From Halomonas sp. Y3 (GTDB taxonomy: Bacteria > Pseudomonadota > Gammaproteobacteria > Pseudomonadales > Halomonadaceae): a stretch of DNA of 64,000 nt. Of this stretch, positions 1 through 64,000 are shown one piece after another. Numbering within the stretch: the stretch's first letter is position 1; each line of letters begins with the position of its first letter. The notes below the pieces were generated by a model, which ran no database searches, had not been told where the DNA came from, and saw only the letters and a program-made list of their open reading frames with translations. Where the stretch lies: positions 3,906,001 to 3,970,000 of the forward strand of contig NZ_CP099975.1 in NCBI RefSeq assembly GCF_024137965.1, given 5' to 3'. A program made the translations under genes and the position numbers.

Positions 1-1
1 G

Positions 2-1132
2 CAGCAGGGCTATGCCCTGGGCATGAACGCCGGGCTGGGCAACTTCGGCGTCACCACCATGCAGATCCTGATCCCGCTGGTGATGACCGTGGGCCTCTTC
101 GGCGCCATCGCCGGCGGCCCCATGGAGCTGCAGAGCGCCAGCGGCACCCTGATCGGGCGCATCGAGGCGGGCACCGATACCTGGATCCAGAACGCCGGCT
201 TCATCTGGCTGGTCTTCCTGATCCCGCTGGCCTTCGCCGGCTGGTTCGGCATGAACAACCTGCGCACCATCACCCCCGACCCGGGCACTCCGGCCCAGGC
301 CTTCGGCAAGATCCTCGGCCTCTACGCCGTGGGGGCGGTCACCAGCGTCATCGGCATGCTGGCCCTGGTATGGCTCAACATGTGGATCGCCGTCCCGCTG
401 ACCATCGTGCTGACCGTGGTGCTGCTGCGTCTGATCCCCGGCGACATCAAGCCGAACATCCAGAAACAGTTCGCGATCTTCTCCAACAAGCACACCTGGT
501 CGATGACGGTCCTCTACATCCTGACCTTCGGCTCCTTCATCGGCTTCTCCGCGGCCCTGCCGCTCTCCATCAACGTCATCTTCGGCAACATGATGGAAGT
601 GGCCGCCGACGGCACCGTCACCCGCGTGGCCAACCCCGACGCCCCCAGCGCCCTGACCTGGGCCTGGATCGGCCCCTTCGTCGGCGCCCTGATCCGCCCC
701 ATCGGCGGCTGGATCTCCGACAAGGTGGGCGGCTCCATCGTCACCCAGATCATCTCGGTGATCATGGTGGTGGCCTCCGCGGTGACCGGCTACGTGATGA
801 TGCTGGCCTACAACGCTACCGACCCGAACAGCTACTTCGCGCTCTTCATGATCCTGTTCGTGATCCTGTTCGCCGCCAGCGGCATCGGCAACGGCTCCAC
901 CTTCCGCAGCATCGGCGTGATCTTCGACCAGCACCAGAAGGGCCCGGTGCTGGGCTGGACATCCGCGGTCGCCGCCTACGGCGCCTTCATCGCCCCGCGG
1001 GTGATGGGCGAACAGATCCAGGCCGGCACCCCCGAGCTCGCCATGTACGGCTTCGCGATCTTCTACGCGGTCTGCCTGGTGATCAACTGGTGGTTCTACC
1101 TGCGCAAGAACGCCTACGTGAAGAACCCCTAA
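2..1132 (+). CDS. narK: NarK-type nitrate/nitrite transporter (5' end outside window)
   Basis: Major facilitator superfamily transporter of the nitrate/nitrite porter family, inner membrane. The reading frame is open to the window edge, so the N-terminus is missing. The visible part starts inside a nitrate-signature helix (GLGNFGV). It also holds the segment TFGSFIGFS and the late signature GNGSTFRSIGVIF, which resemble E. coli NarK, i.e. the type usually linked to nitrate/nitrite exchange (NarK2 class). About eight hydrophobic helices remain. A second, different NarK lies 570 bp downstream, so the locus carries both classes, as in many denitrifiers. The transport mode is inferred from family likeness only. 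Confidence 0.9.
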   Translation, partial: QQGYALGMNAGLGNFGVTTMQILIPLVMTVGLFGAIAGGPMELQSASGTLIGRIEAGTDTWIQNAGFIWLVFLIPLAFAGWFGMNNLRTITPDPGTPAQAFGKILGLYAVGAVTSVIGMLALVWLNMWIAVPLTIVLTVVLLRLIPGDIKPNIQKQFAIFSNKHTWSMTVLYILTFGSFIGFSAALPLSINVIFGNMMEVAADGTVTRVANPDAPSALTWAWIGPFVGALIRPIGGWISDKVGGSIVTQIISVIMVVASAVTGYVMMLAYNATDPNSYFALFMILFVILFAASGIGNGSTFRSIGVIFDQHQKGPVLGWTSAVAAYGAFIAPRVMGEQIQAGTPELAMYGFAIFYAVCLVINWWFYLRKNAYVKNP

Positions 1133-1207
1133 CCCGCCCTGACCACACGCCCGGTGGCCGGGAGAACCCGGCCGCCCCGCCTCTACCCCGGATGCTGGAG
1201 GTGCCCC

Positions 1208-1663
1208 ATGAAGATCATGATCGCCTATGACGGTTCGCGGAATGCCAAGCTGGCACTGGCCCGGACCATCACCATGTTTCACGCCATGTCGCCGCTGATC
1301 GTGCTGGTCGGCGTCGCCGAGAACCCGCGTGACTCCACCGACGCCAACGAGGACCTCTTCCAGGAGGAGTACCGGGAGCTCAAGGCCGACCTGGAGGAGG
1401 CGGTCGAGGTGGCCGTGAAGGAGGGCCTCGACGCCGAGCTGATCATCGCCGAGGGCGACGCCCGCAAGATGCTGCTCGACGCCACCAAGCGCCTGTCGCC
1501 GGACATCCTGGTGATCGCCCGCCACAGCCAGAAGCCCGACGGTGGCTTCATCGCCCAGTCGCTGAGCTACTTCGTCGACGAGCTCGACTACATGACCTTC
1601 GGCAGCGTCAGCTCCTTCCTGACTCGCCGCGCCGAATGTCCCCTACTGATCCTGCCCAGCTGA
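1208..1663 (+). CDS. Universal stress protein family (UspA-like), 151 aa
   Basis: Single Usp domain protein, cytoplasmic. It begins MKIMIAYDGS, the typical first beta strand with the conserved Asp, and ends with a C-terminal strand after a Gly/Ser-rich region. I chose the ATG at 1208 because it opens exactly on the Usp strand and has a GGAG-type site (tggaggtgcccc) upstream; an upstream in-frame ATG at 1154 would add a non-homologous tail. The usual ATP-binding G-x2-G-x9-G(S/T) loop is not clear near the end, so nucleotide binding is doubtful. It sits between two narK genes in one direction and is probably co-transcribed with them. Confidence 0.85.
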   Translation: MKIMIAYDGSRNAKLALARTITMFHAMSPLIVLVGVAENPRDSTDANEDLFQEEYRELKADLEEAVEVAVKEGLDAELIIAEGDARKMLLDATKRLSPDILVIARHSQKPDGGFIAQSLSYFVDELDYMTFGSVSSFLTRRAECPLLILPS

Positions 1664-1700
1664 TCGGCCCCGTTCGCCTTGCGAAAAGGATGACACGACC

Positions 1701-3200
1701 ATGAAAGTCGCTGACCTGTTCAAGGTACGCACTCCGGAGATCAGGGCCCTGCACCTGACCTGGATCGCCTTCTTCATCACCTTCTATGTCTGGTTCAACA
1801 TGGCGCCGCTGGCTACCAGCATGCTGCGCGACGTCGACTGGCTGACCCAGGACCATATCCGCCTGTTTGCCATCTGCAACGTGGCGCTGACCATCCCCGC
1901 GCGGATCATCGTCGGCATGGCGCTGGACCGCTTCGGCCCGCGCCGGGTCTTCTCGATCCTGATGGTGGTCATGGCGATTCCCGCGCTGATGTTCGCCTTC
2001 GGCAACAGCATGACCCAGCTGCTGGTCGCCCGCCTGGTGCTGAGCTCCATCGGCGCCAGCTTCGTCGTCGGCATCCACATGACCGCGCTGTGGTTCAAGC
2101 CCAAGCACATCGGCTTCGCCGAGGGCTTCTACGCCGGCTGGGGCAACTTCGGCTCCGCCGCCGCCGCCATGACCCTGCCCACCATCGCCATCGTCTGGTA
2201 CGGCGGCGACGAGGGCTGGCGCTGGGCCATCGCCCAGAGCGCCTTCGTGATGGCCGCCTACGGCGTCTTCTACTGGTTCGCCATCACCGACGGCCCCGAT
2301 GCCACCTCCCACCGCAAGACCCGCAAGGCGATGGCCATGGAGGTCAGCAGCTGGGCCGACATGGTCAAGCTGATCCTGTGGACCATCCCGCTGGTCGGCG
2401 TGCTGGCGATCCTGGTGTGGCGCATCCAGAACATGGGCTTCATGTCCACCACCGCCGCGGTGATCGCCTACCTCGCGATCGTGGCCATCGTGATCTACCA
2501 GGTGGTGCAGATCATTCGCGTCAACGTGCCGATCCTCAGGAAGGGCGTGCCGGAGGACGACAAGTACCACTTCAACAGCGTCGCCGCGCTCAACACCACC
2601 TACTTCGCCAACTTCGGCGCGGAGCTCGCGGTGATCTCCATGCTGCCGATGTTCTTCGAGCAGACCTGGGGCCTCTCCGCCGCGGCCGCCGGCCTGATCG
2701 CCTCGTCGTTCGCCTTCGTCAACCTGGTGGCGCGCCCCATGGGCGGCGCGGTCTCCGACCGCATGGGCAACCGGCGCTTCGTGATGCTCAGCTACATGTT
2801 CGGCATCGGCGTCGGCTTCACCCTGATGGCGATGATGAACTCCAGCTGGCCGCTGATCCTGGCGATCGCCATCACCATCTTCACCTCCTTCTTCGTGCAG
2901 GGCTCGGAGGGCGCCACCTTCGGCATCATCCCGTCGATCAAGCGCCGCATCACCGGCCAGATCTCCGGCATGGCCGGCGCTTACGGCAACGTGGGGGCGG
3001 TGGTCTACCTGACCATCTTCACCTTCGTCACCCCGACCCAGTTCTTCTACATCCTGGCGGCAGGCGCCTTCTTCAGCTGGCTGGTCTGCTTCATCTGGCT
3101 CAAGGAGCCCGAGGGCGCCTTCGCGGACGAGTACCATATCTCCTCCGTGGACCGCATGATCGCGGAGCAGGAACAGCTCAAGGCCGAAGGCAAGACCTGA
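1701..3200 (+). CDS. narK: NarK-type nitrate transporter, second class, 499 aa
   Basis: Full-length 12-helix MFS nitrate/nitrite porter. The first signature GWGNFGSAAAA lies near residue 148 and the late region QGSEGATFGIIPSIKRR near residue 400. This pattern matches the NarK1 class (proton-coupled nitrate uptake) rather than the E. coli-like class of the upstream gene. A long cytoplasmic loop with charged residues separates helices 6 and 7. The start at 1701 has a purine-rich site (aaaaggatgacacgacc). In Paracoccus the two classes are fused in one protein; here they are separate and split by a usp gene. The family call is firm; the coupling ion is inferred. Confidence 0.93.
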   Translation: MKVADLFKVRTPEIRALHLTWIAFFITFYVWFNMAPLATSMLRDVDWLTQDHIRLFAICNVALTIPARIIVGMALDRFGPRRVFSILMVVMAIPALMFAFGNSMTQLLVARLVLSSIGASFVVGIHMTALWFKPKHIGFAEGFYAGWGNFGSAAAAMTLPTIAIVWYGGDEGWRWAIAQSAFVMAAYGVFYWFAITDGPDATSHRKTRKAMAMEVSSWADMVKLILWTIPLVGVLAILVWRIQNMGFMSTTAAVIAYLAIVAIVIYQVVQIIRVNVPILRKGVPEDDKYHFNSVAALNTTYFANFGAELAVISMLPMFFEQTWGLSAAAAGLIASSFAFVNLVARPMGGAVSDRMGNRRFVMLSYMFGIGVGFTLMAMMNSSWPLILAIAITIFTSFFVQGSEGATFGIIPSIKRRITGQISGMAGAYGNVGAVVYLTIFTFVTPTQFFYILAAGAFFSWLVCFIWLKEPEGAFADEYHISSVDRMIAEQEQLKAEGKT

Positions 3201-3225
3201 GCTTCCTTCACTCTTCCACCCACTC

Positions 3226-3252
3226 CCTGCGCCCGGCCCCGCCGGGCGCAGG
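3226..3252 (+). terminator. GC-rich hairpin after narK
   Basis: Stem CTGCGCCCGGC, loop CCC, GCCGGGCGCAG, 26 bp after the narK stop. There is no T-run after it, so it may terminate weakly or protect the mRNA 3' end. Confidence 0.5.
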
Positions 3253-3282
3253 CGTTCCAGGCGCCAGCCAAAGGCCATTGAT

Positions 3283-3296
3283 TTGATTTCCGACAA
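3283..3296 (+). promoter_or_regulatory. Candidate FNR/DNR-type box
   Basis: TTGAT-TTCC-GACAA: the left half is perfect for the TTGAT-N4-ATCAA consensus, the right half has two mismatches. Its centre is about 86 bp before the start of the membrane-protein/norEF unit, a fitting distance for a -41.5 activator site. Weakest member of the set in this window. Confidence 0.4.
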
Positions 3297-3375
3297 TGTC
3301 GCTGGGGTATTCCGGCGGCATAGTAGTATTCAGGATGCATGGTTTCAGGAAGCCCCCGACAGGAGACCCGTCGAC

Positions 3376-3798
3376 ATGTCCCACACCGACACCACGCTTG
3401 CACCCGACACCCGGGGCCGCGGCCTGGCCGCCGTCATCTACGTGCTCTACCTGGGCAGCATCATGGCGGTGGTCACCGCGCCGATCGGCGTGCTGATTGC
3501 CCACCTGCGCCGCGGCCGGGTTTCGCCCCTGGCCGACAGCCACCTGCTGTTCCAGATCCGCACCTTCTGGCTGGGCGCCCTGGCCGGCGCCGGCGCCCTG
3601 GCGGCCTGGAACCTGCTGGGCTGGGTCGGCGCCCCCGCCTGGGCCTCCTGGACGCTGGGCTACGGCTTCTTCACCGCCTGCCTGGTCTGGACCATCGGCC
3701 GCTGCGGCGTCGGCATCCAGCGCCTGATGGCCGGCCAGCCGCTGCGCGACCCGCGCAGCCTGCTGTTCGGCGGTGCCGCGGTGCGCCTGGATGACTGA
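3376..3798 (+). CDS. Small inner-membrane protein, DUF4870-like, 140 aa
   Basis: Three to four hydrophobic segments (about residues 18-42, 66-88, 93-112) separated by short charged loops. The layout resembles the DUF4870 family of small membrane proteins, but I cannot confirm membership. I chose ATG 3376 (MSHTDT) because AGGAG precedes it by 10 bases; longer in-frame starts have no such site. It is the first gene of a four-gene run ending in norE and norF, with gaps of 13, 1 and 4 bp between the members, so a helper role for the NO reductase is suggested by context only. Confidence 0.65.
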   Translation: MSHTDTTLAPDTRGRGLAAVIYVLYLGSIMAVVTAPIGVLIAHLRRGRVSPLADSHLLFQIRTFWLGALAGAGALAAWNLLGWVGAPAWASWTLGYGFFTACLVWTIGRCGVGIQRLMAGQPLRDPRSLLFGGAAVRLDD

Positions 3799-3811
3799 CG
3801 GAGCCGCCGCC

Positions 3812-4363
3812 ATGACCCACACCCCGCAGCGCCGACGCTCCACCGCCGTTACCGGCCTGGCCTGGGGATTCATCCTCTTCTCGCTGGCAGTGATGGGGCT
3901 GCTCGCCCTGCCCCTGGCCCCGGGCGAGGGGCTGGCCGCCAGCCTGGGCGTCGAGGCCGGCAGCGGCGGGCTGACAGGCGGCGTGGCCTGGCTGGCCGAG
4001 CGCCACAGTGGGGTGGCTGGCCTGCTGGCTATCGGCGCGCTGGTCACCCTGACTCTGGCCATCGCCCTGCTGCGCCGACGCTGCTGGGCGAGGCGCGCCT
4101 TCGTCGCCCTCATGGCGGCCGGTTTCGTGGGCGTGCTGGGCGGCGCGGCGCTGACGCCGCTGACCTTCGGCCTGCTGCCGGAGGCCACCACCGAGGCGGC
4201 GATCAACACCCAGGAGCCCGTCGCCGGGTTGATCGGCCTGCTGGGCGGGCTGATCCTCGCCGCCACCCTGCTCACCGTGCTGTTCGCCTGGGCCGGCTGG
4301 AAGCTCACCACCCCGGCGGTACGCGACGAGTTCGAGCCGGCGACCACCTCGACGGAGGGCTGA
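3812..4363 (+). CDS. Unknown inner-membrane protein in the norEF operon, 183 aa
   Basis: Not recognised. Four predicted membrane helices (about residues 12-32, 65-85, 95-115, 135-160) with an Arg-rich loop (LLRRRCWARR) near the middle and an acidic C-terminal tail. The ATG at 3812 has a GGAG site 8 bases upstream; an earlier ATG at 3791 overlaps the previous stop (ATGACTGA) and could allow coupling. It lies between another small membrane protein and norE with almost no gap, so it is part of the same operon. No catalytic motif is visible. Confidence 0.65.
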   Translation: MTHTPQRRRSTAVTGLAWGFILFSLAVMGLLALPLAPGEGLAASLGVEAGSGGLTGGVAWLAERHSGVAGLLAIGALVTLTLAIALLRRRCWARRAFVALMAAGFVGVLGGAALTPLTFGLLPEATTEAAINTQEPVAGLIGLLGGLILAATLLTVLFAWAGWKLTTPAVRDEFEPATTSTEG

Positions 4364-4364
4364 G

Positions 4365-4952
4365 ATGGCCGAGCAGGACGCTCGACAGGAGACGACACTG
4401 CCCAATCCCGGCTGGGGGCCGCTCTCGGCGCTGCCGGGCAATCCGCTGATGTGGGTGCTGATCCTCAGCGAGATGCTGGTGTTCGCCGCCTTCTTCGGCC
4501 TGTTCGCCTGGCTGCGCGCCGGCGAGCGCGAGGTGTTCGACGCCTCCCAGCAGCTGCTCGACCCGGTGGCCGGCGGACTCAACACCCTGGTGCTGCTGAC
4601 CAGCGGGCTGTTCGCGGCCCTGGCGGTGCAGGCCATCGGCCAGGGCGAGCGGCGTCGCTGCCGCCAGTGGCTGGCCGGCGCCTTTGTCCTGGGGGTGGTG
4701 TTCTGCGTGGTCAAGGTGGTGGAGTACGCCGACAAGCTCGGCCAGGGCCTTGCACCCGAGACCAACACCTTCTTCACCTTCTACTACCTGCTGACCGGCT
4801 TCCACTTCGCCCATGTGCTCTTCGGCCTGGGGCTGATCGCCCTGGTGGCCTGGAAGCTCTCCCACGACAACGTGGAGACCGCCGCCGCCTTCTGGCACAT
4901 GGTCGACCTGATCTGGATCCTGCTCTACCCCATCCTCTACCTGCTGAGGTAA
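4365..4952 (+). CDS. norE: NorE, cytochrome c oxidase subunit III-like protein, 195 aa
   Basis: Five-helix membrane protein of the COX3 superfamily in the short form found in nor clusters (NorE). Visible family features: the N-terminal helix NPLMWVLILSEMLVFAAFF with the conserved Glu, the central KVVEYADK, and the C-terminal FHFAHVLFG and AFWHMVDLIWILLYPILYLL segments. NorE is not a catalytic subunit of NorCB; it is known to help NO reductase reach full activity. Start at 4365 directly follows the preceding stop, with GGAGGGC upstream. norF follows after 4 bp. Confidence 0.88.
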   Translation: MAEQDARQETTLPNPGWGPLSALPGNPLMWVLILSEMLVFAAFFGLFAWLRAGEREVFDASQQLLDPVAGGLNTLVLLTSGLFAALAVQAIGQGERRRCRQWLAGAFVLGVVFCVVKVVEYADKLGQGLAPETNTFFTFYYLLTGFHFAHVLFGLGLIALVAWKLSHDNVETAAAFWHMVDLIWILLYPILYLLR

Positions 4953-4956
4953 GCCC

Positions 4957-5268
4957 ATGGGCGACACGACGCGTATCGGAGGCGACCCGGCCACCCGCCG
5001 GCTGCTGATCACCTGGGCCGTGCTGATGGGCCTGACCCTGATCACCATGGCCTCGGCCCGGCTGGGCGGCGAGGCGCGCCTCGAGGCGCTGCCGCTGTGG
5101 TCGGCGGGCCTGCTGCTGGCCACCACCTTCTTCAAGGCGCACCGAGTGCTGATGGTCTACCTGGGCCTTCGCGCCTCGACGCCGGCCTGGCGCGGCGCCT
5201 TCACCGGCCTCACGCTCTTCACCCTGCTGCTGGTGGGCGCCGGCTACCTGGTGGCCCAGGCAGCATAG
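4957..5268 (+). CDS. norF: NorF, small COX4-like membrane protein, 103 aa
   Basis: Three-helix protein with the pattern of NorF/cytochrome oxidase subunit IV-like proteins: helix LLITWAVLMGLTLITMASA, then TTFFKAHRVLMVYLGLR with the conserved Lys, then a final helix. NorF partners NorE in supporting NO reductase assembly or activity. It starts 4 bp after norE and is followed by a strong bidirectional terminator. Length and position match norEF pairs in other denitrifiers. Confidence 0.85.
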   Translation: MGDTTRIGGDPATRRLLITWAVLMGLTLITMASARLGGEARLEALPLWSAGLLLATTFFKAHRVLMVYLGLRASTPAWRGAFTGLTLFTLLLVGAGYLVAQAA

Positions 5269-5283
5269 CGAGCCTGCCCCCCA

Positions 5284-5320
5284 ATGAGACGCGCCGCCCA
5301 CGTAGGCGGCGCGTCTCGTT
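5284..5320. terminator. Bidirectional terminator between norF and the nor operon end
   Basis: Near-perfect 14-15 bp stem GAGACGCGCCGCC / GGCGGCGCGTCTC with a 6-base loop (CACGTA), flanked by A and T residues (AAT before, GTTA after). It lies between converging operons and can serve both. Confidence 0.85.
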
Positions 5321-5343
5321 ACTGCGGCAGTAACTGGGGGCCT

Positions 5344-5556
5344 TCAGGGCGGCGGGCCGACGCCGGCCCAGTCGGCCAGGTGGCGGCCCAGCCAGATCAG
5401 TCCCCACACCGCGAAGGGCACCACGAACATCACCAGGATGCCCCAGTCGCGGGTGTTGATCAGCCAGGCCAGCGGGGTGATCACCGCCAGGGCCACCAGC
5501 AGCCCCACCACCACGGCAATGGCCGGACGGGGATTCGACACGCTGTCGTTTCTCAT
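5344..5556 (-). CDS. Small two-helix membrane protein at the end of the nor operon, 70 aa
   Basis: Two hydrophobic helices (residues about 11-34 and 38-58) joined by a short loop INTRDWG, with a Gly/Pro tail. It starts 12 bp after the norD stop with a GAGGAGG site, so it is the last gene of norCBQD. I do not recognise a family; small membrane proteins at this position occur in other nor clusters. A structural or maturation role is only a guess. Confidence 0.7.
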   Translation of the reverse strand: MRNDSVSNPRPAIAVVVGLLVALAVITPLAWLINTRDWGILVMFVVPFAVWGLIWLGRHLADWAGVGPPP

Positions 5557-5568
5557 GGCCGGCCCTCC

Positions 5569-7509
5569 TCAGTGACCGATGATCTGGCGGTAGATGCCCG
5601 GCAGCGCCTGGGCCAGGTGCTCGGGCCGGTTGACGATGGCGTAGCTGCCGCGGCCGAAGAGGTGCGAGACGTACTGGTGCGCCTCGCGGTCCACGGTGAC
5701 GCCGAACACCCGCACCTCCTGCTGGCGCGCCTCGAGCACCGCCTTGCGGGTGTCCTCGATGCCGTAGCGCCCCTCGTAGTAGTCGGTGTCGTTGGGCTTG
5801 CCATCGGTGATCACCAGCAGCAGGCGGTGGCGATTGGGTCGCTTGGCCAGTTCCCCGGTCACGTGGCGGATCGCCGGCCCCATGCGGGTGTAGTGGCCGG
5901 GCCTGAGGGCCGAGACGCGCCGCGCCACCCGCTCGCCCATGGTCTCCTCGAAGCCCTTGATGGTGTTGACCCACACCTTCTGGCGCCGGTGGGAGGTGAA
6001 GCAGTGGATGGCGTAGTCGTCGCCGCAGCCGGCCAGGCCGTGGCCCAGCACCAGCAGCGCCTCCTTCTCCACGTCGAGCACCCGGCGGTCGTCCAGCCAG
6101 GCATCGGTGGAGAGCGAGACATCGATCAGGATATCCACCGCCAGGTCGCGGGCCTGCTCGCGGGCCGACATGTAGAGGCGGTCGCTGGCCTCGCCGGTGG
6201 CGGCCAGGTCGCAGCGCGAGCGGATCACCGCATCCATGTCGAGCTCGGAGCCGTCGACCTGGCCGCGCAGGATCTCGCGGCGCGGACGCAGCGCCTCGAA
6301 CTCCCGGCGCACCCGGCGGATGCGCCGCCGGGTGGCGTCGTCGGGCTCCCACTGCTCGCCCTCCTCGCTCTGCAGGTCGGTGAGCACCTGGCAGTGGTCG
6401 GGCAGGTAGCGCTGCTTGCGGTAGTTCCACTCCGGGTAGAGCTGCCTGCCGCGCAGCCGCTCGCCCAGCGCCTCGTCTGGCGGCAGGTCGAGGTCGACCT
6501 TGAGCCGGGTCGCCGCCCGCTGCTTGTGCGGGCTGATGACGATCTCCTCGATCTGCTCGGCGGCGCGCTTGGCCTCCTCGTCCTCGTTGTCCTCCACCAG
6601 GCGGTTGAGGTTCACCATCTCGGTCCAGGAGAGCATCTTCTCGAAGCGGTTGGCGACCAGCGGGTCGTTGCGCTCCGTCTCGTCCTGGTGGCGGCGCTCG
6701 GCCTTGCGCTTGCCCTCGCTGGCCTGCTGGGCGCTGTTGGCCTCGCCGTCGTGGGGATCGTCGTCGTCCTCCTCGCGGCCCAGGCCGACGCCCAGGTCGA
6801 CCACCTGGCCCCACAGCGGCACCGGCAGCGGGGGGCGATAGCCCCGCGGCGCCCGGAACGCCGCCAGGGAGACCGCCGGGTCGGCCACCGCCGCGGCCAT
6901 GGAGGCGGCCCAGCCGTCCAGCGGCGAATCGTCGCCCAGCAGGGCCCGCAGCGTGGCCTCCAGGGCCTGCTCCATGGGCGGCAGCTTGCGCCGCACCGGG
7001 CGCACCGCCAGCAGGGCCGCACAGAGCTCGCGATAGCGCTCGGCAAGGCCGGGGAAACGCGCCAGGGCCGCCTCGGTGGCCCGCATCGCCTCGCGCAGCC
7101 GGGCCAGGTCATCCTGCAGCGGGTCGGCGTGGCGCGTCGGATGCCGGGCCACCGCCAGGTAGGCGGTCAGCCAGAAGTAGAGGTCGCGGTTGAGGCGCGC
7201 CTCGGGGAAGAGATCCAGGGTCGGCGGCAGCAGCAGGTGCTCCTCGTCGCGACGCGCCTGGTCCACGGCCTCGTCATCGAAGCCGAGGCGCTGGCGCAGC
7301 GAGAGGCGGTGCGACGAGCTGCGCGCCACGATGGCGGCGACCTCCAGGCCGCACTCGCCGCCGCTGGCGCGGAAGAAGACGCCGAGCACGTGGCGCAGCT
7401 CCTCCAGGGCCACGGCGGCCTCGGGATGGCGCCGGTAGCTGGCAGCGCTGGAGGCCCAGCGGTGCCAGTGGCGGCCGACGAGCTCCTCGACCTCGAGAAA
7501 GTGCAGCAT
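5569..7509 (-). CDS. norD: NorD, VWA-domain NO reductase activation protein, 646 aa
   Basis: Cytoplasmic partner of the NorQ ATPase; the pair is required to produce active NorCB, probably for insertion of the non-heme iron. The C-terminal third is a von Willebrand A domain with a metal-ion-dependent adhesion site DVSLS (about residue 463), followed by LLLVITDGKPND. The N-terminal part is helical and the middle is highly charged (EEDDDDPHDGEAN). Length is usual for NorD. Start 7509 has a strong GGGGGGAG site. It follows norQ by 19 bp. Confidence 0.93.
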   Translation of the reverse strand: MLHFLEVEELVGRHWHRWASSAASYRRHPEAAVALEELRHVLGVFFRASGGECGLEVAAIVARSSSHRLSLRQRLGFDDEAVDQARRDEEHLLLPPTLDLFPEARLNRDLYFWLTAYLAVARHPTRHADPLQDDLARLREAMRATEAALARFPGLAERYRELCAALLAVRPVRRKLPPMEQALEATLRALLGDDSPLDGWAASMAAAVADPAVSLAAFRAPRGYRPPLPVPLWGQVVDLGVGLGREEDDDDPHDGEANSAQQASEGKRKAERRHQDETERNDPLVANRFEKMLSWTEMVNLNRLVEDNEDEEAKRAAEQIEEIVISPHKQRAATRLKVDLDLPPDEALGERLRGRQLYPEWNYRKQRYLPDHCQVLTDLQSEEGEQWEPDDATRRRIRRVRREFEALRPRREILRGQVDGSELDMDAVIRSRCDLAATGEASDRLYMSAREQARDLAVDILIDVSLSTDAWLDDRRVLDVEKEALLVLGHGLAGCGDDYAIHCFTSHRRQKVWVNTIKGFEETMGERVARRVSALRPGHYTRMGPAIRHVTGELAKRPNRHRLLLVITDGKPNDTDYYEGRYGIEDTRKAVLEARQQEVRVFGVTVDREAHQYVSHLFGRGSYAIVNRPEHLAQALPGIYRQIIGH

Positions 7510-7528
7510 GGCGGACTCCCCCCTCGGT

Positions 7529-8338
7529 TCAGCCGAAGGTTGCGTTGATGGCTTCCAGCAGCCCTTCCTGGACGTCCAGATCGTCGGTCAGCGGCTCCAC
7601 CAGGGTGGCGCGGGTGGCCTCCAGGATCGGCATGCCGGCCTGGATCAGGGTGGCGCAGTAGACCAGCAGGCGCGTAGAGACCCCCTCCTCCAGGTCCTGG
7701 CCCTTGAGCTCGCGCAGGCGGGCGGCGAGGTTGACCAGGGCGGCACAGCGCTGGTGGGACAGGCCGCTCTCCCGGGCCACGATGCCACACTCCACGTCGG
7801 GGGGCGGGAAGTCGAATGACATCGCCACGAAGCGCTGGCGGGTGCTGGGCTTCAGGGACTTGAGGATGTGCTGGTAGCCGGGGTTGTAGGAGACCACCAG
7901 CATGAAGTCGTCGGGCGCCTCGAGCAGTTCGCCGGTGCGCTCCAGGGGCAGCAGGCGGCGGTCGTCGGTCAGCGGGTGCAGCACCACGGTGACGTCCTTG
8001 CGCGCCTCGACCACCTCGTCGAGATAGCAGATGCCGCCCTCGCGCACGGCGCGGGTCAGCGGGCCGTCGACCCAGCGGGTCTCGCCACCCTGCAGCAGGT
8101 AGCGGCCGGTGAGGTCGGCGGCGGTGAGGTCGTCATGGCAGGAGACGGTGAACAGCGGCCGCCCCAGCTTCTCCGCCATATGGGTCACGAAGCGGGTCTT
8201 GCCGCAACCCGTGGGGCCCTTGAGCAGCAGCGGCAGGTGCTGCCGATAGGCCTGCTCGAAGAGGGCGCATTCATTGCCGACCGGCTGGTAGAAGGGCAGC
8301 TCCCGGTCGAGCTCGGACACCGTTGCGGTATGGGACAT
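7529..8338 (-). CDS. norQ: NorQ, MoxR-type AAA+ ATPase, 269 aa
   Basis: MoxR-family AAA+ ATPase that works with NorD on the NO reductase. Walker A is GPTGCGKT (about residue 40); the Walker B region reads ICYLDEVVEA; sensor motifs follow in VVSYNPGY. Length and sequence layout are those of NorQ/NirQ. Start 8338 has GGAGTGACCC just upstream. It lies between norB and norD in the standard order. Confidence 0.95.
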   Translation of the reverse strand: MSHTATVSELDRELPFYQPVGNECALFEQAYRQHLPLLLKGPTGCGKTRFVTHMAEKLGRPLFTVSCHDDLTAADLTGRYLLQGGETRWVDGPLTRAVREGGICYLDEVVEARKDVTVVLHPLTDDRRLLPLERTGELLEAPDDFMLVVSYNPGYQHILKSLKPSTRQRFVAMSFDFPPPDVECGIVARESGLSHQRCAALVNLAARLRELKGQDLEEGVSTRLLVYCATLIQAGMPILEATRATLVEPLTDDLDVQEGLLEAINATFG

Positions 8339-8397
8339 GGGTCACTCCAGGGGTTTCACCGGCGGGCCGCGGCAGGGGCCGCGACCCGCCGGGGGGC

Positions 8398-9744
8398 TCA
8401 CTCGGTGGCGGTCAGCGGCTTGCTGGTGGCGGGCACCTGCTCGCGCGCCGGCCCGAAGACCGCGTAGATGAACATCACCGCGGCGAGACCCACGAAGATG
8501 CCGGTGCCGAAGCGGAACACGTAGAACAGGTCGAGCTGGTCCTGGATCTGCATGAAGTTCATGCCGAGCACCCGCTGCAGGTGGGTCTGGACGACGCCTG
8601 CGAAGGTCAGGGTGAAGGTCATGAACCACATGGCGGAGGTCATGATCCAGAAGGCCCACATGTTCAGCACCTGGTTGTAGGGCTGCACGCGGCGCAGCTG
8701 CGGCATGGCGTAGGTGATGACGCCCAGCACCAGCATCACGTAGGCGCCGTAGAAGGCCAGGTGGCCGTGGGCCGCGGTGATCTGGGTGCCGTGGGTGTAG
8801 TAGTTGATCCACGACAGGGTGTGCATGAAGCCCCACACGCCGGCGCCGAAGAAGGCCACGGCGGCACTGCCCATGGTCCACAGCATGGCGGCCTTGTTGG
8901 GGTGGTTGCGGTTGCCCTTCCAGAACATGTAGAAGGCGAACACCACCATGGCGAAGAACGGGATCACCTCCAGGGTGGAGAAGATGCTGCCGATGGGCTG
9001 CCAGTAGCCGGGGGTGCCGATCCAGTAGTAGTGGTGGCCGGTGCCCAGCAGGCCGGAGAACAGCGCCAGGCCGACGATGACGTAGAGCCACTTCTCGATG
9101 ATCTCGCGGTCGACGCCGGTCATCTTGATCAGCAGGTAGCCGAGCAGGGAGGCCATGATCAGCTCCCACACGCCTTCCACCCAGATGTGGACGATCCACC
9201 ACCACCACAGCTTGTCCAGTGCCAGGTTATCGGGGTTGTAGAAGGCAAACAGCCAGAACACCGCGGCCAGCCAGAGGCCGAGCATCAGCACCATGTTGAT
9301 GGCCGTCTTGCGCCCCTTGAGCATGGTCAGGCTGGTGTTGAACAGGAACATCAGGAAGGAGATCGTGATCAGGATCTTCGACCAGAGCGGCTGCTCGAGG
9401 TAGTGGCGCCCCTCGTGGATGCCGAACTGGTAGCTGATCAGGGCCCCGGCGCCGGCGATGGCGAAGATCGCCAGCTGCAGGTAGGCAAGGTTGGGGCTGA
9501 AGATCTCGTTCTCGGCCTCCTCGGGCATCAGGTAGTAGGTGCAGCCCATGAAGCCGATCAGCAGCCAGACGATCAGCAGGTTGGTATGGCTGGTACGGGT
9601 GATGTTGAAGGGCATGGCCTCGGACATGAAGTGAGGCCAGACATAGGCGGCGGCGGCGGCAAGACCGAAGACGATCTGCAGCGCGAACAGCGCCATCGCG
9701 ACCATGAAGAATGGCAGGGCCACCCTTTGCGTTTCATATTTCAT
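8398..9744 (-). CDS. norB: NorB, nitric oxide reductase catalytic subunit, 448 aa
   Basis: Large subunit of cytochrome c-dependent NO reductase (2 NO to N2O) in the inner membrane. Twelve hydrophobic helices. Heme b/b3 and FeB ligands are visible: His53 in TSHTNLLIVWL, GTGHHYYWIG for the FeB pair, EGVWELIMASL carrying the conserved glutamates, and HLAFYGAYVML. There is no N-terminal quinol-oxidase extension and norC is adjacent, so this is the cNOR type. The start has AGGAGAGCC upstream. Gap to norC is 50 bp. Confidence 0.97.
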   Translation of the reverse strand: MKYETQRVALPFFMVAMALFALQIVFGLAAAAAYVWPHFMSEAMPFNITRTSHTNLLIVWLLIGFMGCTYYLMPEEAENEIFSPNLAYLQLAIFAIAGAGALISYQFGIHEGRHYLEQPLWSKILITISFLMFLFNTSLTMLKGRKTAINMVLMLGLWLAAVFWLFAFYNPDNLALDKLWWWWIVHIWVEGVWELIMASLLGYLLIKMTGVDREIIEKWLYVIVGLALFSGLLGTGHHYYWIGTPGYWQPIGSIFSTLEVIPFFAMVVFAFYMFWKGNRNHPNKAAMLWTMGSAAVAFFGAGVWGFMHTLSWINYYTHGTQITAAHGHLAFYGAYVMLVLGVITYAMPQLRRVQPYNQVLNMWAFWIMTSAMWFMTFTLTFAGVVQTHLQRVLGMNFMQIQDQLDLFYVFRFGTGIFVGLAAVMFIYAVFGPAREQVPATSKPLTATE

Positions 9745-9794
9745 CGGTTCGGCTCTCCTGGGTTCGGGAATCCGGCGGGGTCATGGCGTCCGGA

Positions 9795-10241
9795 TCAACC
9801 GGCCGGATGGGGCGGCCAGCCCTGGGTGTCGATGGCGTCGGTCCACTCGAAGAAGTCGATCAGCGCCTGCATCTCTTCGTCGTTGATCTCGAAGTAGGGC
9901 ATCTGACGACGGTTCGGGGCACCGGTGGGCTGGGCACGCATCCAGGCCGCCAGGGCCATGCGGGCCCCCTCGGGGTTGTCGTGGCCGCCATAGCGGGTCC
10001 AGACGTTGCCGATCTCCGGGGCGAAGTAGGAGCCTTCACCGAGGATGGTGTGGCAGTTGATGCAGTTGTGCTCCTCCCAGACATGCTTGCCCTGCCGTAC
10101 GGAGTCCGTCATCGGCTGGGTGGACGTATTGACGATGTAGAAATGGCTGTGAGCCGTCAGCGCGGCAAACACCAGGAAGAAGAACAGCGACCCGCCATAG
10201 AAGATGTTGCGGGCAGCTGCCTTTGTCAGGCCTTCGGTCAT
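9795..10241 (-). CDS. norC: NorC, cytochrome c subunit of NO reductase, 148 aa
   Basis: Membrane-anchored periplasmic c-type cytochrome that passes electrons to NorB. One N-terminal helix (about residues 13-32), then the heme c motif C60-I-N-C63-H64 and a distal Met in RRQMPYF. I chose ATG 10241 (MTEGL) over the longer frame because a GGGGGTA site precedes it and it matches the family start. It is the first gene of norCBQD; an FNR/DNR box and an NsrR palindrome lie upstream. Confidence 0.97.
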   Translation of the reverse strand: MTEGLTKAAARNIFYGGSLFFFLVFAALTAHSHFYIVNTSTQPMTDSVRQGKHVWEEHNCINCHTILGEGSYFAPEIGNVWTRYGGHDNPEGARMALAAWMRAQPTGAPNRRQMPYFEINDEEMQALIDFFEWTDAIDTQGWPPHPAG

Positions 10242-10328
10242 GGACCATACCCCCTTGCTCGTCTTGCATTCTTGTCGAAACCGGCGGCCCGCGTTTGTCG
10301 CTGCGCACCCGCCGTTTCCGCCCCCTTT

Positions 10329-10351
10329 AATATGCATTCAGCATGCATGTT
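10329..10351. promoter_or_regulatory. NsrR-type operator upstream of norC
   Basis: 23-bp palindrome with half-sites AATATGCATTC and GCATGCATGTT around a central A; 17 of 22 positions agree with the gammaproteobacterial NsrR pattern AAGATGYATTT-N-inverse. The symmetry extends outward (CTTTAA / TTAAAG). It lies about 90 bp before the norC start, where it would overlap the promoter expected from the FNR/DNR box at 10383. Confidence 0.8.
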
Positions 10352-10382
10352 AAAGAGTAGCAGTCGGGACCCGTCCATGACT

Positions 10383-10396
10383 TTGACGAGGGTCAA
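10383..10396. promoter_or_regulatory. FNR/DNR box upstream of norC
   Basis: TTGAC-GAGG-GTCAA, a symmetric FNR/DNR-type site. If it acts at -41.5 the transcript would start near 10348, on top of the NsrR palindrome. Confidence 0.8.
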
Positions 10397-10480
10397 TAGG
10401 GAGTGGCCGGAAGGCGGCAACAGGGGCTTGCCAGACGCGGCAAGGGGGGAAGCCGGCAGCGAACTGCCGGCAGGGAGGCA

Positions 10481-10798
10481 TCACGCCTCGGTGAGATCCT
10501 CGATCCAGGTCAGCGCGGCCACGCCGCTGGGCAGGCCCAGGGTCGGGATGGCCAGCATGGCCACCTGCTTCAGCGCCTCGGGAGATTCGCCCTCCTCCAG
10601 CCCGCGGCGGGCATGGGAGTGCACCGCGCCCTCGGAGCGCGCGCCCACGGCCAGCGCCAGCTTGACCAGGCGCCGGGTACGGGCATCCAGAGGGCCCGCC
10701 TCGGCGCACGCCTTGCCCAGGGCGGCATAGGCGTCCCACACCTCGGGAAACTGCTCGGCGACCTGGCCGGCGCCGGAGGGAAGATCCTGTTGGCTCAT
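10481..10798 (-). CDS. Carboxymuconolactone decarboxylase/AhpD-like protein, 105 aa
   Basis: Small all-helical protein of the CMD/AhpD superfamily (LDARTRRLVKLALAVGARSEGAVHSHARRGL, split here as RTRRLVKLALAVGARSEGAV then HSHARR). The CxxC redox motif of AhpD peroxidase partners is replaced by VHSH, as in many CMD-like proteins, so peroxidase activity is unlikely. It is read in the same direction as nnrS and the sirB-like gene upstream, with a 78-bp gap. A role in NO metabolism is suggested only by position. Confidence 0.8.
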   Translation of the reverse strand: MSQQDLPSGAGQVAEQFPEVWDAYAALGKACAEAGPLDARTRRLVKLALAVGARSEGAVHSHARRGLEEGESPEALKQVAMLAIPTLGLPSGVAALTWIEDLTEA

Positions 10799-10876
10799 GA
10801 AGTCACTCCTTGTCGGTGGTTATCGGACACGCCGCCCCAGTATAGGGAGCCTCGACGCTCCGCGTCATGCCGTGCC

Positions 10877-11272
10877 TCAGCCGGCCGCCAGCCAGGAGAG
10901 CGGATCATGGCGGATCGCCGCCCCCAGCATGTAGAGGAAGGTGGCCACCGCGGCCAGGGCCGCGGCACCGCGTACCGCGGGCGTGGGGCCGCGCTTGATC
11001 GCCATCGTGCCCAGCCCGATGTAGAGCAGCAGGGCGATGAGCTTGGCGGCCAGCCAGGGGTGCTGGTGGGGCCACATCTTGAGCATCACCATCAGCAGCA
11101 CGCCCAGCGTCAGCAGCAGGGTATCGATCAGGTGGGGCAGCACCTTCACCCAGCGGCGCTGACGCCAGGGCGACTCGCGCACCGACCACCAGGCCCGCAG
11201 CATGAAGAACAGCAGGCTCAGGGTCGCGGCGGTGACATGCAGGTGCTTGACCAGGAAATAGTGTTCGAGCAT
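10877..11272 (-). CDS. SirB-family membrane protein, 131 aa
   Basis: Four-helix inner-membrane protein of the SirB family (N-terminal EHYFLVKHLHVTAATLS with conserved His residues; further helices around residues 42-62, 70-88, 98-118). Start set at ATG 11272 because the family begins with this helix. It follows nnrS by 20 bp and is probably co-transcribed with it. The function of SirB proteins is not established. Confidence 0.8.
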   Translation of the reverse strand: MLEHYFLVKHLHVTAATLSLLFFMLRAWWSVRESPWRQRRWVKVLPHLIDTLLLTLGVLLMVMLKMWPHQHPWLAAKLIALLLYIGLGTMAIKRGPTPAVRGAAALAAVATFLYMLGAAIRHDPLSWLAAG

Positions 11273-11292
11273 TGGCAGCCTCCCGTGCGCCG

Positions 11293-12489
11293 TCAGCCGT
11301 CCTTGCCGTCGACCCGGCCCGTGGTCAACGGCACCGCGTAGTGGAACAGGAAGATCAGGTAGGCGATGCACCAGAAGACGATGCTCAGGTTGTAGGTCCA
11401 GTGGGTGATCTGCGGGAAGAGCGCCAGCACCGGCGAACGCAGCAGGGCGCCGGCGAACATCAGCCCCAGGGCCACGCCGATGCCCGGCAGGGTGCGGATC
11501 GGCCGGCCGGTATGCCCCAGCGAGACCCGCGCCATCATCGCCAGCATCATGCTAGCGATGCCGCCGATGGCCAGGGCATGCAGCGCCAGCTCCACGCGGA
11601 ACACCCCGGTCAGTGCCAGGGCCCACATCACCAGCCCCACCACGATGAAGGCATAGCTCAGGTGCAGCCCCCACAGCAGCGGCTCGGCAAGGGTATGCTG
11701 CCCGCCCCAGCGGGCCAGGCGCACCGCGTTGGCGGCGGCGGCCACCAGCATGGTCCAGCCCTGCAGGCCCCGGGGCAGCTCGACCTCGAGCAGCACCGCC
11801 AGCTGCAGCAGCACCACCGCGTAGATCGACCACAGCGCCAGCCGCTCCAGCATCGGCCACTCGGCGGGCTTCGGGCGGTCGAGCCGCCGGGAGGTGAAGA
11901 AGGGGATCACCCGGCCGCCCAGCAGCACCATCAGGGTGGCGATCAGCAGCACCCCCAGGTAGCCGCCCTCGCGGATCGGCGGCAGCTGTCCGCGCATCAC
12001 CCCCAGGTGCATGGCCAGATTGGCCACCGCCATGAGCAGGAAGAGCGGCACAAAGACCAGGTTGCGCCACTGGCGCACCGCCACCACCATCCGCCCCAGG
12101 GCCAGCGCCGCCAGGGGCAGGAAGGCCACGTCGATGACCAGCAGCAGCAGGGGCGGCAAGCCCATGGGAAAGGCGATCAGCAGCCTCGCCAGCAGCCAGA
12201 CCCCGACCAGGCCCAGCAGCGGAGCGCCGCGCAGGCTCGGCTGGCCGGTCCAGTTCTGGGCCGCGGTGAGCAGGAAGCCCACCGCCACCGCGGCGCCGAA
12301 GCCGAAGATCATCTCGTGCTGGTGCCACCACATCAGCCCGCCATGGGGGCGCAGCAGGATATCGCCGTGCCAGAAGGCGAACCACACCACCATGGCCAGC
12401 ACGCTGAACAGCGAGGCCAGCAGGAAGAAGGGGCGGAAGGCGAGCCGGGCGATGGGCATGCCGGCCGGCTCGGGTTGGGGTGACTGCAT
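11293..12489 (-). CDS. nnrS: NnrS family protein, 398 aa
   Basis: Heme- and copper-containing membrane protein linked to relief of nitrosative stress. Twelve hydrophobic helices; the N-terminal family block LAFRPFFLLASLFS and the HQHEMIFGFGAAVAVGFLLTA segment with conserved His residues are visible, with TAAQNWTG following. The gene lies 104 bp after nirN and is preceded by an NsrR-like site at 12560. A second nnrS paralogue is at 54701. NnrS effects are known from Rhodobacter and Vibrio; the biochemical activity remains unclear. Confidence 0.92.
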   Translation of the reverse strand: MQSPQPEPAGMPIARLAFRPFFLLASLFSVLAMVVWFAFWHGDILLRPHGGLMWWHQHEMIFGFGAAVAVGFLLTAAQNWTGQPSLRGAPLLGLVGVWLLARLLIAFPMGLPPLLLLVIDVAFLPLAALALGRMVVAVRQWRNLVFVPLFLLMAVANLAMHLGVMRGQLPPIREGGYLGVLLIATLMVLLGGRVIPFFTSRRLDRPKPAEWPMLERLALWSIYAVVLLQLAVLLEVELPRGLQGWTMLVAAAANAVRLARWGGQHTLAEPLLWGLHLSYAFIVVGLVMWALALTGVFRVELALHALAIGGIASMMLAMMARVSLGHTGRPIRTLPGIGVALGLMFAGALLRSPVLALFPQITHWTYNLSIVFWCIAYLIFLFHYAVPLTTGRVDGKDG

Positions 12490-12559
12490 GGCGAGATTCC
12501 CGACGGTTGCACTGGGGGTGTTTTCCCCATTGTGCCTTGCCCGGGACCGCCGGGACCAT

Positions 12560-12582
12560 GACAGGTATCAAGAATGCTTCTT
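12560..12582. promoter_or_regulatory. Candidate NsrR-type operator upstream of nnrS
   Basis: Half-sites GACAGGTATCA and GAATGCTTCTT around a central A; about 15 of 22 positions agree with the NsrR pattern, the half nearer nirN being the better. It sits 71 bp before the nnrS start in the nirN-nnrS gap. Confidence 0.45.
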
Positions 12583-12593
12583 ATCTCGACCGA

Positions 12594-14120
12594 TCAGTGG
12601 CTGGTGCCCTCCTCGTACTGGGTCTTGTTCCAGACGTTGTACTTGCCCGAGGGCTTGCGCATGGGCATGCGGTCCAGCTCTTCCAGGGTGTTGGCATCGA
12701 GCTTCAGCAGGTAGCCGTCGTCGTCCCAGATGCTCAGCAGCAGGGTCTCGCCGCGGCGGTCGAACTCCACGTGGGCGGCGGTCTTGCCGGGCTCCGGGAT
12801 CAGCGTCTCGACGATCTCCAGCGACTGCTTGTCGATGACGTGGATGCGGTCATGGTGGGGGCCGAAGAAGACATCCACCCAGGCGTAGGGCGAGTTCTCG
12901 TGGCTGCGCATGAAGAAGCCGGGGCCATCGGTCTCGAGATGGGTGATCAGCGACCAGTCGCTCATGTCGAACACCGAGACCTGCCCCTTGTCGATGTGGG
13001 GGATCGCCATCACCCGGCGGCCGTCCAGCTCCCAGGTGATGCCGGCGCCCAGGTGCGGCATTCCCTCCAGGGGCAGGTCCGCCACCTTGCGCTCCTCGTC
13101 CATGTCGAACACCTGCCCGCCCTGGCCGCCGCGGGCCGCGCCCACGATGTAGCGGTACGACTGATCGAAGAAGAAGTCGTCCAGGTAGTCGGGGGCCTCC
13201 ATGCGGTGCAGCGCGAAGTCGCCGACGATGGCCTCGTCGCCCTCGGCGCGCTCCTCGGGCCAGCGGATCTCCCACACCTCGGGAATGTCGCGCAGGGCCG
13301 CCACAAAGCTGTTGCGCGGTGGCGCGGTATAGACGGCACTGACCCGCGAGGTCTCGCCGTCGAGCCCCTCCACCGGGATCACCGCGATCAGGTCCAGATC
13401 ACGCGCGTCGAGCAGCACCAGGCTGTGGGGCAGGTAGTTGCCGGCCAGCACGTAGTGGCCATCGGCGGAGACGGCGATGTTGCGCATGTTGATCCCCGCG
13501 CGCACCTCGGCGGTGACCTCCAGGTTGTAGATATCGTACTTGGTCACCCAGCCGTCCCGGGAACCGAAGTAGACATAGCGGCCGTCCGGGCTGTACTTGG
13601 GGCCGCCGTGCAGCGCATAGCGGCTGGGAAAGCGAGCGATGCGCTCGAAGCGGTCGCCGTCGAGCAGGCTGACATGGTGGTCGCCGATCTCCACGACGAT
13701 GAAGAGGTTCTTGAGGTCCTCGACCTCGAACACCGGCGTATCGGGCAGGCTGCCGTAGGGGTGTCGCACCTCGTGGCTGGCGAGGATGTCGGTCTCCTCC
13801 CAGCGGGGCTCGTGCTCGGGCGGCGTGAAGATCCACTCGGCCAGCGCCGCCACCTCCTCCTCCGAGAGCAGCTCACGGTAGGCGGGCATCTGGGTGGCGG
13901 GTCGGCCGTCGTGGATCACCGAAACCGCCTCGTCGTGCTTGAGCCGCGAGAGGTTGTCCGGCAGCAGCGCCGGCCCGATGCCACCCAGTCGGCTCACGCC
14001 GTGGCAGATGGCACAGTGGCGGTTGTAGAGCATGTTGGGGTCCGGCGCCTCGGCCAGGGCCGGCAGCGCCGGCGCCAGCAGCCCCAGCAGGCCACCGAGC
14101 AGCAGGGCGGGTCGTATCAC
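12594..14120 (-). CDS. nirN: NirN, heme d1 maturation c/d1-type cytochrome, 508 aa
   Basis: Periplasmic NirS-like protein that converts dihydro-heme d1 to heme d1 at the end of the pathway. Signal peptide (residues 1-23), cytochrome c motif C36-A-I-C39-H40 followed by GIGPALLP, then an eight-bladed propeller region for d1 binding. I call it NirN, not nitrite reductase NirS, because of the NirN-like c domain and its place as last gene of nirDLGHJEN. Its start overlaps the nirE stop by 4 bp. Confidence 0.88.
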   Translation of the reverse strand: MIRPALLLGGLLGLLAPALPALAEAPDPNMLYNRHCAICHGVSRLGGIGPALLPDNLSRLKHDEAVSVIHDGRPATQMPAYRELLSEEEVAALAEWIFTPPEHEPRWEETDILASHEVRHPYGSLPDTPVFEVEDLKNLFIVVEIGDHHVSLLDGDRFERIARFPSRYALHGGPKYSPDGRYVYFGSRDGWVTKYDIYNLEVTAEVRAGINMRNIAVSADGHYVLAGNYLPHSLVLLDARDLDLIAVIPVEGLDGETSRVSAVYTAPPRNSFVAALRDIPEVWEIRWPEERAEGDEAIVGDFALHRMEAPDYLDDFFFDQSYRYIVGAARGGQGGQVFDMDEERKVADLPLEGMPHLGAGITWELDGRRVMAIPHIDKGQVSVFDMSDWSLITHLETDGPGFFMRSHENSPYAWVDVFFGPHHDRIHVIDKQSLEIVETLIPEPGKTAAHVEFDRRGETLLLSIWDDDGYLLKLDANTLEELDRMPMRKPSGKYNVWNKTQYEEGTSH

Positions 14121-14986
14121 AGCGCGACCCTCCCGGGCATCGGGTGGGGGAAGGCGGCCAGCGCGGCATCCGGCTCGCGGGCCAGGCGGGTCATGGCCGG
14201 CGCCAGAGTATCGGCGAGAGTCACCACCTCGCCCACCACGATCAGGGTGGGGGGCCGGAAGGCCTCGCGCTCGATCACCTCGACCAGATCGCCCAGGGTG
14301 GCCAGCACGTGGCGCTGCTCCGGGGTGGTGCCGCGCTCCACCAGGGCGACCGGGGTGGCGGCGGGCATGCCGTGGCGCTGCAGCTCGCGGCGGATCATCG
14401 CCGCGTTGGCCAGGCCCATGTAGAACACCGTGGTGTGGTGGGGCACGGCCAGGGCCGCCCAGTTCAGGTCCAGCTCCCGGTCTCCCTTGCAGTGGCCGGT
14501 GACGAAGGTGACGCTCTGGGCGTAGTCGCGGTGGGTCAGCGGGAAGCCGGCGTAGCTGGAGCAGCCCGAGGCAGAGGTGATGCCCGGCACCACCCGGAAG
14601 CCGATGTCGTGCTCGATCAGGGCCTCGGCCTCCTCGCCGCCACGGCCGAAGATATAGGGATCGCCGCCCTTGAGGCGCAGCACCCGCTCACCCTCGCCGG
14701 CCAGGCGCACCAGCAGGGCGTTGGTCTCCTCCTGGGTCAGGGCGTGGCAGCGCGAGGCCTTGCCCACGTAGAAGCGACGCGCCTCGGGCCTGGCCATGGC
14801 GAGGATCTCGGCGGAGACCAGCCGGTCGAACACCAGGCAGTCCGCCTGCTGCAGCAGCGACAGGGCGCGCAGGGTCAGCAGCCCCGGGTCGCCGGGGCCG
14901 GCGCCGACGATGGCCACCTCGCCGCGGCCCAGCGGCGCCTCGTCGAGGTCGAAGCTCAGGTGTTGTGTCTTGCGGAATGCCGTCAT
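14117..14986 (-). CDS. nirE: NirE, uroporphyrinogen III C-methyltransferase, 289 aa
   Basis: SAM-dependent methylation of uroporphyrinogen III to precorrin-2, first step of heme d1 (and siroheme) synthesis. SUMT signatures are clear: VAIVGAGPGDPGLLTLRAL near residue 25, RLKGGDPYIFGRGGEE near residue 103 and the C-terminal PTLIVVGEVV. There is no CysG dehydrogenase/chelatase domain, so it is the stand-alone NirE type. It lies between nirJ and nirN, with GGGAGAG before its start. Confidence 0.93.
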   Translation of the reverse strand: MTAFRKTQHLSFDLDEAPLGRGEVAIVGAGPGDPGLLTLRALSLLQQADCLVFDRLVSAEILAMARPEARRFYVGKASRCHALTQEETNALLVRLAGEGERVLRLKGGDPYIFGRGGEEAEALIEHDIGFRVVPGITSASGCSSYAGFPLTHRDYAQSVTFVTGHCKGDRELDLNWAALAVPHHTTVFYMGLANAAMIRRELQRHGMPAATPVALVERGTTPEQRHVLATLGDLVEVIEREAFRPPTLIVVGEVVTLADTLAPAMTRLAREPDAALAAFPHPMPGRVAL

Positions 14987-15034
14987 GGCTCGCTCTCCCG
15001 GGATGTCACGGTCATGGTCGTCGCCTGGCGCGGC

Positions 15035-16234
15035 TCAGAGCTCGGTGGCCTGGATGGCCTCATAGGGCGCCGCCACGCGCCGGTCATGGCCCTCGTCGAC
15101 GCCGATCTCGGCGTTGGTCAGGTAGCAGCCGGGATCCTCCTCCCAGGGATCGCCGGTCACCTTCCAGGCCCGCACGCGGGTATTGCCGTTGCAGATGTCG
15201 AGGAAGCGACACTCGGCACAGCGCCCCTTGAGCGGCCGAGGGCGCTGGCGGAAGCCGGCCATCAGCGGATCGGAGGTGTCCCGCCAGATCTCGGAGAAGG
15301 GGCGGCTGCGCACGTTGCCCAGGTCGTGGTCCCACCAGAAGGTGTCGGGGTGGACGTTGCCGAGGTTGTCGATGTTGGCGATGTGCTCGCCGGAGGCGTT
15401 GCCGCCCCAGTTGACCAGGCGCTGTTTCAGGTCGTCGGCCCGGTCGGGGAAGTGCTCACGGGCCCACATCAGCAGGAAGGGGCCATCGGCATCGTTGTTG
15501 CCGGTGACGTACTCGCGCTCCACGCCACGCTCGAGCTCCGCGCGGCAGTGGTCGAACAGCCGGGTCATGGCGTCGCGGGTCATGCGGTACCAGGCGTCCT
15601 GCTTGCTGTGGCGCCGGCCGCGACCGCCGTAGTTGAGGTGAGAGAGGTAGAACTTGTCGACGTCGTGCTCGTCGAGCAGCGCCAGGATGTCGCCCAGCTG
15701 CTCGTAGTTCTCGCGGGTCAGGGTGAAGCGCAGGCCCACCTTGATGCCGCGCTCCTTGCACAGCTTCACCGCATGCATGGACTCCCGGAAGGCGCCCTGG
15801 CGCTGGCGGATGACGTCGTGGGTGGCCTCGAGGCCGTCGATGCTGATGCCCACGTAGTCGTAGCCGACGTCGGCGATCTCGTCGATGTTGGACTCGTCGA
15901 TCAGGGTGCCGTTGGTGGAGAGCCCGGTATAGATGCCCAGTTCCCGGGCACGCCGCGACAGCTCGAAGATGTCCGGCCGCATCAGCGGCTCGCCGCCGGA
16001 GAGGATCAGCGCCGGCACCCGGAAGCCGTGCAGGTCGTCGAGGACCGCTCGAGCCTCGGCGGTGGAGAGCTCCCCGGCGAAGTCGATGTCCGCCGAGGTG
16101 GTGTAGCAGTGCTTGCAGGTCAGGTTGCAGCGACGGATCAGGTTCCAGATCACCACCGGACCCGGCGGCTTGCGGGCCGGCGCGAGCGGCGTCGGCTCCA
16201 TCAGGGACTTGATATAGCGGGTGACGCGGAACAT
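15035..16234 (-). CDS. nirJ: NirJ, radical SAM heme d1 synthase, 399 aa
   Basis: Radical SAM enzyme that replaces propionate side chains during heme d1 formation. The [4Fe-4S] motif CNLTCKHC (CxxxCxxC) lies near residue 36, followed by LSGGEPLMRPD, and the C-terminal SPASM-like cluster motif CAECRFLDICNGNTRVRA plus a further Cys (PGCYLT). Length is usual. Start 16234 has AGGAGGAGG. It is 24 bp after nirH. Confidence 0.95.
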   Translation of the reverse strand: MFRVTRYIKSLMEPTPLAPARKPPGPVVIWNLIRRCNLTCKHCYTTSADIDFAGELSTAEARAVLDDLHGFRVPALILSGGEPLMRPDIFELSRRARELGIYTGLSTNGTLIDESNIDEIADVGYDYVGISIDGLEATHDVIRQRQGAFRESMHAVKLCKERGIKVGLRFTLTRENYEQLGDILALLDEHDVDKFYLSHLNYGGRGRRHSKQDAWYRMTRDAMTRLFDHCRAELERGVEREYVTGNNDADGPFLLMWAREHFPDRADDLKQRLVNWGGNASGEHIANIDNLGNVHPDTFWWDHDLGNVRSRPFSEIWRDTSDPLMAGFRQRPRPLKGRCAECRFLDICNGNTRVRAWKVTGDPWEEDPGCYLTNAEIGVDEGHDRRVAAPYEAIQATEL

Positions 16235-16258
16235 GCGGACCTCCTCCTGCGGCGGGCC

Positions 16259-16786
16259 TCAGCCCGGCCGGTCGGACCGCCCTGCGAGCCGCAGGCCGGT
16301 CTTCTTGAGAATGCGAGAGCTGTAGAGGATGCGATGGTCCCGGCAGGCACTGCCGAGCAGCTCGCGCAGGGTGTCGGCCTGCGCTTCCACCTCGGCGCGG
16401 GTGCGCCCGTGGAGCATGGCGAACAGGTTGTAGGGCCAGTCCGGCAGGTGGCGCGGGCGCCGATAGCAGTGGCTGACGCCGGGCAGCCGGGCCACCTCGC
16501 GGCCGAGGCGGTCGATCCGGGCATCGTCCACGTCCCACACCGTCATGCCGTTGGCCACGTAGCCGAGCCGGTAGTGGTTGGGCACCGCGGCGACCCGGCG
16601 CACGATGCCCGCCTCCTGCATCCGCGCCAGGCGATCGCGCACCGCCTCGCCGGAGAGGCCCAGCGGCCGGCCCACCGCGCCCCAGGGGTCGGGCACCAGC
16701 GGCAGCCCCGCCTGGGTGGCCAGCACGATGGCGCGATCGGTGGCGTCCAGCCACGCGGCGTCAGACGGGCAGGTGGAGACGGACAT
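16259..16786 (-). CDS. nirH: NirH, siroheme decarboxylase subunit (AsnC-like), 175 aa
   Basis: One of four Lrp/AsnC-like proteins that decarboxylate siroheme to didecarboxysiroheme. Winged-helix N-terminus followed by a RAM-like fold with [20 protein letters not shown], the long-type (NirL/NirH) signature. Assigned as NirH by place (fourth in nirDLGH), as in Pseudomonas aeruginosa. Its start lies 26 bp inside the end of nirG. Confidence 0.88.
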   Translation of the reverse strand: MSVSTCPSDAAWLDATDRAIVLATQAGLPLVPDPWGAVGRPLGLSGEAVRDRLARMQEAGIVRRVAAVPNHYRLGYVANGMTVWDVDDARIDRLGREVARLPGVSHCYRRPRHLPDWPYNLFAMLHGRTRAEVEAQADTLRELLGSACRDHRILYSSRILKKTGLRLAGRSDRPG

Positions 16787-17243
16787 GGAATTCCTCCTGC
16801 TTGGGCATGTTGAACACGAGCAGGCCGGTGGCGGCCTCGATCTCGGCGATTACCTGGGCGATACGCTCCGGGGTCTCGGTGGCCAGCACGAACCACATGT
16901 TGAGACGGTGCTCGCGACGGTAGTTGTGGGCCACCTCGGGGAAGGCGTTGACCGCCTCGACGACGGCGTCATAGTCCCGCTCCGGCACCGCCAGGGCCGC
17001 CAGGGTCAGGCCGCCGCCGAGGCGCTCGGCGTGGTACATCGGGCCGAAGCGGCTGAGCACTCCGCTCTCCAGCAGCCGCTCCAGGCGGTAGAGCAGCTCG
17101 CCCTCGGAGAGGCCAAGCTCCACGGCCACCACCGCGTAGGGCGAGGCGACCAGCGGCAGGCCATCCTGCAGGCGATTGATGATGCGCCGGTCGGCGGCAT
17201 CGAGCTCCGCCGGCGCCGGTCGGGTGGCATACGCGGTGGTCAT
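16761..17243 (-). CDS. nirG: NirG, siroheme decarboxylase subunit (AsnC-like), 160 aa
   Basis: Short-type member of the NirDLGH set. The C-terminal domain carries [20 protein letters not shown], the NirD/NirG signature with conserved His/Arg. It overlaps nirL by 4 bp (ATGA) and nirH by 26 bp, so translation is coupled. Assignment between D and G rests on gene order. Confidence 0.87.
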
Positions 17244-17758
17244 GGGCGCTCCTCGCGGGTATAGCGGCCGCCGTGCTGCCGGTAGGCCTTGAGGCTGAAC
17301 AGCACCCGGTGAGGCGTGGCCTGCAGCGCCTGGCGCTCGACGATCTCGTCGAGGGCGGCCAGCACGCGCTCGCGGCGCGTGCCGTGGATCATGCAGAACA
17401 GGTTGTAGGGCCAGTCGGGCAGGCGCCGCGGCCGGCGGTAGCAGAGGGTGACGGCGGGCTCGGCGGCCAGGCGTCGGCCCAGCTCGGCCACCTCGTCATC
17501 GGGCACGTCCCACACCACCATGGCGTTGGCGGTGATGCCCAGGGCGCGGTGGCGCACCACCAGGCCGAGGCGCTTGACCAGCCCCTCGGCCTGCCAGCGG
17601 CGCACGCAGGCCATCACCTCCGCTTCGCTCAGGCCGCACTGTTCGGCCAGCGCCTGCCAGGGGCGCGGCACCAGCGGCAGCCCCTGCTCGACCAGGGCGC
17701 GCAGGCGGCGCTCGGCGAGGGGCTCTGCGCAGGCGGGAGCCGGCTGTCGGGCGTTCAT
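17240..17758 (-). CDS. nirL: NirL, siroheme decarboxylase subunit (AsnC-like), 172 aa
   Basis: Long-type member ([20 protein letters not shown] near residue 110), paralogous to NirH. Siroheme decarboxylases act as D/L and G/H heteromers. Its start overlaps the nirD stop by 4 bp (ATGA) and its stop overlaps the nirG start by 4 bp. Assigned by order. Confidence 0.87.
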
Positions 17759-18228
17759 GGCGCCTCCAGTTCATGCCAGGGGATCGGGAAGCCGAGGTCG
17801 ATATGGAACCCCTCGAGCATGGGCAGGCGCAGGATCTCGCGCTCGAGCTCCGCCTCCAGGGCATCGAGGCGAGCCTCGAGGACGGCCTCGTCCGGCGCGG
17901 TCATCACGAACCAGAGGTTGAAGTCGTGCTCTCGCAGGTAGTTGTGGTTCACCCCCGGGGCGCGGTTGATCGCCTCGGCCACGGCATCGCGGGCCTCCTC
18001 GGGCGCGGCCACCGCGGCCAGCAGGCTGGCCCCGGCACGGGCGTGGTCGAAGACCGCGCCGACACGGCTCAGCACGCCGCTCGCCTGGAGCCGCTCGAGA
18101 CGGCTGATCACCTGATCCTCGCTGGCGTCCAGGCGCTCGGCCATGGCCGCGAAGGGACGCTCGCAGACCGGCAGGCCACGCTGGTAGAGGTCGATCAGTT
18201 GGCGATCCAGGGAGTCGAGTCTGGCCAT
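17755..18228 (-). CDS. nirD: NirD, siroheme decarboxylase subunit (AsnC-like), 157 aa
   Basis: First gene of nirDLGHJEN. Winged-helix N-terminus, then [20 protein letters not shown], the short-type signature. The gene faces a 250-bp divergent promoter region shared with nirC that carries two NsrR-type palindromes and two FNR/DNR boxes. In P. aeruginosa the same genes follow nirSMCF in one operon; here D-N and C-F are split and divergent. Confidence 0.88.
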
Positions 18229-18252
18229 CCGGCGGTGTGCCTCCGAACCGAT

Positions 18253-18275
18253 AAGATGCTTTCATGAAGCATCTT
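18253..18275. promoter_or_regulatory. NsrR-type operator upstream of nirD
   Basis: Perfect palindrome: half-sites AAGATGCTTTC and TGAAGCATCTT with central A, agreeing with the NsrR pattern at nearly every position. Best of the nine sites. Only 25 bp before the nirD start, so bound repressor would block transcription or initiation. Confidence 0.88.
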
Positions 18276-18316
18276 ACCTGCACGGCATCCCGGGCAAGCG
18301 GTGATATCCACCGTGG

Positions 18317-18330
18317 TTGACGCAAGTCAA
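18317..18330. promoter_or_regulatory. FNR/DNR box facing nirD
   Basis: TTGAC-GCAA-GTCAA, symmetric. Centre is about 95 bp from the nirD start; acting at -41.5 it would put the start of transcription near 18282, just before the NsrR palindrome at 18253-18275. Confidence 0.78.
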
Positions 18331-18353
18331 AAGAGGTATTTTCAATGTGGCTT
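18331..18353. promoter_or_regulatory. Second NsrR-like site in the nir divergent region
   Basis: Half-sites AAGAGGTATTT and CAATGTGGCTT around T; left half 10 of 11, right half about 7 of 11. Abuts the FNR/DNR box at 18317-18330 directly. Confidence 0.5.
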
Positions 18354-18387
18354 CACGGCCACGGGGGCTTCTCAACCGGCCCCCCGA

Positions 18388-18401
18388 TTGATATCCGTCA
18401 A
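18388..18401. promoter_or_regulatory. FNR/DNR box facing nirC
   Basis: TTGAT-ATCC-GTCAA, one mismatch from TTGAT-N4-ATCAA, about 86 bp before the nirC start (centre to start). Confidence 0.75.
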
Positions 18402-18480
18402 GGCGCCACCCCGCCGCCGGTCGGACACTGCAGCCAGATCCGCCGCCGCCGGCTGCCGACATCCGCTGCGAGAGACGCCC

Positions 18481-18837
18481 ATGCTTCCGTCCGCCCGATT
18501 CCTGATCTGCCTGAGCCTGCTGCTGCCACTCGCGGCGGTGGCCGGCGACGGCGAGGCCTCGCCCGATGCCGAACGCCTCGATGCCGAACGCCTCGAGACC
18601 CTGCTCTACCAGGACTGCGGCTCCTGCCACGGCATGACCCTGCGCGGCGGCCTCGGCCCCGCCCTTCCCCGAGACCGCATGCAGGCGCTCAGCCCCAAGG
18701 CGCTCACCCACATCATCCGCCACGGCATCCCCGGCACCGCCATGCCCGGCTGGGAGGCCCTGCTCAGCGAAGCGGAGGCCCGCTGGATCGCCGACCACCT
18801 GCAGACCGATAACCGCCTGACGTCCCTGGACGACTGA
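18481..18837 (+). CDS. nirC: NirC, small periplasmic cytochrome c, 118 aa
   Basis: Single-heme c-type cytochrome of the c55x/NirC type: signal peptide (residues 1-21), heme motif C46-G-S-C49-H50, and distal Met in PGTAMPGWE. NirC is proposed to supply electrons to NirS or to heme d1 maturation steps. ATG 18481 is chosen because it opens on the signal peptide. nirF follows after 19 bp; the pair keeps the C-F order of Pseudomonas. Confidence 0.85.
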   Translation: MLPSARFLICLSLLLPLAAVAGDGEASPDAERLDAERLETLLYQDCGSCHGMTLRGGLGPALPRDRMQALSPKALTHIIRHGIPGTAMPGWEALLSEAEARWIADHLQTDNRLTSLDD

Positions 18838-18856
18838 TGCTCCCGAGGAGACCCCC

Positions 18857-20065
18857 ATGCCGCTGATTCGCCCCCTGAAGACCCTGGTTGCCGCCGGCGC
18901 CCTGTCGCTGCTGGCCGCCGGCCCTGCCCTGGCCGAGCCCGCCGTGGAACTGCGCGGCACCGGCGACCTGGGCGTGGTGATCGAGCGCGCCACCGGCAGC
19001 GTGGCGCTGGTCGACACCACGCACAAGACGGTGCTCAGGCACGTCGAGGGCTTCGGCGACCTCTCCCACGCCTCGGTGAAGTTCACCCGCGACGCCCGCC
19101 ACGCCTTCGTGTTCGGCCGCGACGGCGGGCTGACCCGGCTCGACCTGCTCACCGGCGAGATCGACGGGCGCATCATCCAGGGGGGCAACAGCATCGGCGG
19201 CGCCATCTCCCAGGACGGCCGCTACGTGGCGGTGGGCAACTACGAACCGGGCGGCGTGAAGGTCTTCGACGTGGAGACCATGGAGCTGGTCGTCGACGTG
19301 CCGGCCACCTACGAGAAGCCCGACGGCACCACCGACCAGGCCAAGGTGGTGGGCGTGGTGGACGTGCCGGGCAACAGCTTCGTCTTCAGCCTGTTCGAGG
19401 CCGGCGAGATCTGGACCCTGGACATGTCCACCGAGGAGCCCGAGGTGACCCGCTATCGCGACGTGGGCAGCATGCCCTACGACGCCCTGATCACCGCCAA
19501 CGGGCGCTACTACATCGCCGGGCTGTTCGGCGAGGACGGCATGGCGCTGCTCGACCTCTGGCACCCGGAGAAGGGCGTACAGCGCATCCTGCCCGACTAC
19601 GGCCGCGGCGAGGAGCGCCTGCCGGTCTACAAGATGCCCCACCTGGAGGGCTGGGCCATGGCCGGCGACCAGGCCTTCTTCCCCGCCGTGGGCCGTAACG
19701 AGGTGCTGGTGGCCGACACCGGCGACTGGTCGCTGACCGATCGCATCGAGGTCCACGGCCAGCCGATCTTCGTGATGAGCCGCCCCGACGAGCAGCAGGT
19801 GTGGGTCACCTTCGCTCACCCGAACAACGACCGCGTTCAGGTGATCGACACCCGCACCCACGAGGTGATCGAGACGCTCTCCCCCGGCGAGTCGATTCTG
19901 CACAAGGAGTTCACCCCCCGCGGCGAGCACATCTGGATCTCCGCCCGGGACAGCGGCCACGTGGTGGTCTACGACACCCGCACCTTCGAGGAGCTGGCCC
20001 GCCTGCCGGCGGAGTCGCCCAGCGGCATCTTCTTCACCCACCGGGCCCACCGCATCGGGCTGTGA
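18857..20065 (+). CDS. nirF: NirF, periplasmic heme d1 biosynthesis protein, 402 aa
   Basis: Propeller protein related to the d1 domain of NirS and NirN but without a cytochrome c domain. Signal peptide (about residues 1-27, ending ALAEP), then RGTGDLGVVIERATGSVALV and repeated beta-propeller blades; late His residues (SILHKEFTPRGEHIWIS) match the family. NirF binds a heme d1 precursor and is needed for its maturation. Start has GAGGAGACCCCC upstream. The convergent marR gene follows after 15 bp. Confidence 0.93.
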   Translation: MPLIRPLKTLVAAGALSLLAAGPALAEPAVELRGTGDLGVVIERATGSVALVDTTHKTVLRHVEGFGDLSHASVKFTRDARHAFVFGRDGGLTRLDLLTGEIDGRIIQGGNSIGGAISQDGRYVAVGNYEPGGVKVFDVETMELVVDVPATYEKPDGTTDQAKVVGVVDVPGNSFVFSLFEAGEIWTLDMSTEEPEVTRYRDVGSMPYDALITANGRYYIAGLFGEDGMALLDLWHPEKGVQRILPDYGRGEERLPVYKMPHLEGWAMAGDQAFFPAVGRNEVLVADTGDWSLTDRIEVHGQPIFVMSRPDEQQVWVTFAHPNNDRVQVIDTRTHEVIETLSPGESILHKEFTPRGEHIWISARDSGHVVVYDTRTFEELARLPAESPSGIFFTHRAHRIGL

Positions 20066-20080
20066 GCCGGCCGGGCCGCC

Positions 20081-20497
20081 TCAGGGCAGGTCCGGCCAGC
20101 CGGGCAGCTGGAACTCCTCCTGAAGGTGGCGCAGCTCCGGCTGGTGCAGCTCGGCGATCCGGGCGGCGAGCTCGGCGCCCTTCGGCAGCAGATGGACCTC
20201 GATACGACGGCGATCCTGACGAGCCGGGCGTCGCTCCACCAGGCCCAGCTGCTCGCAGCGATCCACCAGGGCCACGGTGCCGTGGTGCTTGGCCTGCAGG
20301 CGCTCGGCCAGCTCCCCCACCGTGGCCCACTCACGTCCCTCGAACCCCTTGAGATGCAGCAGCAGCTGATACTGCAGCGGCGTCACACCATGCTGCCGGC
20401 AGATATCCTCGCTCTGGCGCAGGAAGCAGCGCAGCTGGTAGCGGAAGTGCGACAGACGCTGGAAATCCTGCTTGGTCAATCCTGTTCCCTTGTTCAT
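20081..20497 (-). CDS. MarR-family transcriptional regulator, 138 aa
   Basis: Winged-helix regulator of the MarR family: TPLQYQLLLHLKGF helix, recognition region ATVGELAERLQAKHHGTVALVDR and wing VERRPARQDRRRIEVHL. It is divergent from a Yip1-family gene; a 7-5-7 perfect inverted repeat at 20560-20578 in between is its likely operator. Ligand unknown. Neighbouring hmp and nir genes hint at a link to NO or redox stress, without direct evidence. Confidence 0.9.
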   Translation of the reverse strand: MNKGTGLTKQDFQRLSHFRYQLRCFLRQSEDICRQHGVTPLQYQLLLHLKGFEGREWATVGELAERLQAKHHGTVALVDRCEQLGLVERRPARQDRRRIEVHLLPKGAELAARIAELHQPELRHLQEEFQLPGWPDLP

Positions 20498-20559
20498 GCA
20501 AGCCCCATTGCGTCTCGACCGGCGCCTTGACAGGCATCCGGGGGAAGTCTAAATCTGAA

Positions 20560-20578
20560 AATATCACAATATGATATT
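20560..20578. promoter_or_regulatory. Inverted repeat, likely MarR operator
   Basis: AATATCA-CAATA-TGATATT: perfect 7-bp arms with 5-bp spacer in the divergent marR/yip1 gap, in an AT-rich stretch that looks like a promoter core. Confidence 0.65.
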
Positions 20579-20641
20579 AATCTTCCGCCGCGGCATCACC
20601 CTCCCGGGGTGTCCGCCTTGCGCCATGAAGAGGAGAGCCCC

Positions 20642-21208
20642 ATGAACCCGATCACCGTCGTCCGACTGCCCTTCACGCGCAGCGTCGGCTGGAAGGAGCT
20701 CCAGCAGCGCCGCCCCTCCATTCCGCTGCTGGCCTGGGCCATCGTCTTCCCGATGTCGCTGCTGCCGCCGGTACTGCTCTACTACGCCGGCACCCACTAC
20801 GGGGACGCCTTCGTCGCCGGCTTCGCCGACCGGGAGTGGCGCTTCATCACCACCATCCTGTTCCTGGCGGAGCTGCTGACCTTCTTCGTGATGGGCTGGC
20901 TGATCCACGCCGTCGTGAACAGCAGCCGCCAGCTCAGGATCGACTATCAGGACGCCTACCTGCTGGCCGCCCTGGCCCCGCTGCCGCTGTGGTCCTCGGC
21001 GATCGTGCTGCTGATCCCCAGCCTGCTGCTCAATGCCCTGGCGGTGCTGGTGGCGCTCGGCATCTCCATCAGCCTGGTCTATCACGGCCTCCAGGCCCTC
21101 TGCCAGCGCCAGGATGAAGACGTGGAGACCATGGCGGCAACCTATACCATCATGGCCGCCGGGGTGCTGGCCTGGGGGCTGCTGATGGCCATCGTCTGGG
21201 CCTACTGA
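20642..21208 (+). CDS. Yip1-domain membrane protein, 188 aa
   Basis: Five-helix membrane protein resembling the bacterial Yip1 family (VVRLPFTRSVGWKELQQRRP start, followed by SIPLLAWAIVFPMSLLPPV). Start set at ATG 20642 with AGGAGAGCCCC upstream. Divergent from marR and upstream of the hmp promoter. Function not known; control by the MarR protein is inferred from the shared operator. Confidence 0.75.
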   Translation: MNPITVVRLPFTRSVGWKELQQRRPSIPLLAWAIVFPMSLLPPVLLYYAGTHYGDAFVAGFADREWRFITTILFLAELLTFFVMGWLIHAVVNSSRQLRIDYQDAYLLAALAPLPLWSSAIVLLIPSLLLNALAVLVALGISISLVYHGLQALCQRQDEDVETMAATYTIMAAGVLAWGLLMAIVWAY

Positions 21209-21257
21209 CCCGGTGCGACATCCTGTACCAGGGCAGGGGGTAGCGATCGCCACCTTT

Positions 21258-21280
21258 AAGATGTATTTTACATGCATCTT
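21258..21280. promoter_or_regulatory. NsrR-type operator upstream of hmp
   Basis: Half-sites AAGATGTATTT and ACATGCATCTT with central T; about 20 of 22 positions agree with the NsrR pattern. It lies 40 bp before the hmp start and no FNR/DNR box accompanies it, matching the classic NsrR control of hmp. Confidence 0.88.
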
Positions 21281-21320
21281 AAAAAACACTCCCCCCGACG
21301 AACCCGAAGAGGAGCCTGTC

Positions 21321-22490
21321 ATGCTGACCCCTGCCCAGGAAGCCCTGATCGCCGCCACCGCCCCCACCGTCGCCGAGCATCTCGACGCCATCACCCAACG
21401 CTTCTATCCGCTGATGTTCGACCGCTACCCCGAAGTGAAGCCGCTGTTCAACGAGGCCCACCAGGCCGACGGCGGGCAGCCGAGGGCCCTGGCCGGCGCC
21501 GTGCTGGCTTATGTGCAGCTACGCCATGATCGCGAGAAGGTGCGCGAGACCCTGGCCACGGTGGTCAGCAAGCATGTTTCGCTCGACATCCGCCCCGAGC
21601 ACTACCCCATCGTCGGCGAGTGCCTGATGGCCGCCATCGGCGAGGTGCTCGGTGACGCCGTGACACAGGAGATCGCCGCCGCCTGGAGCGGTGTCTACGA
21701 GGAGCTGGCCGGCCTGCTGATCGAGCTGGAGGAGTACCGCTATCGGGAGTTCGAGCAGCGCCCCGGCGGCTGGCGCGGTACCCGCACCTTCCGCATCGTC
21801 GAGACCCGCCAGGAGAGCGCGGTGATCCGCTCCTTCGTGCTGGCGCCCGTGGACGGCGAGCCGGTGGCCGAGCATGCCCCGGGCCAGTACATCGGCGTCC
21901 GGCTGACCCTCGACGGCGAGCCGCTCTATCGCCACTACAGCCTGTCGGCCCTGCCCGACGGCCGCACCTACCGGATCTCCGTCAAGCACGAGCCGGAAGG
22001 CCGCGCCAGCCGCCACCTGCACGACGCCATGGCGGTGGGCGATACCCTGGAGCTGCTGCCACCGGCCGGCGACCTGACCCTGGCCGAGGGTAGCGAGCCG
22101 CTGCTGCTGGCCTCCGGCGGGGTCGGCCAGACGCCGATGCTGCCTCTGGCCCGCCAGGCGCTGGCACAGGGCCGCCGCGTGGTCTACCTGCACGCCGCCC
22201 TGGATGCCGACCATCACGCCTTCCGCGACGAGGTCGCGGCCCTGGCCGAGGCGCACCCGGAACAGCTGCACACGGTGACCGTCCACGAGCGCGGCGAGGC
22301 GGCCGACCATACCGGCCGCGTCGACCGCGCACTGCTGGCGCGGCTGCTGCCGGAGGACGCACGCTGCTACACCGTGGGCCCCCAGGGCTTCATGAGCGCC
22401 GTCGATCGGGCCCTGGCCGAACTGGGTGTGCCGGCCGAGCGCCGCCACCACGAGCACTTCGGCCCCTCGCGCCCCCTCGACGCCGCCTGA
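21321..22490 (+). CDS. hmp: Flavohemoglobin Hmp, NO dioxygenase, 389 aa
   Basis: Oxidises NO to nitrate with O2 and NAD(P)H, cytoplasmic. N-terminal globin domain (residues 1-137) with proximal heme His85 in VSKHVSLDIRPEHY; ferredoxin-reductase-like FAD domain with RHYSLSALPDGRTYRISVK; NAD domain with LLASGGVGQTPMLPLA. Length typical. ATG 21321 has GAGGAGCCTGTC upstream; the longer frame starts inside the NsrR operator and is not used. A short GCCGCC/GGCGGC stem overlaps the stop, and a group II intron begins about 22 bp further on. Confidence 0.97.
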   Translation: MLTPAQEALIAATAPTVAEHLDAITQRFYPLMFDRYPEVKPLFNEAHQADGGQPRALAGAVLAYVQLRHDREKVRETLATVVSKHVSLDIRPEHYPIVGECLMAAIGEVLGDAVTQEIAAAWSGVYEELAGLLIELEEYRYREFEQRPGGWRGTRTFRIVETRQESAVIRSFVLAPVDGEPVAEHAPGQYIGVRLTLDGEPLYRHYSLSALPDGRTYRISVKHEPEGRASRHLHDAMAVGDTLELLPPAGDLTLAEGSEPLLLASGGVGQTPMLPLARQALAQGRRVVYLHAALDADHHAFRDEVAALAEAHPEQLHTVTVHERGEAADHTGRVDRALLARLLPEDARCYTVGPQGFMSAVDRALAELGVPAERRHHEHFGPSRPLDAA

Positions 22491-22550
22491 GGCGGCTCGG
22501 CTCCACCGACGATCGGGTAGGGGCCGGGGTCACCCCCGGCGCCCTCCCAC

Positions 22551-22584
22551 ACCACCGTACGTACGGTTCCGTATACGGCGGTTC
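22551..22584 (-). ncRNA. Group II intron domain V
   Basis: 34-nt hairpin on the minus strand: lower stem ACCGCCGTA pairs with TACGGTGGT, upper stem with TACG/CGTA-type pairing around GGAACCG. Position 11 nt after the maturase stop and before a GGGAGGG...CCCCTACCC domain VI is the standard intron 3' layout. Confidence 0.75.
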
Positions 22585-22595
22585 ATGAAGAACGA

Positions 22596-23993
22596 CTAAG
22601 CCCTCTTGACCGTATCGAGTACCGAGATCAGGCCCAGCCGCTCGAACCACTTCCGCGGCAGGGCCTGATTCATGTGCGAGGCACCGGCGTTCCACCAGGC
22701 GCCTCGCCCATTTCCCGCTGATTTCCAGGCACGCTGGTCGTCCAGGCCCAGCGCCAGGAGCTTGCGGCGCCGGGTCCCTGGGCGCTTCCACTGCCGCCAG
22801 ATCACGCAACGCAGTCGGCGACGTATCCAACCATCCAGCGCTTCCAGCGGCCGCTCTACGTCGACGAGGGAGAAGTAGTTGGCCCAGCCCCGCAGGACCG
22901 GGGTCAACTCTTCGATAACGCGCCGTATGTTGCGCCCCCTGCCACGCTTGAGGATCTCGCGGACACGCTGCATCAGGCGCTGCAGGCTGGCCTTGGCCAG
23001 CGTCAGCTTCGGCCGCTTGTGCCGGGTCAGCGTGTAGCCCAGGTACCCCCGGTTCCAGGGTCGGTCCACCGCGCTCTTGTCGCGATTGACCGTCAGCCTG
23101 AGTGAGTTCTCGAGAAAATCACTCAGACTGGCCATGACGCGCTCGCCCGCCCGCCGACTCTTGACGTACACCTGTACGTCGTCGGCGTAGCGGCAGAAGC
23201 GGTGACCGCGGCGTTCCAGTTCCTTGTCCACATCACCCAGCAGGATATTGGCCAGCAGCGGGCTGAGTGGCCCGCCCTGGGGTGTGCCCTGCCGGCGTGG
23301 TGCGACCAGGCCGTCCTGGAACATCCCGGCTTCCAGATAGCGGCGGATCAGGCATAACGCTCGCTTGTCGCGGATGCGGCGCGCGACCCGCGCCATCAGC
23401 AGGTCGTGATTCACCCGGTCGAAGAAGGCTTCCAGGTCGAGGTCGACCACCCAGCGATGGCCGGCAGTGACATGGGCCTTCATCGCCGAGACGGCCTGCT
23501 GGGCACTGCGCCCTGGCCGATAGCCGTAACTCGATGTGGAGAATCCCGGATCGAAGATCGGCGTCAGCACCTGCAGCAGCGCCTGCTGGATCAGCCGGTC
23601 GGTAACCGTGGGGATGCCGAGCTGTCGCGTTCCGCCCTTGGGCTTGGGGATCTCGACGGCTCGGATCGGGCTGGGGTGGTACTCACCGGCCAGTAGCCGT
23701 TCGCACAGCGTTGGCCAGCATTCCTTCAGGTGGTCGGCCAACTGGTGGACCGTCATGCCATCGGCACCCGGCGCCCCCTGGCTGGCGACCACCCGACGGT
23801 AAGCCCGCTCCATGTTGGCCTTCTCTACCACGGCCTCCATAAGCGGGGCGGACTCCGCTTTCGTCCACGGTGACGACGCCGGGACCGTCTCGACGCCCAC
23901 CGGCCGGGACCCGGGGTACTGCCCCTGCCCCTCTGGGTGGGTGGCGGTATCAGCGCCACTTTCTGTCTTCATGATCGATCCTCGAGACGTCAT
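22596..23993 (-). CDS. ltrA: Group II intron reverse transcriptase/maturase (LtrA-like), 465 aa
   Basis: Intron-encoded protein that assists splicing and carries out target-primed reverse transcription. RT motifs: PKPKGGTRQLGIPTVTDRLI (about residue 114), FSTSSYGYRPGRSAQQAV, VVDLDLEAFFDRVNHD, TPQGGPLSPLLANI and the active site RYADDVQVYV. A maturase domain follows (LTPVLRGWANYFS). It ends without an H-N-H endonuclease domain, in line with class C. An in-frame alternative start (MKTESG) lies 7 codons inside. All motifs are intact, so the intron may be active. Confidence 0.95.
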   Translation of the reverse strand: MTSRGSIMKTESGADTATHPEGQGQYPGSRPVGVETVPASSPWTKAESAPLMEAVVEKANMERAYRRVVASQGAPGADGMTVHQLADHLKECWPTLCERLLAGEYHPSPIRAVEIPKPKGGTRQLGIPTVTDRLIQQALLQVLTPIFDPGFSTSSYGYRPGRSAQQAVSAMKAHVTAGHRWVVDLDLEAFFDRVNHDLLMARVARRIRDKRALCLIRRYLEAGMFQDGLVAPRRQGTPQGGPLSPLLANILLGDVDKELERRGHRFCRYADDVQVYVKSRRAGERVMASLSDFLENSLRLTVNRDKSAVDRPWNRGYLGYTLTRHKRPKLTLAKASLQRLMQRVREILKRGRGRNIRRVIEELTPVLRGWANYFSLVDVERPLEALDGWIRRRLRCVIWRQWKRPGTRRRKLLALGLDDQRAWKSAGNGRGAWWNAGASHMNQALPRKWFERLGLISVLDTVKRA

Positions 23994-24442
23994 CGCCTAC
24001 TCGCGGTTCTTCATGTTCGGCCCTTGGTGCCGGGGTGAATCGGCACTTACTATGGCCTCTGCTGACGTCTAGTGGCCCATCCCGTCGCCTCTCGACGCCG
24101 GTAGCACCGTGGCAGACCACCAGACCTCCCAGGGTAAGACGCGCGACCTTCCCGCTTATGCCTGTCGGATATACGTCATGGCGTTCCGTGCAAGTACCGG
24201 GCTTTGGTGACGTGTGCCACCTCACCCCGCCATGACGCCTCGTATCCGCTTCCTGTTCGTCAGGCCAGCGTTTTGCCTAAGGCTTCCTTCAGATTCTCCC
24301 TCGCGGGAGACACCCTTGCCGTCGGCTAGCACTTCCCCTTGCCGGGCGTGCAGGGGACTTTCACCCCCAAGTCATTCCAAGGCACCACCCTTGGAAACAG
24401 CGCCAGTCAGGCGCTGCGCGCCATGCCTGGCGCACACACGAA

Positions 24443-24466
24443 GCGCCCCGGCATATGCCGGGGCGC
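24443..24466. terminator. Terminator stem and intron target site
   Basis: Perfect 10-bp stem GCGCCCCGGC, loop ATAT, GCCGGGGCGC. On the minus strand it follows the stop at 24494 by 27 bp and precedes the intron 5' end by 7-8 bp. It looks like the terminator of the sdhB-like operon. Confidence 0.8.
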
Positions 24467-24493
24467 CATCGTTGGCGAGTCCGCGGAAACGAC

Positions 24494-24952
24494 TCAATAC
24501 GTCTCGAGGCGGGCGAGGTCCCGGGTCTGCAGCCGCGCCTCGGCCTCCTGCTGTTCGGCAAGATGCTGGAAAAGCTCGACCTCTTCGGGAATCGAGGCCA
24601 GCTCGGCGCGCAGCCGATACATGTCCTCGAGGGTCTGGTGGGCGGTCATTACGTTGGCCAGGATATCCTGCACGTCATGACAGCCCAGGCAGGGGGGAAT
24701 GCGCTCCAGTACGGCGGGGTGGCCGAACTCCTGGCTGTCGATCAGCCAGGTGGTCAGGAGCCCCTGATCGGCATCCTCGAGATAGGCTGCAATGCCCTCC
24801 TGCAGGCGCCGCTCGCGGTCGGCGAGGAACACCAGCGCCATGCGCATGCGCTCATCGGCTGCCGCCTCCGCTAGCCGGGCATACTGCACACCCAGCTGCC
24901 TGTGGAAATCATGGATCCACTCGAGCAGATCCTTCACCTGTCGAAAGGCCAT
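24494..24952 (-). CDS. Unknown helical protein with CxxCH, ferritin-like pattern, 152 aa
   Basis: Not recognised as a named family. It is almost wholly helical with regularly placed Glu, His and Asp (LLEWIHDFHRQLGVQYARLA, then FLADRERRLQEGIAAYLE), like four-helix ferritin or hemerythrin-type di-iron proteins. One CLGCH near residue 89 would look like a heme c site, but there is no signal peptide, so metal binding in the cytoplasm is likelier. It is the last gene of a three-gene operon after a small secreted protein and an SdhB-like subunit; GGGAGG precedes the start. A redox or NO-related role is inferred from the NsrR-like site upstream. Confidence 0.6.
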   Translation of the reverse strand: MAFRQVKDLLEWIHDFHRQLGVQYARLAEAAADERMRMALVFLADRERRLQEGIAAYLEDADQGLLTTWLIDSQEFGHPAVLERIPPCLGCHDVQDILANVMTAHQTLEDMYRLRAELASIPEEVELFQHLAEQQEAEARLQTRDLARLETY

Positions 24953-24982
24953 GGTCTACCTCCCGTTGCTTCGGCATGGGGG

Positions 24983-25690
24983 TCAGCTGCCGCGCGCCAG
25001 CAGCATCGCCTTGATCTGGCCGATGGCGCGCATCGGGTTGAGCCCCTTGGGGCAGACCCAGGTGCAATTGGCGATCTGCCGGCAGCGGAACACGCTGAAG
25101 GGGTCGTCGAGGGTGGCCAGCCGTTCGTCGGTGGCGGTGTCGCGACTGTCGATCAGGAAGCGATAGGCCTGGATCAGGCCGGCCGGGCCGATGTACCTGT
25201 CGGGATTCCACCACCAGGAGGGGCAGGCCGAACTGCAGCAGGCGCAGAGGATGCACTCGTAGAGGCCGTCGAGCTTCTCGCGATCCTCGGGGCTCTGACG
25301 TCGCTCGATGGCGGGGGGCGCCTGGTCGTTGATCAGCCAGGGCCGGATCTTCTCGAACTGGCGGAAGAAGAGACGCTGGTCGACGACCAGGTCGCGGATC
25401 ACCGGCATTCCCGGCAGCGGACGCAGGATCAGGGTGTCACCGCCGCCCAGTACCTCTTCCACAGCTGTGATACAGGCCAGGCCGTTCCTGCCGTTGATGT
25501 TCATGCCGTCGGAACCGCACACCCCTTCCCGGCAGGAGCGCCGATAGGCCAGGGTGGCATCCTCCTGCTTCAGGTGCTCGAGGACGTCGAGCACCATGGC
25601 CTTGCGGAAGCGCTCCTCGACCTCCAGCGTCTCCATCCGTGGCAGGTCATCCTGCTCGGGATGATAGCGATAGAGCCGCACCTGTATCAT
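24983..25690 (-). CDS. Lone SdhB/FrdB-type iron-sulfur subunit, 235 aa
   Basis: Iron-sulfur subunit of the succinate dehydrogenase/fumarate reductase family. All three cluster motifs are present: [2Fe-2S] CREGVCGSDG with a later Cys (residues 53-73, Asp in the usual E. coli SdhB position), [4Fe-4S] CILCACCSSACPSWWW (about 150) and [3Fe-4S] CRQIANCTWVCPKGLNP (about 205). No sdhA, sdhC or sdhD is nearby. Instead it lies between a small secreted protein and a helical CxxCH protein. It may be a second copy of SdhB used under NO stress, or serve another complex; the sequence does not decide. Confidence 0.88.
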   Translation of the reverse strand: MIQVRLYRYHPEQDDLPRMETLEVEERFRKAMVLDVLEHLKQEDATLAYRRSCREGVCGSDGMNINGRNGLACITAVEEVLGGGDTLILRPLPGMPVIRDLVVDQRLFFRQFEKIRPWLINDQAPPAIERRQSPEDREKLDGLYECILCACCSSACPSWWWNPDRYIGPAGLIQAYRFLIDSRDTATDERLATLDDPFSVFRCRQIANCTWVCPKGLNPMRAIGQIKAMLLARGS

Positions 25691-25726
25691 GACGTTGCCC
25701 TCCCCGCCTCGGCCAGCGACACACGG

Positions 25727-26074
25727 TCACTCGCGCCAGTAGTTGTTGGCTGCGGCGACGGTCTGGAAATGCGTGGCGATGACGTGGGAGGCCGCGATCA
25801 GGCTGTCGGGCACATCGTGATACTCGGCTCGCTTCTGACGGCGGATCTCGGCATCCTTCTGGGTAGCCGCCACCCCCTTCTGGGACAGGGTGATGGCCAG
25901 GGCGAAGCCTTCCTGAGGGGTCTCGGTGATCAGGCTCGGCAGCCAGGTATCCTCTGTGGATGACGCCTCGTGCTCATCCGCACCGGCGATGCTGCCCAAG
26001 GCCAAGGCTGTCGCCAGCATCAGCCCAACGGCGACCTTCAGTCGAAAAGATGACGGGTGATGGATAATGGTCAT
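25727..26074 (-). CDS. Small secreted protein of unknown function, 115 aa
   Basis: N-terminal signal peptide (positively charged start, hydrophobic LKVAVGLMLATALALGSIAG, cleavage near GADEHE). The mature part is short, acidic and helical (PDSLIAASHVIATHFQTVAAANN). No domain recognised. AGGAGGCCATC precedes the start. It is the first gene of the operon that continues with the SdhB-like subunit, and an NsrR-like site lies 29 bp upstream. Confidence 0.65.
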   Translation of the reverse strand: MTIIHHPSSFRLKVAVGLMLATALALGSIAGADEHEASSTEDTWLPSLITETPQEGFALAITLSQKGVAATQKDAEIRRQKRAEYHDVPDSLIAASHVIATHFQTVAAANNYWRE

Positions 26075-26102
26075 GATGGCCTCCTCTCCTGTTCCGACTT
26101 AA

Positions 26103-26125
26103 AAGATGCAAAATATATACTTCTT
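26103..26125. promoter_or_regulatory. NsrR-type operator upstream of the sdhB-like operon
   Basis: Half-sites AAGATGCAAAA and ATATACTTCTT around T; 8 and 9 of 11 positions agree with the NsrR half-site. Located 29 bp before the first start codon. No FNR/DNR box seen beside it. Confidence 0.6.
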
Positions 26126-26163
26126 TAAAGCTAGCCAAGAAATCACCGCCGTCAAGCGAGCTC

Positions 26164-26439
26164 GGCGGCGCGTCAGGGCTATCGCAGATGGCAGCCCCGC
26201 TCAAGGCTGATCCGGCGACAGGCCCTCGAGGGGGCGCTACGAGTACTTCCTTGTAGGCTACCTCGGCCCTGCATCGCTCTCGCGTCCCGCTCCGCTTGCA
26301 GGTCCGGTGCTGGCCATCCTCGGCCAGCCCGTTCGGAGCGGTGCTCCTCACCCCTGGTCCTCGGACGCCCGCTCCGACCTGTCCCCGGCGCCTTTCGCTA
26401 TCGCCCTGTCGGTAACTGCGATAGCCCTGGGCGGCGCGT
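26164..26439. repeat. Structured repeat with terminal inverted repeats and flanking duplications
   Basis: No gene in this gap. It holds a 256-bp unit (26174-26429) bounded by perfect 14-bp inverted repeats CAGGGCTATCGCAG and CTGCGATAGCCCTG. These are flanked immediately outside by a perfect 10-bp direct repeat GGCGGCGCGT (26164-26173 and 26430-26439), like a MITE with target duplication. Inside are GGCTGATCCGGCGA and, near the other end, TCCCCGGCGCC. These match a second element at 50190-50296 and pair with each other (CCGGCGACAGG with CCTGTCCCCGG). It sits 2 bp after the RND gene stop. Confidence 0.7.
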
Positions 26440-26441
26440 CG

Positions 26442-29400
26442 TTATCGATGGACATCGCTGCGGACCCACCCCCAGTCGTCCAGCAGCACGTAGAGCGCCG
26501 GGATCACCAGCAGCACCAGCACGGTGGCGCTGAGCAGACCGAACACCACGGAGATCACCAGCGGCTTGATGGCCGCCGCCTGGGAGCTGGTCTCGGCCAG
26601 CAGCGGCAGCAGCCCGGCGATGGTGGTAGTAGACGAGATCAGGATGGCGCGCAGCCGGTCGCGGCTGGCCTGGCCGGCGGCCGCCACCGCCTCCAGCCCG
26701 CGCTCGCGGTGCGTCTTGATGAAGTGGATCAGCAGGATGGCGTTGTTGACCACGATACCGGCCAGGGAGGCCGCGCCGATCAGCGAGGGCATGGAGAGGT
26801 AGTAGCCCATGAGCACGTGTCCCCAGATGGCGCCGATGAAGGCCAGCGGAATCGAGAGCATGACGATCAGCGGCTCCACGTAGCTGCGGAACTGGAAGGA
26901 GAGGATAACGAAGATCCCCACCAGACCGATCAGCAGCCCGCGGCCGATGGAGCTGCCGGTCTCGGCGGAGCGCGCCACCTGTCCCTCGAAGGAGATCTCC
27001 ACCCCGGGATGCCGCTGGCGGAACTCGCTCAGCCAGCCGCTGCCGGCGAGGTCATCGACGACGGCCTGACCGCTGGCCTGGCGCGCATCCACGTTGGCTT
27101 CCACGGTGACGGTGCGTCGGCCGTCGATGCGGGTGATGCGCGCCCAGTCGCGCCGCTCCTCGGCGTTGGCCACCACTTCCAGGGGCACCCGGCGCCCGTC
27201 GGGCAGGGCGATGGTCAAGTCGGCCAGGTCGTCGAGGGAGCTCCTGTCCGCTTCGGCCAGGCGGATCAGCACCTCGATCTCCTGGTCACCGATGCGCAGG
27301 GTGTCGGCGATCTCCCCCAGCAGCGCCGCACGCAGCTGGCCGGCCACCTCGTCGGCGGCGAGCCCCAGGCCATGGGCGCCCTCGGCCAGGGAGAAGGCCA
27401 GCTGGGGCTTGCCCAGGCGCAGGTCATCGATGACGTTGTAGACGGCCGCGTAGGCCTCGAGATGCCCTCCCAGCTCCAGCGCCGCGGCCTTCATGGCAGC
27501 GAGATCGTCTCCTGTCAGGCGCACCTCCACCGGCACGCCGGCGGGGCCGAAGCCAGGCTCCTGGATGATCAGCCGCTGCAGACCCTCGATCTCGCCGATC
27601 GCCTCCCGCCAGGCGGCGGTCAGCTCCTCCAGGGTCACCCGGCGACGCTCGGCGGTGAGCAGGTCGACGATGACGGTGGCCACATGGGGGCCGGCCTCCC
27701 GGGCGCTGGGGTTGTGGTTGAAGCGCACCTGGATCGCCTCGACCAGGGAGGCGCCTCCCGGCTGTGCCGGCGAGAAGCGGGCATCGAGCTCACGCATCGC
27801 CGCCTCGACCCGCTCGACCACCGCCTCGGTGCGCGCCAGGGGGGAGCCCTGGGGCATCAGGATGCGCGCCTCCAGCACGTCGCCATCGATATCCGGCATC
27901 GCCTCGCTGCCCACATGCCCCCCGGCCATGAAACCGGCCGAGCCCAGGATGATGGCGAGCACGAGCCCCAGCACCGCATGCCGAAAGCGGATCGCCTGGT
28001 CGGCCAGCCCCCCGACGGCCTCGCGAAAGCGCGCGAAGCGTCGCTCGAAGGCGGCCCGGAAGCGGGAGTCGTGGCCCTCGGCCAGCTTCCCCTCGCTGCC
28101 CTTGAGACTGCCCTTGAGATGATGCGGCAGGATCCAGAACGCCTCGATGAGGCTCGCCGCCAGGGCCGCGATCAGCACCACCGGCAGCACTTCCAGCACC
28201 GCCCCCAGCTCCCCGGCCAGGAAGGAGAGCGGCGCGAACACCGCCACCGTGGTCAGGAACGACGAGAGCACCCCGGGCAGCACCTGGCGGGTGCCCGAGA
28301 CCACCGCCTCCAGGGGCGAGGCACCCTCGCTGGCGTGGGCGGCGATGTTGTCGGTGATCACGATGGCATCGTCCATGACGATGCCGATCGCCATCAGCAG
28401 CGCCACCAGGGTGATCATGTTCATCGACAGCCCGGTCAGGGCCATGACGATGAAGGCGCCCATGAAGGCAGCCGGCAGGCCCAGCACCGCCCACAGGGCC
28501 AGCCGCGGGCGGAAGAAGAGGCTCATCACCAGCACCACCAGCACCAGACCCATCAGGCCGTTGCCCACCAGCATCTGCAGGCGGTCGCGGACGATGCTGG
28601 TCGCATCCTGGGTCAGCGTCAGCGAGATGCCGCCGTCGAAACGATGACGCTCGGCCTCGAGCAGCGACTCGAGCCGCTCCTTGACGGTCAGCGCATCGTC
28701 GCGCAGCGCCTTGCTCACCTCCAGCACCAGCGCCGGCTCGCCGTTGAAGCGGACCTGCTCCTCGGCGCGCTCGCCGCTCTCGGTGATGGTGGCCAGCTCG
28801 CCCAGGGTCAGCTCGCCGCCGCCGGCGTCGGAGACCACCACCAGCTCGGCCAGCTCGGCGGGCGAGCGACGCTGGTCGGTGAAGCGCAGCAGGAGATCCC
28901 GGTCGGCGGTCTCCAGGGTGCCCAGGGGCAGGTCGAGGCTCTGGCCGGCCACCCGTCGCGCCAGCTCCCGCGCCGAGAGGCCGTGCTGCCCCAGCACCTC
29001 GCGGGGCACCTCCACCTGCCACTGACGCTGGGACATGCCGTGAATTGCCACCCGGGCAACGCCGGGCAGGGTCATGATGCGCTCCTCCAGGCGCAGGGCG
29101 TAGTCTTCCAGCTGGCGCCTCGGCATATCACCGGACACTGCCACCGCGGCCACCAGGTCGCTGCGGTGGAGCTCGCGCACCACCGGGGGATCGGCGCGGG
29201 CCGGCAGCTCGGTAATGGCGCTCACCTCGGTGTCGATCTCGTTGAGGAAGCGGATGGCGTCGCCGCCGGCGGCCATGGTCGCCGTGGCGTTGGCCAGGTT
29301 GTCCTGGGCCACGCAGCCGAACTCGTCGAGAAACTCCACCCCCTTGACGGCATCGAACAGGCGCCGGCAGATCGCATCCTCGACGTCGGCGGCGCTGGCC

Positions 29401-29552
29401 CCCCGATAGACCACCTCCACGGACACCTCCACCGGGCGGTAGTCGGGGAAGGTCTCGCGCTTGAGATGAGGGGCGGCAAACAGCCCGGCGGCCAGCAGCA
29501 GGATCAGCAGCAGGTTGGCGGCGGTGGGGTGGGCGGCAAACCAGCGGATCAT
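26442..29552 (-). CDS. RND-family efflux transporter inner-membrane pump, 1036 aa
   Basis: AcrB/MdtB-superfamily proton-driven efflux pump. Twelve-helix layout with two large periplasmic loops; helix 1 is AAHPTAANLLLILLLAAGLF and the helix 4 proton-relay region reads GIVMDDAIVITDNIAAH with the Asp pair. The final helices and the repeat structure are complete. It overlaps the preceding membrane-fusion gene by 4 bp (ATGA). No outer-membrane channel gene is adjacent. Substrate unknown; control by the first gene of the operon (TetR) is likely. Confidence 0.93.
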   Translation of the reverse strand: MIRWFAAHPTAANLLLILLLAAGLFAAPHLKRETFPDYRPVEVSVEVVYRGASAADVEDAICRRLFDAVKGVEFLDEFGCVAQDNLANATATMAAGGDAIRFLNEIDTEVSAITELPARADPPVVRELHRSDLVAAVAVSGDMPRRQLEDYALRLEERIMTLPGVARVAIHGMSQRQWQVEVPREVLGQHGLSARELARRVAGQSLDLPLGTLETADRDLLLRFTDQRRSPAELAELVVVSDAGGGELTLGELATITESGERAEEQVRFNGEPALVLEVSKALRDDALTVKERLESLLEAERHRFDGGISLTLTQDATSIVRDRLQMLVGNGLMGLVLVVLVMSLFFRPRLALWAVLGLPAAFMGAFIVMALTGLSMNMITLVALLMAIGIVMDDAIVITDNIAAHASEGASPLEAVVSGTRQVLPGVLSSFLTTVAVFAPLSFLAGELGAVLEVLPVVLIAALAASLIEAFWILPHHLKGSLKGSEGKLAEGHDSRFRAAFERRFARFREAVGGLADQAIRFRHAVLGLVLAIILGSAGFMAGGHVGSEAMPDIDGDVLEARILMPQGSPLARTEAVVERVEAAMRELDARFSPAQPGGASLVEAIQVRFNHNPSAREAGPHVATVIVDLLTAERRRVTLEELTAAWREAIGEIEGLQRLIIQEPGFGPAGVPVEVRLTGDDLAAMKAAALELGGHLEAYAAVYNVIDDLRLGKPQLAFSLAEGAHGLGLAADEVAGQLRAALLGEIADTLRIGDQEIEVLIRLAEADRSSLDDLADLTIALPDGRRVPLEVVANAEERRDWARITRIDGRRTVTVEANVDARQASGQAVVDDLAGSGWLSEFRQRHPGVEISFEGQVARSAETGSSIGRGLLIGLVGIFVILSFQFRSYVEPLIVMLSIPLAFIGAIWGHVLMGYYLSMPSLIGAASLAGIVVNNAILLIHFIKTHRERGLEAVAAAGQASRDRLRAILISSTTTIAGLLPLLAETSSQAAAIKPLVISVVFGLLSATVLVLLVIPALYVLLDDWGWVRSDVHR

Positions 29553-30931
29553 GGCCGCTCTCCCGCCGCGGCATCACCCCGGGCCCGGGCGGCCAGGCGC
29601 GCCTCGGCGGCCTCGTCCCGTCGCACGGCGAGCGCCATGCCCTCGATGGCCGGCTGCAGGTCGTCGAGCACCACCCGTTCCCCCGGGGCCAGGCCCGCCT
29701 CGATCACCGCCAGCCCTGCCTGCTGGAAGGCCACGGAGACCGGGCGTCGCATCAGGCGCCCCTGCTCATCGGCAAGATAGAGCTCACCCTGGTGAAGCGC
29801 CGACGACGGCACCACCATCGAGGCCTCGGGGCCCCCGGCCGAGAGCCTCACCCGGGTATACATGTCGCGCTGCAGCGGTGGATGATCGGGGGGGCGCGCA
29901 TCACGCCAGGGGTGCTCGACCCTGACCACCACCCGCACGGCGCGGGTGGCCGGATCGAGGCCGCTGGCCACGCGCACCACCCGGCCCTGCCAGCCCACGC
30001 CGGGGGCCCCGACCAGCTCCAGCTCTGCATCAATCGCATCGAGGTCGATGCGCTCGCCGAGGTCCAGGGTGCCGGGTGGAAGCTCGGCCGGGGCCACACG
30101 ACCCAGCAGGCGACGCATCGCGGTGAAGGGAATTCGCGCCTCCACCTCGGCGGCGGCCAGGCTGTCCGCCTCGAACAGTCGCTGGCCCACACTGACGAAC
30201 TGGTGTAGCTCCACCGCCACCTCGGCCAGGCGCAGGTCATAGGGCGCTTCAAAGCGGGTATCCGCCAGGTCCTGACGAGCCTGGGCCAGGCGCACCGCGG
30301 CGCGCTCACGCTGGGCCTCGAGCACCTCGCGCCGCGCCGGCAGCAGCGCCAGGCCATTCTCCAGCGATGCCACCGCCTGGCGCTGCCCTAGGGTGCTGCG
30401 CCGCTGGGCATCGCGCTGGGAGGTCGACACCGACCCGCTGGCCGCCAGGCGCTCGATGCGCGACAGTTCCTGTTCGGCCAGGGCCAGGGCCTGGCGTTCC
30501 AGCGCCAGCAGGCGATCGGTGTTCTCCTCCTCGGCGGCAAGCTGGGCCAGCTCGCCGGCCAGGCTGGCCAGCTCCGCCTCGGCCTCGGCGATGGCCAGCT
30601 CATAGCGGCTCGGGTCCAGCGCCAGCAGCAGGGTGCCCTCATGCAGCAGGGTGCCGCTCTCCAGCGCCGGATGGCGCTCCACCACCCGGCCCGAGACGTT
30701 AGCCACGGCCTGCCAGGTCTCGGCGGGGCGCGCCGCGCCGTGGCCGCGCGCCTCCAGGCGAAACGCCAGGGGACGGGCCTCGATCACCGCCACCGCGGCC
30801 GGGGCAGGCGGCGTGTCGCTGCGCTCCGGCACCTGGCGATTGGCTACAAAAAAGACCAGCAGCGCCACGCCCACGGCGGCTCCCGCCAGCACCATGAGCC
30901 CTCGGCCCAGTCGCTTCGCCCGGGTGCTCAT
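29549..30931 (-). CDS. RND membrane-fusion (HlyD/AcrA-type) subunit, 460 aa
   Basis: Periplasmic adaptor linking the RND pump to an outer-membrane channel. N-terminal anchor helix (about residues 12-28), lipoyl half-motif in VSGRVVERHPALESGTLL, a long coiled-coil region (about 110-225, Ala/Glu/Leu-rich), then barrel and membrane-proximal domains. Both ends overlap the neighbours by 4 bp (ATGA), so the three genes are translationally coupled. AGGTGAGG precedes the start. Confidence 0.9.
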   Translation of the reverse strand: MSTRAKRLGRGLMVLAGAAVGVALLVFFVANRQVPERSDTPPAPAAVAVIEARPLAFRLEARGHGAARPAETWQAVANVSGRVVERHPALESGTLLHEGTLLLALDPSRYELAIAEAEAELASLAGELAQLAAEEENTDRLLALERQALALAEQELSRIERLAASGSVSTSQRDAQRRSTLGQRQAVASLENGLALLPARREVLEAQRERAAVRLAQARQDLADTRFEAPYDLRLAEVAVELHQFVSVGQRLFEADSLAAAEVEARIPFTAMRRLLGRVAPAELPPGTLDLGERIDLDAIDAELELVGAPGVGWQGRVVRVASGLDPATRAVRVVVRVEHPWRDARPPDHPPLQRDMYTRVRLSAGGPEASMVVPSSALHQGELYLADEQGRLMRRPVSVAFQQAGLAVIEAGLAPGERVVLDDLQPAIEGMALAVRRDEAAEARLAARARGDAAAGERP

Positions 30932-31551
30932 GCCTCACCTCCGCGATCCGCTTGAATACCGTGTCGATAGAGGTCGAAGGCCGCCGGCCCACGGTCGACG
31001 ATCCCGGCCACGTCACCGTCGATCAGCGCCTGCAGCACCAGCCCCTGGAGGCAGCCGATGAACTGGGCCGCCGCGGCGTCCAGGTCGAGCCCGGGGCGCA
31101 GCTGGCCGCGTCGCTGGCCCTCCTCGAGCCACCCTGCCAGGCGCTGCCGATAGGTCGCCAGCAGGCCCTTCACCATGCGGCTGGCCGGGGTGGGACAAGG
31201 CTGCTGCAGCTGCCCCATCAGCAGGCGCGGCACCCCGGGATGCTCGGCGATGAAGGCCACATGGGCCAGGAACATCGCCTCCAGCGCTTGCAGGGGGTCC
31301 TCGGCGCCCTCGGCGGCGGCACCGACCCGAGCCATGACACGCTCGGCCACCCAGGCCACCACCGCCTCCCAGATGGCCTCCTTGTTGGGGAAGTGGCGAA
31401 ACAGCGCCCCCTGGGTCACCCCCATGCGGCTGGCGATGCGGCCGGTGGTCAGGGTCGCGGGATCCTCCTCGCCACACAGGGCGACGACGGTCTCCACGGT
31501 GCGCTCCCGGCGCTCGTCGGCGGGGAGATGCTGGCGTTGGGACATACTCAT
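30928..31551 (-). CDS. TetR-family repressor of the RND operon, 207 aa
   Basis: N-terminal TetR DNA-binding domain with helix-turn-helix TGRIASRMGVTQGALFRHF (about residues 36-54) and KEAIWEAV; the C-terminal ligand domain is family-generic. The start may be 31551 or Met3 at 31545, the latter better spaced from GAGG. A perfect 22-bp palindrome lies 9 bp upstream, so it should repress its own operon. Confidence 0.9.
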   Translation of the reverse strand: MSMSQRQHLPADERRERTVETVVALCGEEDPATLTTGRIASRMGVTQGALFRHFPNKEAIWEAVVAWVAERVMARVGAAAEGAEDPLQALEAMFLAHVAFIAEHPGVPRLLMGQLQQPCPTPASRMVKGLLATYRQRLAGWLEEGQRRGQLRPGLDLDAAAAQFIGCLQGLVLQALIDGDVAGIVDRGPAAFDLYRHGIQADRGGEA

Positions 31552-31559
31552 GCCTCGAA

Positions 31560-31581
31560 AGATAGTAATTGATTACTATCT
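31560..31581. promoter_or_regulatory. Perfect palindrome, TetR operator
   Basis: AGATAGTAAT-TG-ATTACTATCT, 10-bp perfect arms with 2-bp centre. Its place directly before the TetR gene marks it as the autoregulatory operator. Confidence 0.85.
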
Positions 31582-31622
31582 AGCATGATGGCGAGCGTAC
31601 CGCCTGCCGACATCATGCGACG

Positions 31623-31636
31623 CTGACCTCGGTCAA
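31623..31636. promoter_or_regulatory. FNR/DNR-type box upstream of ytfE
   Basis: CTGAC-CTCG-GTCAA, one mismatch from TTGAC-N4-GTCAA. About 215 bp before the ytfE start, followed 100 bp later by an NsrR-type palindrome. Confidence 0.6.
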
Positions 31637-31735
31637 ATTAATGGCACCCAATACCGCCCGGCAGCGTCTCCTGGGCCTTGGGCGATGAGGGGCGAGATGG
31701 GGGGCGACAATTCGCCCCATGTCAGCTCCACCATA

Positions 31736-31758
31736 AAGAGGTATTAAATATACATCTT
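31736..31758. promoter_or_regulatory. NsrR-type operator upstream of ytfE
   Basis: Half-sites AAGAGGTATTA and ATATACATCTT around A; 9 and 10 of 11 positions agree. ytfE is among the best-known NsrR targets, which supports the call. Confidence 0.82.
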
Positions 31759-31847
31759 TAAGGCGCTACCTCGATCCACCTGCCAGCGACGTCGGTTATT
31801 CCACCCCGCCAGTCGGGCAGAGCACATCACCCCAGGAGGACCTCACT

Positions 31848-32504
31848 ATGAGCCTGATCGAACAGACCGTCGGCCGCACCGCCCTGACCCTGCCGGGCGC
31901 CACCCGGGTATTTCGCGATCACAACATCGACTTCTGCTGCGGCGGACGCATCAGCCTGCGCGAGGCCGCCGAGCGCATCGGCCTGGCCCCCGAGGCCCTG
32001 GTCGCCGAGCTCGAGGCGCTGCCGCAGGGCACGAGCGAGGAGCGCGACTGGCGGGAGGCCAGCAATGACGAGCTGATCGACCATATCCTGACCCGCTATC
32101 ACGACGTCCATCGCCAACAGCTTCCGGAGCTTGTGCGCATGGCGCGGCGCGTCGAGCAGGTCCACGGCGAGCGGGACACCTGCCCCAACGGCCTGGCCGA
32201 CCTGCTCACCACCATCCACCAGGAGATGGAGAGCCATATGCAGAAGGAGGAGCAGATCCTCTTCCCGATGCTGCGCCGGGGCATGGGCGCCCAGGCCCAG
32301 GGGCCCATCGCGGTGATGCGCCACGAGCATGACGACCACGGCGAGAACCTCGAGCAGGTGCTGGCGCTGACCGACAACATCACCCCGCCCAAGGGCGCCT
32401 GCACCACCTGGCGCGCCCTCTACACCGGGCTGCGGGAATTCCGCGACGACCTGATGCAGCACATCCACCTGGAGAACAACCTGCTGTTCGAACGCGCCGG
32501 CTGA
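31848..32504 (+). CDS. ytfE: Di-iron repair protein RIC (YtfE/ScdA/DnrN), 218 aa
   Basis: Repairs iron-sulfur clusters after NO or oxidative damage. N-terminal ScdA domain with DFCCGG (C30-C31), C-terminal hemerythrin-like di-iron domain with HILTRYHDVHRQQLPEL, HQEMESHMQKEE, MRHEHDDHGENL and MQHIHLENNLLF providing the His/Glu ligands. Length and motif spacing are typical. AGGAGG lies upstream. In Pseudomonas the orthologue is named dnrN. A GC-rich terminator follows. Confidence 0.95.
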   Translation: MSLIEQTVGRTALTLPGATRVFRDHNIDFCCGGRISLREAAERIGLAPEALVAELEALPQGTSEERDWREASNDELIDHILTRYHDVHRQQLPELVRMARRVEQVHGERDTCPNGLADLLTTIHQEMESHMQKEEQILFPMLRRGMGAQAQGPIAVMRHEHDDHGENLEQVLALTDNITPPKGACTTWRALYTGLREFRDDLMQHIHLENNLLFERAG

Positions 32505-32530
32505 ACGATGTCGCGCTGACCCGCCCGTCA

Positions 32531-32550
32531 CGGCCCCCGCCCGGGGGCCG
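32531..32550 (+). terminator. Terminator hairpin after ytfE
   Basis: CGGCCCCCG, CC, CGGGGGCCG: 9-bp stem 26 bp after the stop, followed by CTTGCGTT. Confidence 0.65.
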
Positions 32551-32626
32551 CTTGCGTTCAGGAGTGCTTGGATTCAAGAAAAAGTGCCGACGCCTGGCCC
32601 GCCCGGACACCCAACCCGGGTCCCCC

Positions 32627-32640
32627 ATGACCCGCGTCAA
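32627..32640. promoter_or_regulatory. FNR-type box upstream of ubiU
   Basis: ATGAC-CCGC-GTCAA, one mismatch from the consensus; centre 65 bp before the ubiU start, suitable for activation at -41.5. Confidence 0.6.
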
Positions 32641-32698
32641 AAGGCCAGGCGGGATAGTCGACTACCATAGTCGGGATTCCCACGACAGGAGGCTCACC

Positions 32699-33694
32699 AT
32701 GGAGCTCGTCTGCCCCGCCGGCAACTTGCCTGCCCTTAAGCGCGCCGTGGATGAAGGGGCCGATGCCGTCTATTTCGGCTTTCAGAACACCACCAACGCC
32801 CGCCAGTTCGCCGGCCTCAACTTCACCGACAAGCGTGCCCGGGAGGGCATCGACTACGCCCACGCCCGCGGCAAGAGGGTCTTCTGTGCCATCAACACCT
32901 ACCCGCAGCCGGATGGCTGGGCGATGTGGACCCGCGCCGTGGACCAGGCCGCCGACCTCGGCGTCGATGCCCTGATCATGGCCGACATGGGGCTGCTCGA
33001 CTACGCCGCCCGCCGCCACCCGAACCTCGCCCGCCACCTCTCGGTGCAGGGCTCGGCCACCAGCTTCGAGGCGCTGCGCTTCTATCACGAGCAGTTCGGC
33101 ATCGCGCGGGCCGTGCTGCCGCGGGTGCTCTCGATTACCCAGGTGCGTGACCTGGCCAAGCAGAGCCCCGTGGAGCTGGAGGTGTTCGCCTTCGGCAGCC
33201 TGTGCATCATGGCCGAGGGGCGCTGCTACCTGTCGTCGTATCTCACCGGTGAATCGCCCAACACCCGCGGCGTCTGCTCGCCGGCGGCCCATGTGCGCTG
33301 GGAGGAGACCCCGGAAGGGCTGGAGTCGCGCCTCAACGGCGTGCTGATCGACCGCTACGGTGAGGGCGAGAACGCCGGCTACCCCACCCTGTGCAAGGGG
33401 CGTTTCGAGGTGGGCGGCGAGACCTACCACGCCATCGAGGAGCCCACCAGCCTCAACACCCTGGAGCTGTTGCCGGAGCTTCAGGAACTGGGCATCGCGG
33501 CCGTCAAGATCGAGGGTCGCCAACGCAGCCCGGCCTATGTATCGAAGGTCGCCGGCATCTGGCGCCAGGCCCTGGATCGCCTGGAGCGCGCGCCGGGCCG
33601 CTTCCAACCCGAACCCGCCTGGATGACCGGCCTCGGCGAGGTCTCCGAAGGCAGCACCACCACCCTGGGCGCCTACGAGCGCCGCTGGAAATAG
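32699..33694 (+). CDS. ubiU: UbiU, O2-independent ubiquinone hydroxylase subunit (U32 family), 331 aa
   Basis: U32-peptidase-like [4Fe-4S] protein which, with UbiV, hydroxylates ubiquinone precursors without oxygen. It starts MELVCPAGNLPALKRAVDEG, the family signature. Cluster cysteines are visible in GSLCIMAEGRCYLSS, GVCSPAAHVRW and PTLCKGRF. ATG 32699 follows ACAGGAGG; the longer upstream frame has no support. ubiV follows after 10 bp; ubiT is at 52480. The FNR-type box upstream fits anaerobic expression. Confidence 0.95.
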   Translation: MELVCPAGNLPALKRAVDEGADAVYFGFQNTTNARQFAGLNFTDKRAREGIDYAHARGKRVFCAINTYPQPDGWAMWTRAVDQAADLGVDALIMADMGLLDYAARRHPNLARHLSVQGSATSFEALRFYHEQFGIARAVLPRVLSITQVRDLAKQSPVELEVFAFGSLCIMAEGRCYLSSYLTGESPNTRGVCSPAAHVRWEETPEGLESRLNGVLIDRYGEGENAGYPTLCKGRFEVGGETYHAIEEPTSLNTLELLPELQELGIAAVKIEGRQRSPAYVSKVAGIWRQALDRLERAPGRFQPEPAWMTGLGEVSEGSTTTLGAYERRWK

Positions 33695-33704
33695 GAGAGA
33701 GCCC

Positions 33705-34625
33705 ATGTCCGCTACCCCCACGCTCCAGCTGTCGCTCGGCCCGGTGCTCTTCTACTGGACCCGCGAACACTACGCCAACTTCTATCGCGAGGCCGCCGAC
33801 TGGCCGGTGGAGGTCGTCCACCTAGGCGAGTCGGTCTGCTCACGGCGCCGCGACATGAAGCTCGACGACTGGCTTGGCATCGGCCGCGAGCTGACCCAGA
33901 GCGGCAAGCAGGTGGTGCTCTCGAGCCAGACGCTGATCGAGTCCGAGGCCGACCTGCGCGACCTGCGCAAGCTGTGCGACAACGGCGAGTTCCTGGTCGA
34001 GGCCAATGACCAAAGCGCCCTGCAACGCCTCTCGGCGGCGGGCCAGCCCTTCGTGGCCGGTGCCGCTCTCAACCTCTACAACCCGGCCACCCTTGCCGTG
34101 CTCTCCCGCGCCGGTATGCAGCGCTGGCAGGCGCCGGTGGAGATGTCCCGGGACGACCTCGCCCGCCTGCTGGAGGACTGCCGCGAGCAGGGGATCGAGG
34201 CCCCCTGCGAGGTGTTTGCCTACGGCCACCTGCCGCTGGCCTGGTCATCGCGCTGCTTCACCGCGCGGCGCTACCAGAAACCCAAGGACCGCTGCCAGTT
34301 CGTCTGCCAGAAGCACCCGGAGGGCCTGGCCCTGCGCTCCCAGGAGTCCCAGCAGGTATTCACCCTGAACGGCATCCAGACCCTCTCGGGGGCCTGCCAG
34401 GACCTGCGCCACGAGGTGCCGGACATGGCCGGGATGGGCGTCGGCGTGGCACGCCTGAGCCCGCGCCCCGAGGGCATGGCGGAGGTGGTCACGGCCTTCG
34501 ATGCCGCCCGCCGCGGCGAGCTGCCCACCCCCGATCCACTCAGCCTGGTCGACGCCGAGATCTGCGACGGCTACTGGCACGGCCGCCCCGGCATGGACCA
34601 CAGCCGAGCCGCCAGCCTGGGGTGA
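33705..34625 (+). CDS. ubiV: UbiV, partner of UbiU, 306 aa
   Basis: U32-family [4Fe-4S] protein forming a heteromer with UbiU. Cluster cysteines: SVCSRRRDMKLDDW (about residue 46), SRCFTARRY and CQFVC (about 186-203). N-terminal LGPVLFYW and LVLSSQTLIESE-like segments fit UbiV. Length typical. GGAGAGAGCCC precedes the start. Confidence 0.94.
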   Translation: MSATPTLQLSLGPVLFYWTREHYANFYREAADWPVEVVHLGESVCSRRRDMKLDDWLGIGRELTQSGKQVVLSSQTLIESEADLRDLRKLCDNGEFLVEANDQSALQRLSAAGQPFVAGAALNLYNPATLAVLSRAGMQRWQAPVEMSRDDLARLLEDCREQGIEAPCEVFAYGHLPLAWSSRCFTARRYQKPKDRCQFVCQKHPEGLALRSQESQQVFTLNGIQTLSGACQDLRHEVPDMAGMGVGVARLSPRPEGMAEVVTAFDAARRGELPTPDPLSLVDAEICDGYWHGRPGMDHSRAASLG

Positions 34626-34630
34626 GCGCC

Positions 34631-35371
34631 ATGGTGATCCCCCTGGTCCCCGAGCCCGGCGCCGCGATCCGTCTGCCCATTGCCGGCTTCGAGGCCCGGG
34701 ACGACCACGCCTTTCCGGGGCGGCGGGCGGCGGTGGTCTACCTGCAGGGCTGCCCCCTGGCGTGCGGCTACTGCGAGACGGCGAGCCGCATGGGGCCGGC
34801 CCGCCGCGCCGCCCCGGGGGAGTGGCCGGCCATGGAGGCGCTGCTCGCCACCCGGCTGGGCGAGATCGATGCCGTGGTCTTCAGCGGCGGCGAGCCCACC
34901 CTGCATCCTGATCTGCCCGCCGCCGCCGACGCCTGCCGGTCACTCGGACTGGCGGTGGGCCTGCATACCGCCGGGCCCTACCCGGAGCGCCTGGAGGCGC
35001 TGCTGCCGCGGCTCGACTGGGTGGCCCTGGATACCAAGGGGCGCGGTGCCGACTTCGACCGCATCGGCGGCCGGCACGGCATCTGGCAGCGCCACGCCCG
35101 CAGCCTGTCGCTGCTGCTGGAGGGCGACATCCCCTTCGAGTGCCGCACCACGCTGCACTGGCGCGACTTCACCCTGGAGGAGCTCGAGCGACTGGCCATG
35201 ACCCTGGCCGACTGCGGCGTACGTCGCTACGCTATCCAGCTGGCCCGGCGGGAACACTGCCTCGACCCCGGCTACCGGGAAGCGGTGGAGGACGCCCCGC
35301 CCCGGGAGGCCCTGGAAACCCTGGCCAGGCGACTCAAGCGCCACTTCGAGCACCTCAAGCTGCGAGGCTGA
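34631..35371 (+). CDS. Radical SAM protein, anaerobic RNR-activase-like (NrdG-type), 246 aa
   Basis: Radical SAM enzyme with CPLACGYC (CxxxCxxC, about residue 41) and FSGGEPTLHPDLP. The beginning LPIAGFEARDDHAFPGRRAAVVYLQG resembles one-gene activating proteins annotated as anaerobic ribonucleoside-triphosphate reductase activases. No nrdD is present in the window, while class II nrdJab is. ATG 34631 is chosen (GGGGTGA 6 bases upstream, overlapping the ubiV end); GTG 34622 is possible. It is co-directional with ubiUV, probably one operon. Its substrate protein cannot be told from here. Confidence 0.75.
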   Translation: MVIPLVPEPGAAIRLPIAGFEARDDHAFPGRRAAVVYLQGCPLACGYCETASRMGPARRAAPGEWPAMEALLATRLGEIDAVVFSGGEPTLHPDLPAAADACRSLGLAVGLHTAGPYPERLEALLPRLDWVALDTKGRGADFDRIGGRHGIWQRHARSLSLLLEGDIPFECRTTLHWRDFTLEELERLAMTLADCGVRRYAIQLARREHCLDPGYREAVEDAPPREALETLARRLKRHFEHLKLRG

Positions 35372-35395
35372 CGCGAACCATCAAGGCGAGCCATC

Positions 35396-36532
35396 ATGTA
35401 TCTGACCCTGGTCGATCTGCTGCTGGCCACCAGCATCATTCAGTCGCTGGGGCTGGCCGTCTTCCTGCTGTTGCCCGAGACGTTCCGGCTGATCAGCAAC
35501 CGGCTGCTGGCAGCCAGCGTCCTGACCTTCGCCGCCGGACTCGGTGAGTTCTTTCTCTACTCCACCGGCCTGGCGCTGGAGCACCCCAACCTTGCGTATC
35601 TGGGCACCCTGGTCGGCCTGCTGCAGGCCGGCCTGCTCTACATCTATGCGCAATCCCTGATGTATAGCGACTTCCGCCTGCTGCCCCGGCACGCCCTGCA
35701 CACCCTGCCGTTCTGGGTGATATCCGCGATCTTCCTGGTCGAATACTACCTGCAGCCCACGGAGGTGAAGCTGGAGATCCTGGTCGACCGTGACCACCCG
35801 GGAGTCCTCACCTCACCGCTGCTGGCGGTGGCCATCCATCTGGTATTTCTCGGCTATCTGTGGGCCACCATCCACGCCCTGACCCGCTTCGGCACCTCGG
35901 TACGACAGCTCTTCTCCAACCTGGAGAACAAGCAGCTGGCCTGGTTGCGCACCCTGCTGATCCTGTACGCCATCGCCTGGCTCATCAGCCTCTTCTACTG
36001 CCTCTCCGCCCATGTCTACAGGGATCTCGTGAGTGTCACGGCGGTATCCGCCGTCGGTGCCATTTCCGGCTTCCTGTTCATCAACTATCTGCTGATAAAC
36101 GCCCTCCGCCAGCCGAGCATCTTCTCGGGGTTGAGCACCGACGAGGTGCAGCTGGCGGAAAGTGAAGCGCCGGGCCGGGCCGCCCTGGTCAGCGCGGAGA
36201 ACGCCGCGCTGCTGCGCCACCTTGATCGCCACATGGCCGAGGCCCGACCCTACCTGGATGCCAACCTCAGCGTGGACCAGCTGGCCCGCCAGCTCGGCGT
36301 CCCCTCCCGGGAGCTGTCGCGGGCCATCAACGAGGGGCTCGGCAAGAACTTCTTCGAGCTCGTCAGCGACTACCGCATCGCCGAGGCCCGCCGTCAGCTG
36401 GAAGCCGCCGAAGCCGGCACCACCATCCTCCAGGTGATGTATGACTCGGGCTTCAACTCCAAGTCGGTCTTCAACACGGCATTCAAGAAAGCCACCGGGA
36501 TGACCCCCAGCGCCTATCGCGCCCGCTCATGA
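35396..36532 (+). CDS. Membrane-anchored AraC-family regulator, copy 1, 378 aa
   Basis: About seven N-terminal membrane helices (residues 1-235) joined to an AraC DNA-binding domain (about 270-376: LSVDQLARQLGVPSRELSRAI for the first helix-turn-helix, TTILQVMYDSGFNSKSVFN for the second). This looks like a one-component sensor acting from the membrane. The last 460 bp match copy 2 (45216-46358) except at 36286 and 36301, while the sensor halves differ at many positions. Downstream lie two GTTCGA-type sites and a DUF6448 gene, its likely target. Signal unknown. Confidence 0.88.
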   Translation: MYLTLVDLLLATSIIQSLGLAVFLLLPETFRLISNRLLAASVLTFAAGLGEFFLYSTGLALEHPNLAYLGTLVGLLQAGLLYIYAQSLMYSDFRLLPRHALHTLPFWVISAIFLVEYYLQPTEVKLEILVDRDHPGVLTSPLLAVAIHLVFLGYLWATIHALTRFGTSVRQLFSNLENKQLAWLRTLLILYAIAWLISLFYCLSAHVYRDLVSVTAVSAVGAISGFLFINYLLINALRQPSIFSGLSTDEVQLAESEAPGRAALVSAENAALLRHLDRHMAEARPYLDANLSVDQLARQLGVPSRELSRAINEGLGKNFFELVSDYRIAEARRQLEAAEAGTTILQVMYDSGFNSKSVFNTAFKKATGMTPSAYRARS

Positions 36533-36564
36533 CCGCCCGACGCGCTCATCGAGCTGGCCTCGAA

Positions 36565-36678
36565 GTTCGACTTTCCGAAATACGCCGCAAGAACCATCAA
36601 AATATTGATATCAAAGGACTTATGACGAGGTTCGACCGCAGGCCTTCGAACGACCCCGGCGTCTTCACTCCCTAATAT
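36565..36678 (+). promoter_or_regulatory. AraC-type operator pair and promoter before the DUF6448 gene
   Basis: Site A (36565-36594): GTTCGACTTTC, 15 variable bases, GAAC. Site B (36628-36656): AGGTTCGA, 11 variable bases, CGAACGACCC. A -10 hexamer TAATAT lies at 36673-36678, 16 bases after site B. The same two sites and the same spacing to TATGAT recur at 46385-46509 behind the second AraC copy; between sites the distance differs by 11 bp, one helical turn. Confidence 0.75.
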
Positions 36679-36736
36679 GGAAGCACAGTCGATCAGTACC
36701 TCGACTGGCCCATCCACGATTTCGGAGCAAGACACC

Positions 36737-37330
36737 ATGACCCTGCCACTTCGCAAACACCTTCTGGCCATCGCTACCACTTCCGCCCTCGCCCTGCCGC
36801 TGGCCACCCCCGCATTCGCCCACTGCGATGCCTTGGACGGCCCGGTGATCTCGGAAGCACGACTCGCGCTGGAGTCGGGCGATATCACGCCGGTTCTCAA
36901 GTGGATCCCCGCCGACGATGAGGCAGAGCTCGCGTCCATGTTCGACAAGACCCTCGAGGTGCGCGCGCTCGGTGACAATGCCCGGGAGCTGGCTGACCAG
37001 CAGTTCTTCGCCAAGTTGGTAGCAACTCACCGCGCCTATGAAGGCGCGCCTTTCACCGGCATCAAGCCGGCCGGTGAGATTGACCCTGCGGTTCAGCTCG
37101 CCGACAGGGCGTTGGAAGAGGGCGAGATCGATACCTTTCTGGCCCGCCTCGTCGAGAAGTTCGAACAGGAGACACGCTCGGCCTTCGAGACCACCCTGGC
37201 AGCCAGGCAGCGAGCCGGTGATAACCCCGAGCTGGGACGAGAGTTCGTCGATCACTATGTGCACTACGTCCACTATCTGGAGGATGTACACAATGTGATC
37301 GCGGGCAACGCCAGTGCTCATGATCACTGA
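36737..37330 (+). CDS. DUF6448 family exported protein, 197 aa
   Basis: Signal peptide (about residues 1-28, ending PAFA), mature start HCDALDGPVISEARLALESGD, the signature of DUF6448 proteins. The rest is helical, with a His-rich C-terminus (DHYVHYVHYLEDVHNV and a final HDH). ATG 36737 follows CGGAGCA; an upstream in-frame ATG at 36677 lies at the -10. It is probably switched by the upstream membrane AraC regulator. Function unknown; the His-rich tail hints at metal binding. Confidence 0.8.
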   Translation: MTLPLRKHLLAIATTSALALPLATPAFAHCDALDGPVISEARLALESGDITPVLKWIPADDEAELASMFDKTLEVRALGDNARELADQQFFAKLVATHRAYEGAPFTGIKPAGEIDPAVQLADRALEEGEIDTFLARLVEKFEQETRSAFETTLAARQRAGDNPELGREFVDHYVHYVHYLEDVHNVIAGNASAHDH

Positions 37331-37353
37331 GCGCCAGCCCCCAGAAACGCCAT

Positions 37354-37383
37354 CGCCCCGGGCCACTCTCGTGACCCGGGGCG
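37354..37383. terminator. Terminator hairpin after the DUF6448 gene
   Basis: CGCCCCGGG and CCCGGGGCG around a 12-base loop, 24 bp after the stop; can serve the convergent gene at 37473 as well. Confidence 0.7.
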
Positions 37384-37472
37384 GTGCGCTCTAACGGCTG
37401 ACGGCCAGCGGTGCACTCAGCGTTTTTTCAGTTCTCCTTATTTTTCCCTTCCCCATGGCCCATCACGAACGA

Positions 37473-37799
37473 TCAGAGATCATGCAGCGTGACACCGAGC
37501 CCCCGCGACCATTCCTGCAGCTTGTTGCGGTGCTCAGTGACGGCGCTCTGCGGTAGCCGGGACATGGGCTCAGGGGAAGACGACGTGGCCTTCACGACGG
37601 GCGCTGGCGCAGCCGCCAGGGGCAGCGTGACGCCCAACCCCCTGGACCACTCCTGAAGCTTGTCGTGATGCTCCATGAAGGCGACCTGCGGTATTCGGGG
37701 CGTGGTCTCCCAGGAAGCCTGCTCTGCTGCCGCGGGGACGACAACGCCAGCCAGGAGCATTACACCGCTAACGAGACCAATGATATGACGACGGCTCAT
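37473..37799 (-). CDS. Small exported protein with a duplicated EWSRGLGVTL motif, 108 aa
   Basis: Not recognised. Signal peptide (MSRRHIIGLVSGVMLLAGV, cleavage near AAAEQ). The mature protein is two copies of a 20-odd-residue motif: PQVAFMEHHDKLQEW / SRGLGVTL and PQSAVTEHRNKLQEW / SRGLGVTL, joined by an Ala/Pro/Ser linker. ATG 37799 has an ideal AAGGAGG 8 bases upstream, which the longer frame lacks. Single gene on the minus strand between DUF6448 and the two-component system. No function assigned. Confidence 0.7.
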   Translation of the reverse strand: MSRRHIIGLVSGVMLLAGVVVPAAAEQASWETTPRIPQVAFMEHHDKLQEWSRGLGVTLPLAAAPAPVVKATSSSPEPMSRLPQSAVTEHRNKLQEWSRGLGVTLHDL

Positions 37800-38140
37800 G
37801 ATGTTATCCTCCTTCCTCATCGATCGAGGAAGTTTGACTGCCGAGCGGAGGGTTCCACCCGGCTCATCAACAGTCTGGCAAGGCAGGCTTACACGGCGCT
37901 GAAAGAACCCAAATATCGATGCATTTTTTCGGCTCGCGCCATGCGCAGTGTCTACCGGATGGAATCGCGACTGCCTATCAGGCCATAGGCTTGCGAACAT
38001 GCGGGACACTGCCAGCGCCGAGCGCTCCTTGAGCCATGAAGCGACCATAGCAGGTCCATACCGCCGCCCTTAAGGAAGACGTCGTGCATGATGATCAGGT
38101 GTCGGGTTTCCATCAGCATACCTTTGACACTTGTCAAGGC
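37800..38140. other. Intergenic stretch with one symmetric TTGAC/GTCAA site
   Basis: No confident gene in these 341 bp. TTGAC-ACTT-GTCAA at 38124-38137 is a perfect FNR/DNR-like palindrome just after the kinase stop, reading toward 37799 but more than 300 bp from it. A 35-codon minus-strand frame (37952-38059) with AAGGG before its ATG and a CPAC pair is possible but unproven. Confidence 0.35.
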
Positions 38141-39466
38141 TCACGGCGGTAACCGCAGACTCGCCTCGAAACCATCCTTTCGTCCTGACGCAGGGGCGAG
38201 GAGCGTCAAGGTGACACCAGCCCCCTCGGCGATCGCCTGGGCGATGGCGAGTCCCAGGCCGGAGCCGCCGGCCCGGGTATTGCCCCGGGTGAAGCGGTCC
38301 GTCAGCCGAGCGAGCACCTCCGCCGGAATCACCGGTCCCGCGTTGACCACCCGCAACACGCCTTCGCTCGACAGGGCGACCTCGACGGGCCGATCGTCCT
38401 GCCCATGCTTCAGGGCATTTTCGATCAGATTACGCAGCAGAATCGCCAAGGCATCCGGATCGATCGATGAAAGGATTCGCGCTTCCTTGGGCAGTGAAAG
38501 TTCGAGGCGCACCGCGGAAACACGGCGAAAGTCGTCGACGACATGAGCGATGATCGGCCGGACGTCCTGGGGTGTTTCGGCCAGGAGGTCACTGCCCTCC
38601 GCCTTGGCCAGCTGCATCAGCTTCTCCGACAGCCGCGAAAGCTGGCGCAGCGACGCCTCGATGCGAGCCGCCCGATCCTGCAGCCGCCCCGGCGGCGCTT
38701 CATGGCGCAGACGCTGCACCTGGGCCAGGGTCGCCGCCAGGGGCGTGCGCAGCTCATGGGCGCTGTTAGCCGTGAAGCTGCGTTCGGACTCCAGGGCGCG
38801 GCGCAATCGCTCCAGCAGATGGTTCACCGCCTCGGCGATGGGCACGAGTTCCGCCGGCAGGCGCTTGCCCTCCACCAGCGACAGGTCCCCTGCCCCGCGC
38901 GCCTCGAGCGCATCACGATACGCTCTGACTCCACTCAAGCTATGACGCACGAACCACCAGATGCCAATAAGGCTCAGTGGTATCAGCCCCACCAACGGCA
39001 AGAGCAGCATCACGATCGCTTGCCATTTTGCCTGGCGTCGAGAGGCAAGCGGCTCGGCGACCTCGATGAAAAGGGTATCGCTGATCGCGGTGGTGCCGTA
39101 GAGCCGATGCGTTGCCGTGCTGCGCAGCCCCGCCTGAGGCGTCTCCGGGAAAGTGGACGGATCGATGTCATGCGAGGCGAGCAACGGCGTGCCATCCATT
39201 CCCCGAACCAGGTAGGTAATGTACTCCTCGTGAGGGCGCAGGGCGGCCACCTGCTGGAGCAGGCCGGCATCTTCACGGTTGTAGATTTCGACGACGGCCA
39301 GGGACAGGATGCGTTGCGCGGTCTCTTCCAGGGAACTATCGAGGGTCCTGTCGATGGTATGTTCGACGATCAGCGCCGTGACCGTGGTGGCGACCAGCCA
39401 GAATAGCGTCACCCCGAGGGTCAAGCCGAGGCCGAGACGACGCTGCAGGCTAATCGGCCGGCTCAT
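38141..39466 (-). CDS. Sensor histidine kinase (QseC/PmrB-like), 441 aa
   Basis: Inner-membrane kinase: helix 1 (about residues 12-35), periplasmic domain, helix 2 (about 150-172), HAMP region, dimerisation box SFTANSAHELRTPLAATLAQ with the phospho-acceptor His, N box NLIENALKHG, and GGSGLGLAIAQAI. The start at 39466 overlaps the regulator stop by 4 bp (ATGA). It pairs with the downstream-numbered response regulator; the periplasmic PepSY protein divergent from it suggests envelope sensing. Confidence 0.93.
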   Translation of the reverse strand: MSRPISLQRRLGLGLTLGVTLFWLVATTVTALIVEHTIDRTLDSSLEETAQRILSLAVVEIYNREDAGLLQQVAALRPHEEYITYLVRGMDGTPLLASHDIDPSTFPETPQAGLRSTATHRLYGTTAISDTLFIEVAEPLASRRQAKWQAIVMLLLPLVGLIPLSLIGIWWFVRHSLSGVRAYRDALEARGAGDLSLVEGKRLPAELVPIAEAVNHLLERLRRALESERSFTANSAHELRTPLAATLAQVQRLRHEAPPGRLQDRAARIEASLRQLSRLSEKLMQLAKAEGSDLLAETPQDVRPIIAHVVDDFRRVSAVRLELSLPKEARILSSIDPDALAILLRNLIENALKHGQDDRPVEVALSSEGVLRVVNAGPVIPAEVLARLTDRFTRGNTRAGGSGLGLAIAQAIAEGAGVTLTLLAPASGRKDGFEASLRLPP

Positions 39467-40122
39467 CTCCGCCCCAGCCGATAGCCCATGCCACGTACGG
39501 TCTCGATGCTGGCATGTCCCAACTTCTTGCGCATGCGGCTGATATGAACCTCTACGGTATTGCTTTCGATCTCCGCGCCGAAGGCATACAGGTGATCCTC
39601 GAGTTGAGCCCGGGACAACAGCGCTCCGGGATGTTGCACGAGCGACTCGAGCAGCGCCCATTCCCGTGCCGTCAGCTCGACGCCGTGTCCGGCCCGGAGC
39701 ACCGAATGATTGACCAGATCGATCTCCAACTCACCCACGCGGATCAGCGGATTGGGATTGCCACTGTAACGCCGCGCCACGGCGGCGATCCGAGCGGACA
39801 GCTCCGACAGGTCAAAGGGCTTGACCAGGTAGTCGTCCGCGCCGGCGTTCAGCCCTTCAATACGGTCAGATATCTGATCCCGTGCGGTCAAGATAATCAC
39901 CGGCGTGGTATCGCCTGCCTTGCGTCGGCGCCTCAGAAAATCGAGTCCTCGGCCATCGGGCAGCATCAAGTCAAGCAGAATCAGATCGTAGGCGGTCGTC
40001 GCGACGCTCGCTTCAGCGTGCTTCAAGCACTGCATCCAGTCCACGGCATGGCCATCTTCGCTGATCTGTTCGCGCACCGCCTCGCCCAGAGAGGGCGCAT
40101 CCTCGATCAGTAATATGCGCAT
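39463..40122 (-). CDS. OmpR-family response regulator (QseB/PmrA-like), 219 aa
   Basis: Receiver domain with acidic pocket (LIEDAP), phospho-acceptor Asp in LILLDLMLPDG, and Lys in YLVKPFDLSELSARI; C-terminal winged helix with RAQLEDHLYAFGAEIESNTVEVHISRMRKKLG (split: SNTVEVHISRMRKKLG is the recognition helix). Divergent from the PepSY gene; 11-bp-spaced direct repeats at 40172 and 40228 are likely binding sites. Confidence 0.95.
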   Translation of the reverse strand: MRILLIEDAPSLGEAVREQISEDGHAVDWMQCLKHAEASVATTAYDLILLDLMLPDGRGLDFLRRRRKAGDTTPVIILTARDQISDRIEGLNAGADDYLVKPFDLSELSARIAAVARRYSGNPNPLIRVGELEIDLVNHSVLRAGHGVELTAREWALLESLVQHPGALLSRAQLEDHLYAFGAEIESNTVEVHISRMRKKLGHASIETVRGMGYRLGRR

Positions 40123-40171
40123 ATCCCATTTTCTCCTGAGGTCACAGACACCCTGAGCCTAACGGGTCTGC

Positions 40172-40187
40172 CTGACGGCAACCTGAA
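40172..40187 (-). promoter_or_regulatory. Direct repeat facing the response-regulator gene
   Basis: On the minus strand TTCAG, 6 bases, GTCAG: 11-bp period as bound by OmpR-family dimers. About 50 bp before the regulator start, in the opposite orientation to the repeat at 40228. Confidence 0.5.
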
Positions 40188-40227
40188 CGGGACCGACTCG
40201 CCCATACATCGAAGCAGTCGTATCCAC

Positions 40228-40243
40228 GTCAGATTCCTGTCAG
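40228..40243 (+). promoter_or_regulatory. Direct repeat facing the PepSY gene
   Basis: GTCAG, ATTCCT, GTCAG with 11-bp period, 46 bp before the PepSY start. It suits activation by the adjacent OmpR-type regulator. Confidence 0.55.
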
Positions 40244-40288
40244 GTGATCCGCTTACAGTGACAAGGTGAACATCATCTGGAGAAAACC

Positions 40289-40690
40289 ATGAAAACGCCA
40301 CTGTTTGTCACCACCACGCTGGCCACCATCCTGGCGAGTGGAATGACCCTAGCCGATGACGACTGTCGTGATCCGGTCGCCGACTGGCAGCCTCACGACG
40401 CCCTGCGCCAGCAGCTCGAGGCCAAGGGCTGGGAGGTACGCCGCATCAAGGTCGATGACGGCTGCTACGAGGTCAAGGGCCTCGATCAGGAGGGCAACGA
40501 GGTCGAGGCGGAGTACGCCCCGGCATCGCTGCGCCTGCGCAAGCTGGAAATCGAATACGACTACGACGACAAGGAATACGACCGCTCTGATGACGACGAC
40601 GACAGCGAAGCTACCAGCCGGCGCTCGGAGTCTCGCACCGGCCCCGACAGCGGCATCGTCAGCGGCAAGCCGTCCGTCCGCATCGAGTGA
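40289..40690 (+). CDS. Exported PepSY-domain protein, 133 aa
   Basis: Signal peptide (residues 1-22), then a single PepSY-like domain (ALRQQLEAKGWEVRRIKVDD and GCYEVKGLDQEGNEVE) and an acidic Asp-rich tail (DDKEYDRSDDDDDSE). Small exported PepSY proteins often sit beside QseBC-type two-component systems, as here. GGAG precedes the start. It begins a three-gene run with DUF2271 and a PepSY flavoreductase. Confidence 0.82.
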   Translation: MKTPLFVTTTLATILASGMTLADDDCRDPVADWQPHDALRQQLEAKGWEVRRIKVDDGCYEVKGLDQEGNEVEAEYAPASLRLRKLEIEYDYDDKEYDRSDDDDDSEATSRRSESRTGPDSGIVSGKPSVRIE

Positions 40691-40748
40691 TGCGTTGTTT
40701 CATAAGGACACTAGATTGCCCGAGACCAACATGTGACGGAGACAGACG

Positions 40749-41225
40749 ATGAAAAGACTCACCCTTGCTCTTGCCCTCAGCCTTGCCGCCGCCATCGCGC
40801 TACCGGCCCTCGCCCAGGCGCGGGATGTGACCTTCAATACCGAGCTGATAAACTACGGAGGCGACGGCGCCTATGTGGCGCTCTACCTCACCGATGCCGA
40901 CGGCCAATACCAGGGCACACTCTGGATCGCCGGAGAGAAGTCGAAATACTACAAGCACCTGCGCGACTGGGCGCGGGGCAGCGGCCAACGCAGCAGCGAA
41001 TATGACGGGCTGACCGGTGCCAGCGTCGGCAACGGACGTACCCTGAATATCACCCTCGACATTGCCGATGAGCTGATCGACGCAGGGTATGAGGTGCGCG
41101 TCGACACCGCCGTCGAGGACATGCGCGACAATCGCGCCGACGTCGTCGTCCCGCTGACCACTGAGGGTGCAGGCAAGTCGGTCTCCGGCCGTGGCTATGT
41201 GCAGTCGTTCCACTACACCTTCTGA
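40749..41225 (+). CDS. DUF2271 exported protein, 158 aa
   Basis: Signal peptide (residues 1-24, ending ALAQA), then a beta-rich domain with YVALYLTDADGQYQGTLWIAGEKSKYYKHL, here cited as LWIAGEKSKYYKHLRDW, typical of DUF2271. DUF2271 genes commonly neighbour PepSY-helix flavoproteins, as here (28 bp to the next gene). Periplasmic; molecular role unknown. GGAGACAGACG before the start. Confidence 0.85.
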   Translation: MKRLTLALALSLAAAIALPALAQARDVTFNTELINYGGDGAYVALYLTDADGQYQGTLWIAGEKSKYYKHLRDWARGSGQRSSEYDGLTGASVGNGRTLNITLDIADELIDAGYEVRVDTAVEDMRDNRADVVVPLTTEGAGKSVSGRGYVQSFHYTF

Positions 41226-41253
41226 TTCTGATCGAACAGGGAGCACAAATACC

Positions 41254-43479
41254 ATGCTACGCCAGCTTCATTCGCTACCCGGCCTGATCGCGGCGCTGTT
41301 CGTCATCGTACTCACGGTGACCGGGGCGATCCTATCGCTCGATCCGGCCCTCGAGCGGGCGGGGACCACGGTGCCCGCCGCCGGGCAGATCAGCGTCGCC
41401 GAGCTGGCGGGCAGGGTAGCGGAGCATTACCCGGGGGCCGAACAGATCGAGCGCACGCCCTCGGGCACGCTTATCGTCTATTACACCCAAGACGGACAGG
41501 TGGGAGCCGATCGCGTGGATCCGCGCACCGGACAGGCCATCGCTCCCTATGAGCCGTCGCCGTTCTCGCGCTGGGTGAAGAACCTGCACCGCTCCCTGCT
41601 GCTCGATATGCCCGGTCGCGCGGTGGCGGGCATCACGGCGCTGGCGATGATCGTGCTGGCGATCTCCGGCGCCATGCTGCTGGCCGCTCGCCTAGGCGGA
41701 TGGCGCCAGTTGCTCCGCCCGGTGCGCGGCACACTTAGCCAGCGGCTGCATATCGAACTCGGTCGGGCGGCGATTCTCGGCCTGCTGCTGTCAGGGCTGA
41801 CCGGATCCTATCTCTCCGCCACCACCTTTGGCCTGGCCCCGGAGGGCGTAGAGGCCGAGCCCGAATTCCCTCTAGAGGTCGCTGGCGGCCCTCCCGCCGC
41901 CATCGATACCCTGCCGGCCCTGAAGGCAACAGACTTAAGCGACCTGCGAGCGCTGGTCTATCCCTACCCGGACGAGCCCACGGACATCTACTCCCTGGGT
42001 ACCGATCAGGGTGCCGGATATATCGATCAGGCCAGCGGCGAGTGGCTCTCCTACCTGCCCCATGACGCCACTCATAAGTTCCATGAATTCATCTATATGC
42101 TGCATACTGGTGAGGGCCTCTGGTGGCTTGGCCTGATCCTCGGCCAGGCCGCCCTGATGGTGCCGGTGATGGCTGTGACCGGCCCGATCATCTGGTGGAA
42201 GCGTCAGCGGTCCAAGCCGAAACTCGCCGCCAACAGCGGGCCGAACACCGCGGATAGCGTGATCCTGGTCGGCAGCGAAAGCAACACGACCTGGGGCTTC
42301 GCCAGGACCCTGCACGACAGCCTGGTTCGAGAGGGCCACCGCGTGCATACCGCCCCCATGAACCGGCTGGCCTCTCGCTATCGCGGCGCGAAACGGCTGT
42401 TCATCCTCACCGCGACCTACGGGGATGGCGATGCGCCGGCCTCGGCCAACCGTTTCCTGGCGCGGCTAGAGAAGATCACCAGGACCCCGGAGCTCCCGGT
42501 AGCCGTGCTGGGCTTCGGTGATCGACAGTTCCCGCAGTTCTGCGGGTTCGCGAAGAAGGTCGAGACGGCGCTCACCGCCAAGGGCTGGCCGCAGCTGCTG
42601 CCGCTCGACACCATCGACCGACAGTCAACCCAGGAGTTCGCCCGCTGGGGCAACGCGGTGGGCAAGGTACTCGGCATCGAGCTGACGCTGGTCCATACTC
42701 CAGTGCGACCACGCACCACCCCCCTGGAACTCGCCGAGCGGGTGGATTACGGCGCCGACGTGCAGGCCCCCACCGCCGTGCTGCGCTTCAAGGCGCCTGA
42801 AGGTGGTGGCAGGAGCGGCCTGCTTAGTCGTCTGTTGGGGCGCACCGGCCTGCCGCCTTTCGAGGCCGGCGACCTGGTCGGCATCCTGCCACCGAACAGC
42901 CCGGTGCCGCGCTTCTATTCGCTGGCCTCGGCCTCAAAAGATGGCACCCTGGAGATCTGCGTGCGCCAGCATCCCAGCGGCCTATGTTCAGGCTTCCTTC
43001 ATGCGCTGCCGATAGGCGGCACCATCGACGCCTTTATCCAGCCCAACCCGAACTTCCGCCCCGCCTCCGGCAAGGCGCCGATCGTGCTGATTGGCGCGGG
43101 TACCGGCATCGGACCGCTGGTCGGTTTCATCCGCCACAACAAGGCGCATCAAGCCATGCACCTCTATTGGGGCGGCCGCAATCCGCAGTCCGACTTCCTC
43201 TATGAGCCCGAACTGAACGTCTATCTCGAGGACAGGCGGCTGACGAAGCTGAACACGACCTTTTCCCGCGTCGATGAGCGCGCCTATGTACAGGACAAGC
43301 TCATCGCGAATGGCCCCGAACTGCGCTGGCTGATCGAGAAGGGCGCGCAGATCTTGGTTTGCGGCGGCCGGGATATGGCAAAAAACGTCATGGCGGCGCT
43401 GAATGACATAGTCGCACCGCTGGGCATGGACGTGGCGACGCTCAAGGCTCAGGGGCGCTATCGTGAGGACGTTTATTGA
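41254..43479 (+). CDS. PepSY-helix / flavodoxin / FAD-NADPH reductase fusion, 741 aa
   Basis: Membrane flavoreductase. N-terminal PepSY-associated membrane part (residues 1-345, helices near 10-30, 130-155, 180-200, 295-320). Then a flavodoxin domain (VILVGSESNTTWGFA, later ATYGDGDAP) and an FAD/NADPH module of the sulfite-reductase/P450-reductase type (RFYSLASASKDG, GAGTGIGPLVGF, CGGRDMAKNVM). It may pass electrons from cytoplasmic NADPH to periplasmic acceptors such as ferric complexes or the DUF2271 partner. ATG 41254 chosen as the family start. Confidence 0.9.
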   Translation: MLRQLHSLPGLIAALFVIVLTVTGAILSLDPALERAGTTVPAAGQISVAELAGRVAEHYPGAEQIERTPSGTLIVYYTQDGQVGADRVDPRTGQAIAPYEPSPFSRWVKNLHRSLLLDMPGRAVAGITALAMIVLAISGAMLLAARLGGWRQLLRPVRGTLSQRLHIELGRAAILGLLLSGLTGSYLSATTFGLAPEGVEAEPEFPLEVAGGPPAAIDTLPALKATDLSDLRALVYPYPDEPTDIYSLGTDQGAGYIDQASGEWLSYLPHDATHKFHEFIYMLHTGEGLWWLGLILGQAALMVPVMAVTGPIIWWKRQRSKPKLAANSGPNTADSVILVGSESNTTWGFARTLHDSLVREGHRVHTAPMNRLASRYRGAKRLFILTATYGDGDAPASANRFLARLEKITRTPELPVAVLGFGDRQFPQFCGFAKKVETALTAKGWPQLLPLDTIDRQSTQEFARWGNAVGKVLGIELTLVHTPVRPRTTPLELAERVDYGADVQAPTAVLRFKAPEGGGRSGLLSRLLGRTGLPPFEAGDLVGILPPNSPVPRFYSLASASKDGTLEICVRQHPSGLCSGFLHALPIGGTIDAFIQPNPNFRPASGKAPIVLIGAGTGIGPLVGFIRHNKAHQAMHLYWGGRNPQSDFLYEPELNVYLEDRRLTKLNTTFSRVDERAYVQDKLIANGPELRWLIEKGAQILVCGGRDMAKNVMAALNDIVAPLGMDVATLKAQGRYREDVY

Positions 43480-43522
43480 CCTAAGCCCCTGAGCCACCAT
43501 GGTGGCATGGCCGCCAATAAAG

Positions 43523-43552
43523 ACGCCCCAGGTCGCTTGCGTCCCGGGGCGT
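43523..43552 (+). terminator. Possible terminator after the flavoreductase
   Basis: ACGCCCC and GGGGCGT around a 16-base interval; an alternative GCTTGCG/CGTAAGC pairing exists. No T-run. The rest of 43480-43718 holds an AT-rich promoter-like stretch with TTTAAGGCTGGTGTCAGG before the next gene. Confidence 0.4.
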
Positions 43553-43718
43553 AAGCAAGGCCATGAGGGCAGTTCAGGTCGTCCGGACTGCGTTATCTTC
43601 ACTCGGAACAGCCTCAGGCCGGAGTGACGGTTTCGAAGCCTGGATTCATAGAGACATTTAAGGCTGGTGTCAGGTTAAGGCTTCAGAATTTAAACAAACT
43701 TAAGCCGGAGTTTGTTTT

Positions 43719-45005
43719 ATGCCTAACATACGTACCAGCATCACCCTTTGCCTGCTTTTGGCAACTCAAATCAGCTTCTGGGCCCCGGGGCTGAGCTATG
43801 AGCAGTTACTGACACTCAGTGGATACCTTGCCATCAATTTCATGTCCATCACCATGGTGCTGGCTACCCGGCCTGGATGGCTGGAGTCGCCGTTGGGTGG
43901 TCTGGACAGCATGTATCAGCTGCATAAATGGACCGGTATTCTGTCCGTAAGTTTTGCGCTGACACACTGGCTGACCGAAATGGCGGATGATGGTCTCGAA
44001 GCGCTGTTTGGCTCGGATCGGAGCTTGCAGGAAGCACACTTTTCGGGCCTGCTGGACGGCCTCCAGGATGGCGCTGAAGACTTGGGCGAACCCGGCCTGT
44101 ATCTGTTGCTGTTTCTGGTTGTCATTACCCTGACCCGGTTGGTGCCCTACTATTACTGGCGTTACCTGCACCGGGTGATGCCGCTGATTTATCTGGCACT
44201 GGCAGCCCATGCAGTGTTGTTGGCTCCGCTGAAGTGGTGGCAACAACCCACCGGCTGGCTGATGGCACTGTTGATTGTGGGTGGTGCCGCCGCAAGCCTG
44301 CAATCGCTGACCGGGCAAATTGGAAGGACCCGCCGCTACAAAGGACTGGTTCAGGCCATCAAGCAGACATCATCCAACATCACGGAAGTCGTCTGTGACA
44401 TGGGCAGGCGGTGGCCAGGGCATCAAGCCGGACAATTCGCCTTGGTGACCTTCGACCGGATTGAAGGGGCGCATCCTTTTAGTCTGTCCAGCGCTGACAA
44501 CGGCAGCGGGCAGCTCAGTTTCCACATCAAGGCACTGGGAGACTACACCCGCGATATTCCGCAACGGCTCAGCAGTGGCCAGGCAGTTACGATCGAAGGC
44601 CCTTATGGTCGTTTTGATCCCGCCAGCGGCAGAAAAAACGCCCAGCAGATCTGGGTGGCCGGTGGCATAGGGGTCACGCCGTTTCTGGCGGCGCTGGAGA
44701 AACGCCTGTTCGATGCCGACCCCGCACGCCCGGCGATCACGCTGCACTACTGCACCGCCGGCGCCGTGGATGATCCGATGGTGGCTCGCCTGCAACGGCT
44801 GACGGAACAACTGCCGGATGTCTCGCTGCATCTCCACGACAGCCGGCAGGGACAGCGATTGACCGCGGATCGACTGCGTCTCCACGACCGCCGAGTGGAT
44901 CTCTGGTTCTGCGGACCCAAGGGCCTGGCCAGCACCCTGCGCAGTGGCCTGAAGCAGCGCTCGCTTTCCCTACGTTTTCATCAGGAAAGCTACCAGTTCC
45001 GCTGA
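43719..45005 (+). CDS. Ferric-reductase-like transmembrane flavoprotein, 428 aa
   Basis: NOX/FRE-type protein: six membrane helices in the first half with heme-ligating His residues (LHKWTGILSVSFALTHW, later YLHRVMPLIYLALAAHAV), then an FAD domain (HPFSLSSAD) and an NAD domain (VAGGIGVTPFLAALE, FCGPKGLASTL). It probably moves electrons from NAD(P)H through two hemes to the periplasm. Its base composition is visibly richer in A and T than the neighbours and its codon use is looser, suggesting separate acquisition. GGAG lies 8 bases before the start. Confidence 0.88.
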   Translation: MPNIRTSITLCLLLATQISFWAPGLSYEQLLTLSGYLAINFMSITMVLATRPGWLESPLGGLDSMYQLHKWTGILSVSFALTHWLTEMADDGLEALFGSDRSLQEAHFSGLLDGLQDGAEDLGEPGLYLLLFLVVITLTRLVPYYYWRYLHRVMPLIYLALAAHAVLLAPLKWWQQPTGWLMALLIVGGAAASLQSLTGQIGRTRRYKGLVQAIKQTSSNITEVVCDMGRRWPGHQAGQFALVTFDRIEGAHPFSLSSADNGSGQLSFHIKALGDYTRDIPQRLSSGQAVTIEGPYGRFDPASGRKNAQQIWVAGGIGVTPFLAALEKRLFDADPARPAITLHYCTAGAVDDPMVARLQRLTEQLPDVSLHLHDSRQGQRLTADRLRLHDRRVDLWFCGPKGLASTLRSGLKQRSLSLRFHQESYQFR

Positions 45006-45030
45006 ACGGCCGGGGCGCGGCCACGACGCG

Positions 45031-45115
45031 CTACACTGCGGCCAGCCACAGCCGGAGTCGCCGCCGGGGCAGCCATCCAGCATGCTCGGTTCGGCGTTGC
45101 ATTCCGAGCAGTGGC
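45031..45115 (-). pseudogene. Remnant of the nrdJb 3' end (zinc-ribbon fragment)
   Basis: On the minus strand this stretch encodes HCSECN, then MLDGCPGGDSGCGWPQC, aligning to the NrdJb C-terminus HCPECN / MMDGCPTCYSGCGWSKC (49386 region); the DNA matches at roughly four of five positions over about 80 bp. One Cys pair is spoiled (PTC to PGG), and no matching N-terminal part or start is present. It lies in the gap before the second AraC copy. Confidence 0.55.
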
Positions 45116-45215
45116 GAGCACGGGAGGCGTCGCCGCCAGCCGGCGATGCTCGCCTCGTCCCGCGAGGCTGTGGAAGGGCTGGCGCGACTGAGCGTAGAGG
45201 AAGCGGAGAAGCAAT

Positions 45216-46358
45216 ATGTACCTGACATTGGTCGATATCCTGCTGATCACCAGTATCGTGCAGTCTCTGGCCCTGTCTGCTTTCCTGCTGCTGCCGGAGA
45301 CGTTCCGCGTGGTCAGCAACCGCCTGCTGGCAGCCAGCGTTCTCACCTTTGCCGCGGGCCTCGCCGAGGTCTTCCTCTATTCCACCGGGCTCGCCCTCGA
45401 GCATCCAAACCTGGCCTATCTGGGCACCCTGATCGGCCTGCTCCAGGTGAGCCTGCTCTATCTCTACGCGAAGTCGCTGATGTATCGTGACTTCCGGCTC
45501 GTTCCTGGGCACGCCATCCACAGCCTGCTGTTCTGGGTGATCTCAGCCATCTTCGTGGTGGAGTACTACCTGCAGCCCGGCGAGGTGAAGCTGCAGATCC
45601 TGATGAGCCGCGACCACCCGGGAGTCCTCGCCTCACCACTGCTGGCGGTCGCCATCCATCTGGTATTTCTCGGCTACCTGTGGGCCACCATCCGTGAGCT
45701 CGGCAGCTTCGGCACCACGCTACGACAGCTCTTCTCCAATCTCGAAAGCAAGCAGCTGGCCTGGCTGCGCACGCTGTTGATCGGCTACGCCTGTGTCTGG
45801 ACCGTCAGCCTGTTCTACTGCCTCTTTGCGCATATCTACAAGGATCTTGTGAGTGCCACGGCGGTATCCGCCGCCGGAGCCATTTCCGGCTTCCTGTTCA
45901 TCAACTATCTGCTGATAAACGCCCTCCGCCAGCCGAGCATCTTCTCGGGGTTGAGCACCGACGAGGTGCAGCTGGCGGAAAGTGAAGCGCCGGGCCGGGC
46001 CGCCCTGGTCAGCGCGGAGAACGCCGCGCTGCTGCGCCACCTTGATCGCCACATGGCCGAGGCCCGACCCTACCTGGATGCCAACCTCAGCGTGGACCAG
46101 CTGGCGCGCCAGCTCGGCGTGCCCTCCCGGGAGCTGTCGCGGGCCATCAACGAGGGGCTCGGCAAGAACTTCTTCGAGCTCGTCAGCGACTACCGCATCG
46201 CCGAGGCCCGCCGTCAGCTGGAAGCCGCCGAAGCCGGCACCACCATCCTCCAGGTGATGTATGACTCGGGCTTCAACTCCAAGTCGGTCTTCAACACGGC
46301 ATTCAAGAAAGCCACCGGGATGACCCCCAGCGCCTATCAAGCGCAGCACTCCGCCTAG
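45216..46358 (+). CDS. Membrane-anchored AraC-family regulator, copy 2, 380 aa
   Basis: Same build as copy 1: seven membrane helices (about residues 1-235) and an AraC domain (LSVDQLARQLGVPSRELSRAI, VMYDSGFNSKSVFN). From 45879 to 46338 the DNA is identical to copy 1 except two bases, whereas the sensor half carries many substitutions (for example LLITSIVQSLAL against LLATSIIQSLGL). GGAGAAGCAAT precedes the start. Downstream are the same two operator sites and the HMA/P-type ATPase operon. Confidence 0.88.
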   Translation: MYLTLVDILLITSIVQSLALSAFLLLPETFRVVSNRLLAASVLTFAAGLAEVFLYSTGLALEHPNLAYLGTLIGLLQVSLLYLYAKSLMYRDFRLVPGHAIHSLLFWVISAIFVVEYYLQPGEVKLQILMSRDHPGVLASPLLAVAIHLVFLGYLWATIRELGSFGTTLRQLFSNLESKQLAWLRTLLIGYACVWTVSLFYCLFAHIYKDLVSATAVSAAGAISGFLFINYLLINALRQPSIFSGLSTDEVQLAESEAPGRAALVSAENAALLRHLDRHMAEARPYLDANLSVDQLARQLGVPSRELSRAINEGLGKNFFELVSDYRIAEARRQLEAAEAGTTILQVMYDSGFNSKSVFNTAFKKATGMTPSAYQAQHSA

Positions 46359-46384
46359 CCAGCCCTCCCCCCTCCCTCTTTCCG

Positions 46385-46509
46385 GTTCGACTTTCATCAA
46401 ACTGAACCTAGAACTCATATCCCATTGATATATAAGAAGTTTTCAGCAACAAAGAAAAAGGTTCGAGTCCGCACTACCGAACGACCCGACAGGGTCCGCT
46501 CGCTATGAT
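46385..46509 (+). promoter_or_regulatory. AraC-type operator pair and promoter before the HMA/ATPase operon
   Basis: Site A (46385-46414): GTTCGACTTTC, 15 bases, GAAC. Site B (46459-46487): AGGTTCGA, 11 bases, CGAACGACCC. TATGAT at 46504-46509, 16 bases after site B, exactly as at 36565-36678. Site B would cover the -35 region, as in activation by AraC-type proteins. Confidence 0.75.
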
Positions 46510-46575
46510 GGAGTCAACGCTGAGCAGCCAACTTCTGGCCTGGCTCATGACTTCACCATGACGGAGCAGACGACC

Positions 46576-46809
46576 ATGACGACTTCCACTCTGAAAACCA
46601 CCACCCTGCGTTCCGACGAGTTCTCCTGCCCCAGCTGTGTCGACAAGATCGAAACCCGGCTCAAGGGGCTCGAGGGCGTCGAGTCCGCCGAGGTGAAATT
46701 CGCTTCCGGCCGGGTACTCGTCAGCCACGATCCGGCAAAGGCCTCGGTGCGCGCCCTGGTCGATGCCGTGGCCGAGGTCGGCTTCAACGTCAAGCCTTCG
46801 GCCATCTGA
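46576..46809 (+). CDS. HMA-domain metallochaperone-like protein, 77 aa
   Basis: Single heavy-metal-associated domain with FSCPSCVDKIETRLKGLEGV (CxxC) and GRVLVSHDP. The start at 46576 is preferred (GGAG 10 bases upstream) over 46558. It may hand a soft metal to the P-type ATPase encoded 61 bp downstream, which has no HMA domain of its own. Confidence 0.88.
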   Translation: MTTSTLKTTTLRSDEFSCPSCVDKIETRLKGLEGVESAEVKFASGRVLVSHDPAKASVRALVDAVAEVGFNVKPSAI

Positions 46810-46870
46810 TCGGAGCGTTCGCGCAGGCAGGGGGCACTCCCGCCCCCTGCCAATCGTCCAGGAGAGACTC

Positions 46871-48730
46871 ATGAAACAATGGAACACCTGGGGCGTGGTC
46901 ATCGCCTCTGGCCTGTTGATCATCGCGTCCTGGCTCACCGGCTCGGACCTGCTGATGATCGCCGCCGCCGCGGTGGCGGGCTACCGGATTGCCATCTCCG
47001 CCTACCAGGCCCTGCGCATCAAGACCATCTCCATCGACCTGCTGGTCATCGTCGCCGCGGTCGGCGCCCTGTTCATTCACAACTACTGGGAATCCGCCGC
47101 GGTGACCTTTCTCTTCGCCCTCGGCGGCGCCCTGGAAAGGGCCACCCTCAACAGGACCCGCCAGGCCCTGTCAGACCTGGTGGAGGCCGCCCCCGAAACG
47201 GCGACCGTGCTGCGTGACGGGGAGCCGCAAACCGTCGAGGTGTGGGAGCTCGTGCCCGGCGATATCGTACTGATCCGCAACGGTGAACAGGTACCTGTCG
47301 ATGGCACTGTGATCTCGGGCCATGGCGGGGTGGACGAAGCCAGTATCACCGGCGAGTCGGTGCCTGCCGAGAAGGCCGAGGGCGTGGAGGTATTTGCCGG
47401 CACCTGGCTACGCTCCGGCGTGCTGCGCGTCAAGGCCGTCGGCATCGGAGCCGACACTGCCCTGGCCAGAATCATCCATCGCGTCGAGGACGCCCAGGAT
47501 GCCAAGGCCAGGACCCAGACCTTCATGGAGAAGTTCTCCCGATACTACACGCCCGGGGTGATGCTCACTGCGCTGATCATCGGCCTGCTGACGCGCAACG
47601 TGGAGCTGGCCCTGACCCTGCTGGTCATCGGCTGTCCGGGCGCACTGGTCATTTCCATCCCGGTGTCCATCGTCGCTGGCATTGGCCGCTCGGCCCGGGA
47701 CGGTGTGCTGATCAAGGGCGGTGAATACCTTGAAACTGCCGCTCGGGTCAGCGCCGTGGTGGTCGACAAGACCGGCACCCTGACCAACGGACGCCCTGAA
47801 CTGACCGACGTGGTGGCGCTGGATGACGCCTGGAGCGAGGATCAGGTACTCGCCCTGGCCGCCCGGGCGGAAACCGCCTCGGAACACCCCCTGGCAGAGG
47901 CGATCATTCGCGGCGCCAAACAGCGCCAGCTGGCCGTGGCGATGGTCGAGCGCGCCGAGCCGGTGACCGGCAAGGGCATCCGCGCCGACGTCGATGGCCA
48001 TACCGTCGCCGTGGGCTCCGCCGACCTGCTCGATCACACCCCCGACAACGAACGCATCCTGGCACTGAATGCCGCCGGCAAGACCGCCATGTTCGTCGGC
48101 GTGGACGGCCGCGCCGTGGGGATCGTGGCGGTTGCCGACACCATCCGCGACGACGCCCCGGCCGCCATCCAGGCCCTGCATGACAGCGGCATCAAGGTGG
48201 TCATGGCCACCGGTGACGCCCGGCGTGTCGCCGAAAGCGTGGCGACGGAGCTTGGCGTGGACGAAGTGCACGCCGAGCTGCTGCCCGAGGACAAGCTGAC
48301 GCTGGTCGAGGCGCTGCAGCGCCAGGGACATACCGTGGCCATGGTGGGCGACGGCGTCAACGACACCCCGGCGCTCGCCCAGGCCGACATCGGAGTGGCC
48401 ATGGGCGCCGCCGGCTCACCCGCCGCCATCGAAACCGCCGATATCGCGCTGATGGCCGACCGCCTGCCCCGCCTGCCCTATGCCCTGGGCCTGGCCAGGC
48501 GGACGGTGAACACCATGCGACTCAATATCGCCATCGCCCTGCTGACCGTGGCCGTGCTGCTGGCCGGGGTGCTCTTCGGCGGCGTGACCATGGCCATCGG
48601 CATGCTGGTTCATGAAGCGTCGGTACTGCTGGTCATCCTCATCGCCATGCTGCTGCTGCGTCCCACCCTCAAGGAGAACAGACAGACAACAACGCAGCAC
48701 CATGAACCCGCGGATGCCCTGACGTCATGA
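46871..48730 (+). CDS. P1B-type metal-transporting ATPase with CPG motif, 619 aa
   Basis: Heavy-metal P-type ATPase: phosphatase motif TGES (about 160), phosphorylation motif DKTGTLTNG (D299), HP motif (SEHPLAEAI), GDGVNDTPALAQADIGVAMG. The membrane metal site reads VIGCPGALVIS (C255) instead of the usual CPC, SPC or CPH. No N-terminal HMA domain; the first helices begin at once. A His-containing loop (VHEASVLLVILIAMLLLRP) lies in the last helices. Metal unknown. GGAG precedes the start; it follows the small HMA protein. Confidence 0.92.
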   Translation: MKQWNTWGVVIASGLLIIASWLTGSDLLMIAAAAVAGYRIAISAYQALRIKTISIDLLVIVAAVGALFIHNYWESAAVTFLFALGGALERATLNRTRQALSDLVEAAPETATVLRDGEPQTVEVWELVPGDIVLIRNGEQVPVDGTVISGHGGVDEASITGESVPAEKAEGVEVFAGTWLRSGVLRVKAVGIGADTALARIIHRVEDAQDAKARTQTFMEKFSRYYTPGVMLTALIIGLLTRNVELALTLLVIGCPGALVISIPVSIVAGIGRSARDGVLIKGGEYLETAARVSAVVVDKTGTLTNGRPELTDVVALDDAWSEDQVLALAARAETASEHPLAEAIIRGAKQRQLAVAMVERAEPVTGKGIRADVDGHTVAVGSADLLDHTPDNERILALNAAGKTAMFVGVDGRAVGIVAVADTIRDDAPAAIQALHDSGIKVVMATGDARRVAESVATELGVDEVHAELLPEDKLTLVEALQRQGHTVAMVGDGVNDTPALAQADIGVAMGAAGSPAAIETADIALMADRLPRLPYALGLARRTVNTMRLNIAIALLTVAVLLAGVLFGGVTMAIGMLVHEASVLLVILIAMLLLRPTLKENRQTTTQHHEPADALTS

Positions 48731-48792
48731 TCACCGGCAGCATCCTTCCTTACCACCACCAATCCATCCATACCGAGAACGGGAGACTCAAG

Positions 48793-49287
48793 ATGTCGAT
48801 CAAGCTTTCCACTGCCCTCATCCCCTTTACCCTGGCGGCCGCACTGGCGGTTTCCGGAGCCGGCCTGGCGGCCGATACGGCGGTGCACGACCATGACCAT
48901 GGTGACACCCCCTTCGAACTGCAGCTCAACGACGGCGAAAAGTGGGCAATCGACGCCCCGCTGGCTAAGGCCATGGGCGATATCAGCCTGGTGATGCGCG
49001 GTTCCATCGACGCCATCCATGAGGACCAGCTGCCGGCAACGGAGTACGTCCCCCTGGCCGAGCAGATCAATGACAGCGTCGCTTACATGGTGGAGAACTG
49101 TGAACTTCAGCCCGAGGCCGACGCCCAGCTGCACATGATCATCGCCCAGCTGGTGACCGGCGCTGACAAGATGGCCGGCAACAATGTCGACGCCACACCC
49201 CGGGGGGGAGCGGTTCAAGTGCTGGGGGCACTAGAGGGCTATGAGCGCTATTTCGATGACCCGGACTTTGTGGCTGTCATTCACTGA
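48793..49287 (+). CDS. Exported helical protein with HDHDHGD start, 164 aa
   Basis: Signal peptide (about residues 1-26, ending GLAAD), mature N-terminus VHDHDHGDTP, a plausible metal-binding stretch. The rest forms four amphipathic helices (residues about 45-160), like periplasmic helical-bundle proteins, without a heme motif. GGGAG precedes ATG 48793. Last gene of the HMA/ATPase unit and followed by a strong terminator. Family not recognised; a periplasmic metal-handling partner of the ATPase is a reasonable guess. Confidence 0.75.
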   Translation: MSIKLSTALIPFTLAAALAVSGAGLAADTAVHDHDHGDTPFELQLNDGEKWAIDAPLAKAMGDISLVMRGSIDAIHEDQLPATEYVPLAEQINDSVAYMVENCELQPEADAQLHMIIAQLVTGADKMAGNNVDATPRGGAVQVLGALEGYERYFDDPDFVAVIH

Positions 49288-49307
49288 GTCACACCCCGGC
49301 AACAACG

Positions 49308-49336
49308 AAATCCGGCGTGCCTTGCACGCCGGATTT
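49308..49336 (+). terminator. Rho-independent terminator after the ATPase operon
   Basis: AAATCCGGCGTGC and GCACGCCGGATTTT with a 3-base loop, ending in a T-run; textbook form. Confidence 0.9.
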
Positions 49337-49385
49337 TCTGGTTGCTGCCTGTCAGGAAAGGCGACTCACCCGCCGAGCAGATGGC

Positions 49386-50138
49386 TCAGCCGCACTTGGA
49401 CCAGCCGCAGCCGGAGTAGCAGGTGGGGCAGCCGTCCATCATGATCAGCTCGCCGTTGCACTCGGGGCAGTGGCCGACCACGGTGGGGCCGTCGCCCTTG
49501 GCATGGGCGGCCTCCTCGGCCTTGCGCTCGGCCTGCTCGATCTCCTCGGCGGTGGGCGGCACCCACAGGTGGCCGCTGGCCTGGCGCTGGGCGTAGCGGG
49601 CGACCAGCTCCTCCACCGGCACCTGGTTGCCGTCCTGGTCGAGGAAGCCGCGGCGGTAGAGGATCTGCTGGATCGACCAGGCGATCGCCGCGACCTCGGA
49701 GTCGTGGAACACCGGCTTGCCCCAGCGGTTCATGCCGCAGCGCACCAGGCCCTTGTCCCAGGCCACCTTGCGCAGGTCGGCCACCGCCTGGGTGACGTAG
49801 CCGCCGCGGGCGGCCAGCGACAGGCTGCGCATGGTGGCGGTGATCCACTGGTGCTCGCTGGAGAGCTGGCCGGAGGGGAAGAAGAACTCCACCGGACGCT
49901 CGATCACCACCCGCTTGCCGTTGAGCACGCCCTCCACGGGCATGAAGGAGACCAGCAGGTAGACCTTCTTGCGCCCCTCGGCGCCGACGTAGGAGATCTT
50001 CTCCGACACGGCCTCCAGGGTGCCCTCGGGACGCGACGGTATGCGCACCGTGAGCGGGTTCTCCTCGGGCAGCGGCGGCTCTTCCACCGCCTTCTTGACA
50101 CTGTAGGAAACGATCTTGGAATTGATCTCGACGGCCAT
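49386..50138 (-). CDS. nrdJb: NrdJb, C-terminal part of split class II ribonucleotide reductase, 250 aa
   Basis: Companion of NrdJa in the split adenosylcobalamin-dependent ribonucleotide reductase known from Pseudomonas. It ends in a zinc-ribbon-like Cys cluster (HCPECN, MMDGCPTCYSGCGWSKCG), which in class II enzymes carries the thiols that re-reduce the active site. ATG 50138 (MAVEINSKIVSY) is the family start; the longer frame runs into the repeat. It is 189 bp after nrdJa, the gap being filled by a structured repeat. Confidence 0.88.
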   Translation of the reverse strand: MAVEINSKIVSYSVKKAVEEPPLPEENPLTVRIPSRPEGTLEAVSEKISYVGAEGRKKVYLLVSFMPVEGVLNGKRVVIERPVEFFFPSGQLSSEHQWITATMRSLSLAARGGYVTQAVADLRKVAWDKGLVRCGMNRWGKPVFHDSEVAAIAWSIQQILYRRGFLDQDGNQVPVEELVARYAQRQASGHLWVPPTAEEIEQAERKAEEAAHAKGDGPTVVGHCPECNGELIMMDGCPTCYSGCGWSKCG

Positions 50139-50189
50139 CAGGGGGCTCCTCCGGAAAGTTGTTGGGTGGCACTGGGCATCCATCGCTCG

Positions 50190-50296
50190 GGGCTGATCCG
50201 GCGAAGAGCCTGCGAGGAGGCGCTGTAAACCCATCCCTGGGCGCTACCGACGCCATCCCTGGCGTAGGACCTCCTCTTCGGCTCTTCCCCGGCGCC
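50190..50296. repeat. Structured intergenic repeat between nrdJa and nrdJb
   Basis: Same family as the element at 26164-26439: begins GGCTGATCCGGCGA and ends TCCCCGGCGCC. Outer stem CCGGCGAAGAGCC (50197-50209) pairs with GGCTCTTCCCCGG (50280-50292); inner stem GAGGAGG pairs with CCTCCTC; two small hairpins (CCCATCCCTGGG and ACGCC/GGCGT) fill the centre. Stem bases differ from the other copy but pairing is kept. Confidence 0.7.
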
Positions 50297-50327
50297 CCTT
50301 GCTAAAGGCAACCAGGGAAACAATGGC

Positions 50328-52439
50328 TTACCACTTGCCATAGGTGCCTTCCTTCAGCGCGTCATAGAGGTTCGCCGCGTTGTGCTCCTCGCCGTCGTAG
50401 ATGACCTTCTCGTCACCGGCCAGCTCCACGCTCTCGCCATTCTCCAGCTCGAAGACGTAGGTGGTGTTCTTGAGGTCGTCCTCGCGCACCAGCACCCCCT
50501 GGAAGGCCTCCGGATTGAAGCGGAAGGTGGTACAGCCCTTGAGCTTGCTCTGGTAGGCGTCGAGGTAGAGGTCCTTGAACTCCTCGAAGGGGAACTCGGT
50601 GGGCACGTTCACCGTCTTGGAGATCGCCGAGTCGACCCAGGCCTGGGCGGCGGCCTGCACCGCCACGTGCTGCTTGGGGCTCACCGCGTCGGCGGTGATG
50701 AAGTAGTCGGGCAGGTCGCTCTCCACGGCGTCGGCGGCGATGAAGTGGCGGTAGGCCGCCAGCTCGAAGGAGACCACCTCGACCTGCTCCTTGGTCTTCT
50801 TGCCCGACTGGATGACGTTGCGGAAGTAGCGGTGCGAGAACGACGGCTCGATGCCGTTGGAGGCGTTGTTGCCCAGCGACAGCGAGATGGTGCCGGTCGG
50901 CGCGATGGAGCTGTGGTGGGTGAAGCGCGCACCATGCTCGGCGAGTGCCGCGACCAGCTCCGGCTCCACCTCGGCGACCTTCTGCATGTAGCGGCTGTAG
51001 CGCGCATGCAGGATGCGACCGGGCACCTTGTCGCCGATCTCGTAGCCGTCCTTCTTGAGCTCCGGGCGCTCACGCAGCATCTTCGGGGTGATCTCGTAGT
51101 CCTCGGCCAGTGCCGGGGCCATGCCCTTCTCGCGGGAGAGTTCCAGCGCCTGCTTCCAGCCCTCGATGGCCAGGTTGCGGCTCACCTCCTCGGTGAAGGC
51201 CAGCGACTCCGGCGAGCCGTAGGGGATCTTGAGCATGGTCAGGGTGGAGCCCAGGCCCAGGAAGCCCATGCCATGGCGGCGCTTGGCCTCGATCTCGCGA
51301 CGCTGGCCTTCCAGCGGCAGTCCGCTGATCTCCACCACGTTGTCGAGCATGCGGGTGAAGATCGCCACCACCTGGCGATAGCGCTCCCAGTCGAAGCGCG
51401 GCTTCTTGCCGAAGGGGTCGATCACGAAGCGCGTCAGGTTCACCGAGCCCAGCAGGCAGGCGCCCTCGGGCGGCAGCGGCTGCTCGCCGCAGGGGTTGGT
51501 GGCGCGGATCTCCTCGCAGAACCAGTTGTTGTTCATCCGGTTGACCTGGTCGATCAGGATGAAGCCCGGCTCGGCGTAATCATAGGTGGAACGCATGATG
51601 GTGTCCCACAGCTCACGGGCCTTGATCACCTCGACGATGCGGCAGGCCACGCGACCCTCGGCGTCGACGGTATAGCCCTCCTCCACCACCGGCCAGTCGC
51701 GGTAGATCAGCTCGCTCTCCTCGACGTCATCCTTCTCGCCGGCGTGCAGCGGGAAGGCCAGCGGCCAGTCGGTGTCCTTCTTCACCGCTTCCATGAACTC
51801 GTCGGTGATCAGCAGGCTGAGGTTGAACTGGCGCAGGCGACCCGACTCGCGCTTGGCCTCGATGAACTGACGCACGTCGGGGTGGCCGACGTCGAAGGTT
51901 CCCATCTGGGCGCCGCGGCGGCCACCGGCGGAGGCCACCGTGAAGCACATCTTGTCGTAGATATCCATGAACGCCAGGGGGCCGTTGGTGCCGGCACCGG
52001 CGCCGAACACGAAGGCACCCTTGTGACGCAGGGTGGAGAACTCGTAGCCGATGCCGCAGCCAGCCTTGAGGGTCATGCCGGCGTCGACCACGGAGTCGAG
52101 GATATCGTGCATGGAGTCGCGGATGGTGCGCGACACCGTGCAGTTGATCAGGCTCACCGCCGGCTTGTAGGCCTCGGCGCCGGCGTTGGACATGATCCGC
52201 CCGGCGGGGATGGCGCCGTTCTCCAGCGCCCAGCGGAACTTGGGCAGCCACTCGTCGGCCTGCTTGCCCTCCACCGCGGCCAGGGCCCGCGCCACCCGCT
52301 CCCAGGTCGCCGCCACGTCCTTGTCCACGGGCTTGCCGTGGCGGTCCTTGAGGCGGTACTTGGCGTCCCAGATGTCACGTGACGGGCCCTGCAGGGGGAC
52401 CTCGCTGGATGACTTCACGGCCTTGGTGGAAGTGCTCAT
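50328..52439 (-). CDS. nrdJa: NrdJa, class II ribonucleotide reductase large part, 703 aa
   Basis: Adenosylcobalamin-dependent reduction of ribonucleotides, independent of oxygen. Active-site features: SLINCTVSRTI (first redox Cys), NPCGEQPLPPEGACLLGSVNL (split here: NPCGEQPLPPEG and CLLGSVNL) with the radical Cys/Glu, and APTGTISLSLGNNASNGIEP. No ATP cone at the N-terminus. ATG 52439 (MSTSTK) is chosen over the longer frame. It follows ubiT by 40 bp. Useful in a facultative denitrifier because class I enzymes need O2. Confidence 0.93.
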   Translation of the reverse strand: MSTSTKAVKSSSEVPLQGPSRDIWDAKYRLKDRHGKPVDKDVAATWERVARALAAVEGKQADEWLPKFRWALENGAIPAGRIMSNAGAEAYKPAVSLINCTVSRTIRDSMHDILDSVVDAGMTLKAGCGIGYEFSTLRHKGAFVFGAGAGTNGPLAFMDIYDKMCFTVASAGGRRGAQMGTFDVGHPDVRQFIEAKRESGRLRQFNLSLLITDEFMEAVKKDTDWPLAFPLHAGEKDDVEESELIYRDWPVVEEGYTVDAEGRVACRIVEVIKARELWDTIMRSTYDYAEPGFILIDQVNRMNNNWFCEEIRATNPCGEQPLPPEGACLLGSVNLTRFVIDPFGKKPRFDWERYRQVVAIFTRMLDNVVEISGLPLEGQRREIEAKRRHGMGFLGLGSTLTMLKIPYGSPESLAFTEEVSRNLAIEGWKQALELSREKGMAPALAEDYEITPKMLRERPELKKDGYEIGDKVPGRILHARYSRYMQKVAEVEPELVAALAEHGARFTHHSSIAPTGTISLSLGNNASNGIEPSFSHRYFRNVIQSGKKTKEQVEVVSFELAAYRHFIAADAVESDLPDYFITADAVSPKQHVAVQAAAQAWVDSAISKTVNVPTEFPFEEFKDLYLDAYQSKLKGCTTFRFNPEAFQGVLVREDDLKNTTYVFELENGESVELAGDEKVIYDGEEHNAANLYDALKEGTYGKW

Positions 52440-52479
52440 GCGGATGGCTCCGGAAGTAAGTCGGTTTATCGGAAAAGGG

Positions 52480-52974
52480 TCAGGTCGTGCGTCTTGCCAG
52501 CCGCTCCAGGCGGACCAGCAGTTCACCGAAGGGCCCCTGGGCCAGCCCCTCCTCGCGACCGTCGAGGAGGTTTTTGACCATCAGGCCCAGCTCGGTGTCG
52601 CCCTCGATCAGCAGGCGGCGCTGGAAGAACAGGGCGTCGGGGTCCTCGCGGCGGGTGGCCAGGCAGAGGAACTCGCGCCAGCCGCCACGGATGGAGGCCT
52701 CGCCGGGCTCGGTACAGACCCTGAGGCGCTCGTTCTCGAGGGTCAGGGTCAACGCCACGCCGAGATCCTCGATGGCCAGGGTGATGCGGCGCCCCTCGAG
52801 GGCGTCGAACTCCCCCTCGGCCAGGGGCTCGGCGAAGGTGCGGTTGAGCAGCGGTTCCACCAGGCGGCGCTTGACGCCGACCGGCACGCGCGGATCGACG
52901 GCGCGAATCAGGCGGGCGGGTGCGGGAAGGCGCGGCAGGGCCTGTAACGGTAAAGGCAACAACGGCAGGGACAT
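52480..52974 (-). CDS. ubiT: UbiT, SCP2-domain ubiquinone accessory protein, 164 aa
   Basis: SCP2-type lipid-binding protein (YhbT/UbiT) needed with UbiU/UbiV for ubiquinone made without oxygen. It has the short N-terminal segment LPRLPAPARLIRAVDPRVP, NRTFAEPLAEGEFDALEGR and the SCP2 core ending FFQRRLLIEGDTELGLMVKNLLDG. ATG 52974 has AGGAGAGCTGT upstream. Placement next to nrdJab groups two O2-independent functions. Confidence 0.9.
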   Translation of the reverse strand: MSLPLLPLPLQALPRLPAPARLIRAVDPRVPVGVKRRLVEPLLNRTFAEPLAEGEFDALEGRRITLAIEDLGVALTLTLENERLRVCTEPGEASIRGGWREFLCLATRREDPDALFFQRRLLIEGDTELGLMVKNLLDGREEGLAQGPFGELLVRLERLARRTT

Positions 52975-53249
52975 GACAGCTCTCCTGAGGATAACCACGC
53001 GGCCGAGGCCGCCGAACCGTTCATCCTAGGCCGGTGTTCCCCGGGCTGCACTGACATGCATCATGTCGCCGGACAGCCCTCGATCACCCGCGGCCCGCCT
53101 ACCATATATAGACCATATCGCCTCGGCAAGCCCCATATCTGGTGCAGGCGAGGCGACATCATGACCCATTTTCATTTGACAGCGAGAGAGCCGCGGCGTG
53201 GCGCGGCCAGGGGCGGGAGACGACGCGTCGATCGGCTGCGCCGACTCGC
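52975..53249. other. Promoter gap before ubiT-nrdJab
   Basis: 275 bp without a convincing gene. It has AT-rich CCATATATAGACCATAT around 53102-53118, a possible -10 region for the minus strand, and a TCGCCTCG (53118-53125) / CGAGGCGA (53149-53156) inverted repeat. No clear FNR/DNR or NsrR site found. Confidence 0.3.
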
Positions 53250-54635
53250 TCAGACGGTGCGCGAGTAGCGGTTCTCTTCGGGCTTGAGATAGGCGTCGAA
53301 GGCCATGGCGGCATTGCGCATCATCAGCCGTCCGGCGGGCAGCACCTCGATCTCACCCTCGCGGATCGCCAGCAAGCCGTCGTCGGCCATCTCCTGCAGC
53401 TGCGCCAGGGCGTCGGCGAAGTAGTCGCGGAAGACGATACCGTGGGCGGCCTCGATGGTGGCGAAGTCGATGCGGTTGTGGCACATCAGGGCGTTGATCA
53501 CGTCGCGGCGCAGGCGGTCATCGGCGTTGAGGCGGTAGCCGCGGAACACCGGCAGGCGCCCTTCCTCCAGGCGATGCTGATACTGGGCGGTCTCCTTTAC
53601 GTTCTGGCTGTAGGTGTCGCCCACCTTGCCGATGGAGGTGATGCCCAGGGCGATCATGTCGCAGTCGGCGTGGGTGGAGTAGCCCTGGAAATTGCGCTGC
53701 AGGGTGCCGTTCTCGCGGGCCAGGGAGAGCTCATCGTCGGGCAGGGCGAAGTGGTCCATGCCGATATAGACGTAGCCGGCGGCGGTGAGGCGGCGGATGG
53801 TCAGCTCGAGCAGCTCCAGCTTGCGCTCCGGCGGCGGCATGTCCTCGGGGCGGATCAGCCGCTGGGCCTTGAACAGCTCCGGCAGGTGGGCATAGCTGTA
53901 GGTGGCGATGCGGTCCGGGCGCAGGGCGATGATCTTGTCGAGGGTGGCATCGAAGCTGGCCACCGTCTGCAGCGGCAGGCCGTAGATCAGGTCGACGCTC
54001 ACCGATTCGAAGCCGGCCTCCCGGGCGGCATGCACCAGTGAGACGACATCCTCCTCGCTCTGCACGCGGTTGACGGCCTTCTGCACGTCGAGATCGAAGT
54101 CCTGCACCCCGAAGCTCAGGCGGTTGAAGCCCAGGTCATGGAGCTCGTGGATCTGCTCGGGAGTCACGGTGCGCGGGTCCACCTCCAGGGAGAACTCGCG
54201 CTCGGCGGGCGGAGCGAAGTGGAAGGCCTCGTCCAGCGCCGCCATCAGCTCGCCGAGCTGGGCGTTGCTCAGGTAGGTCGGGGTGCCACCGCCCAGGTGC
54301 AGCTGGGTCATGCGCCGCGACTCGTCGAACAGCGCGCCCTGCACGCGGATCTCCTGCTTGAGCCACTCGAGGTACTCGGCGGCCCGCTCGGTGTTGTGGG
54401 TGATGATCTTGTTGCAGGCGCAGTAGTAGCAGAGGCTCTTGCAGAACGGGATATGCACGTAGACCGACAGCGACTTGGGCGTCTCGGCCCGGTTGCTGCG
54501 CTCGGCGGCGGCGCGGTAGTCGTCCTCGGCGAAGGCCGCATGGAACTGGGGCGCCGTAGGGTAGGAGGTATAGCGCGGCCCCGGGCGGTCGTACTTCTCC
54601 ACCAGGGGGCGATCGAACAGCAGGTCGTCTTGCAT
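53250..54635 (-). CDS. hemN: HemN, O2-independent coproporphyrinogen III dehydrogenase, 461 aa
   Basis: Radical SAM enzyme converting coproporphyrinogen III to protoporphyrinogen IX without oxygen. It starts DRPLVEKYDRPGPRYTSYPT (family start), with CKSLCYYCACNK (CxxxCxxC plus a fourth Cys, about residue 66), LHLGGGTPTYL and the C-terminal HemN domain. Length equals true HemN rather than HemW. It lies 65 bp after nnrS copy 2, with an FNR-type box inside the nnrS end. Confidence 0.96.
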   Translation of the reverse strand: MQDDLLFDRPLVEKYDRPGPRYTSYPTAPQFHAAFAEDDYRAAAERSNRAETPKSLSVYVHIPFCKSLCYYCACNKIITHNTERAAEYLEWLKQEIRVQGALFDESRRMTQLHLGGGTPTYLSNAQLGELMAALDEAFHFAPPAEREFSLEVDPRTVTPEQIHELHDLGFNRLSFGVQDFDLDVQKAVNRVQSEEDVVSLVHAAREAGFESVSVDLIYGLPLQTVASFDATLDKIIALRPDRIATYSYAHLPELFKAQRLIRPEDMPPPERKLELLELTIRRLTAAGYVYIGMDHFALPDDELSLARENGTLQRNFQGYSTHADCDMIALGITSIGKVGDTYSQNVKETAQYQHRLEEGRLPVFRGYRLNADDRLRRDVINALMCHNRIDFATIEAAHGIVFRDYFADALAQLQEMADDGLLAIREGEIEVLPAGRLMMRNAAMAFDAYLKPEENRYSRTV

Positions 54636-54700
54636 CGTGAAACAGCCTCTTCAACCGGGGGCGGCACCGCGGCGCCGCCGTATGGGGCAGAGTATGCCAT

Positions 54701-55909
54701 TCAGGGCCCGGCGCGTCGGTACCCTTCTCGAGGTAGCTGACCTGGATCAAGCCTGCGGCGCGCCGTGCGGCGGCACCAGTGGAGCAGGCGCCAGGCGGCA
54801 AGCCCCCAGGCCAGGCTCCAGAGCGCGGCGGAACTCCACAGCAGGGCCAGCCAGTGCTGGCCGGCATCCAGCGCCAGCAGGCGCAGCAGCGCGGCCAGGG
54901 AGAAAAGCAGCGCCAGGGGCAACAGCAGCGTCTCCGCCTCGGGGCGCGCCTTGGCGCGCAGGATCGCCTGGCGCAGCATGATGCCGGAGGCCAGGGTGCC
55001 GAGCGCCCCGATGGTGAAGGCGTGCAGGGTGGCGCTGGCGTGGGGCTGCTGCCACCAGGCCCGGGCCAGCAGCAAGAGGCCCACCCCCAGCCAGGCGTAG
55101 CCCACCATGAGCCCCAGCAGGTCGGGTCGCCCGCGGCAGGCCCAGGGCCGCCAGCGCCATAGTCGCCACAGCACCAGCAGCCCGGCCGCCAGAACCAGCC
55201 CCGCGGCCAGCGGCCGCAGCGGCGGCCACAGCATCAGCAACGGCGTCACCCCGAGCAGCACGATCAGCGCCGCCTCGAGGCGCGGCTGGACCCCCGCCCC
55301 GGCCTGGCGCCGGCTCGCCATCAGGTGGCCGTTCACCGCCGGCGCCAGCACCCGCCCGCCCATGAACACCATCAGCAGCACCAGCCACAGCACCCCCTGA
55401 TGCATCACCAGCGCCGTGGTCGGCATGGCGCCCAGGTGGCGCCAGACCAGGGTGACCAGGGCCAGCAGGCAGAGCAGGCCCAGCAGCGGCGAGAGCACCC
55501 GGTTGCGCCACTTCTTGGCGGCGATGAAGCGCGGCACCAGGCGCCAGCCGAGCAGCAGCACGAAGGCCCCATCGGCCAGGATCACCGGCAGGGCGACGGG
55601 CCACAGCAGGCCGCCCAGGCGTGCCGCCAGCCAGAGGCCGCCCAGTAGCCAGAGCCAGCGCTGGTTGAGCGGCCCCAGCAGGTAGCCGGCGATCACCGCC
55701 AGGGCGAAGCCGAACAGCAGCTCGCGACCATGTGCCGCAGGGGAGGCCAGCAGCGGCACCTCCTGCAGGTGATAGAGTGACAGCAGGGAAAGCGGCACCA
55801 GCAGGGCCGCGTGCAGGGCCGCCAGCGGGAAGAGCCAGCGCCAGGCCGGAACGGTGGAAGCGGTTCTCCCGGGGCGATTCACGGAAGGCTTTGCGTCACT
55901 CTTTAACAT
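54701..55909 (-). CDS. nnrS: NnrS family protein, second copy, 402 aa
   Basis: Twelve-helix NnrS paralogue (WRWLFPLAALHAALLVPLSLL at the start, HGRELLFGFALAVIAGYLLGPLNQ with the conserved His, HQGVLWLVLLMVFMGGRVLAP, LHAFTIGALGTLASGIMLR). It differs strongly from the copy at 11293. The assumed ATG 55909 lies within an NsrR-like site and lacks a clear ribosome site, so the start is uncertain. It is divergent from the ybaN-like gene and nsrR. Confidence 0.88.
   Translation of the reverse strand: MLKSDAKPSVNRPGRTASTVPAWRWLFPLAALHAALLVPLSLLSLYHLQEVPLLASPAAHGRELLFGFALAVIAGYLLGPLNQRWLWLLGGLWLAARLGGLLWPVALPVILADGAFVLLLGWRLVPRFIAAKKWRNRVLSPLLGLLCLLALVTLVWRHLGAMPTTALVMHQGVLWLVLLMVFMGGRVLAPAVNGHLMASRRQAGAGVQPRLEAALIVLLGVTPLLMLWPPLRPLAAGLVLAAGLLVLWRLWRWRPWACRGRPDLLGLMVGYAWLGVGLLLLARAWWQQPHASATLHAFTIGALGTLASGIMLRQAILRAKARPEAETLLLPLALLFSLAALLRLLALDAGQHWLALLWSSAALWSLAWGLAAWRLLHWCRRTARRRLDPGQLPREGYRRAGP
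54737..54750. promoter_or_regulatory. FNR-type box for hemN
   Basis: Read toward hemN: TTGAT-CCAG-GTCAG, one mismatch. Centre 108 bp before the hemN start, inside the last codons of nnrS; gives hemN its own anaerobic promoter. Confidence 0.65.
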
Positions 55910-55927
55910 GCATGTAAAATACTATTT
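55905..55927. promoter_or_regulatory. NsrR-type operator in the nnrS/ybaN divergent gap
   Basis: Half-sites AACATGCATGT and AAATACTATTT around A; about 17 of 22 positions agree. It overlaps the annotated nnrS start and could serve ybaN-nsrR as well. Confidence 0.6.
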
Positions 55928-55959
55928 ATTGAGCATCGCCGCCACGGGGGAGGTTCTGC

Positions 55960-56373
55960 ATGACACACCCGGTCTCGCGTATCGCCTGGAGCGGGCTGGC
56001 CTATGGCTGCATCGGCCTGGGCACCGCCGGCCTGGTAGTGCCGCTGCTGCCCACCACGCCCTTCCTGCTGGTGGCGGCCTGGGCCGCCCCCAAGGGCTCC
56101 CCGCGGCTGGCCCGATGGCTGCACGCGCATCCGCGCCTGGGCCCCACCCTGCACGCCTGGCGGGAGCAGCGCGCGGTGCCGCGCCGGGCCAAGCGGCTGG
56201 CGCTGGTGCTGCTGCTGATGAGCTGGCTGGTGCTGTGGGTCGGCGGCGCGGCGCCCGCCGTGCTGGCACTGACCGGGCTGCTGTTCTGCGGCGTGGCAGG
56301 CTTCCTGCTGACGCGACCCGATGCCGCAGGCGATGGCGCCCTCACGGCAACGAGCGATAAACTGATAGAATAG
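55960..56373 (+). CDS. YbaN/DUF454 family membrane protein, 137 aa
   Basis: Small inner-membrane protein with the DUF454 start GCIGLGTAGLVVPLLPTTPFLLVAAW (quoted as GLGTAGLVVPLLPTTPF), WLHAHPRLG and a final two-helix hairpin. GGGGAGG precedes ATG 55960. It lies 57 bp before nsrR and may be co-transcribed. DUF454 function is unknown; some members neighbour heme or NO genes. Confidence 0.82.
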   Translation: MTHPVSRIAWSGLAYGCIGLGTAGLVVPLLPTTPFLLVAAWAAPKGSPRLARWLHAHPRLGPTLHAWREQRAVPRRAKRLALVLLLMSWLVLWVGGAAPAVLALTGLLFCGVAGFLLTRPDAAGDGALTATSDKLIE

Positions 56374-56430
56374 AAGCGTCTTATCTTATCAAGTTTGACT
56401 AATATCAAGCAGAGAGGTGGCAGCCCTCGT

Positions 56431-56907
56431 ATGCACCTGACCCGCTTTACCGACTACTCCATTCGCGTGCTGATCTACCTGGCGGCGAAGGGGGAAGCGC
56501 GATCCACGATCCATGAGATCGCCACCAGCTTCGATGTCTCCCGCAACCACCTGATGAAGGTGGTCCAGGACCTGAGCCACAAGGGCTACATCACCGCTAT
56601 TCGCGGCAAGAACGGCGGCCTGCTGCTCAAGAAGGCCCCCGAGGAGATCCGCCTGGGCAGGCTGGTGCGCGATACCGAGAATGACCTGGAGCTGGTGGAG
56701 TGCTTCGGCGACAGCAACGAGTGCAAGATCACCCCGGCCTGCCGGCTCAAGCCGATCCTGGCCGAGGCGCTGCGTGCCTTTCTCGCCGTGCTCGACAAGT
56801 ACACCCTGGCCGACATGCTGGGCCCCCAGCAGCCGCAGCTGGTCGAGCTGCTGAGAATCGAGCCATTGGCCAGCAAGGCCGGCAGCACCCCGCCGCTGGC
56901 CTCCTGA
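56431..56907 (+). CDS. nsrR: NsrR, NO-sensing Rrf2-family repressor, 158 aa
   Basis: Rrf2 winged-helix protein with a [4Fe-4S] cluster; NO damages the cluster and relieves repression. It starts MHLTRFTDYSIRVLIYLA (NsrR type), recognition helix VSRNHLMKVVQDLSHKGYI, wing GKNGGLLL, and three cluster cysteines C91, C98, C104 in VECFGDSNECKITPAC. The cognate palindromes are found at nine places in this window. ATG 56431 matches the family start, although the nearest purine site is about 14 bases away. Confidence 0.95.
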   Translation: MHLTRFTDYSIRVLIYLAAKGEARSTIHEIATSFDVSRNHLMKVVQDLSHKGYITAIRGKNGGLLLKKAPEEIRLGRLVRDTENDLELVECFGDSNECKITPACRLKPILAEALRAFLAVLDKYTLADMLGPQQPQLVELLRIEPLASKAGSTPPLAS

Positions 56908-56964
56908 CGGCCGCCGGCTTGCGCTGCCGGGCGGCGTCGGCGATGCTTGAAAGTGCGTTTTGCC

Positions 56965-56978
56965 ATGACATGGGTCAT
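56965..56978. promoter_or_regulatory. FNR/DNR-like palindrome upstream of the cytochrome
   Basis: ATGAC-ATGG-GTCAT, symmetric with the TGAC/GTCA core but A/T at the outer bases; 108 bp before the cytochrome start and 85 bp before an NsrR-like site. Confidence 0.5.
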
Positions 56979-57055
56979 GGCTGCCCACGGCGCCCTGCGC
57001 CATCATGGGCCCAGACATCGGAGGCATCGGCGGCATCCGATTTTTTCACCGCCTA

Positions 57056-57078
57056 AAGATGCATTCTGGAGACATGTT
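57056..57078. promoter_or_regulatory. NsrR-like operator overlapping the cytochrome ribosome site
   Basis: Half-sites AAGATGCATTC and GGAGACATGTT around T; 10 and about 7 of 11 positions agree. It ends at the ribosome-binding GGAG/start region of the gene at 57080. Confidence 0.6.
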
Positions 57079-57079
57079 C

Positions 57080-57391
57080 ATGAAGCGACTGGCTACCCTC
57101 ACCCTGTCTGGCGTCGCCGCCCTGGCCCTCTCGGCCGCCGTCCAGGCCGAGCCCGACGGCGAGGCGATCTACAACCAGGCCTGCATGGCCTGCCACATGA
57201 CCGGTGCCGCCGGCGCGCCCATCAAGGGCGACGAGGCCGCCTGGGCCCCGCGCCTGGAGCAGGGCATGGAGACCCTCTACGACCACTCCATCAACGGCTT
57301 CCAGGCCATGCCGGCCCGCGGCGGCTTCACCAACCTCAGCGACGAGGAGGTGAAGGCCGCGGTGGACTTCATGCTCGAACCGGTGCTTTAA
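57080..57391 (+). CDS. Small periplasmic cytochrome c (c5-like), 103 aa
   Basis: Signal peptide (residues 1-23, ending VQAEP), heme c motif CMACHM (about residue 35), distal Met in FQAMPARGG followed by FTNLSDEEVKAAVDFML, the c5/class I pattern. ATG 57080 (MKRLAT) is 8 bases after GGAG; the upstream ATGs at 57059 and 57074 are less well placed. Possible electron donor to NorCB, NirS or NosZ, by context: nos genes follow convergently and nsrR precedes. Confidence 0.88.
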   Translation: MKRLATLTLSGVAALALSAAVQAEPDGEAIYNQACMACHMTGAAGAPIKGDEAAWAPRLEQGMETLYDHSINGFQAMPARGGFTNLSDEEVKAAVDFMLEPVL

Positions 57392-57416
57392 GCCGCAGGG
57401 CAGGCACCCGACCAGA

Positions 57417-57449
57417 AGCGCCCCCGGCAGCCAGGCTGCCGGGGGCGCT
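57417..57449. terminator. Bidirectional terminator between cytochrome and nosL
   Basis: AGCGCCCCCGGCAGC, loop CAG, GCTGCCGGGGGCGCT: 15-bp perfect stem between convergent genes. Confidence 0.85.
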
Positions 57450-57482
57450 GCGTTTCCGGGCCGGGCAGCCGCCCGGCGCTAT

Positions 57483-58010
57483 CTACATCATCCGCTCGAT
57501 ATGCGCCCGGGCCAGATCGTTGAGCACCTGGATATCGATCTCATCAAAGCGAAGTAGCCGCCCGTCGTGCTCCGCCATGAAGGCCCGGGCCGCCTCCTCG
57601 CTGCCGAAGGAGGCCAGGGTCGGGCCCATGGCGCCAAACACCGGGTGCTCGGTCACATAGACCGCCACATCGGCAGGAATGAAGGCGTCGTCCGAGGGGT
57701 GGTCCCAGTCGGTGATGCCCATGTCGTGGACGAAGGCCTGGTGCAGCTGGGGCACCGAGTCGGGCTGCAGCAGCCAAACGAACATGTCCGAGGTGGAGCA
57801 GAAGGTCAGCAGCCGCCCGTCGCGCAGGCAGGCCTGGGCCTTGGGGCCCGGAAACTCGGCGATGAACATCCCGCATACCGCGCACTCGTCGTCGTCGCGG
57901 AAGGGGCGCGGCTCGCAGGCCGCGGCCACCTCCTCCTCGCCGCCGCAGCCGGCAAGCCCTGCCAGGGTCACGCCCCCCAGCACGATGATGAACTTCCTGC
58001 GTGTCAGCAT
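57483..58010 (-). CDS. nosL: NosL, copper-delivering lipoprotein, 175 aa
   Basis: Outer lipoprotein that supplies Cu(I) for nitrous oxide reductase maturation. Signal peptide with lipobox LAGC (about residues 18-22), then ECAVCGMFIAEFPGPKAQ and FCSTSDMFVW holding the conserved Cys/Met ligands, and PVFGAMGP near the end. Last gene of nosRZDFYL, 15 bp after nosY. Confidence 0.94.
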   Translation of the reverse strand: MLTRRKFIIVLGGVTLAGLAGCGGEEEVAAACEPRPFRDDDECAVCGMFIAEFPGPKAQACLRDGRLLTFCSTSDMFVWLLQPDSVPQLHQAFVHDMGITDWDHPSDDAFIPADVAVYVTEHPVFGAMGPTLASFGSEEAARAFMAEHDGRLLRFDEIDIQVLNDLARAHIERMM

Positions 58011-58025
58011 GGGTCGGTTTCCTTG

Positions 58026-58856
58026 TCAGATCTCGCGGCGGCGGAAGATCCACAGCGCCAGGCCCAGTGGCACCGCCACCCAGGCCAGCAGGGCGCCCAG
58101 CAGCAGCACCGGGTGGAAGGCCGCATCGGCGCCGATGGAGGCCAGCCCCGCCTGAGTCCGCGCCGCCTCGAAGAAGGTCAGGTTGACGATGCGGAAAATG
58201 TCGGTGGGGTTGAGCAGCAGCAGGTAGTGGAAGAGCCCCTCGCTGACCTGGCCGCCGGTGCCCACCAGCACCCCCAGCAGCGCCAGGTCGTAGACGATGA
58301 CGAAGAAGAACCACACCACCAGAGCGATGCCCGCCGCGCGTGACTTCTCCGCCACGCTGACGCTGATCAGGTAGGCGAAGCCGATGAAGGCCCAGCCCAG
58401 CAGCATCGCCGAGAGGATGAAGAGCGCTAGGGCCGCCACCAGCTCGCCGAGCAGCTCCACGCTGCCGAAGGCGGCGATCACCGCGCCGGCCACGCCGAAG
58501 CCCACCAGGGTGGAGACGCCGAGGATCGCCGCATGGCCGAGGAACTTGCCGGCGAGGATCTCGACCCGGCTCATGGGGTAGGTGAGCAGCAGCAGCAGAG
58601 TGCCCTGCTCGTCCTCGCCGACGATGCTGTCGTAGGCCAGCATCAGGGCGATCAGCGGAATCAGGAACACCGCCAGGCTCGACAGGCTGACGATGGTGGT
58701 GGAGACCCGGGTGAAGCCCACCTGGCCGGAGGCCGCGGCGCCGAAGTAGGCCAGGCCGATGGCCAGCAGGCCGAATACCAGGGTGATCGCCAGCACCCAG
58801 CGGTTGCGCAGGCCGTCGCGGAACTCCTTGCCGGCCACGATCATCAGGTTTCTCAT
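58026..58856 (-). CDS. nosY: NosY, ABC transporter permease, 276 aa
   Basis: Six-helix permease of the ABC-2 type that forms a NosDFY complex passing copper or sulfur to NosZ. Begins MRNLMIVAGKEFRDGLRNRW (family-like start), with the loop FLIPLIALMLAYDSIVGEDEQGTLLLLLTYP, quoted here as YDSIVGEDEQGTL. Its start overlaps the nosF stop by 4 bp (ATGA). Confidence 0.93.
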   Translation of the reverse strand: MRNLMIVAGKEFRDGLRNRWVLAITLVFGLLAIGLAYFGAAASGQVGFTRVSTTIVSLSSLAVFLIPLIALMLAYDSIVGEDEQGTLLLLLTYPMSRVEILAGKFLGHAAILGVSTLVGFGVAGAVIAAFGSVELLGELVAALALFILSAMLLGWAFIGFAYLISVSVAEKSRAAGIALVVWFFFVIVYDLALLGVLVGTGGQVSEGLFHYLLLLNPTDIFRIVNLTFFEAARTQAGLASIGADAAFHPVLLLGALLAWVAVPLGLALWIFRRREI

Positions 58857-59830
58857 GCGCTCACTCCCTGCTGGGCGTCGAGGGTCGCCGCCGGGGCCGG
58901 CTCGGCCGCCCCGCGGTTGCGGATGGTGCCGTCGAAGTGGGCATAGAGCGACTCCAGGGTGGGCGGCTCCAGGTCCAGGTCGGCGGTCTCGGGGTCGGCC
59001 ATCAGGCTGCGCAGCACCGCCAGCTTGGCACGCACCGGCACCTTGAGCTCGATTCGGCCATCCCCCGTCACGCGGGCCAGCACCCCGTGAGGCCGCAGCG
59101 ACTCGGCGAGGCTCTCCGCGGCCCGGGTGGTGCGCAGGCGCATCACCAGCGGCAGGTCGGCGGCCTCGCGCAGCTCATCGATGCTGCCCGAGGCGAGCAT
59201 GCGCCCCTGGCCCAGGATCGCCGCGCGGTCGATATGGCGCTCCACCCCGGGCAGCACGTGGGAGCAGAGGATCACGCTGACCCCGCGGCCGCGCAGCTCG
59301 TCGACCATGCCGTAGAAGTCGCGGGTGGCCATGGGGTCCAGCCCCACGGTGGGCTCGTCGAGCAGCATCAGACGCGGCTCGCCGATCAGCGCCTGGGCGA
59401 GGCCAAGGCGCTGGCGCATGCCCTTGGAGTAGGTCTTCACCCGGCGGTGCATGGCATGGCCCAGGCCCACGCGCTCCAGCAGCGGCTCGACGACACCGTG
59501 GCCGATGCGCTTGAGGCGGGCGAAGTAGTCGAGCACCTCGAAGCCCGAGAGCTGCTCGTAGAACTGCACGTTCTCGGGCAGGTAGCCCAGGCTCAGGCGC
59601 AGATCGTTGGCCGCGGCACCGCCGGGGTCGTGGCCGAACACCCGGAGCTCACCGCTGGTCGGCCGGATCAGGCCGAGGATCAGCTTCATGGAGGTGGACT
59701 TGCCGGCGCCGTTGTGGCCCATCAGGCCCAGCACCTCGCCCTCGCCCAGGGTCAGGCTCACCTCGTCGAGAGCGGTCAGCTTGCCGAAGCGCTTGCCGAC
59801 CGAGCGCATCTCGATCACGGGTTGGGTCAT
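58853..59830 (-). CDS. nosF: NosF, ABC transporter ATPase, 325 aa
   Basis: Walker A GHNGAGKST (about residue 38), signature YSKGMRQRLGLAQAL, Walker B LMLLDEPTVGLDP, switch His in ILCSHVLPG. The C-terminal extension (from about 215) is usual for NosF. Energy subunit of NosDFY. Overlaps nosD by 4 bp upstream and nosY by 4 bp downstream. Confidence 0.95.
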   Translation of the reverse strand: MTQPVIEMRSVGKRFGKLTALDEVSLTLGEGEVLGLMGHNGAGKSTSMKLILGLIRPTSGELRVFGHDPGGAAANDLRLSLGYLPENVQFYEQLSGFEVLDYFARLKRIGHGVVEPLLERVGLGHAMHRRVKTYSKGMRQRLGLAQALIGEPRLMLLDEPTVGLDPMATRDFYGMVDELRGRGVSVILCSHVLPGVERHIDRAAILGQGRMLASGSIDELREAADLPLVMRLRTTRAAESLAESLRPHGVLARVTGDGRIELKVPVRAKLAVLRSLMADPETADLDLEPPTLESLYAHFDGTIRNRGAAEPAPAATLDAQQGVSA

Positions 59831-61131
59831 TGCACTATCTCCGCCATCCAGTCGGGAAGGGCCATCAGCGGATGGCTGTCGCGTACGCCCGGAGGGCGCA
59901 GGATCGGGAACTCGCGCTGCACCCAGCGCAGCACCTGCACCGCCGGGCTGTTCATCAGGATCTTGGCCATGGGGTAGGTCCAGATCAGGCGATCCACCGA
60001 GTCGTTGGGTTCGTAGGGGATATCGCCCAGGCCGTCACCGCTCAGGTCCCAGCCCAGGTAGTCGCTCCAGTAGTTGCCGCGCCCTTCGAAGGACCACTCC
60101 TGCTCGCGCAGCGCCACATACTTCACCTGGGTCTCGTTGCCGACGAAGGCGTTGCCGTGGAACTCGTTGTCCTCGGAGCCGGCGGTCATGTGGATGCCGA
60201 TCTCGGTGCGCGCGAAGAGGTTGTCGCGTATCTCGTTGAACAGCGAGTTGTAGACGAACAGCGCCTTGCCCTCGCTGCCGCTGATGGCATGGCCATCGGG
60301 TGCCGCCGCCATGCCGCCGCGCTGGGCCTCGATGGCGACGTTCTCGGCGATCACCGAGTGCACGATGAAGTTCATCAGGAAGCCGTAGTTCTGATCGCGC
60401 TCGGAACGGTTACCGACGACCTCCAGGTGGCGCGACTGCATCAGCGCATAGCCCAGGCGGTTGTTGCGGGTGACGTTGTCGCGCACCACGTTGTTCTGGG
60501 AGAACATGTAGTGCACGCCGTAGCGCTGGTCGCGCAGCAGGTTGCCGATCAGCCGGTTGTCGTTGCTGACGTCGATGTAGATGCCGTCGCGGGCCTCCCA
60601 CACCTCGTTGTCGCGGATCTCGGCACCGGTGACGTTGTAGAGCTGCAGGCCGTTGCCACGGTCCTGGGAGCGCAGCGAGGTATCGCCGCTGATGCGGTTG
60701 CCGATCACCTTCACATCGGGCACGGCATCGAGCCAGATGCCGAAGCCGCGGGCCTCGATGCGGTTGTTCTCGATGACGGCGCCTTCGGCCTCGCGGGCCA
60801 CGAAGATGCCACTGTCGATGTCGGTGATGTTGGCACCGTCCTCGCGGATGTGCAGGTCGCGCACCGTGGCACCGGGGGCGGCCACGGTCAGCACGCTGCC
60901 GCTTCGCTGCCCGTCGAGGATGGCCCCGGGCTCGCCGACCAGGGTAAGGGGCACCTCGATCACGAAATTGCCGAGGTGGACGCCTTCGGCCACCCGCACC
61001 GTATCACCGGGCGCGGCGGCTTCCAGCACCTGCTGCAGGGGGGTCTCGCCGGGCACGGCCCGCCATTCGGCGGCCGGGGCGAGACTCGGCAGCAGCAGGA
61101 GAAGAAAGGGGAGCAGCCATCTTGCTTGCAT
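59827..61131 (-). CDS. nosD: NosD, periplasmic right-handed beta-helix protein, 434 aa
   Basis: Periplasmic member of NosDFY needed for the CuZ cluster of NosZ. Signal peptide (residues 1-21), then pectate-lyase-like repeats (DNEVWEARDGIYIDVSNDNRL and similar, each about 22 residues; quoted as EARDGIYIDVSN), ending RGNYWSDYLGWD and a C-terminal DSHPLMALP. It lies 86 bp after nosZ, the gap carrying a strong hairpin. Confidence 0.95.
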   Translation of the reverse strand: MQARWLLPFLLLLLPSLAPAAEWRAVPGETPLQQVLEAAAPGDTVRVAEGVHLGNFVIEVPLTLVGEPGAILDGQRSGSVLTVAAPGATVRDLHIREDGANITDIDSGIFVAREAEGAVIENNRIEARGFGIWLDAVPDVKVIGNRISGDTSLRSQDRGNGLQLYNVTGAEIRDNEVWEARDGIYIDVSNDNRLIGNLLRDQRYGVHYMFSQNNVVRDNVTRNNRLGYALMQSRHLEVVGNRSERDQNYGFLMNFIVHSVIAENVAIEAQRGGMAAAPDGHAISGSEGKALFVYNSLFNEIRDNLFARTEIGIHMTAGSEDNEFHGNAFVGNETQVKYVALREQEWSFEGRGNYWSDYLGWDLSGDGLGDIPYEPNDSVDRLIWTYPMAKILMNSPAVQVLRWVQREFPILRPPGVRDSHPLMALPDWMAEIVQ

Positions 61132-61155
61132 GGTGGTCTCTGCCTGTCGAAGGGG

Positions 61156-61190
61156 CCTGCCGGGCCGGCGCGGGGCGCCGACCCGGCAGG
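61156..61190 (-). other. Intercistronic hairpin nosZ-nosD
   Basis: CCTGCCGGG pairs with CCCGGCAGG, with an inner GGCGC/GCGCC pairing; no T-run follows. Could slow RNA decay from the 3' end of nosZ or cause partial termination before nosDFYL. Confidence 0.65.
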
Positions 61191-61217
61191 TGCTGCCGAT
61201 GGACTATTGCCGCAACA

Positions 61218-63131
61218 TCAGGCCGGCTCGACCAGCAGGCGGCCGACCATCTCCATGTGCAGCGCGTGGCAGAACCAGTTGCAGTAGTACCAGAACACCC
61301 CGGGCTTGTCGGCCGTGAAGGTGATCGAGGCGGTCTGCAGCGGGCTGATCTCCATGCTCACCCCGTGGTCCACGACGCAGAAGCCGTGGGAGAGGTCCTC
61401 GATGCGATCGAGGTTGGTGATGGTCACGGTGATCTCGTCACCCACCTTGGCCGGGATCTCGGTGATGCCAAAGTTGGGCGCTACCGAGGTCATGTAGACC
61501 CGCAGCTTGTTGCCGTCGCGGATGATGGTGTTGTCGGTCTCGACATTGACGCCATCCTCTTCGGCCTGCCGGATGGTCTCGGCGAAGTAGGGGTCGTCGC
61601 GATCCCAGACCTGCTTGGTCTGGATCTGGTCGCGGCGGATGATCACCGCATCGTGGGGCTCGGCGAAGGTCGGGGTGTCGTGGAGCAGCACCATCTCGTC
61701 GCCGGAGATATCGATCATCTGATCGTTCTCGGGATGCAGCGGGCCCACCGGCAGGTAGCGGTCCTTGGAGAACTTGTTCAGCGAGAACAGGTACTTACCA
61801 TCGGCATCCTTGGACTCCGAGAGGGTCGCATGGTTGTGGCCCGGCTGGTAGTGGACGTCGATCTTCTGACGGATGTACTCGACGTCCTCGCCGTTGTAGT
61901 GGCGCACGGCGTCTTCCATGTTCCACTTCACCACCTGGCTGTCGATGAACAGGGTAGTGTAGGCGTTGCCGCGGCCGTCATAGGTGGTGTGCAGCGGCCC
62001 GAGGCCCAGTTCCGGCTCGGCGGCGATCACGTCGCGCTCGTCGTCGAGGTTGCCCTCGAAGAGGTCGTCGAGCTTGGCGATCTCGATCATCGACACGGTG
62101 GGCGACAGCTTGCCGGCGGCGATGAAGTACTTGCCGTCGGTGGAGGTATTGAGGCCGTGGGGGTTCTTCGGCACCGGCACGTAGCGGGTCACGTTGAGGT
62201 CGGAGCTCTTGCGGCCGTCCACCACCGGCACATCGGAGTCGCCGATGGTCATGTAGTTGCCCTCGGCCACCGCCGCCTCGATGCGCTCGATGCTGAACAC
62301 GGTCACCCAGTCGCGATCGGCGCGCATCTTGCCGGCCAGGTCCACCGCGCCCTCGGAGTTGTAGCAGGTGGCGGCGGCGTACTTGCCGGTGTAGTCGGCG
62401 TCCATGTTGTCCAGGTTGCCATCCACCATCACCTGCCACTTCACCTCCATGCTATCGGCGTCGATGGCATTCCACAGGGTGTAGTACTTCGACGGGTCGT
62501 TGATATCGCGGCCATCGTTGGGCTGCGGGATCATGTACTCGCCGTTGGCGAACACATAGCCAGAGCGCGGGGCCTTCTGCAGGCGCAGGCCATGGATGGC
62601 CTGGACGTTGGGCACCGTCACCATGGCGTCGGTCTTGAAGACGTCCAGGCGGATCCGGGCGACGCGGGTGTTGGCCTTGTCGTTGATGAACAGGTAGCGC
62701 CCGTCGTGGCTACCGTCGGTGTAGCTGATATGGGGGTGGTGGGCATCGCCGTTGGTGAAGCGGTGGCTGTCGCCCATGATGCGCTTGGACTCGTTGGTCA
62801 TCCCCCAGCCGGAGGCCGAGCAGTGGTTGAACACGGGGATGCGCATGATCTCGCGCATGGAGGGCACGCCGTAGACGCGTACCTCGCCGCTGTGGCCGCC
62901 GCTCCAGAAGCCGTAGTACTCATCGAGCTCACCCGGTGCCACATGGATATTGGCGGCGCTGCCGTGGCTGGCCGCCTGGGCCGGCTGGCTGCGGGTCATC
63001 GCGCCCACGCCCGCCACGCCGGCGGCGCCGGCCATGCTGACCGCTCCTACCGCGGCGCTGCCCGCCAGAAAGCGGCGGCGCCCCTCGTTGACGGTACCGG
63101 TGGGCTTGTCACCCTTATGCTTGTCGCTCAT
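61218..63131 (-). CDS. nosZ: NosZ, nitrous oxide reductase, 637 aa
   Basis: Periplasmic copper enzyme reducing N2O to N2. Clade I type: Tat signal GRRRFLAGSAAVGAVSMAGA near the N-terminus. A seven-bladed propeller carries CuZ His ligands (DAHHPHIS, GPLHTTYDG, YQPGHNHATL, AEPHDAV). The cupredoxin domain has the CuA site YYCNWFCHALHMEM. ATG 63131 (MSDKHK) is the family start just before the Tat motif; the longer frame only runs into nosR. Between nosR and nosD in standard order. Confidence 0.97.
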   Translation of the reverse strand: MSDKHKGDKPTGTVNEGRRRFLAGSAAVGAVSMAGAAGVAGVGAMTRSQPAQAASHGSAANIHVAPGELDEYYGFWSGGHSGEVRVYGVPSMREIMRIPVFNHCSASGWGMTNESKRIMGDSHRFTNGDAHHPHISYTDGSHDGRYLFINDKANTRVARIRLDVFKTDAMVTVPNVQAIHGLRLQKAPRSGYVFANGEYMIPQPNDGRDINDPSKYYTLWNAIDADSMEVKWQVMVDGNLDNMDADYTGKYAAATCYNSEGAVDLAGKMRADRDWVTVFSIERIEAAVAEGNYMTIGDSDVPVVDGRKSSDLNVTRYVPVPKNPHGLNTSTDGKYFIAAGKLSPTVSMIEIAKLDDLFEGNLDDERDVIAAEPELGLGPLHTTYDGRGNAYTTLFIDSQVVKWNMEDAVRHYNGEDVEYIRQKIDVHYQPGHNHATLSESKDADGKYLFSLNKFSKDRYLPVGPLHPENDQMIDISGDEMVLLHDTPTFAEPHDAVIIRRDQIQTKQVWDRDDPYFAETIRQAEEDGVNVETDNTIIRDGNKLRVYMTSVAPNFGITEIPAKVGDEITVTITNLDRIEDLSHGFCVVDHGVSMEISPLQTASITFTADKPGVFWYYCNWFCHALHMEMVGRLLVEPA

Positions 63132-63198
63132 GACGCTTCTCCGTTTCGTTGTCGCTTTCTTGCGATGCCGACTCTGCGGCCGGCCTTCTGCTTCCGTC

Positions 63199-63224
63199 GC
63201 CGCCTCGGCCGTGGCCGAGGCGGC
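63199..63224 (-). other. Perfect hairpin in the nosR-nosZ gap
   Basis: GCCGCCTCGGCC, loop GT, GGCCGAGGCGGC: 12-bp perfect stem 27 bp after the nosR stop and 68 bp before the nosZ start. No T-run in the minus direction; could be an attenuator, a processing stop, or a protected 5' end of nosZ mRNA. Confidence 0.65.
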
Positions 63225-63250
63225 TCCCGGTTCACTGCTCGGCAGCCGCC

Positions 63251-64000
63251 TCAGGCACCGTCTCCGGACACCTCGGCAGCGGGAATCCGCCGGCTCTCGG
63301 CCACCTTGCTGCTCAGCCGGGTCGCCTTCTCGCGCTTCTTCCGCTGCACCACCATGGGCGGGCACTTGCGGTCGTTGTGATAGGTCACCTGGCAGTCCAG
63401 GCAGTAGTGGCACTCGTTGGGGTTGATCCGGCCGTCGGGATGGATCGCCTGGATATGGCACTCGTTGGCGCAGATCTGGCAGGGCTTGCCGCACTCCTTG
63501 TGGCGGCGCAGCCAGTCGAACAGGCGGATGCGCGCGGGGATCGCCAGGCCGGCGCCCAGCGGGCAGACATAGCGGCAGTAGAACTTGTGGTTGAAGGCGC
63601 TGATCACCAGCAGCAGCACCGCGTAGAACACGAAGCCCCACTCACGCTGGAACTTGAGTAGCACGGCGGTCTTGAAGGGCTCCACCTCGGCGTAGATCTC
63701 GGCCTGGCCCAGGGACTGCAGGGAGAGGGCGAACAGCCCCAGCAGGATGATGTACTTGAGCGCCCAGAGCCGCTCGTGGACCGCGAAGGGCAGCTCGAAC
63801 TGCGGCACCTTGAACTTCAGGGCCACCGCGCTGATCAGCTCCTGCATGGCGCCGAAGGGACACAGCCAGCCGCAGTAGACGCCGCGCCCCCACAGCAGCA
63901 GGGTGACCGCCACGAAGCTCCAGAGGATGAACATCATCGGATCCATCAGGAAGGTGGACCACTGGAAGTCGGTGAACAGGGCGTTGGCGAAGGTGAGAAT
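63251..64000 (-). CDS. nosR: NosR, C-terminal part (5' end outside window)
   Basis: Polytopic membrane iron-sulfur flavoprotein that feeds electrons to NosZ. The frame is open through base 64000, so the N-terminal FMN domain is missing. Visible: CGWLCPFGAMQE and CRYVCPLGAGL in membrane loops (CxxxCP motifs) and two [4Fe-4S] motifs CGKPCQICANECHIQAI and CHYCLDCQVTYHNDRKCPP at the C-terminus. First gene of nosRZDFYL as far as seen. Confidence 0.95.
   Translation of the reverse strand: MLTFANALFTDFQWSTFLMDPMMFILWSFVAVTLLLWGRGVYCGWLCPFGAMQELISAVALKFKVPQFELPFAVHERLWALKYIILLGLFALSLQSLGQAEIYAEVEPFKTAVLLKFQREWGFVFYAVLLLVISAFNHKFYCRYVCPLGAGLAIPARIRLFDWLRRHKECGKPCQICANECHIQAIHPDGRINPNECHYCLDCQVTYHNDRKCPPMVVQRKKREKATRLSSKVAESRRIPAAEVSGDGA

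Follow-up and report, generated by a model that had tools for sequence, protein, structure and literature searches.

Predicted NsrR operators at denitrification and nitric oxide defence promoters of a Halomonas-type bacterium

In a Halomonas-type bacterium, a large part of the denitrification pathway appears to be placed, along with NO-defence genes, under one nitric-oxide-sensing repressor, NsrR. Nine A/T-rich, partly palindromic 23-mers lie in a stretch of 64,000 nucleotides (the window) with a GC content of 67%, and it is highly probable that they serve as operators for this Rrf2-type repressor, whose gene lies in the same island and which would govern two classes of promoters and the NO response. 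Without NO, NsrR with an intact Fe–S cluster would sit on or near the transcription start and block these promoters. NO would nitrosylate the cluster and release the repressor; provided a DNR-type activator is also there, denitrification and NO defence would then be induced jointly.

Sites were scored with a symmetric matrix trained on the four that a sequence-only reading of this DNA had listed as strongest (18253, 21258, 31736 and 10329). The nine sites take ranks 1–9 in the window (20.4–38.0; 20.4–29.3 for the five outside the training set), with rank 10 at 15.1 (position 3321). This last match, 17.7 with a nine-site matrix, was considered for a tenth place; the frame behind it matched no family. 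The NsrR-type sites which that reading placed in front of nor, nir, hmp, ytfE, nnrS and an operon with an sdhB-like gene are supported (Table 1).

Table 1. Predicted sites, boxes and associated genes in the window; site scores are from the four-site matrix
Feature	Position	Strand	Score or evidence
norB	8398..9744	-	PF00115
NsrR-type site of norCBQD	10329..10351	-	32.7
Crp/Fnr-type box TTGACGAGGGTCAA at norC	10383-10396		49.5 bp from NsrR site, centre to centre
Crp/Fnr-like box ATGACAGGTATCAA at nnrS	12558-12571		covers one half of NsrR site; other half is a good NsrR half
Composite site of nnrS	12560..12582	-	21.6
nirJ	15035..16234	-	TIGR04051, 628 bits
NsrR-type site of nirDLGHJEN	18253..18275	-	32.8
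Crp/Fnr-type box TTGACGCAAGTCAA, between both nir sites	18317..18330		59.5 bp from 18253 site
Second NsrR-type site, nirD/nirC gap	18331..18353		20.4, weak; leave-one-out 17.7
Crp/Fnr-type box TTGATATCCGTCAA, nir region	18388..18401
nirC-like cytochrome c, before nirF	18481..18837	+	PF13442
nirF	18857-20065		behind nirC-like gene
NsrR-type site of hmp	21258..21280	+	38.0
hmp	21321..22490	+	NF009805, 437.7 bits, over cut-off
orf152, helical protein	24494..24952	-	no family match
sdhB2, second stand-alone SdhB	24983..25690	-	PF13085; PRK05950, 340 bits (cut-off 228)
HTHP, hexameric tyrosine-coordinated heme protein	25727..26074	-	PF11534, 113 bits (cut-off 25)
NsrR-type site of HTHP-sdhB2-orf152	26103..26125	-	26.7
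NsrR-type site of ytfE/dnrN	31736..31758	+	34.6
ytfE/dnrN/scdA	31848..32504	+	PF01814, PF04405
NsrR-type site between nnrS2 and ybaN-nsrR	55905..55927	+	23.6
nsrR	56431..56907	+	Rrf2 domain, PF02082
NsrR-type half-site fused to ribosome-binding site, c-type cytochrome	57056..57078	+	29.3

Promoters of NO-defence and denitrification genes

At class 1 promoters (hmp, HTHP-sdhB2-orf152 and ytfE) NsrR would act alone. The hmp site is present in 13 of 14 orthologous stretches of the Halomonadaceae; the ytfE site, among the four strongest in the window, is retained in one of the five Halomonadaceae loci showing ytfE. Class 2 promoters would combine NsrR with a DNR-type Crp/Fnr activator; they comprise norCBQD, nirD-N and nirC-F (nirS in relatives), nosR in some relatives, and nnrS, where the two motifs overlap. 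The Crp/Fnr-type boxes at norC and nir had been overlooked in the sequence-only reading. Boxes of the form TTGAYN4RTCAA are found at the norC, nir and nirS promoters. About 47–52 bp separate box and NsrR site at norC and nir, and likewise at some nosR promoters; the spacing is 47.5–52.5 bp in 38 of the 65 pairs less than 160 bp apart. This suggests that at these promoters a DNR-type activator sits upstream and NsrR over the transcription start: with the activator at –41.5, the NsrR centre would fall at about +6 to +11. The neighbouring Crp/Fnr-type regulator has cNMP and Crp HTH domains and FtrB as its best NCBIfam model (123 bits, under the cut-off of 211); the regulator beside nirS1 is named dnr1 in PMC8014003.

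On the nirC side, 12 of 18 Halomonadaceae stretches carry a site of at least 18 and all 18 one of at least 15. The nirD side reaches 18 in only 6 of 29, partly because nirS precedes nirD in relatives. The frame 18345-18812 was rejected as a gene, since it is the wrong frame; the gene there is that of the cytochrome, whose frame runs to 18837.

Two sites had been taken for plain NsrR palindromes, and each does contain an NsrR half. That of nnrS is a composite with a Crp/Fnr-type box (21 of 24 orthologous Halomonadaceae stretches score at least 18), and that of the c-type cytochrome includes a likely ribosome-binding site, stops a single base short of the ATG (57080), and recurs as left half plus GGAG in 7 of 13 relatives' loci. 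The site at 55905 runs into the start codon of nnrS2 if the longest frame (with an ATG start) is taken. The description of all nine as lying in promoter gaps therefore holds for seven, with 57056 and 55905 as the exceptions.

Could a DNR-type activator alone run denitrification, the norC and nir palindromes being occupied yet of little weight, with NsrR controlling only hmp, HTHP-sdhB2 and its own cluster? The usual nir-nor-nos regulators are DNR/NnrR, the nnrS site is overlapped by a box, and nirS of the window lineage carries a Crp/Fnr box with no NsrR site (best score 11.3). However, norC upstream stretches have a site in 11 of 11 Halomonadaceae loci, at a strength like that of hmp (medians 34.0 vs 34.1) and at a fixed spacing from the box, which makes this explanation improbable.

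NsrR and the support for its sites

The nsrR gene lies in the same island as the sites, as had been claimed, and encodes an Rrf2-type protein (PF02082, 122.2 bits; cut-off 30). Its best curated model is that of NsrR (NF008240), with a score of 150.2 bits that is under the NCBIfam cut-off of 182, so the protein is NsrR-type and not an NCBIfam equivalog. In an alignment with S. coelicolor NsrR (5n07), its three C-terminal cysteines and its N-terminal FTD are matched; the aligned residues of the three cluster cysteines are Cys in 5n07 and Ala in 5n08, where they are mutated. The window sites match the published NsrR motif GATGYAT-N5-ATRCATC, given as gATGyAT-N5-ATrCATc (Rodionov 2005, PMC1274295), and sites of this type are present upstream of hmp, nnrS (weak there), dnrN and nor.

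The genome holds three clear Rrf2 genes, of which nsrR is the only NsrR-like one. Rrf2 proteins bind similar A/T-rich palindromes, and the motif might belong to one of the other two, IscR and the SUF regulator, or to an unknown regulator; genomes in which no nsrR was detected have a mean of 1.60 palindromes, above their own backward control of 0.32. Against such ownership, which we regard as very unlikely, stand the encoding of both IscR and the SUF regulator elsewhere in the genome, the identity of the motif with that published for NsrR, and a site of at least 18 ahead of nsrR, or of the cluster containing it, in 25 of the 30 nsrR loci (own locus counted). Genomes with nirS and nsrR average 6.73 palindromes vs the 1.60 without nsrR.

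With the four-site matrix, 50 Markov-1 simulated windows gave a mean maximum of 12.5 (highest 19.1), control DNA from the same genome (13 stretches, 260 kb) a top of 13.6, and the reversed window 14.9. Leave-one-out scores over all nine sites are 17.7–36.6, and the nine-site matrix finds a single match of at least 14 in the 260 kb (14.9). In 200 symmetric column permutations of the matrix, matches of at least 18 average 0.15 per window; the worst permuted matrix gave four such matches and a top score of 27.6, so A/T-rich promoter DNA does exist in the window. Palindromic matches number 9/11 at 10329, 18253 and 21258, 8/11 at 31736, 7/11 at 26103 and 57056, 6/11 at 18331 and 55905, and 5/11 at 12560. 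The nine palindromes announced earlier are real, but only two come within three mismatches of the form described for them, AAGATGYATTT-N-AAATRCATCTT. A covariance model (R1, uniform background) built from the nine sites was too weak for a genome scan: its best E was 0.03, and at E of at most 10 it lists five places, of which 1435327 is the only one outside the window.

In 31 Halomonadaceae loci, 86 sites of at least 18 lie outside matched coding sequence and none inside, so coding matches are not as many as promoter matches, and 13 other gene types have a site in 0 of 189 Halomonadaceae stretches. These counts come from related genomes and are not independent. A chance origin, or generic A/T-rich promoter sequence, can hardly be credited despite the one permuted matrix with four matches, being contradicted by the simulated, control-DNA and permutation results and by the conservation in Halomonadaceae.

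Eleven of 101 genomes of the family have nirS, and a close nsrR is found in 11/11. The regulon had been described as contained in one window; nosR (sites in just 6 of 14 loci), a CcmF-type gene, a CCGSCS protein and a third nnrS cluster are predicted members outside it. Because the pattern used to scan the own genome failed to pick up 12560 and 18331, the genome total is a lower bound; a match of 18.1 at 1572694 lies inside coding sequence, in an A/T-rich stretch. Outside Halomonadaceae the nir genes are mostly without sites (nirD 0/43, nirC 1/22).

The HTHP-sdhB2-orf152 operon

The operon at 26103 had been called sdhB-like. It does have a site and an SdhB gene, but its first gene encodes HTHP, which has a solved relative (2oyy), and the SdhB is a complete second copy. 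SdhB2 matches the SdhB of the genome's own sdhCDAB at 69% and retains each of the 11 cysteines that the aligned portion of E. coli SdhB (1nek_B) contains. No sdhA, sdhC or sdhD lies beside sdhB2, and the canonical sdhCDAB has no NsrR site (best 11.2). For orf152 the AlphaFold model is poor (mean pLDDT 58.4, pTM 0.46); its family occurs in 13 of 369 genomes of the class, and in the fetched loci relatives outside the own locus have no SdhB, HTHP or strong site alongside.

Upstream of HTHP, 6 of 9 Halomonadaceae stretches score at least 18, and in two of the three misses (L053 and L055) sdhB2 stands ahead of HTHP with a site of 30–31 before it. Of 12 HTHP loci from other genomes (excluding the own locus and the 23-residue fragment L163), five have a site of at least 20 at HTHP or the likely operon head (L155, L156, L162, L179 and L180); with seven lacking one, HTHP was rejected as a general NsrR target. 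Five of 27 HTHP plasmid records were examined: two carry a truncated hemoglobin and an Rrf2 gene in the vicinity, and three have no evident NO genes.

We propose that the operon provides an NO-inducible spare SdhB, which would stand in for the iron-sulfur subunit of succinate dehydrogenase once NO has damaged it; we infer that SdhB2 could assemble into complex II with SdhA, SdhC and SdhD. A possible but doubtful extension is that the operon would act as a module, induced by NO, for the maintenance of complex II: the spare SdhB, altered around the 3Fe-4S/quinone end, would replace nitrosylated SdhB while HTHP would handle NO or peroxynitrite in the envelope.

Relation to known NsrR systems

In Neisseria, a compact NsrR regulon reportedly covers the nitrite and NO reductase genes. 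These are a copper NirK and a quinol NorB, whereas here they are cd1/heme-d1 genes and norCB, with a Crp/Fnr box at fixed spacing. The motif, the nsrR neighbourhood, and hmp, dnrN/ytfE, nnrS and norB are shared with the beta- and gammaproteobacterial NsrR regulons outlined in PMC1274295. That study already predicted NsrR at norB in 2005 (Neisseria, C. violaceum, Polaromonas, R. solanacearum and two Burkholderia species), so norCBQD is not the little-documented extension it had been taken for. It also describes mixed NsrR/DNR systems in four denitrifying betaproteobacteria; in its passages on these regulons the nitrite reductase under NsrR is NirK, with nirS named alongside DNR, whereas here heme-d1 nir genes are concerned. 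Neither a heme-d1 operon nor HTHP, a second sdhB or a CCGSCS protein is named in those passages, and Halomonas is absent there.

Magnetospirillum NsrR is reported to bind and repress the norC, nirT, nosZ and napF promoters (PMC11014258); its role for magnetosomes is disputed by PMC12774639. There nirTQ adjoins nirS, and the derived consensus (PMC11014258) is very loose, in contrast to the strong palindromes here. The island of the H. desiderata group (PMC8014003) resembles the present one in having nirS1 apart from nirCFDLGHJEN and near nos, dnr1 adjoining nirS1, and NsrR and nnrS near nos; its passages on the island give no binding sites and leave regulation open, whereas sites are predicted here.

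Our search covered open-access literature, with subscription papers and RegPrecise outside its scope. Among the matches listed, we found neither NsrR sites at heme-d1 genes nor HTHP under NsrR or an NO-controlled sdhB paralogue; PMC4724949 was discarded as an sdhB paper, the matched term 'sdHb' being single-domain hemoglobin. The apparently new part is thus the predicted NsrR control of the heme-d1 nir genes.

With these sites the reach of NsrR would go beyond NO defence and take in the heme-d1 side of denitrification as well as, in part, nosR in a lineage used for saline denitrification. The promoter layout predicts a simple gate that requires both the activator and NO; this layout bears on the amounts of NO and N2O released by such bacteria. 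Two testable guesses about proteins follow: the reason for a second SdhB in Halomonadaceae and the purpose of HTHP. If the maintenance module is true, HTHP would gain a physiological role and a single Fe–S subunit of a respiratory complex would be swapped under NO control. The spare iron-sulfur protein would itself be a testable means to keep respiration running under NO.

NsrR-type sites in a denitrification island

The window (C1:3906001-3970000 of the 4.11-Mb genome) is a denitrification island. It carries norB, norC, nor-type accessory genes and nnrS; a nirN-like cytochrome plus heme-d1-type gene; a nirE-like methyltransferase gene and nirJ; four siroheme-decarboxylase-like genes, named nirH, G, L and D from their position; nirC-F, hmp, HTHP (hexameric tyrosine-coordinated heme protein), sdhB2, orf152 and ytfE; U32 peptidases, an nrdJ-type reductase, ubiT and hemN; and nnrS2, ybaN, nsrR, a cytochrome c gene and nos genes. 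Among named organisms, the nirF of the window is closest to those of Halomonas sp. A11-A (97%) and Billgrantia species. The nirS of this lineage lies away from the heme-d1 genes, with a Crp/Fnr-type box upstream and no NsrR site. In other Halomonadaceae the gene found between nirD and nirC is a different nirS, 43-46% identical. Two nirS types are described in PMC8014003, which reports the same island, with nirS1, dnr1, NsrR and nnrS, for the H. desiderata group and in the passages concerned leaves its regulation open.

With a symmetric matrix trained on the four strongest of the nine proposed sites, all nine take ranks 1-9 in the window (20.4-38.0; next match 15.1). The same matrix reaches at most 19.1 in 50 simulated windows (mean maximum 12.5) and tops out at 13.6 on 260 kb of this genome used as a control. 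The 23-bp consensus of the sequence-only reading proved too strict, as only two of the nine sites come within three mismatches of it; three are poor palindromes, with 5-6 of 11 positions matching. The nine agree with the published NsrR motif gATGyAT-N5-ATrCATc (PMC1274295). Three Rrf2 genes of the genome score above the cut-off, alongside one weak match (22.4 bits). Besides an IscR-like gene and a SUF regulator, these three include a single NsrR-like gene, that of the window. Its product can be aligned to S. coelicolor NsrR and keeps all three cluster cysteines, at a score under the NCBIfam NsrR cut-off (150.2 versus 182).

Coordinates of sites and features in the window and elsewhere in the genome (C1)
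Feature	Position	Score	Context
Nine NsrR-type sites (starts)	window 10329, 12560, 18253, 18331, 21258, 26103, 31736, 55905, 57056		
Group II intron reverse transcriptase	window 22596-23993	415.9 bits (TIGR04416)	hmp on one side, orf152 end of the HTHP operon on the other
Palindrome GATAGTAATTGATTACTATC	window 31560-31585		precedes tetR gene of RND pump cluster
Crp/Fnr-type box TTGACTAATATCAA	window 56395-56408		immediately precedes nsrR start
NsrR-type site	1435327	33.0 (strongest outside window)	before 64-residue CCGSCS-motif protein (L029:10327-10570)
NsrR-type site	3986709	28.3	between CcmF/NrfE-type gene and cyclophilin gene
NsrR-type site	3153269	24.6	between TonB receptor and ABC transporter-nnrS3 cluster
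NsrR-type site	3971444	23.6	nosR
NsrR-type site	1513682 (L030:8682)	19.7 (weak)	gap before cydAB, bd oxidase
NsrR-type match	1572694	18.1	within coding frame, A/T-rich stretch
Second orf152-family protein	1660677-1661141 (L222)	150.9 bits	no site of at least 15 nearby
nirS of own lineage	L027:10090-11760		
Crp/Fnr gene	L027:11878-12645		adjoins nirS

The GATAGTAATTGATTACTATC palindrome is probably a TetR operator; palindromes of this type also precede ytfE in two fetched loci (L053 and L055).

Conservation in relatives and further sites

The 80 named nirF loci scanned (the best 80 of 583) comprise 31 from Halomonadaceae (618,641 bases, 406,506 in matched genes) and 49 others. Scanned with a matrix trained on all nine sites, the 31 give 86 matches of at least 18, none inside matched genes. 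Such matches stand upstream of norC (11/11), nnrS (21/24), hmp (13/14), nirC (12/18; 18/18 at 15 or above), HTHP (6/9), sdhB2 (2/8), nirD (6/29), ytfE (1/5) and nsrR (0/2), and of thirteen other gene types in 0/189 cases. In many relatives nirS precedes nirD, and sites lie upstream of nirS or nirC; among the eight nirS-before-nirD loci, L168, L170, L171, L172 and L173 have sites, and L167, L169 and L174 have none of at least 18. The 49 other loci have matches at norC in 12/20, at nirD in 0/43 and at nirC in 1/22. Sites are found at nosR in 6/14 loci, and before nsrR or its cluster in 25 of 30 nsrR loci, our own included.

Of the 101 genomes of the family, an nsrR match is present in 44 (22 of them close) and a nirS match in 11, every one of which also has a close nsrR. 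Mean palindromes per genome are 6.73 in these 11 (backward pattern 0.73), 3.82 in 11 with close nsrR and no nirS (1.36), 3.00 in 22 with distant nsrR (2.18) and 1.60 in 57 lacking nsrR (0.32); rank tests, which ignore relatedness, give p values of 8.6e-9 and 3.3e-7.

Outside the window we scanned by pattern and matrix; the sites listed are a lower bound, and more may exist because the scan was pattern-led. The CCGSCS-motif protein behind the strongest site (TIGR04101, 46.3 bits, cut-off 28) recurs in a relative (G063), 45 bp behind a site scoring 31.6, and the word CCGSCS is absent from the open-access literature searched. The match at 1572694 is probably due to chance.

Promoter layout with Crp/Fnr-type boxes

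Rodionov 2005 (PMC1274295) places NsrR at norB and nirK, and NsrR together with DNR in four denitrifying betaproteobacteria. In Magnetospirillum, NsrR repression of norC, nirT, nosZ and napF is described (PMC11014258); a magnetosome claim of that group is disputed in PMC12774639.

TTGAYN4RTCAA boxes are present at norC, nir and nirS. In the 31 Halomonadaceae loci (from the best 80 of 583), 38 of 65 site-box pairs less than 160 bp apart have centres separated by 47.5-52.5 bp, and some of the remaining pairs are second boxes within one promoter. The spacing is 46.5-47.5 bp at nosR of L190, L191 and L193. In 14 non-Halomonadaceae loci, the named ones mostly Marinobacter, the norC site instead overlaps a box at 15.5 bp. 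At nnrS one half of the NsrR-type site is itself overlain by a box-like sequence. A Crp/Fnr activator bound at the textbook position of -41.5 would place NsrR over the transcription start. A DNR-type protein would activate these promoters, with NsrR acting as a roadblock over the start. The Crp/Fnr protein encoded nearby carries the expected domains, yet no curated model assigns it to DNR. The nsrR gene may itself be under a Crp/Fnr-type activator; L128 and L130 also have boxes at this position before it.

The HTHP-sdhB2-orf152 operon

The operon at 26103, read at first as sdhB-like, does contain an sdhB, but its first gene is HTHP, followed by a full SdhB and then orf152, a helical protein of unassigned family. 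HTHP has a solved relative (2oyy) and is reported to reduce peroxide (PMC4813847, where the passages concerned give no physiological role). It is rare, at 9/274 class and 9/398 phylum genomes. NsrR-type sites stand at HTHP or its likely operon in 5 of the 12 HTHP loci that come from other genomes; hmp runs in the same direction in one of these five, and nnrS does so in one.

In relatives sdhB2 is mostly downstream of HTHP; L064 has sdhB2 with neither an HTHP match nor a site upstream. The genome's other SdhB is 69% identical to SdhB2, in the order sdhA-sdhB-sucA, and no site in the 12 kb of that region scores higher than 11.2. SdhB2 retains all eleven cysteines seen in the stretch of E. coli SdhB that aligns with it. 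An alignment of nine complete copies, one from the window and the others from 8 of the 14 matching loci, shows CSSACPSWWW and CRQIANCTWVC throughout; the normal SdhB carries CSTSCPSFWW and CRGIMNCVAVC at these places. From complex II structures, we take these loops to be near the 3Fe-4S cluster and quinone. NO attacks Fe-S clusters of the 3Fe-4S kind, and we therefore infer that a spare SdhB would be a sensible cargo for an NO operon.
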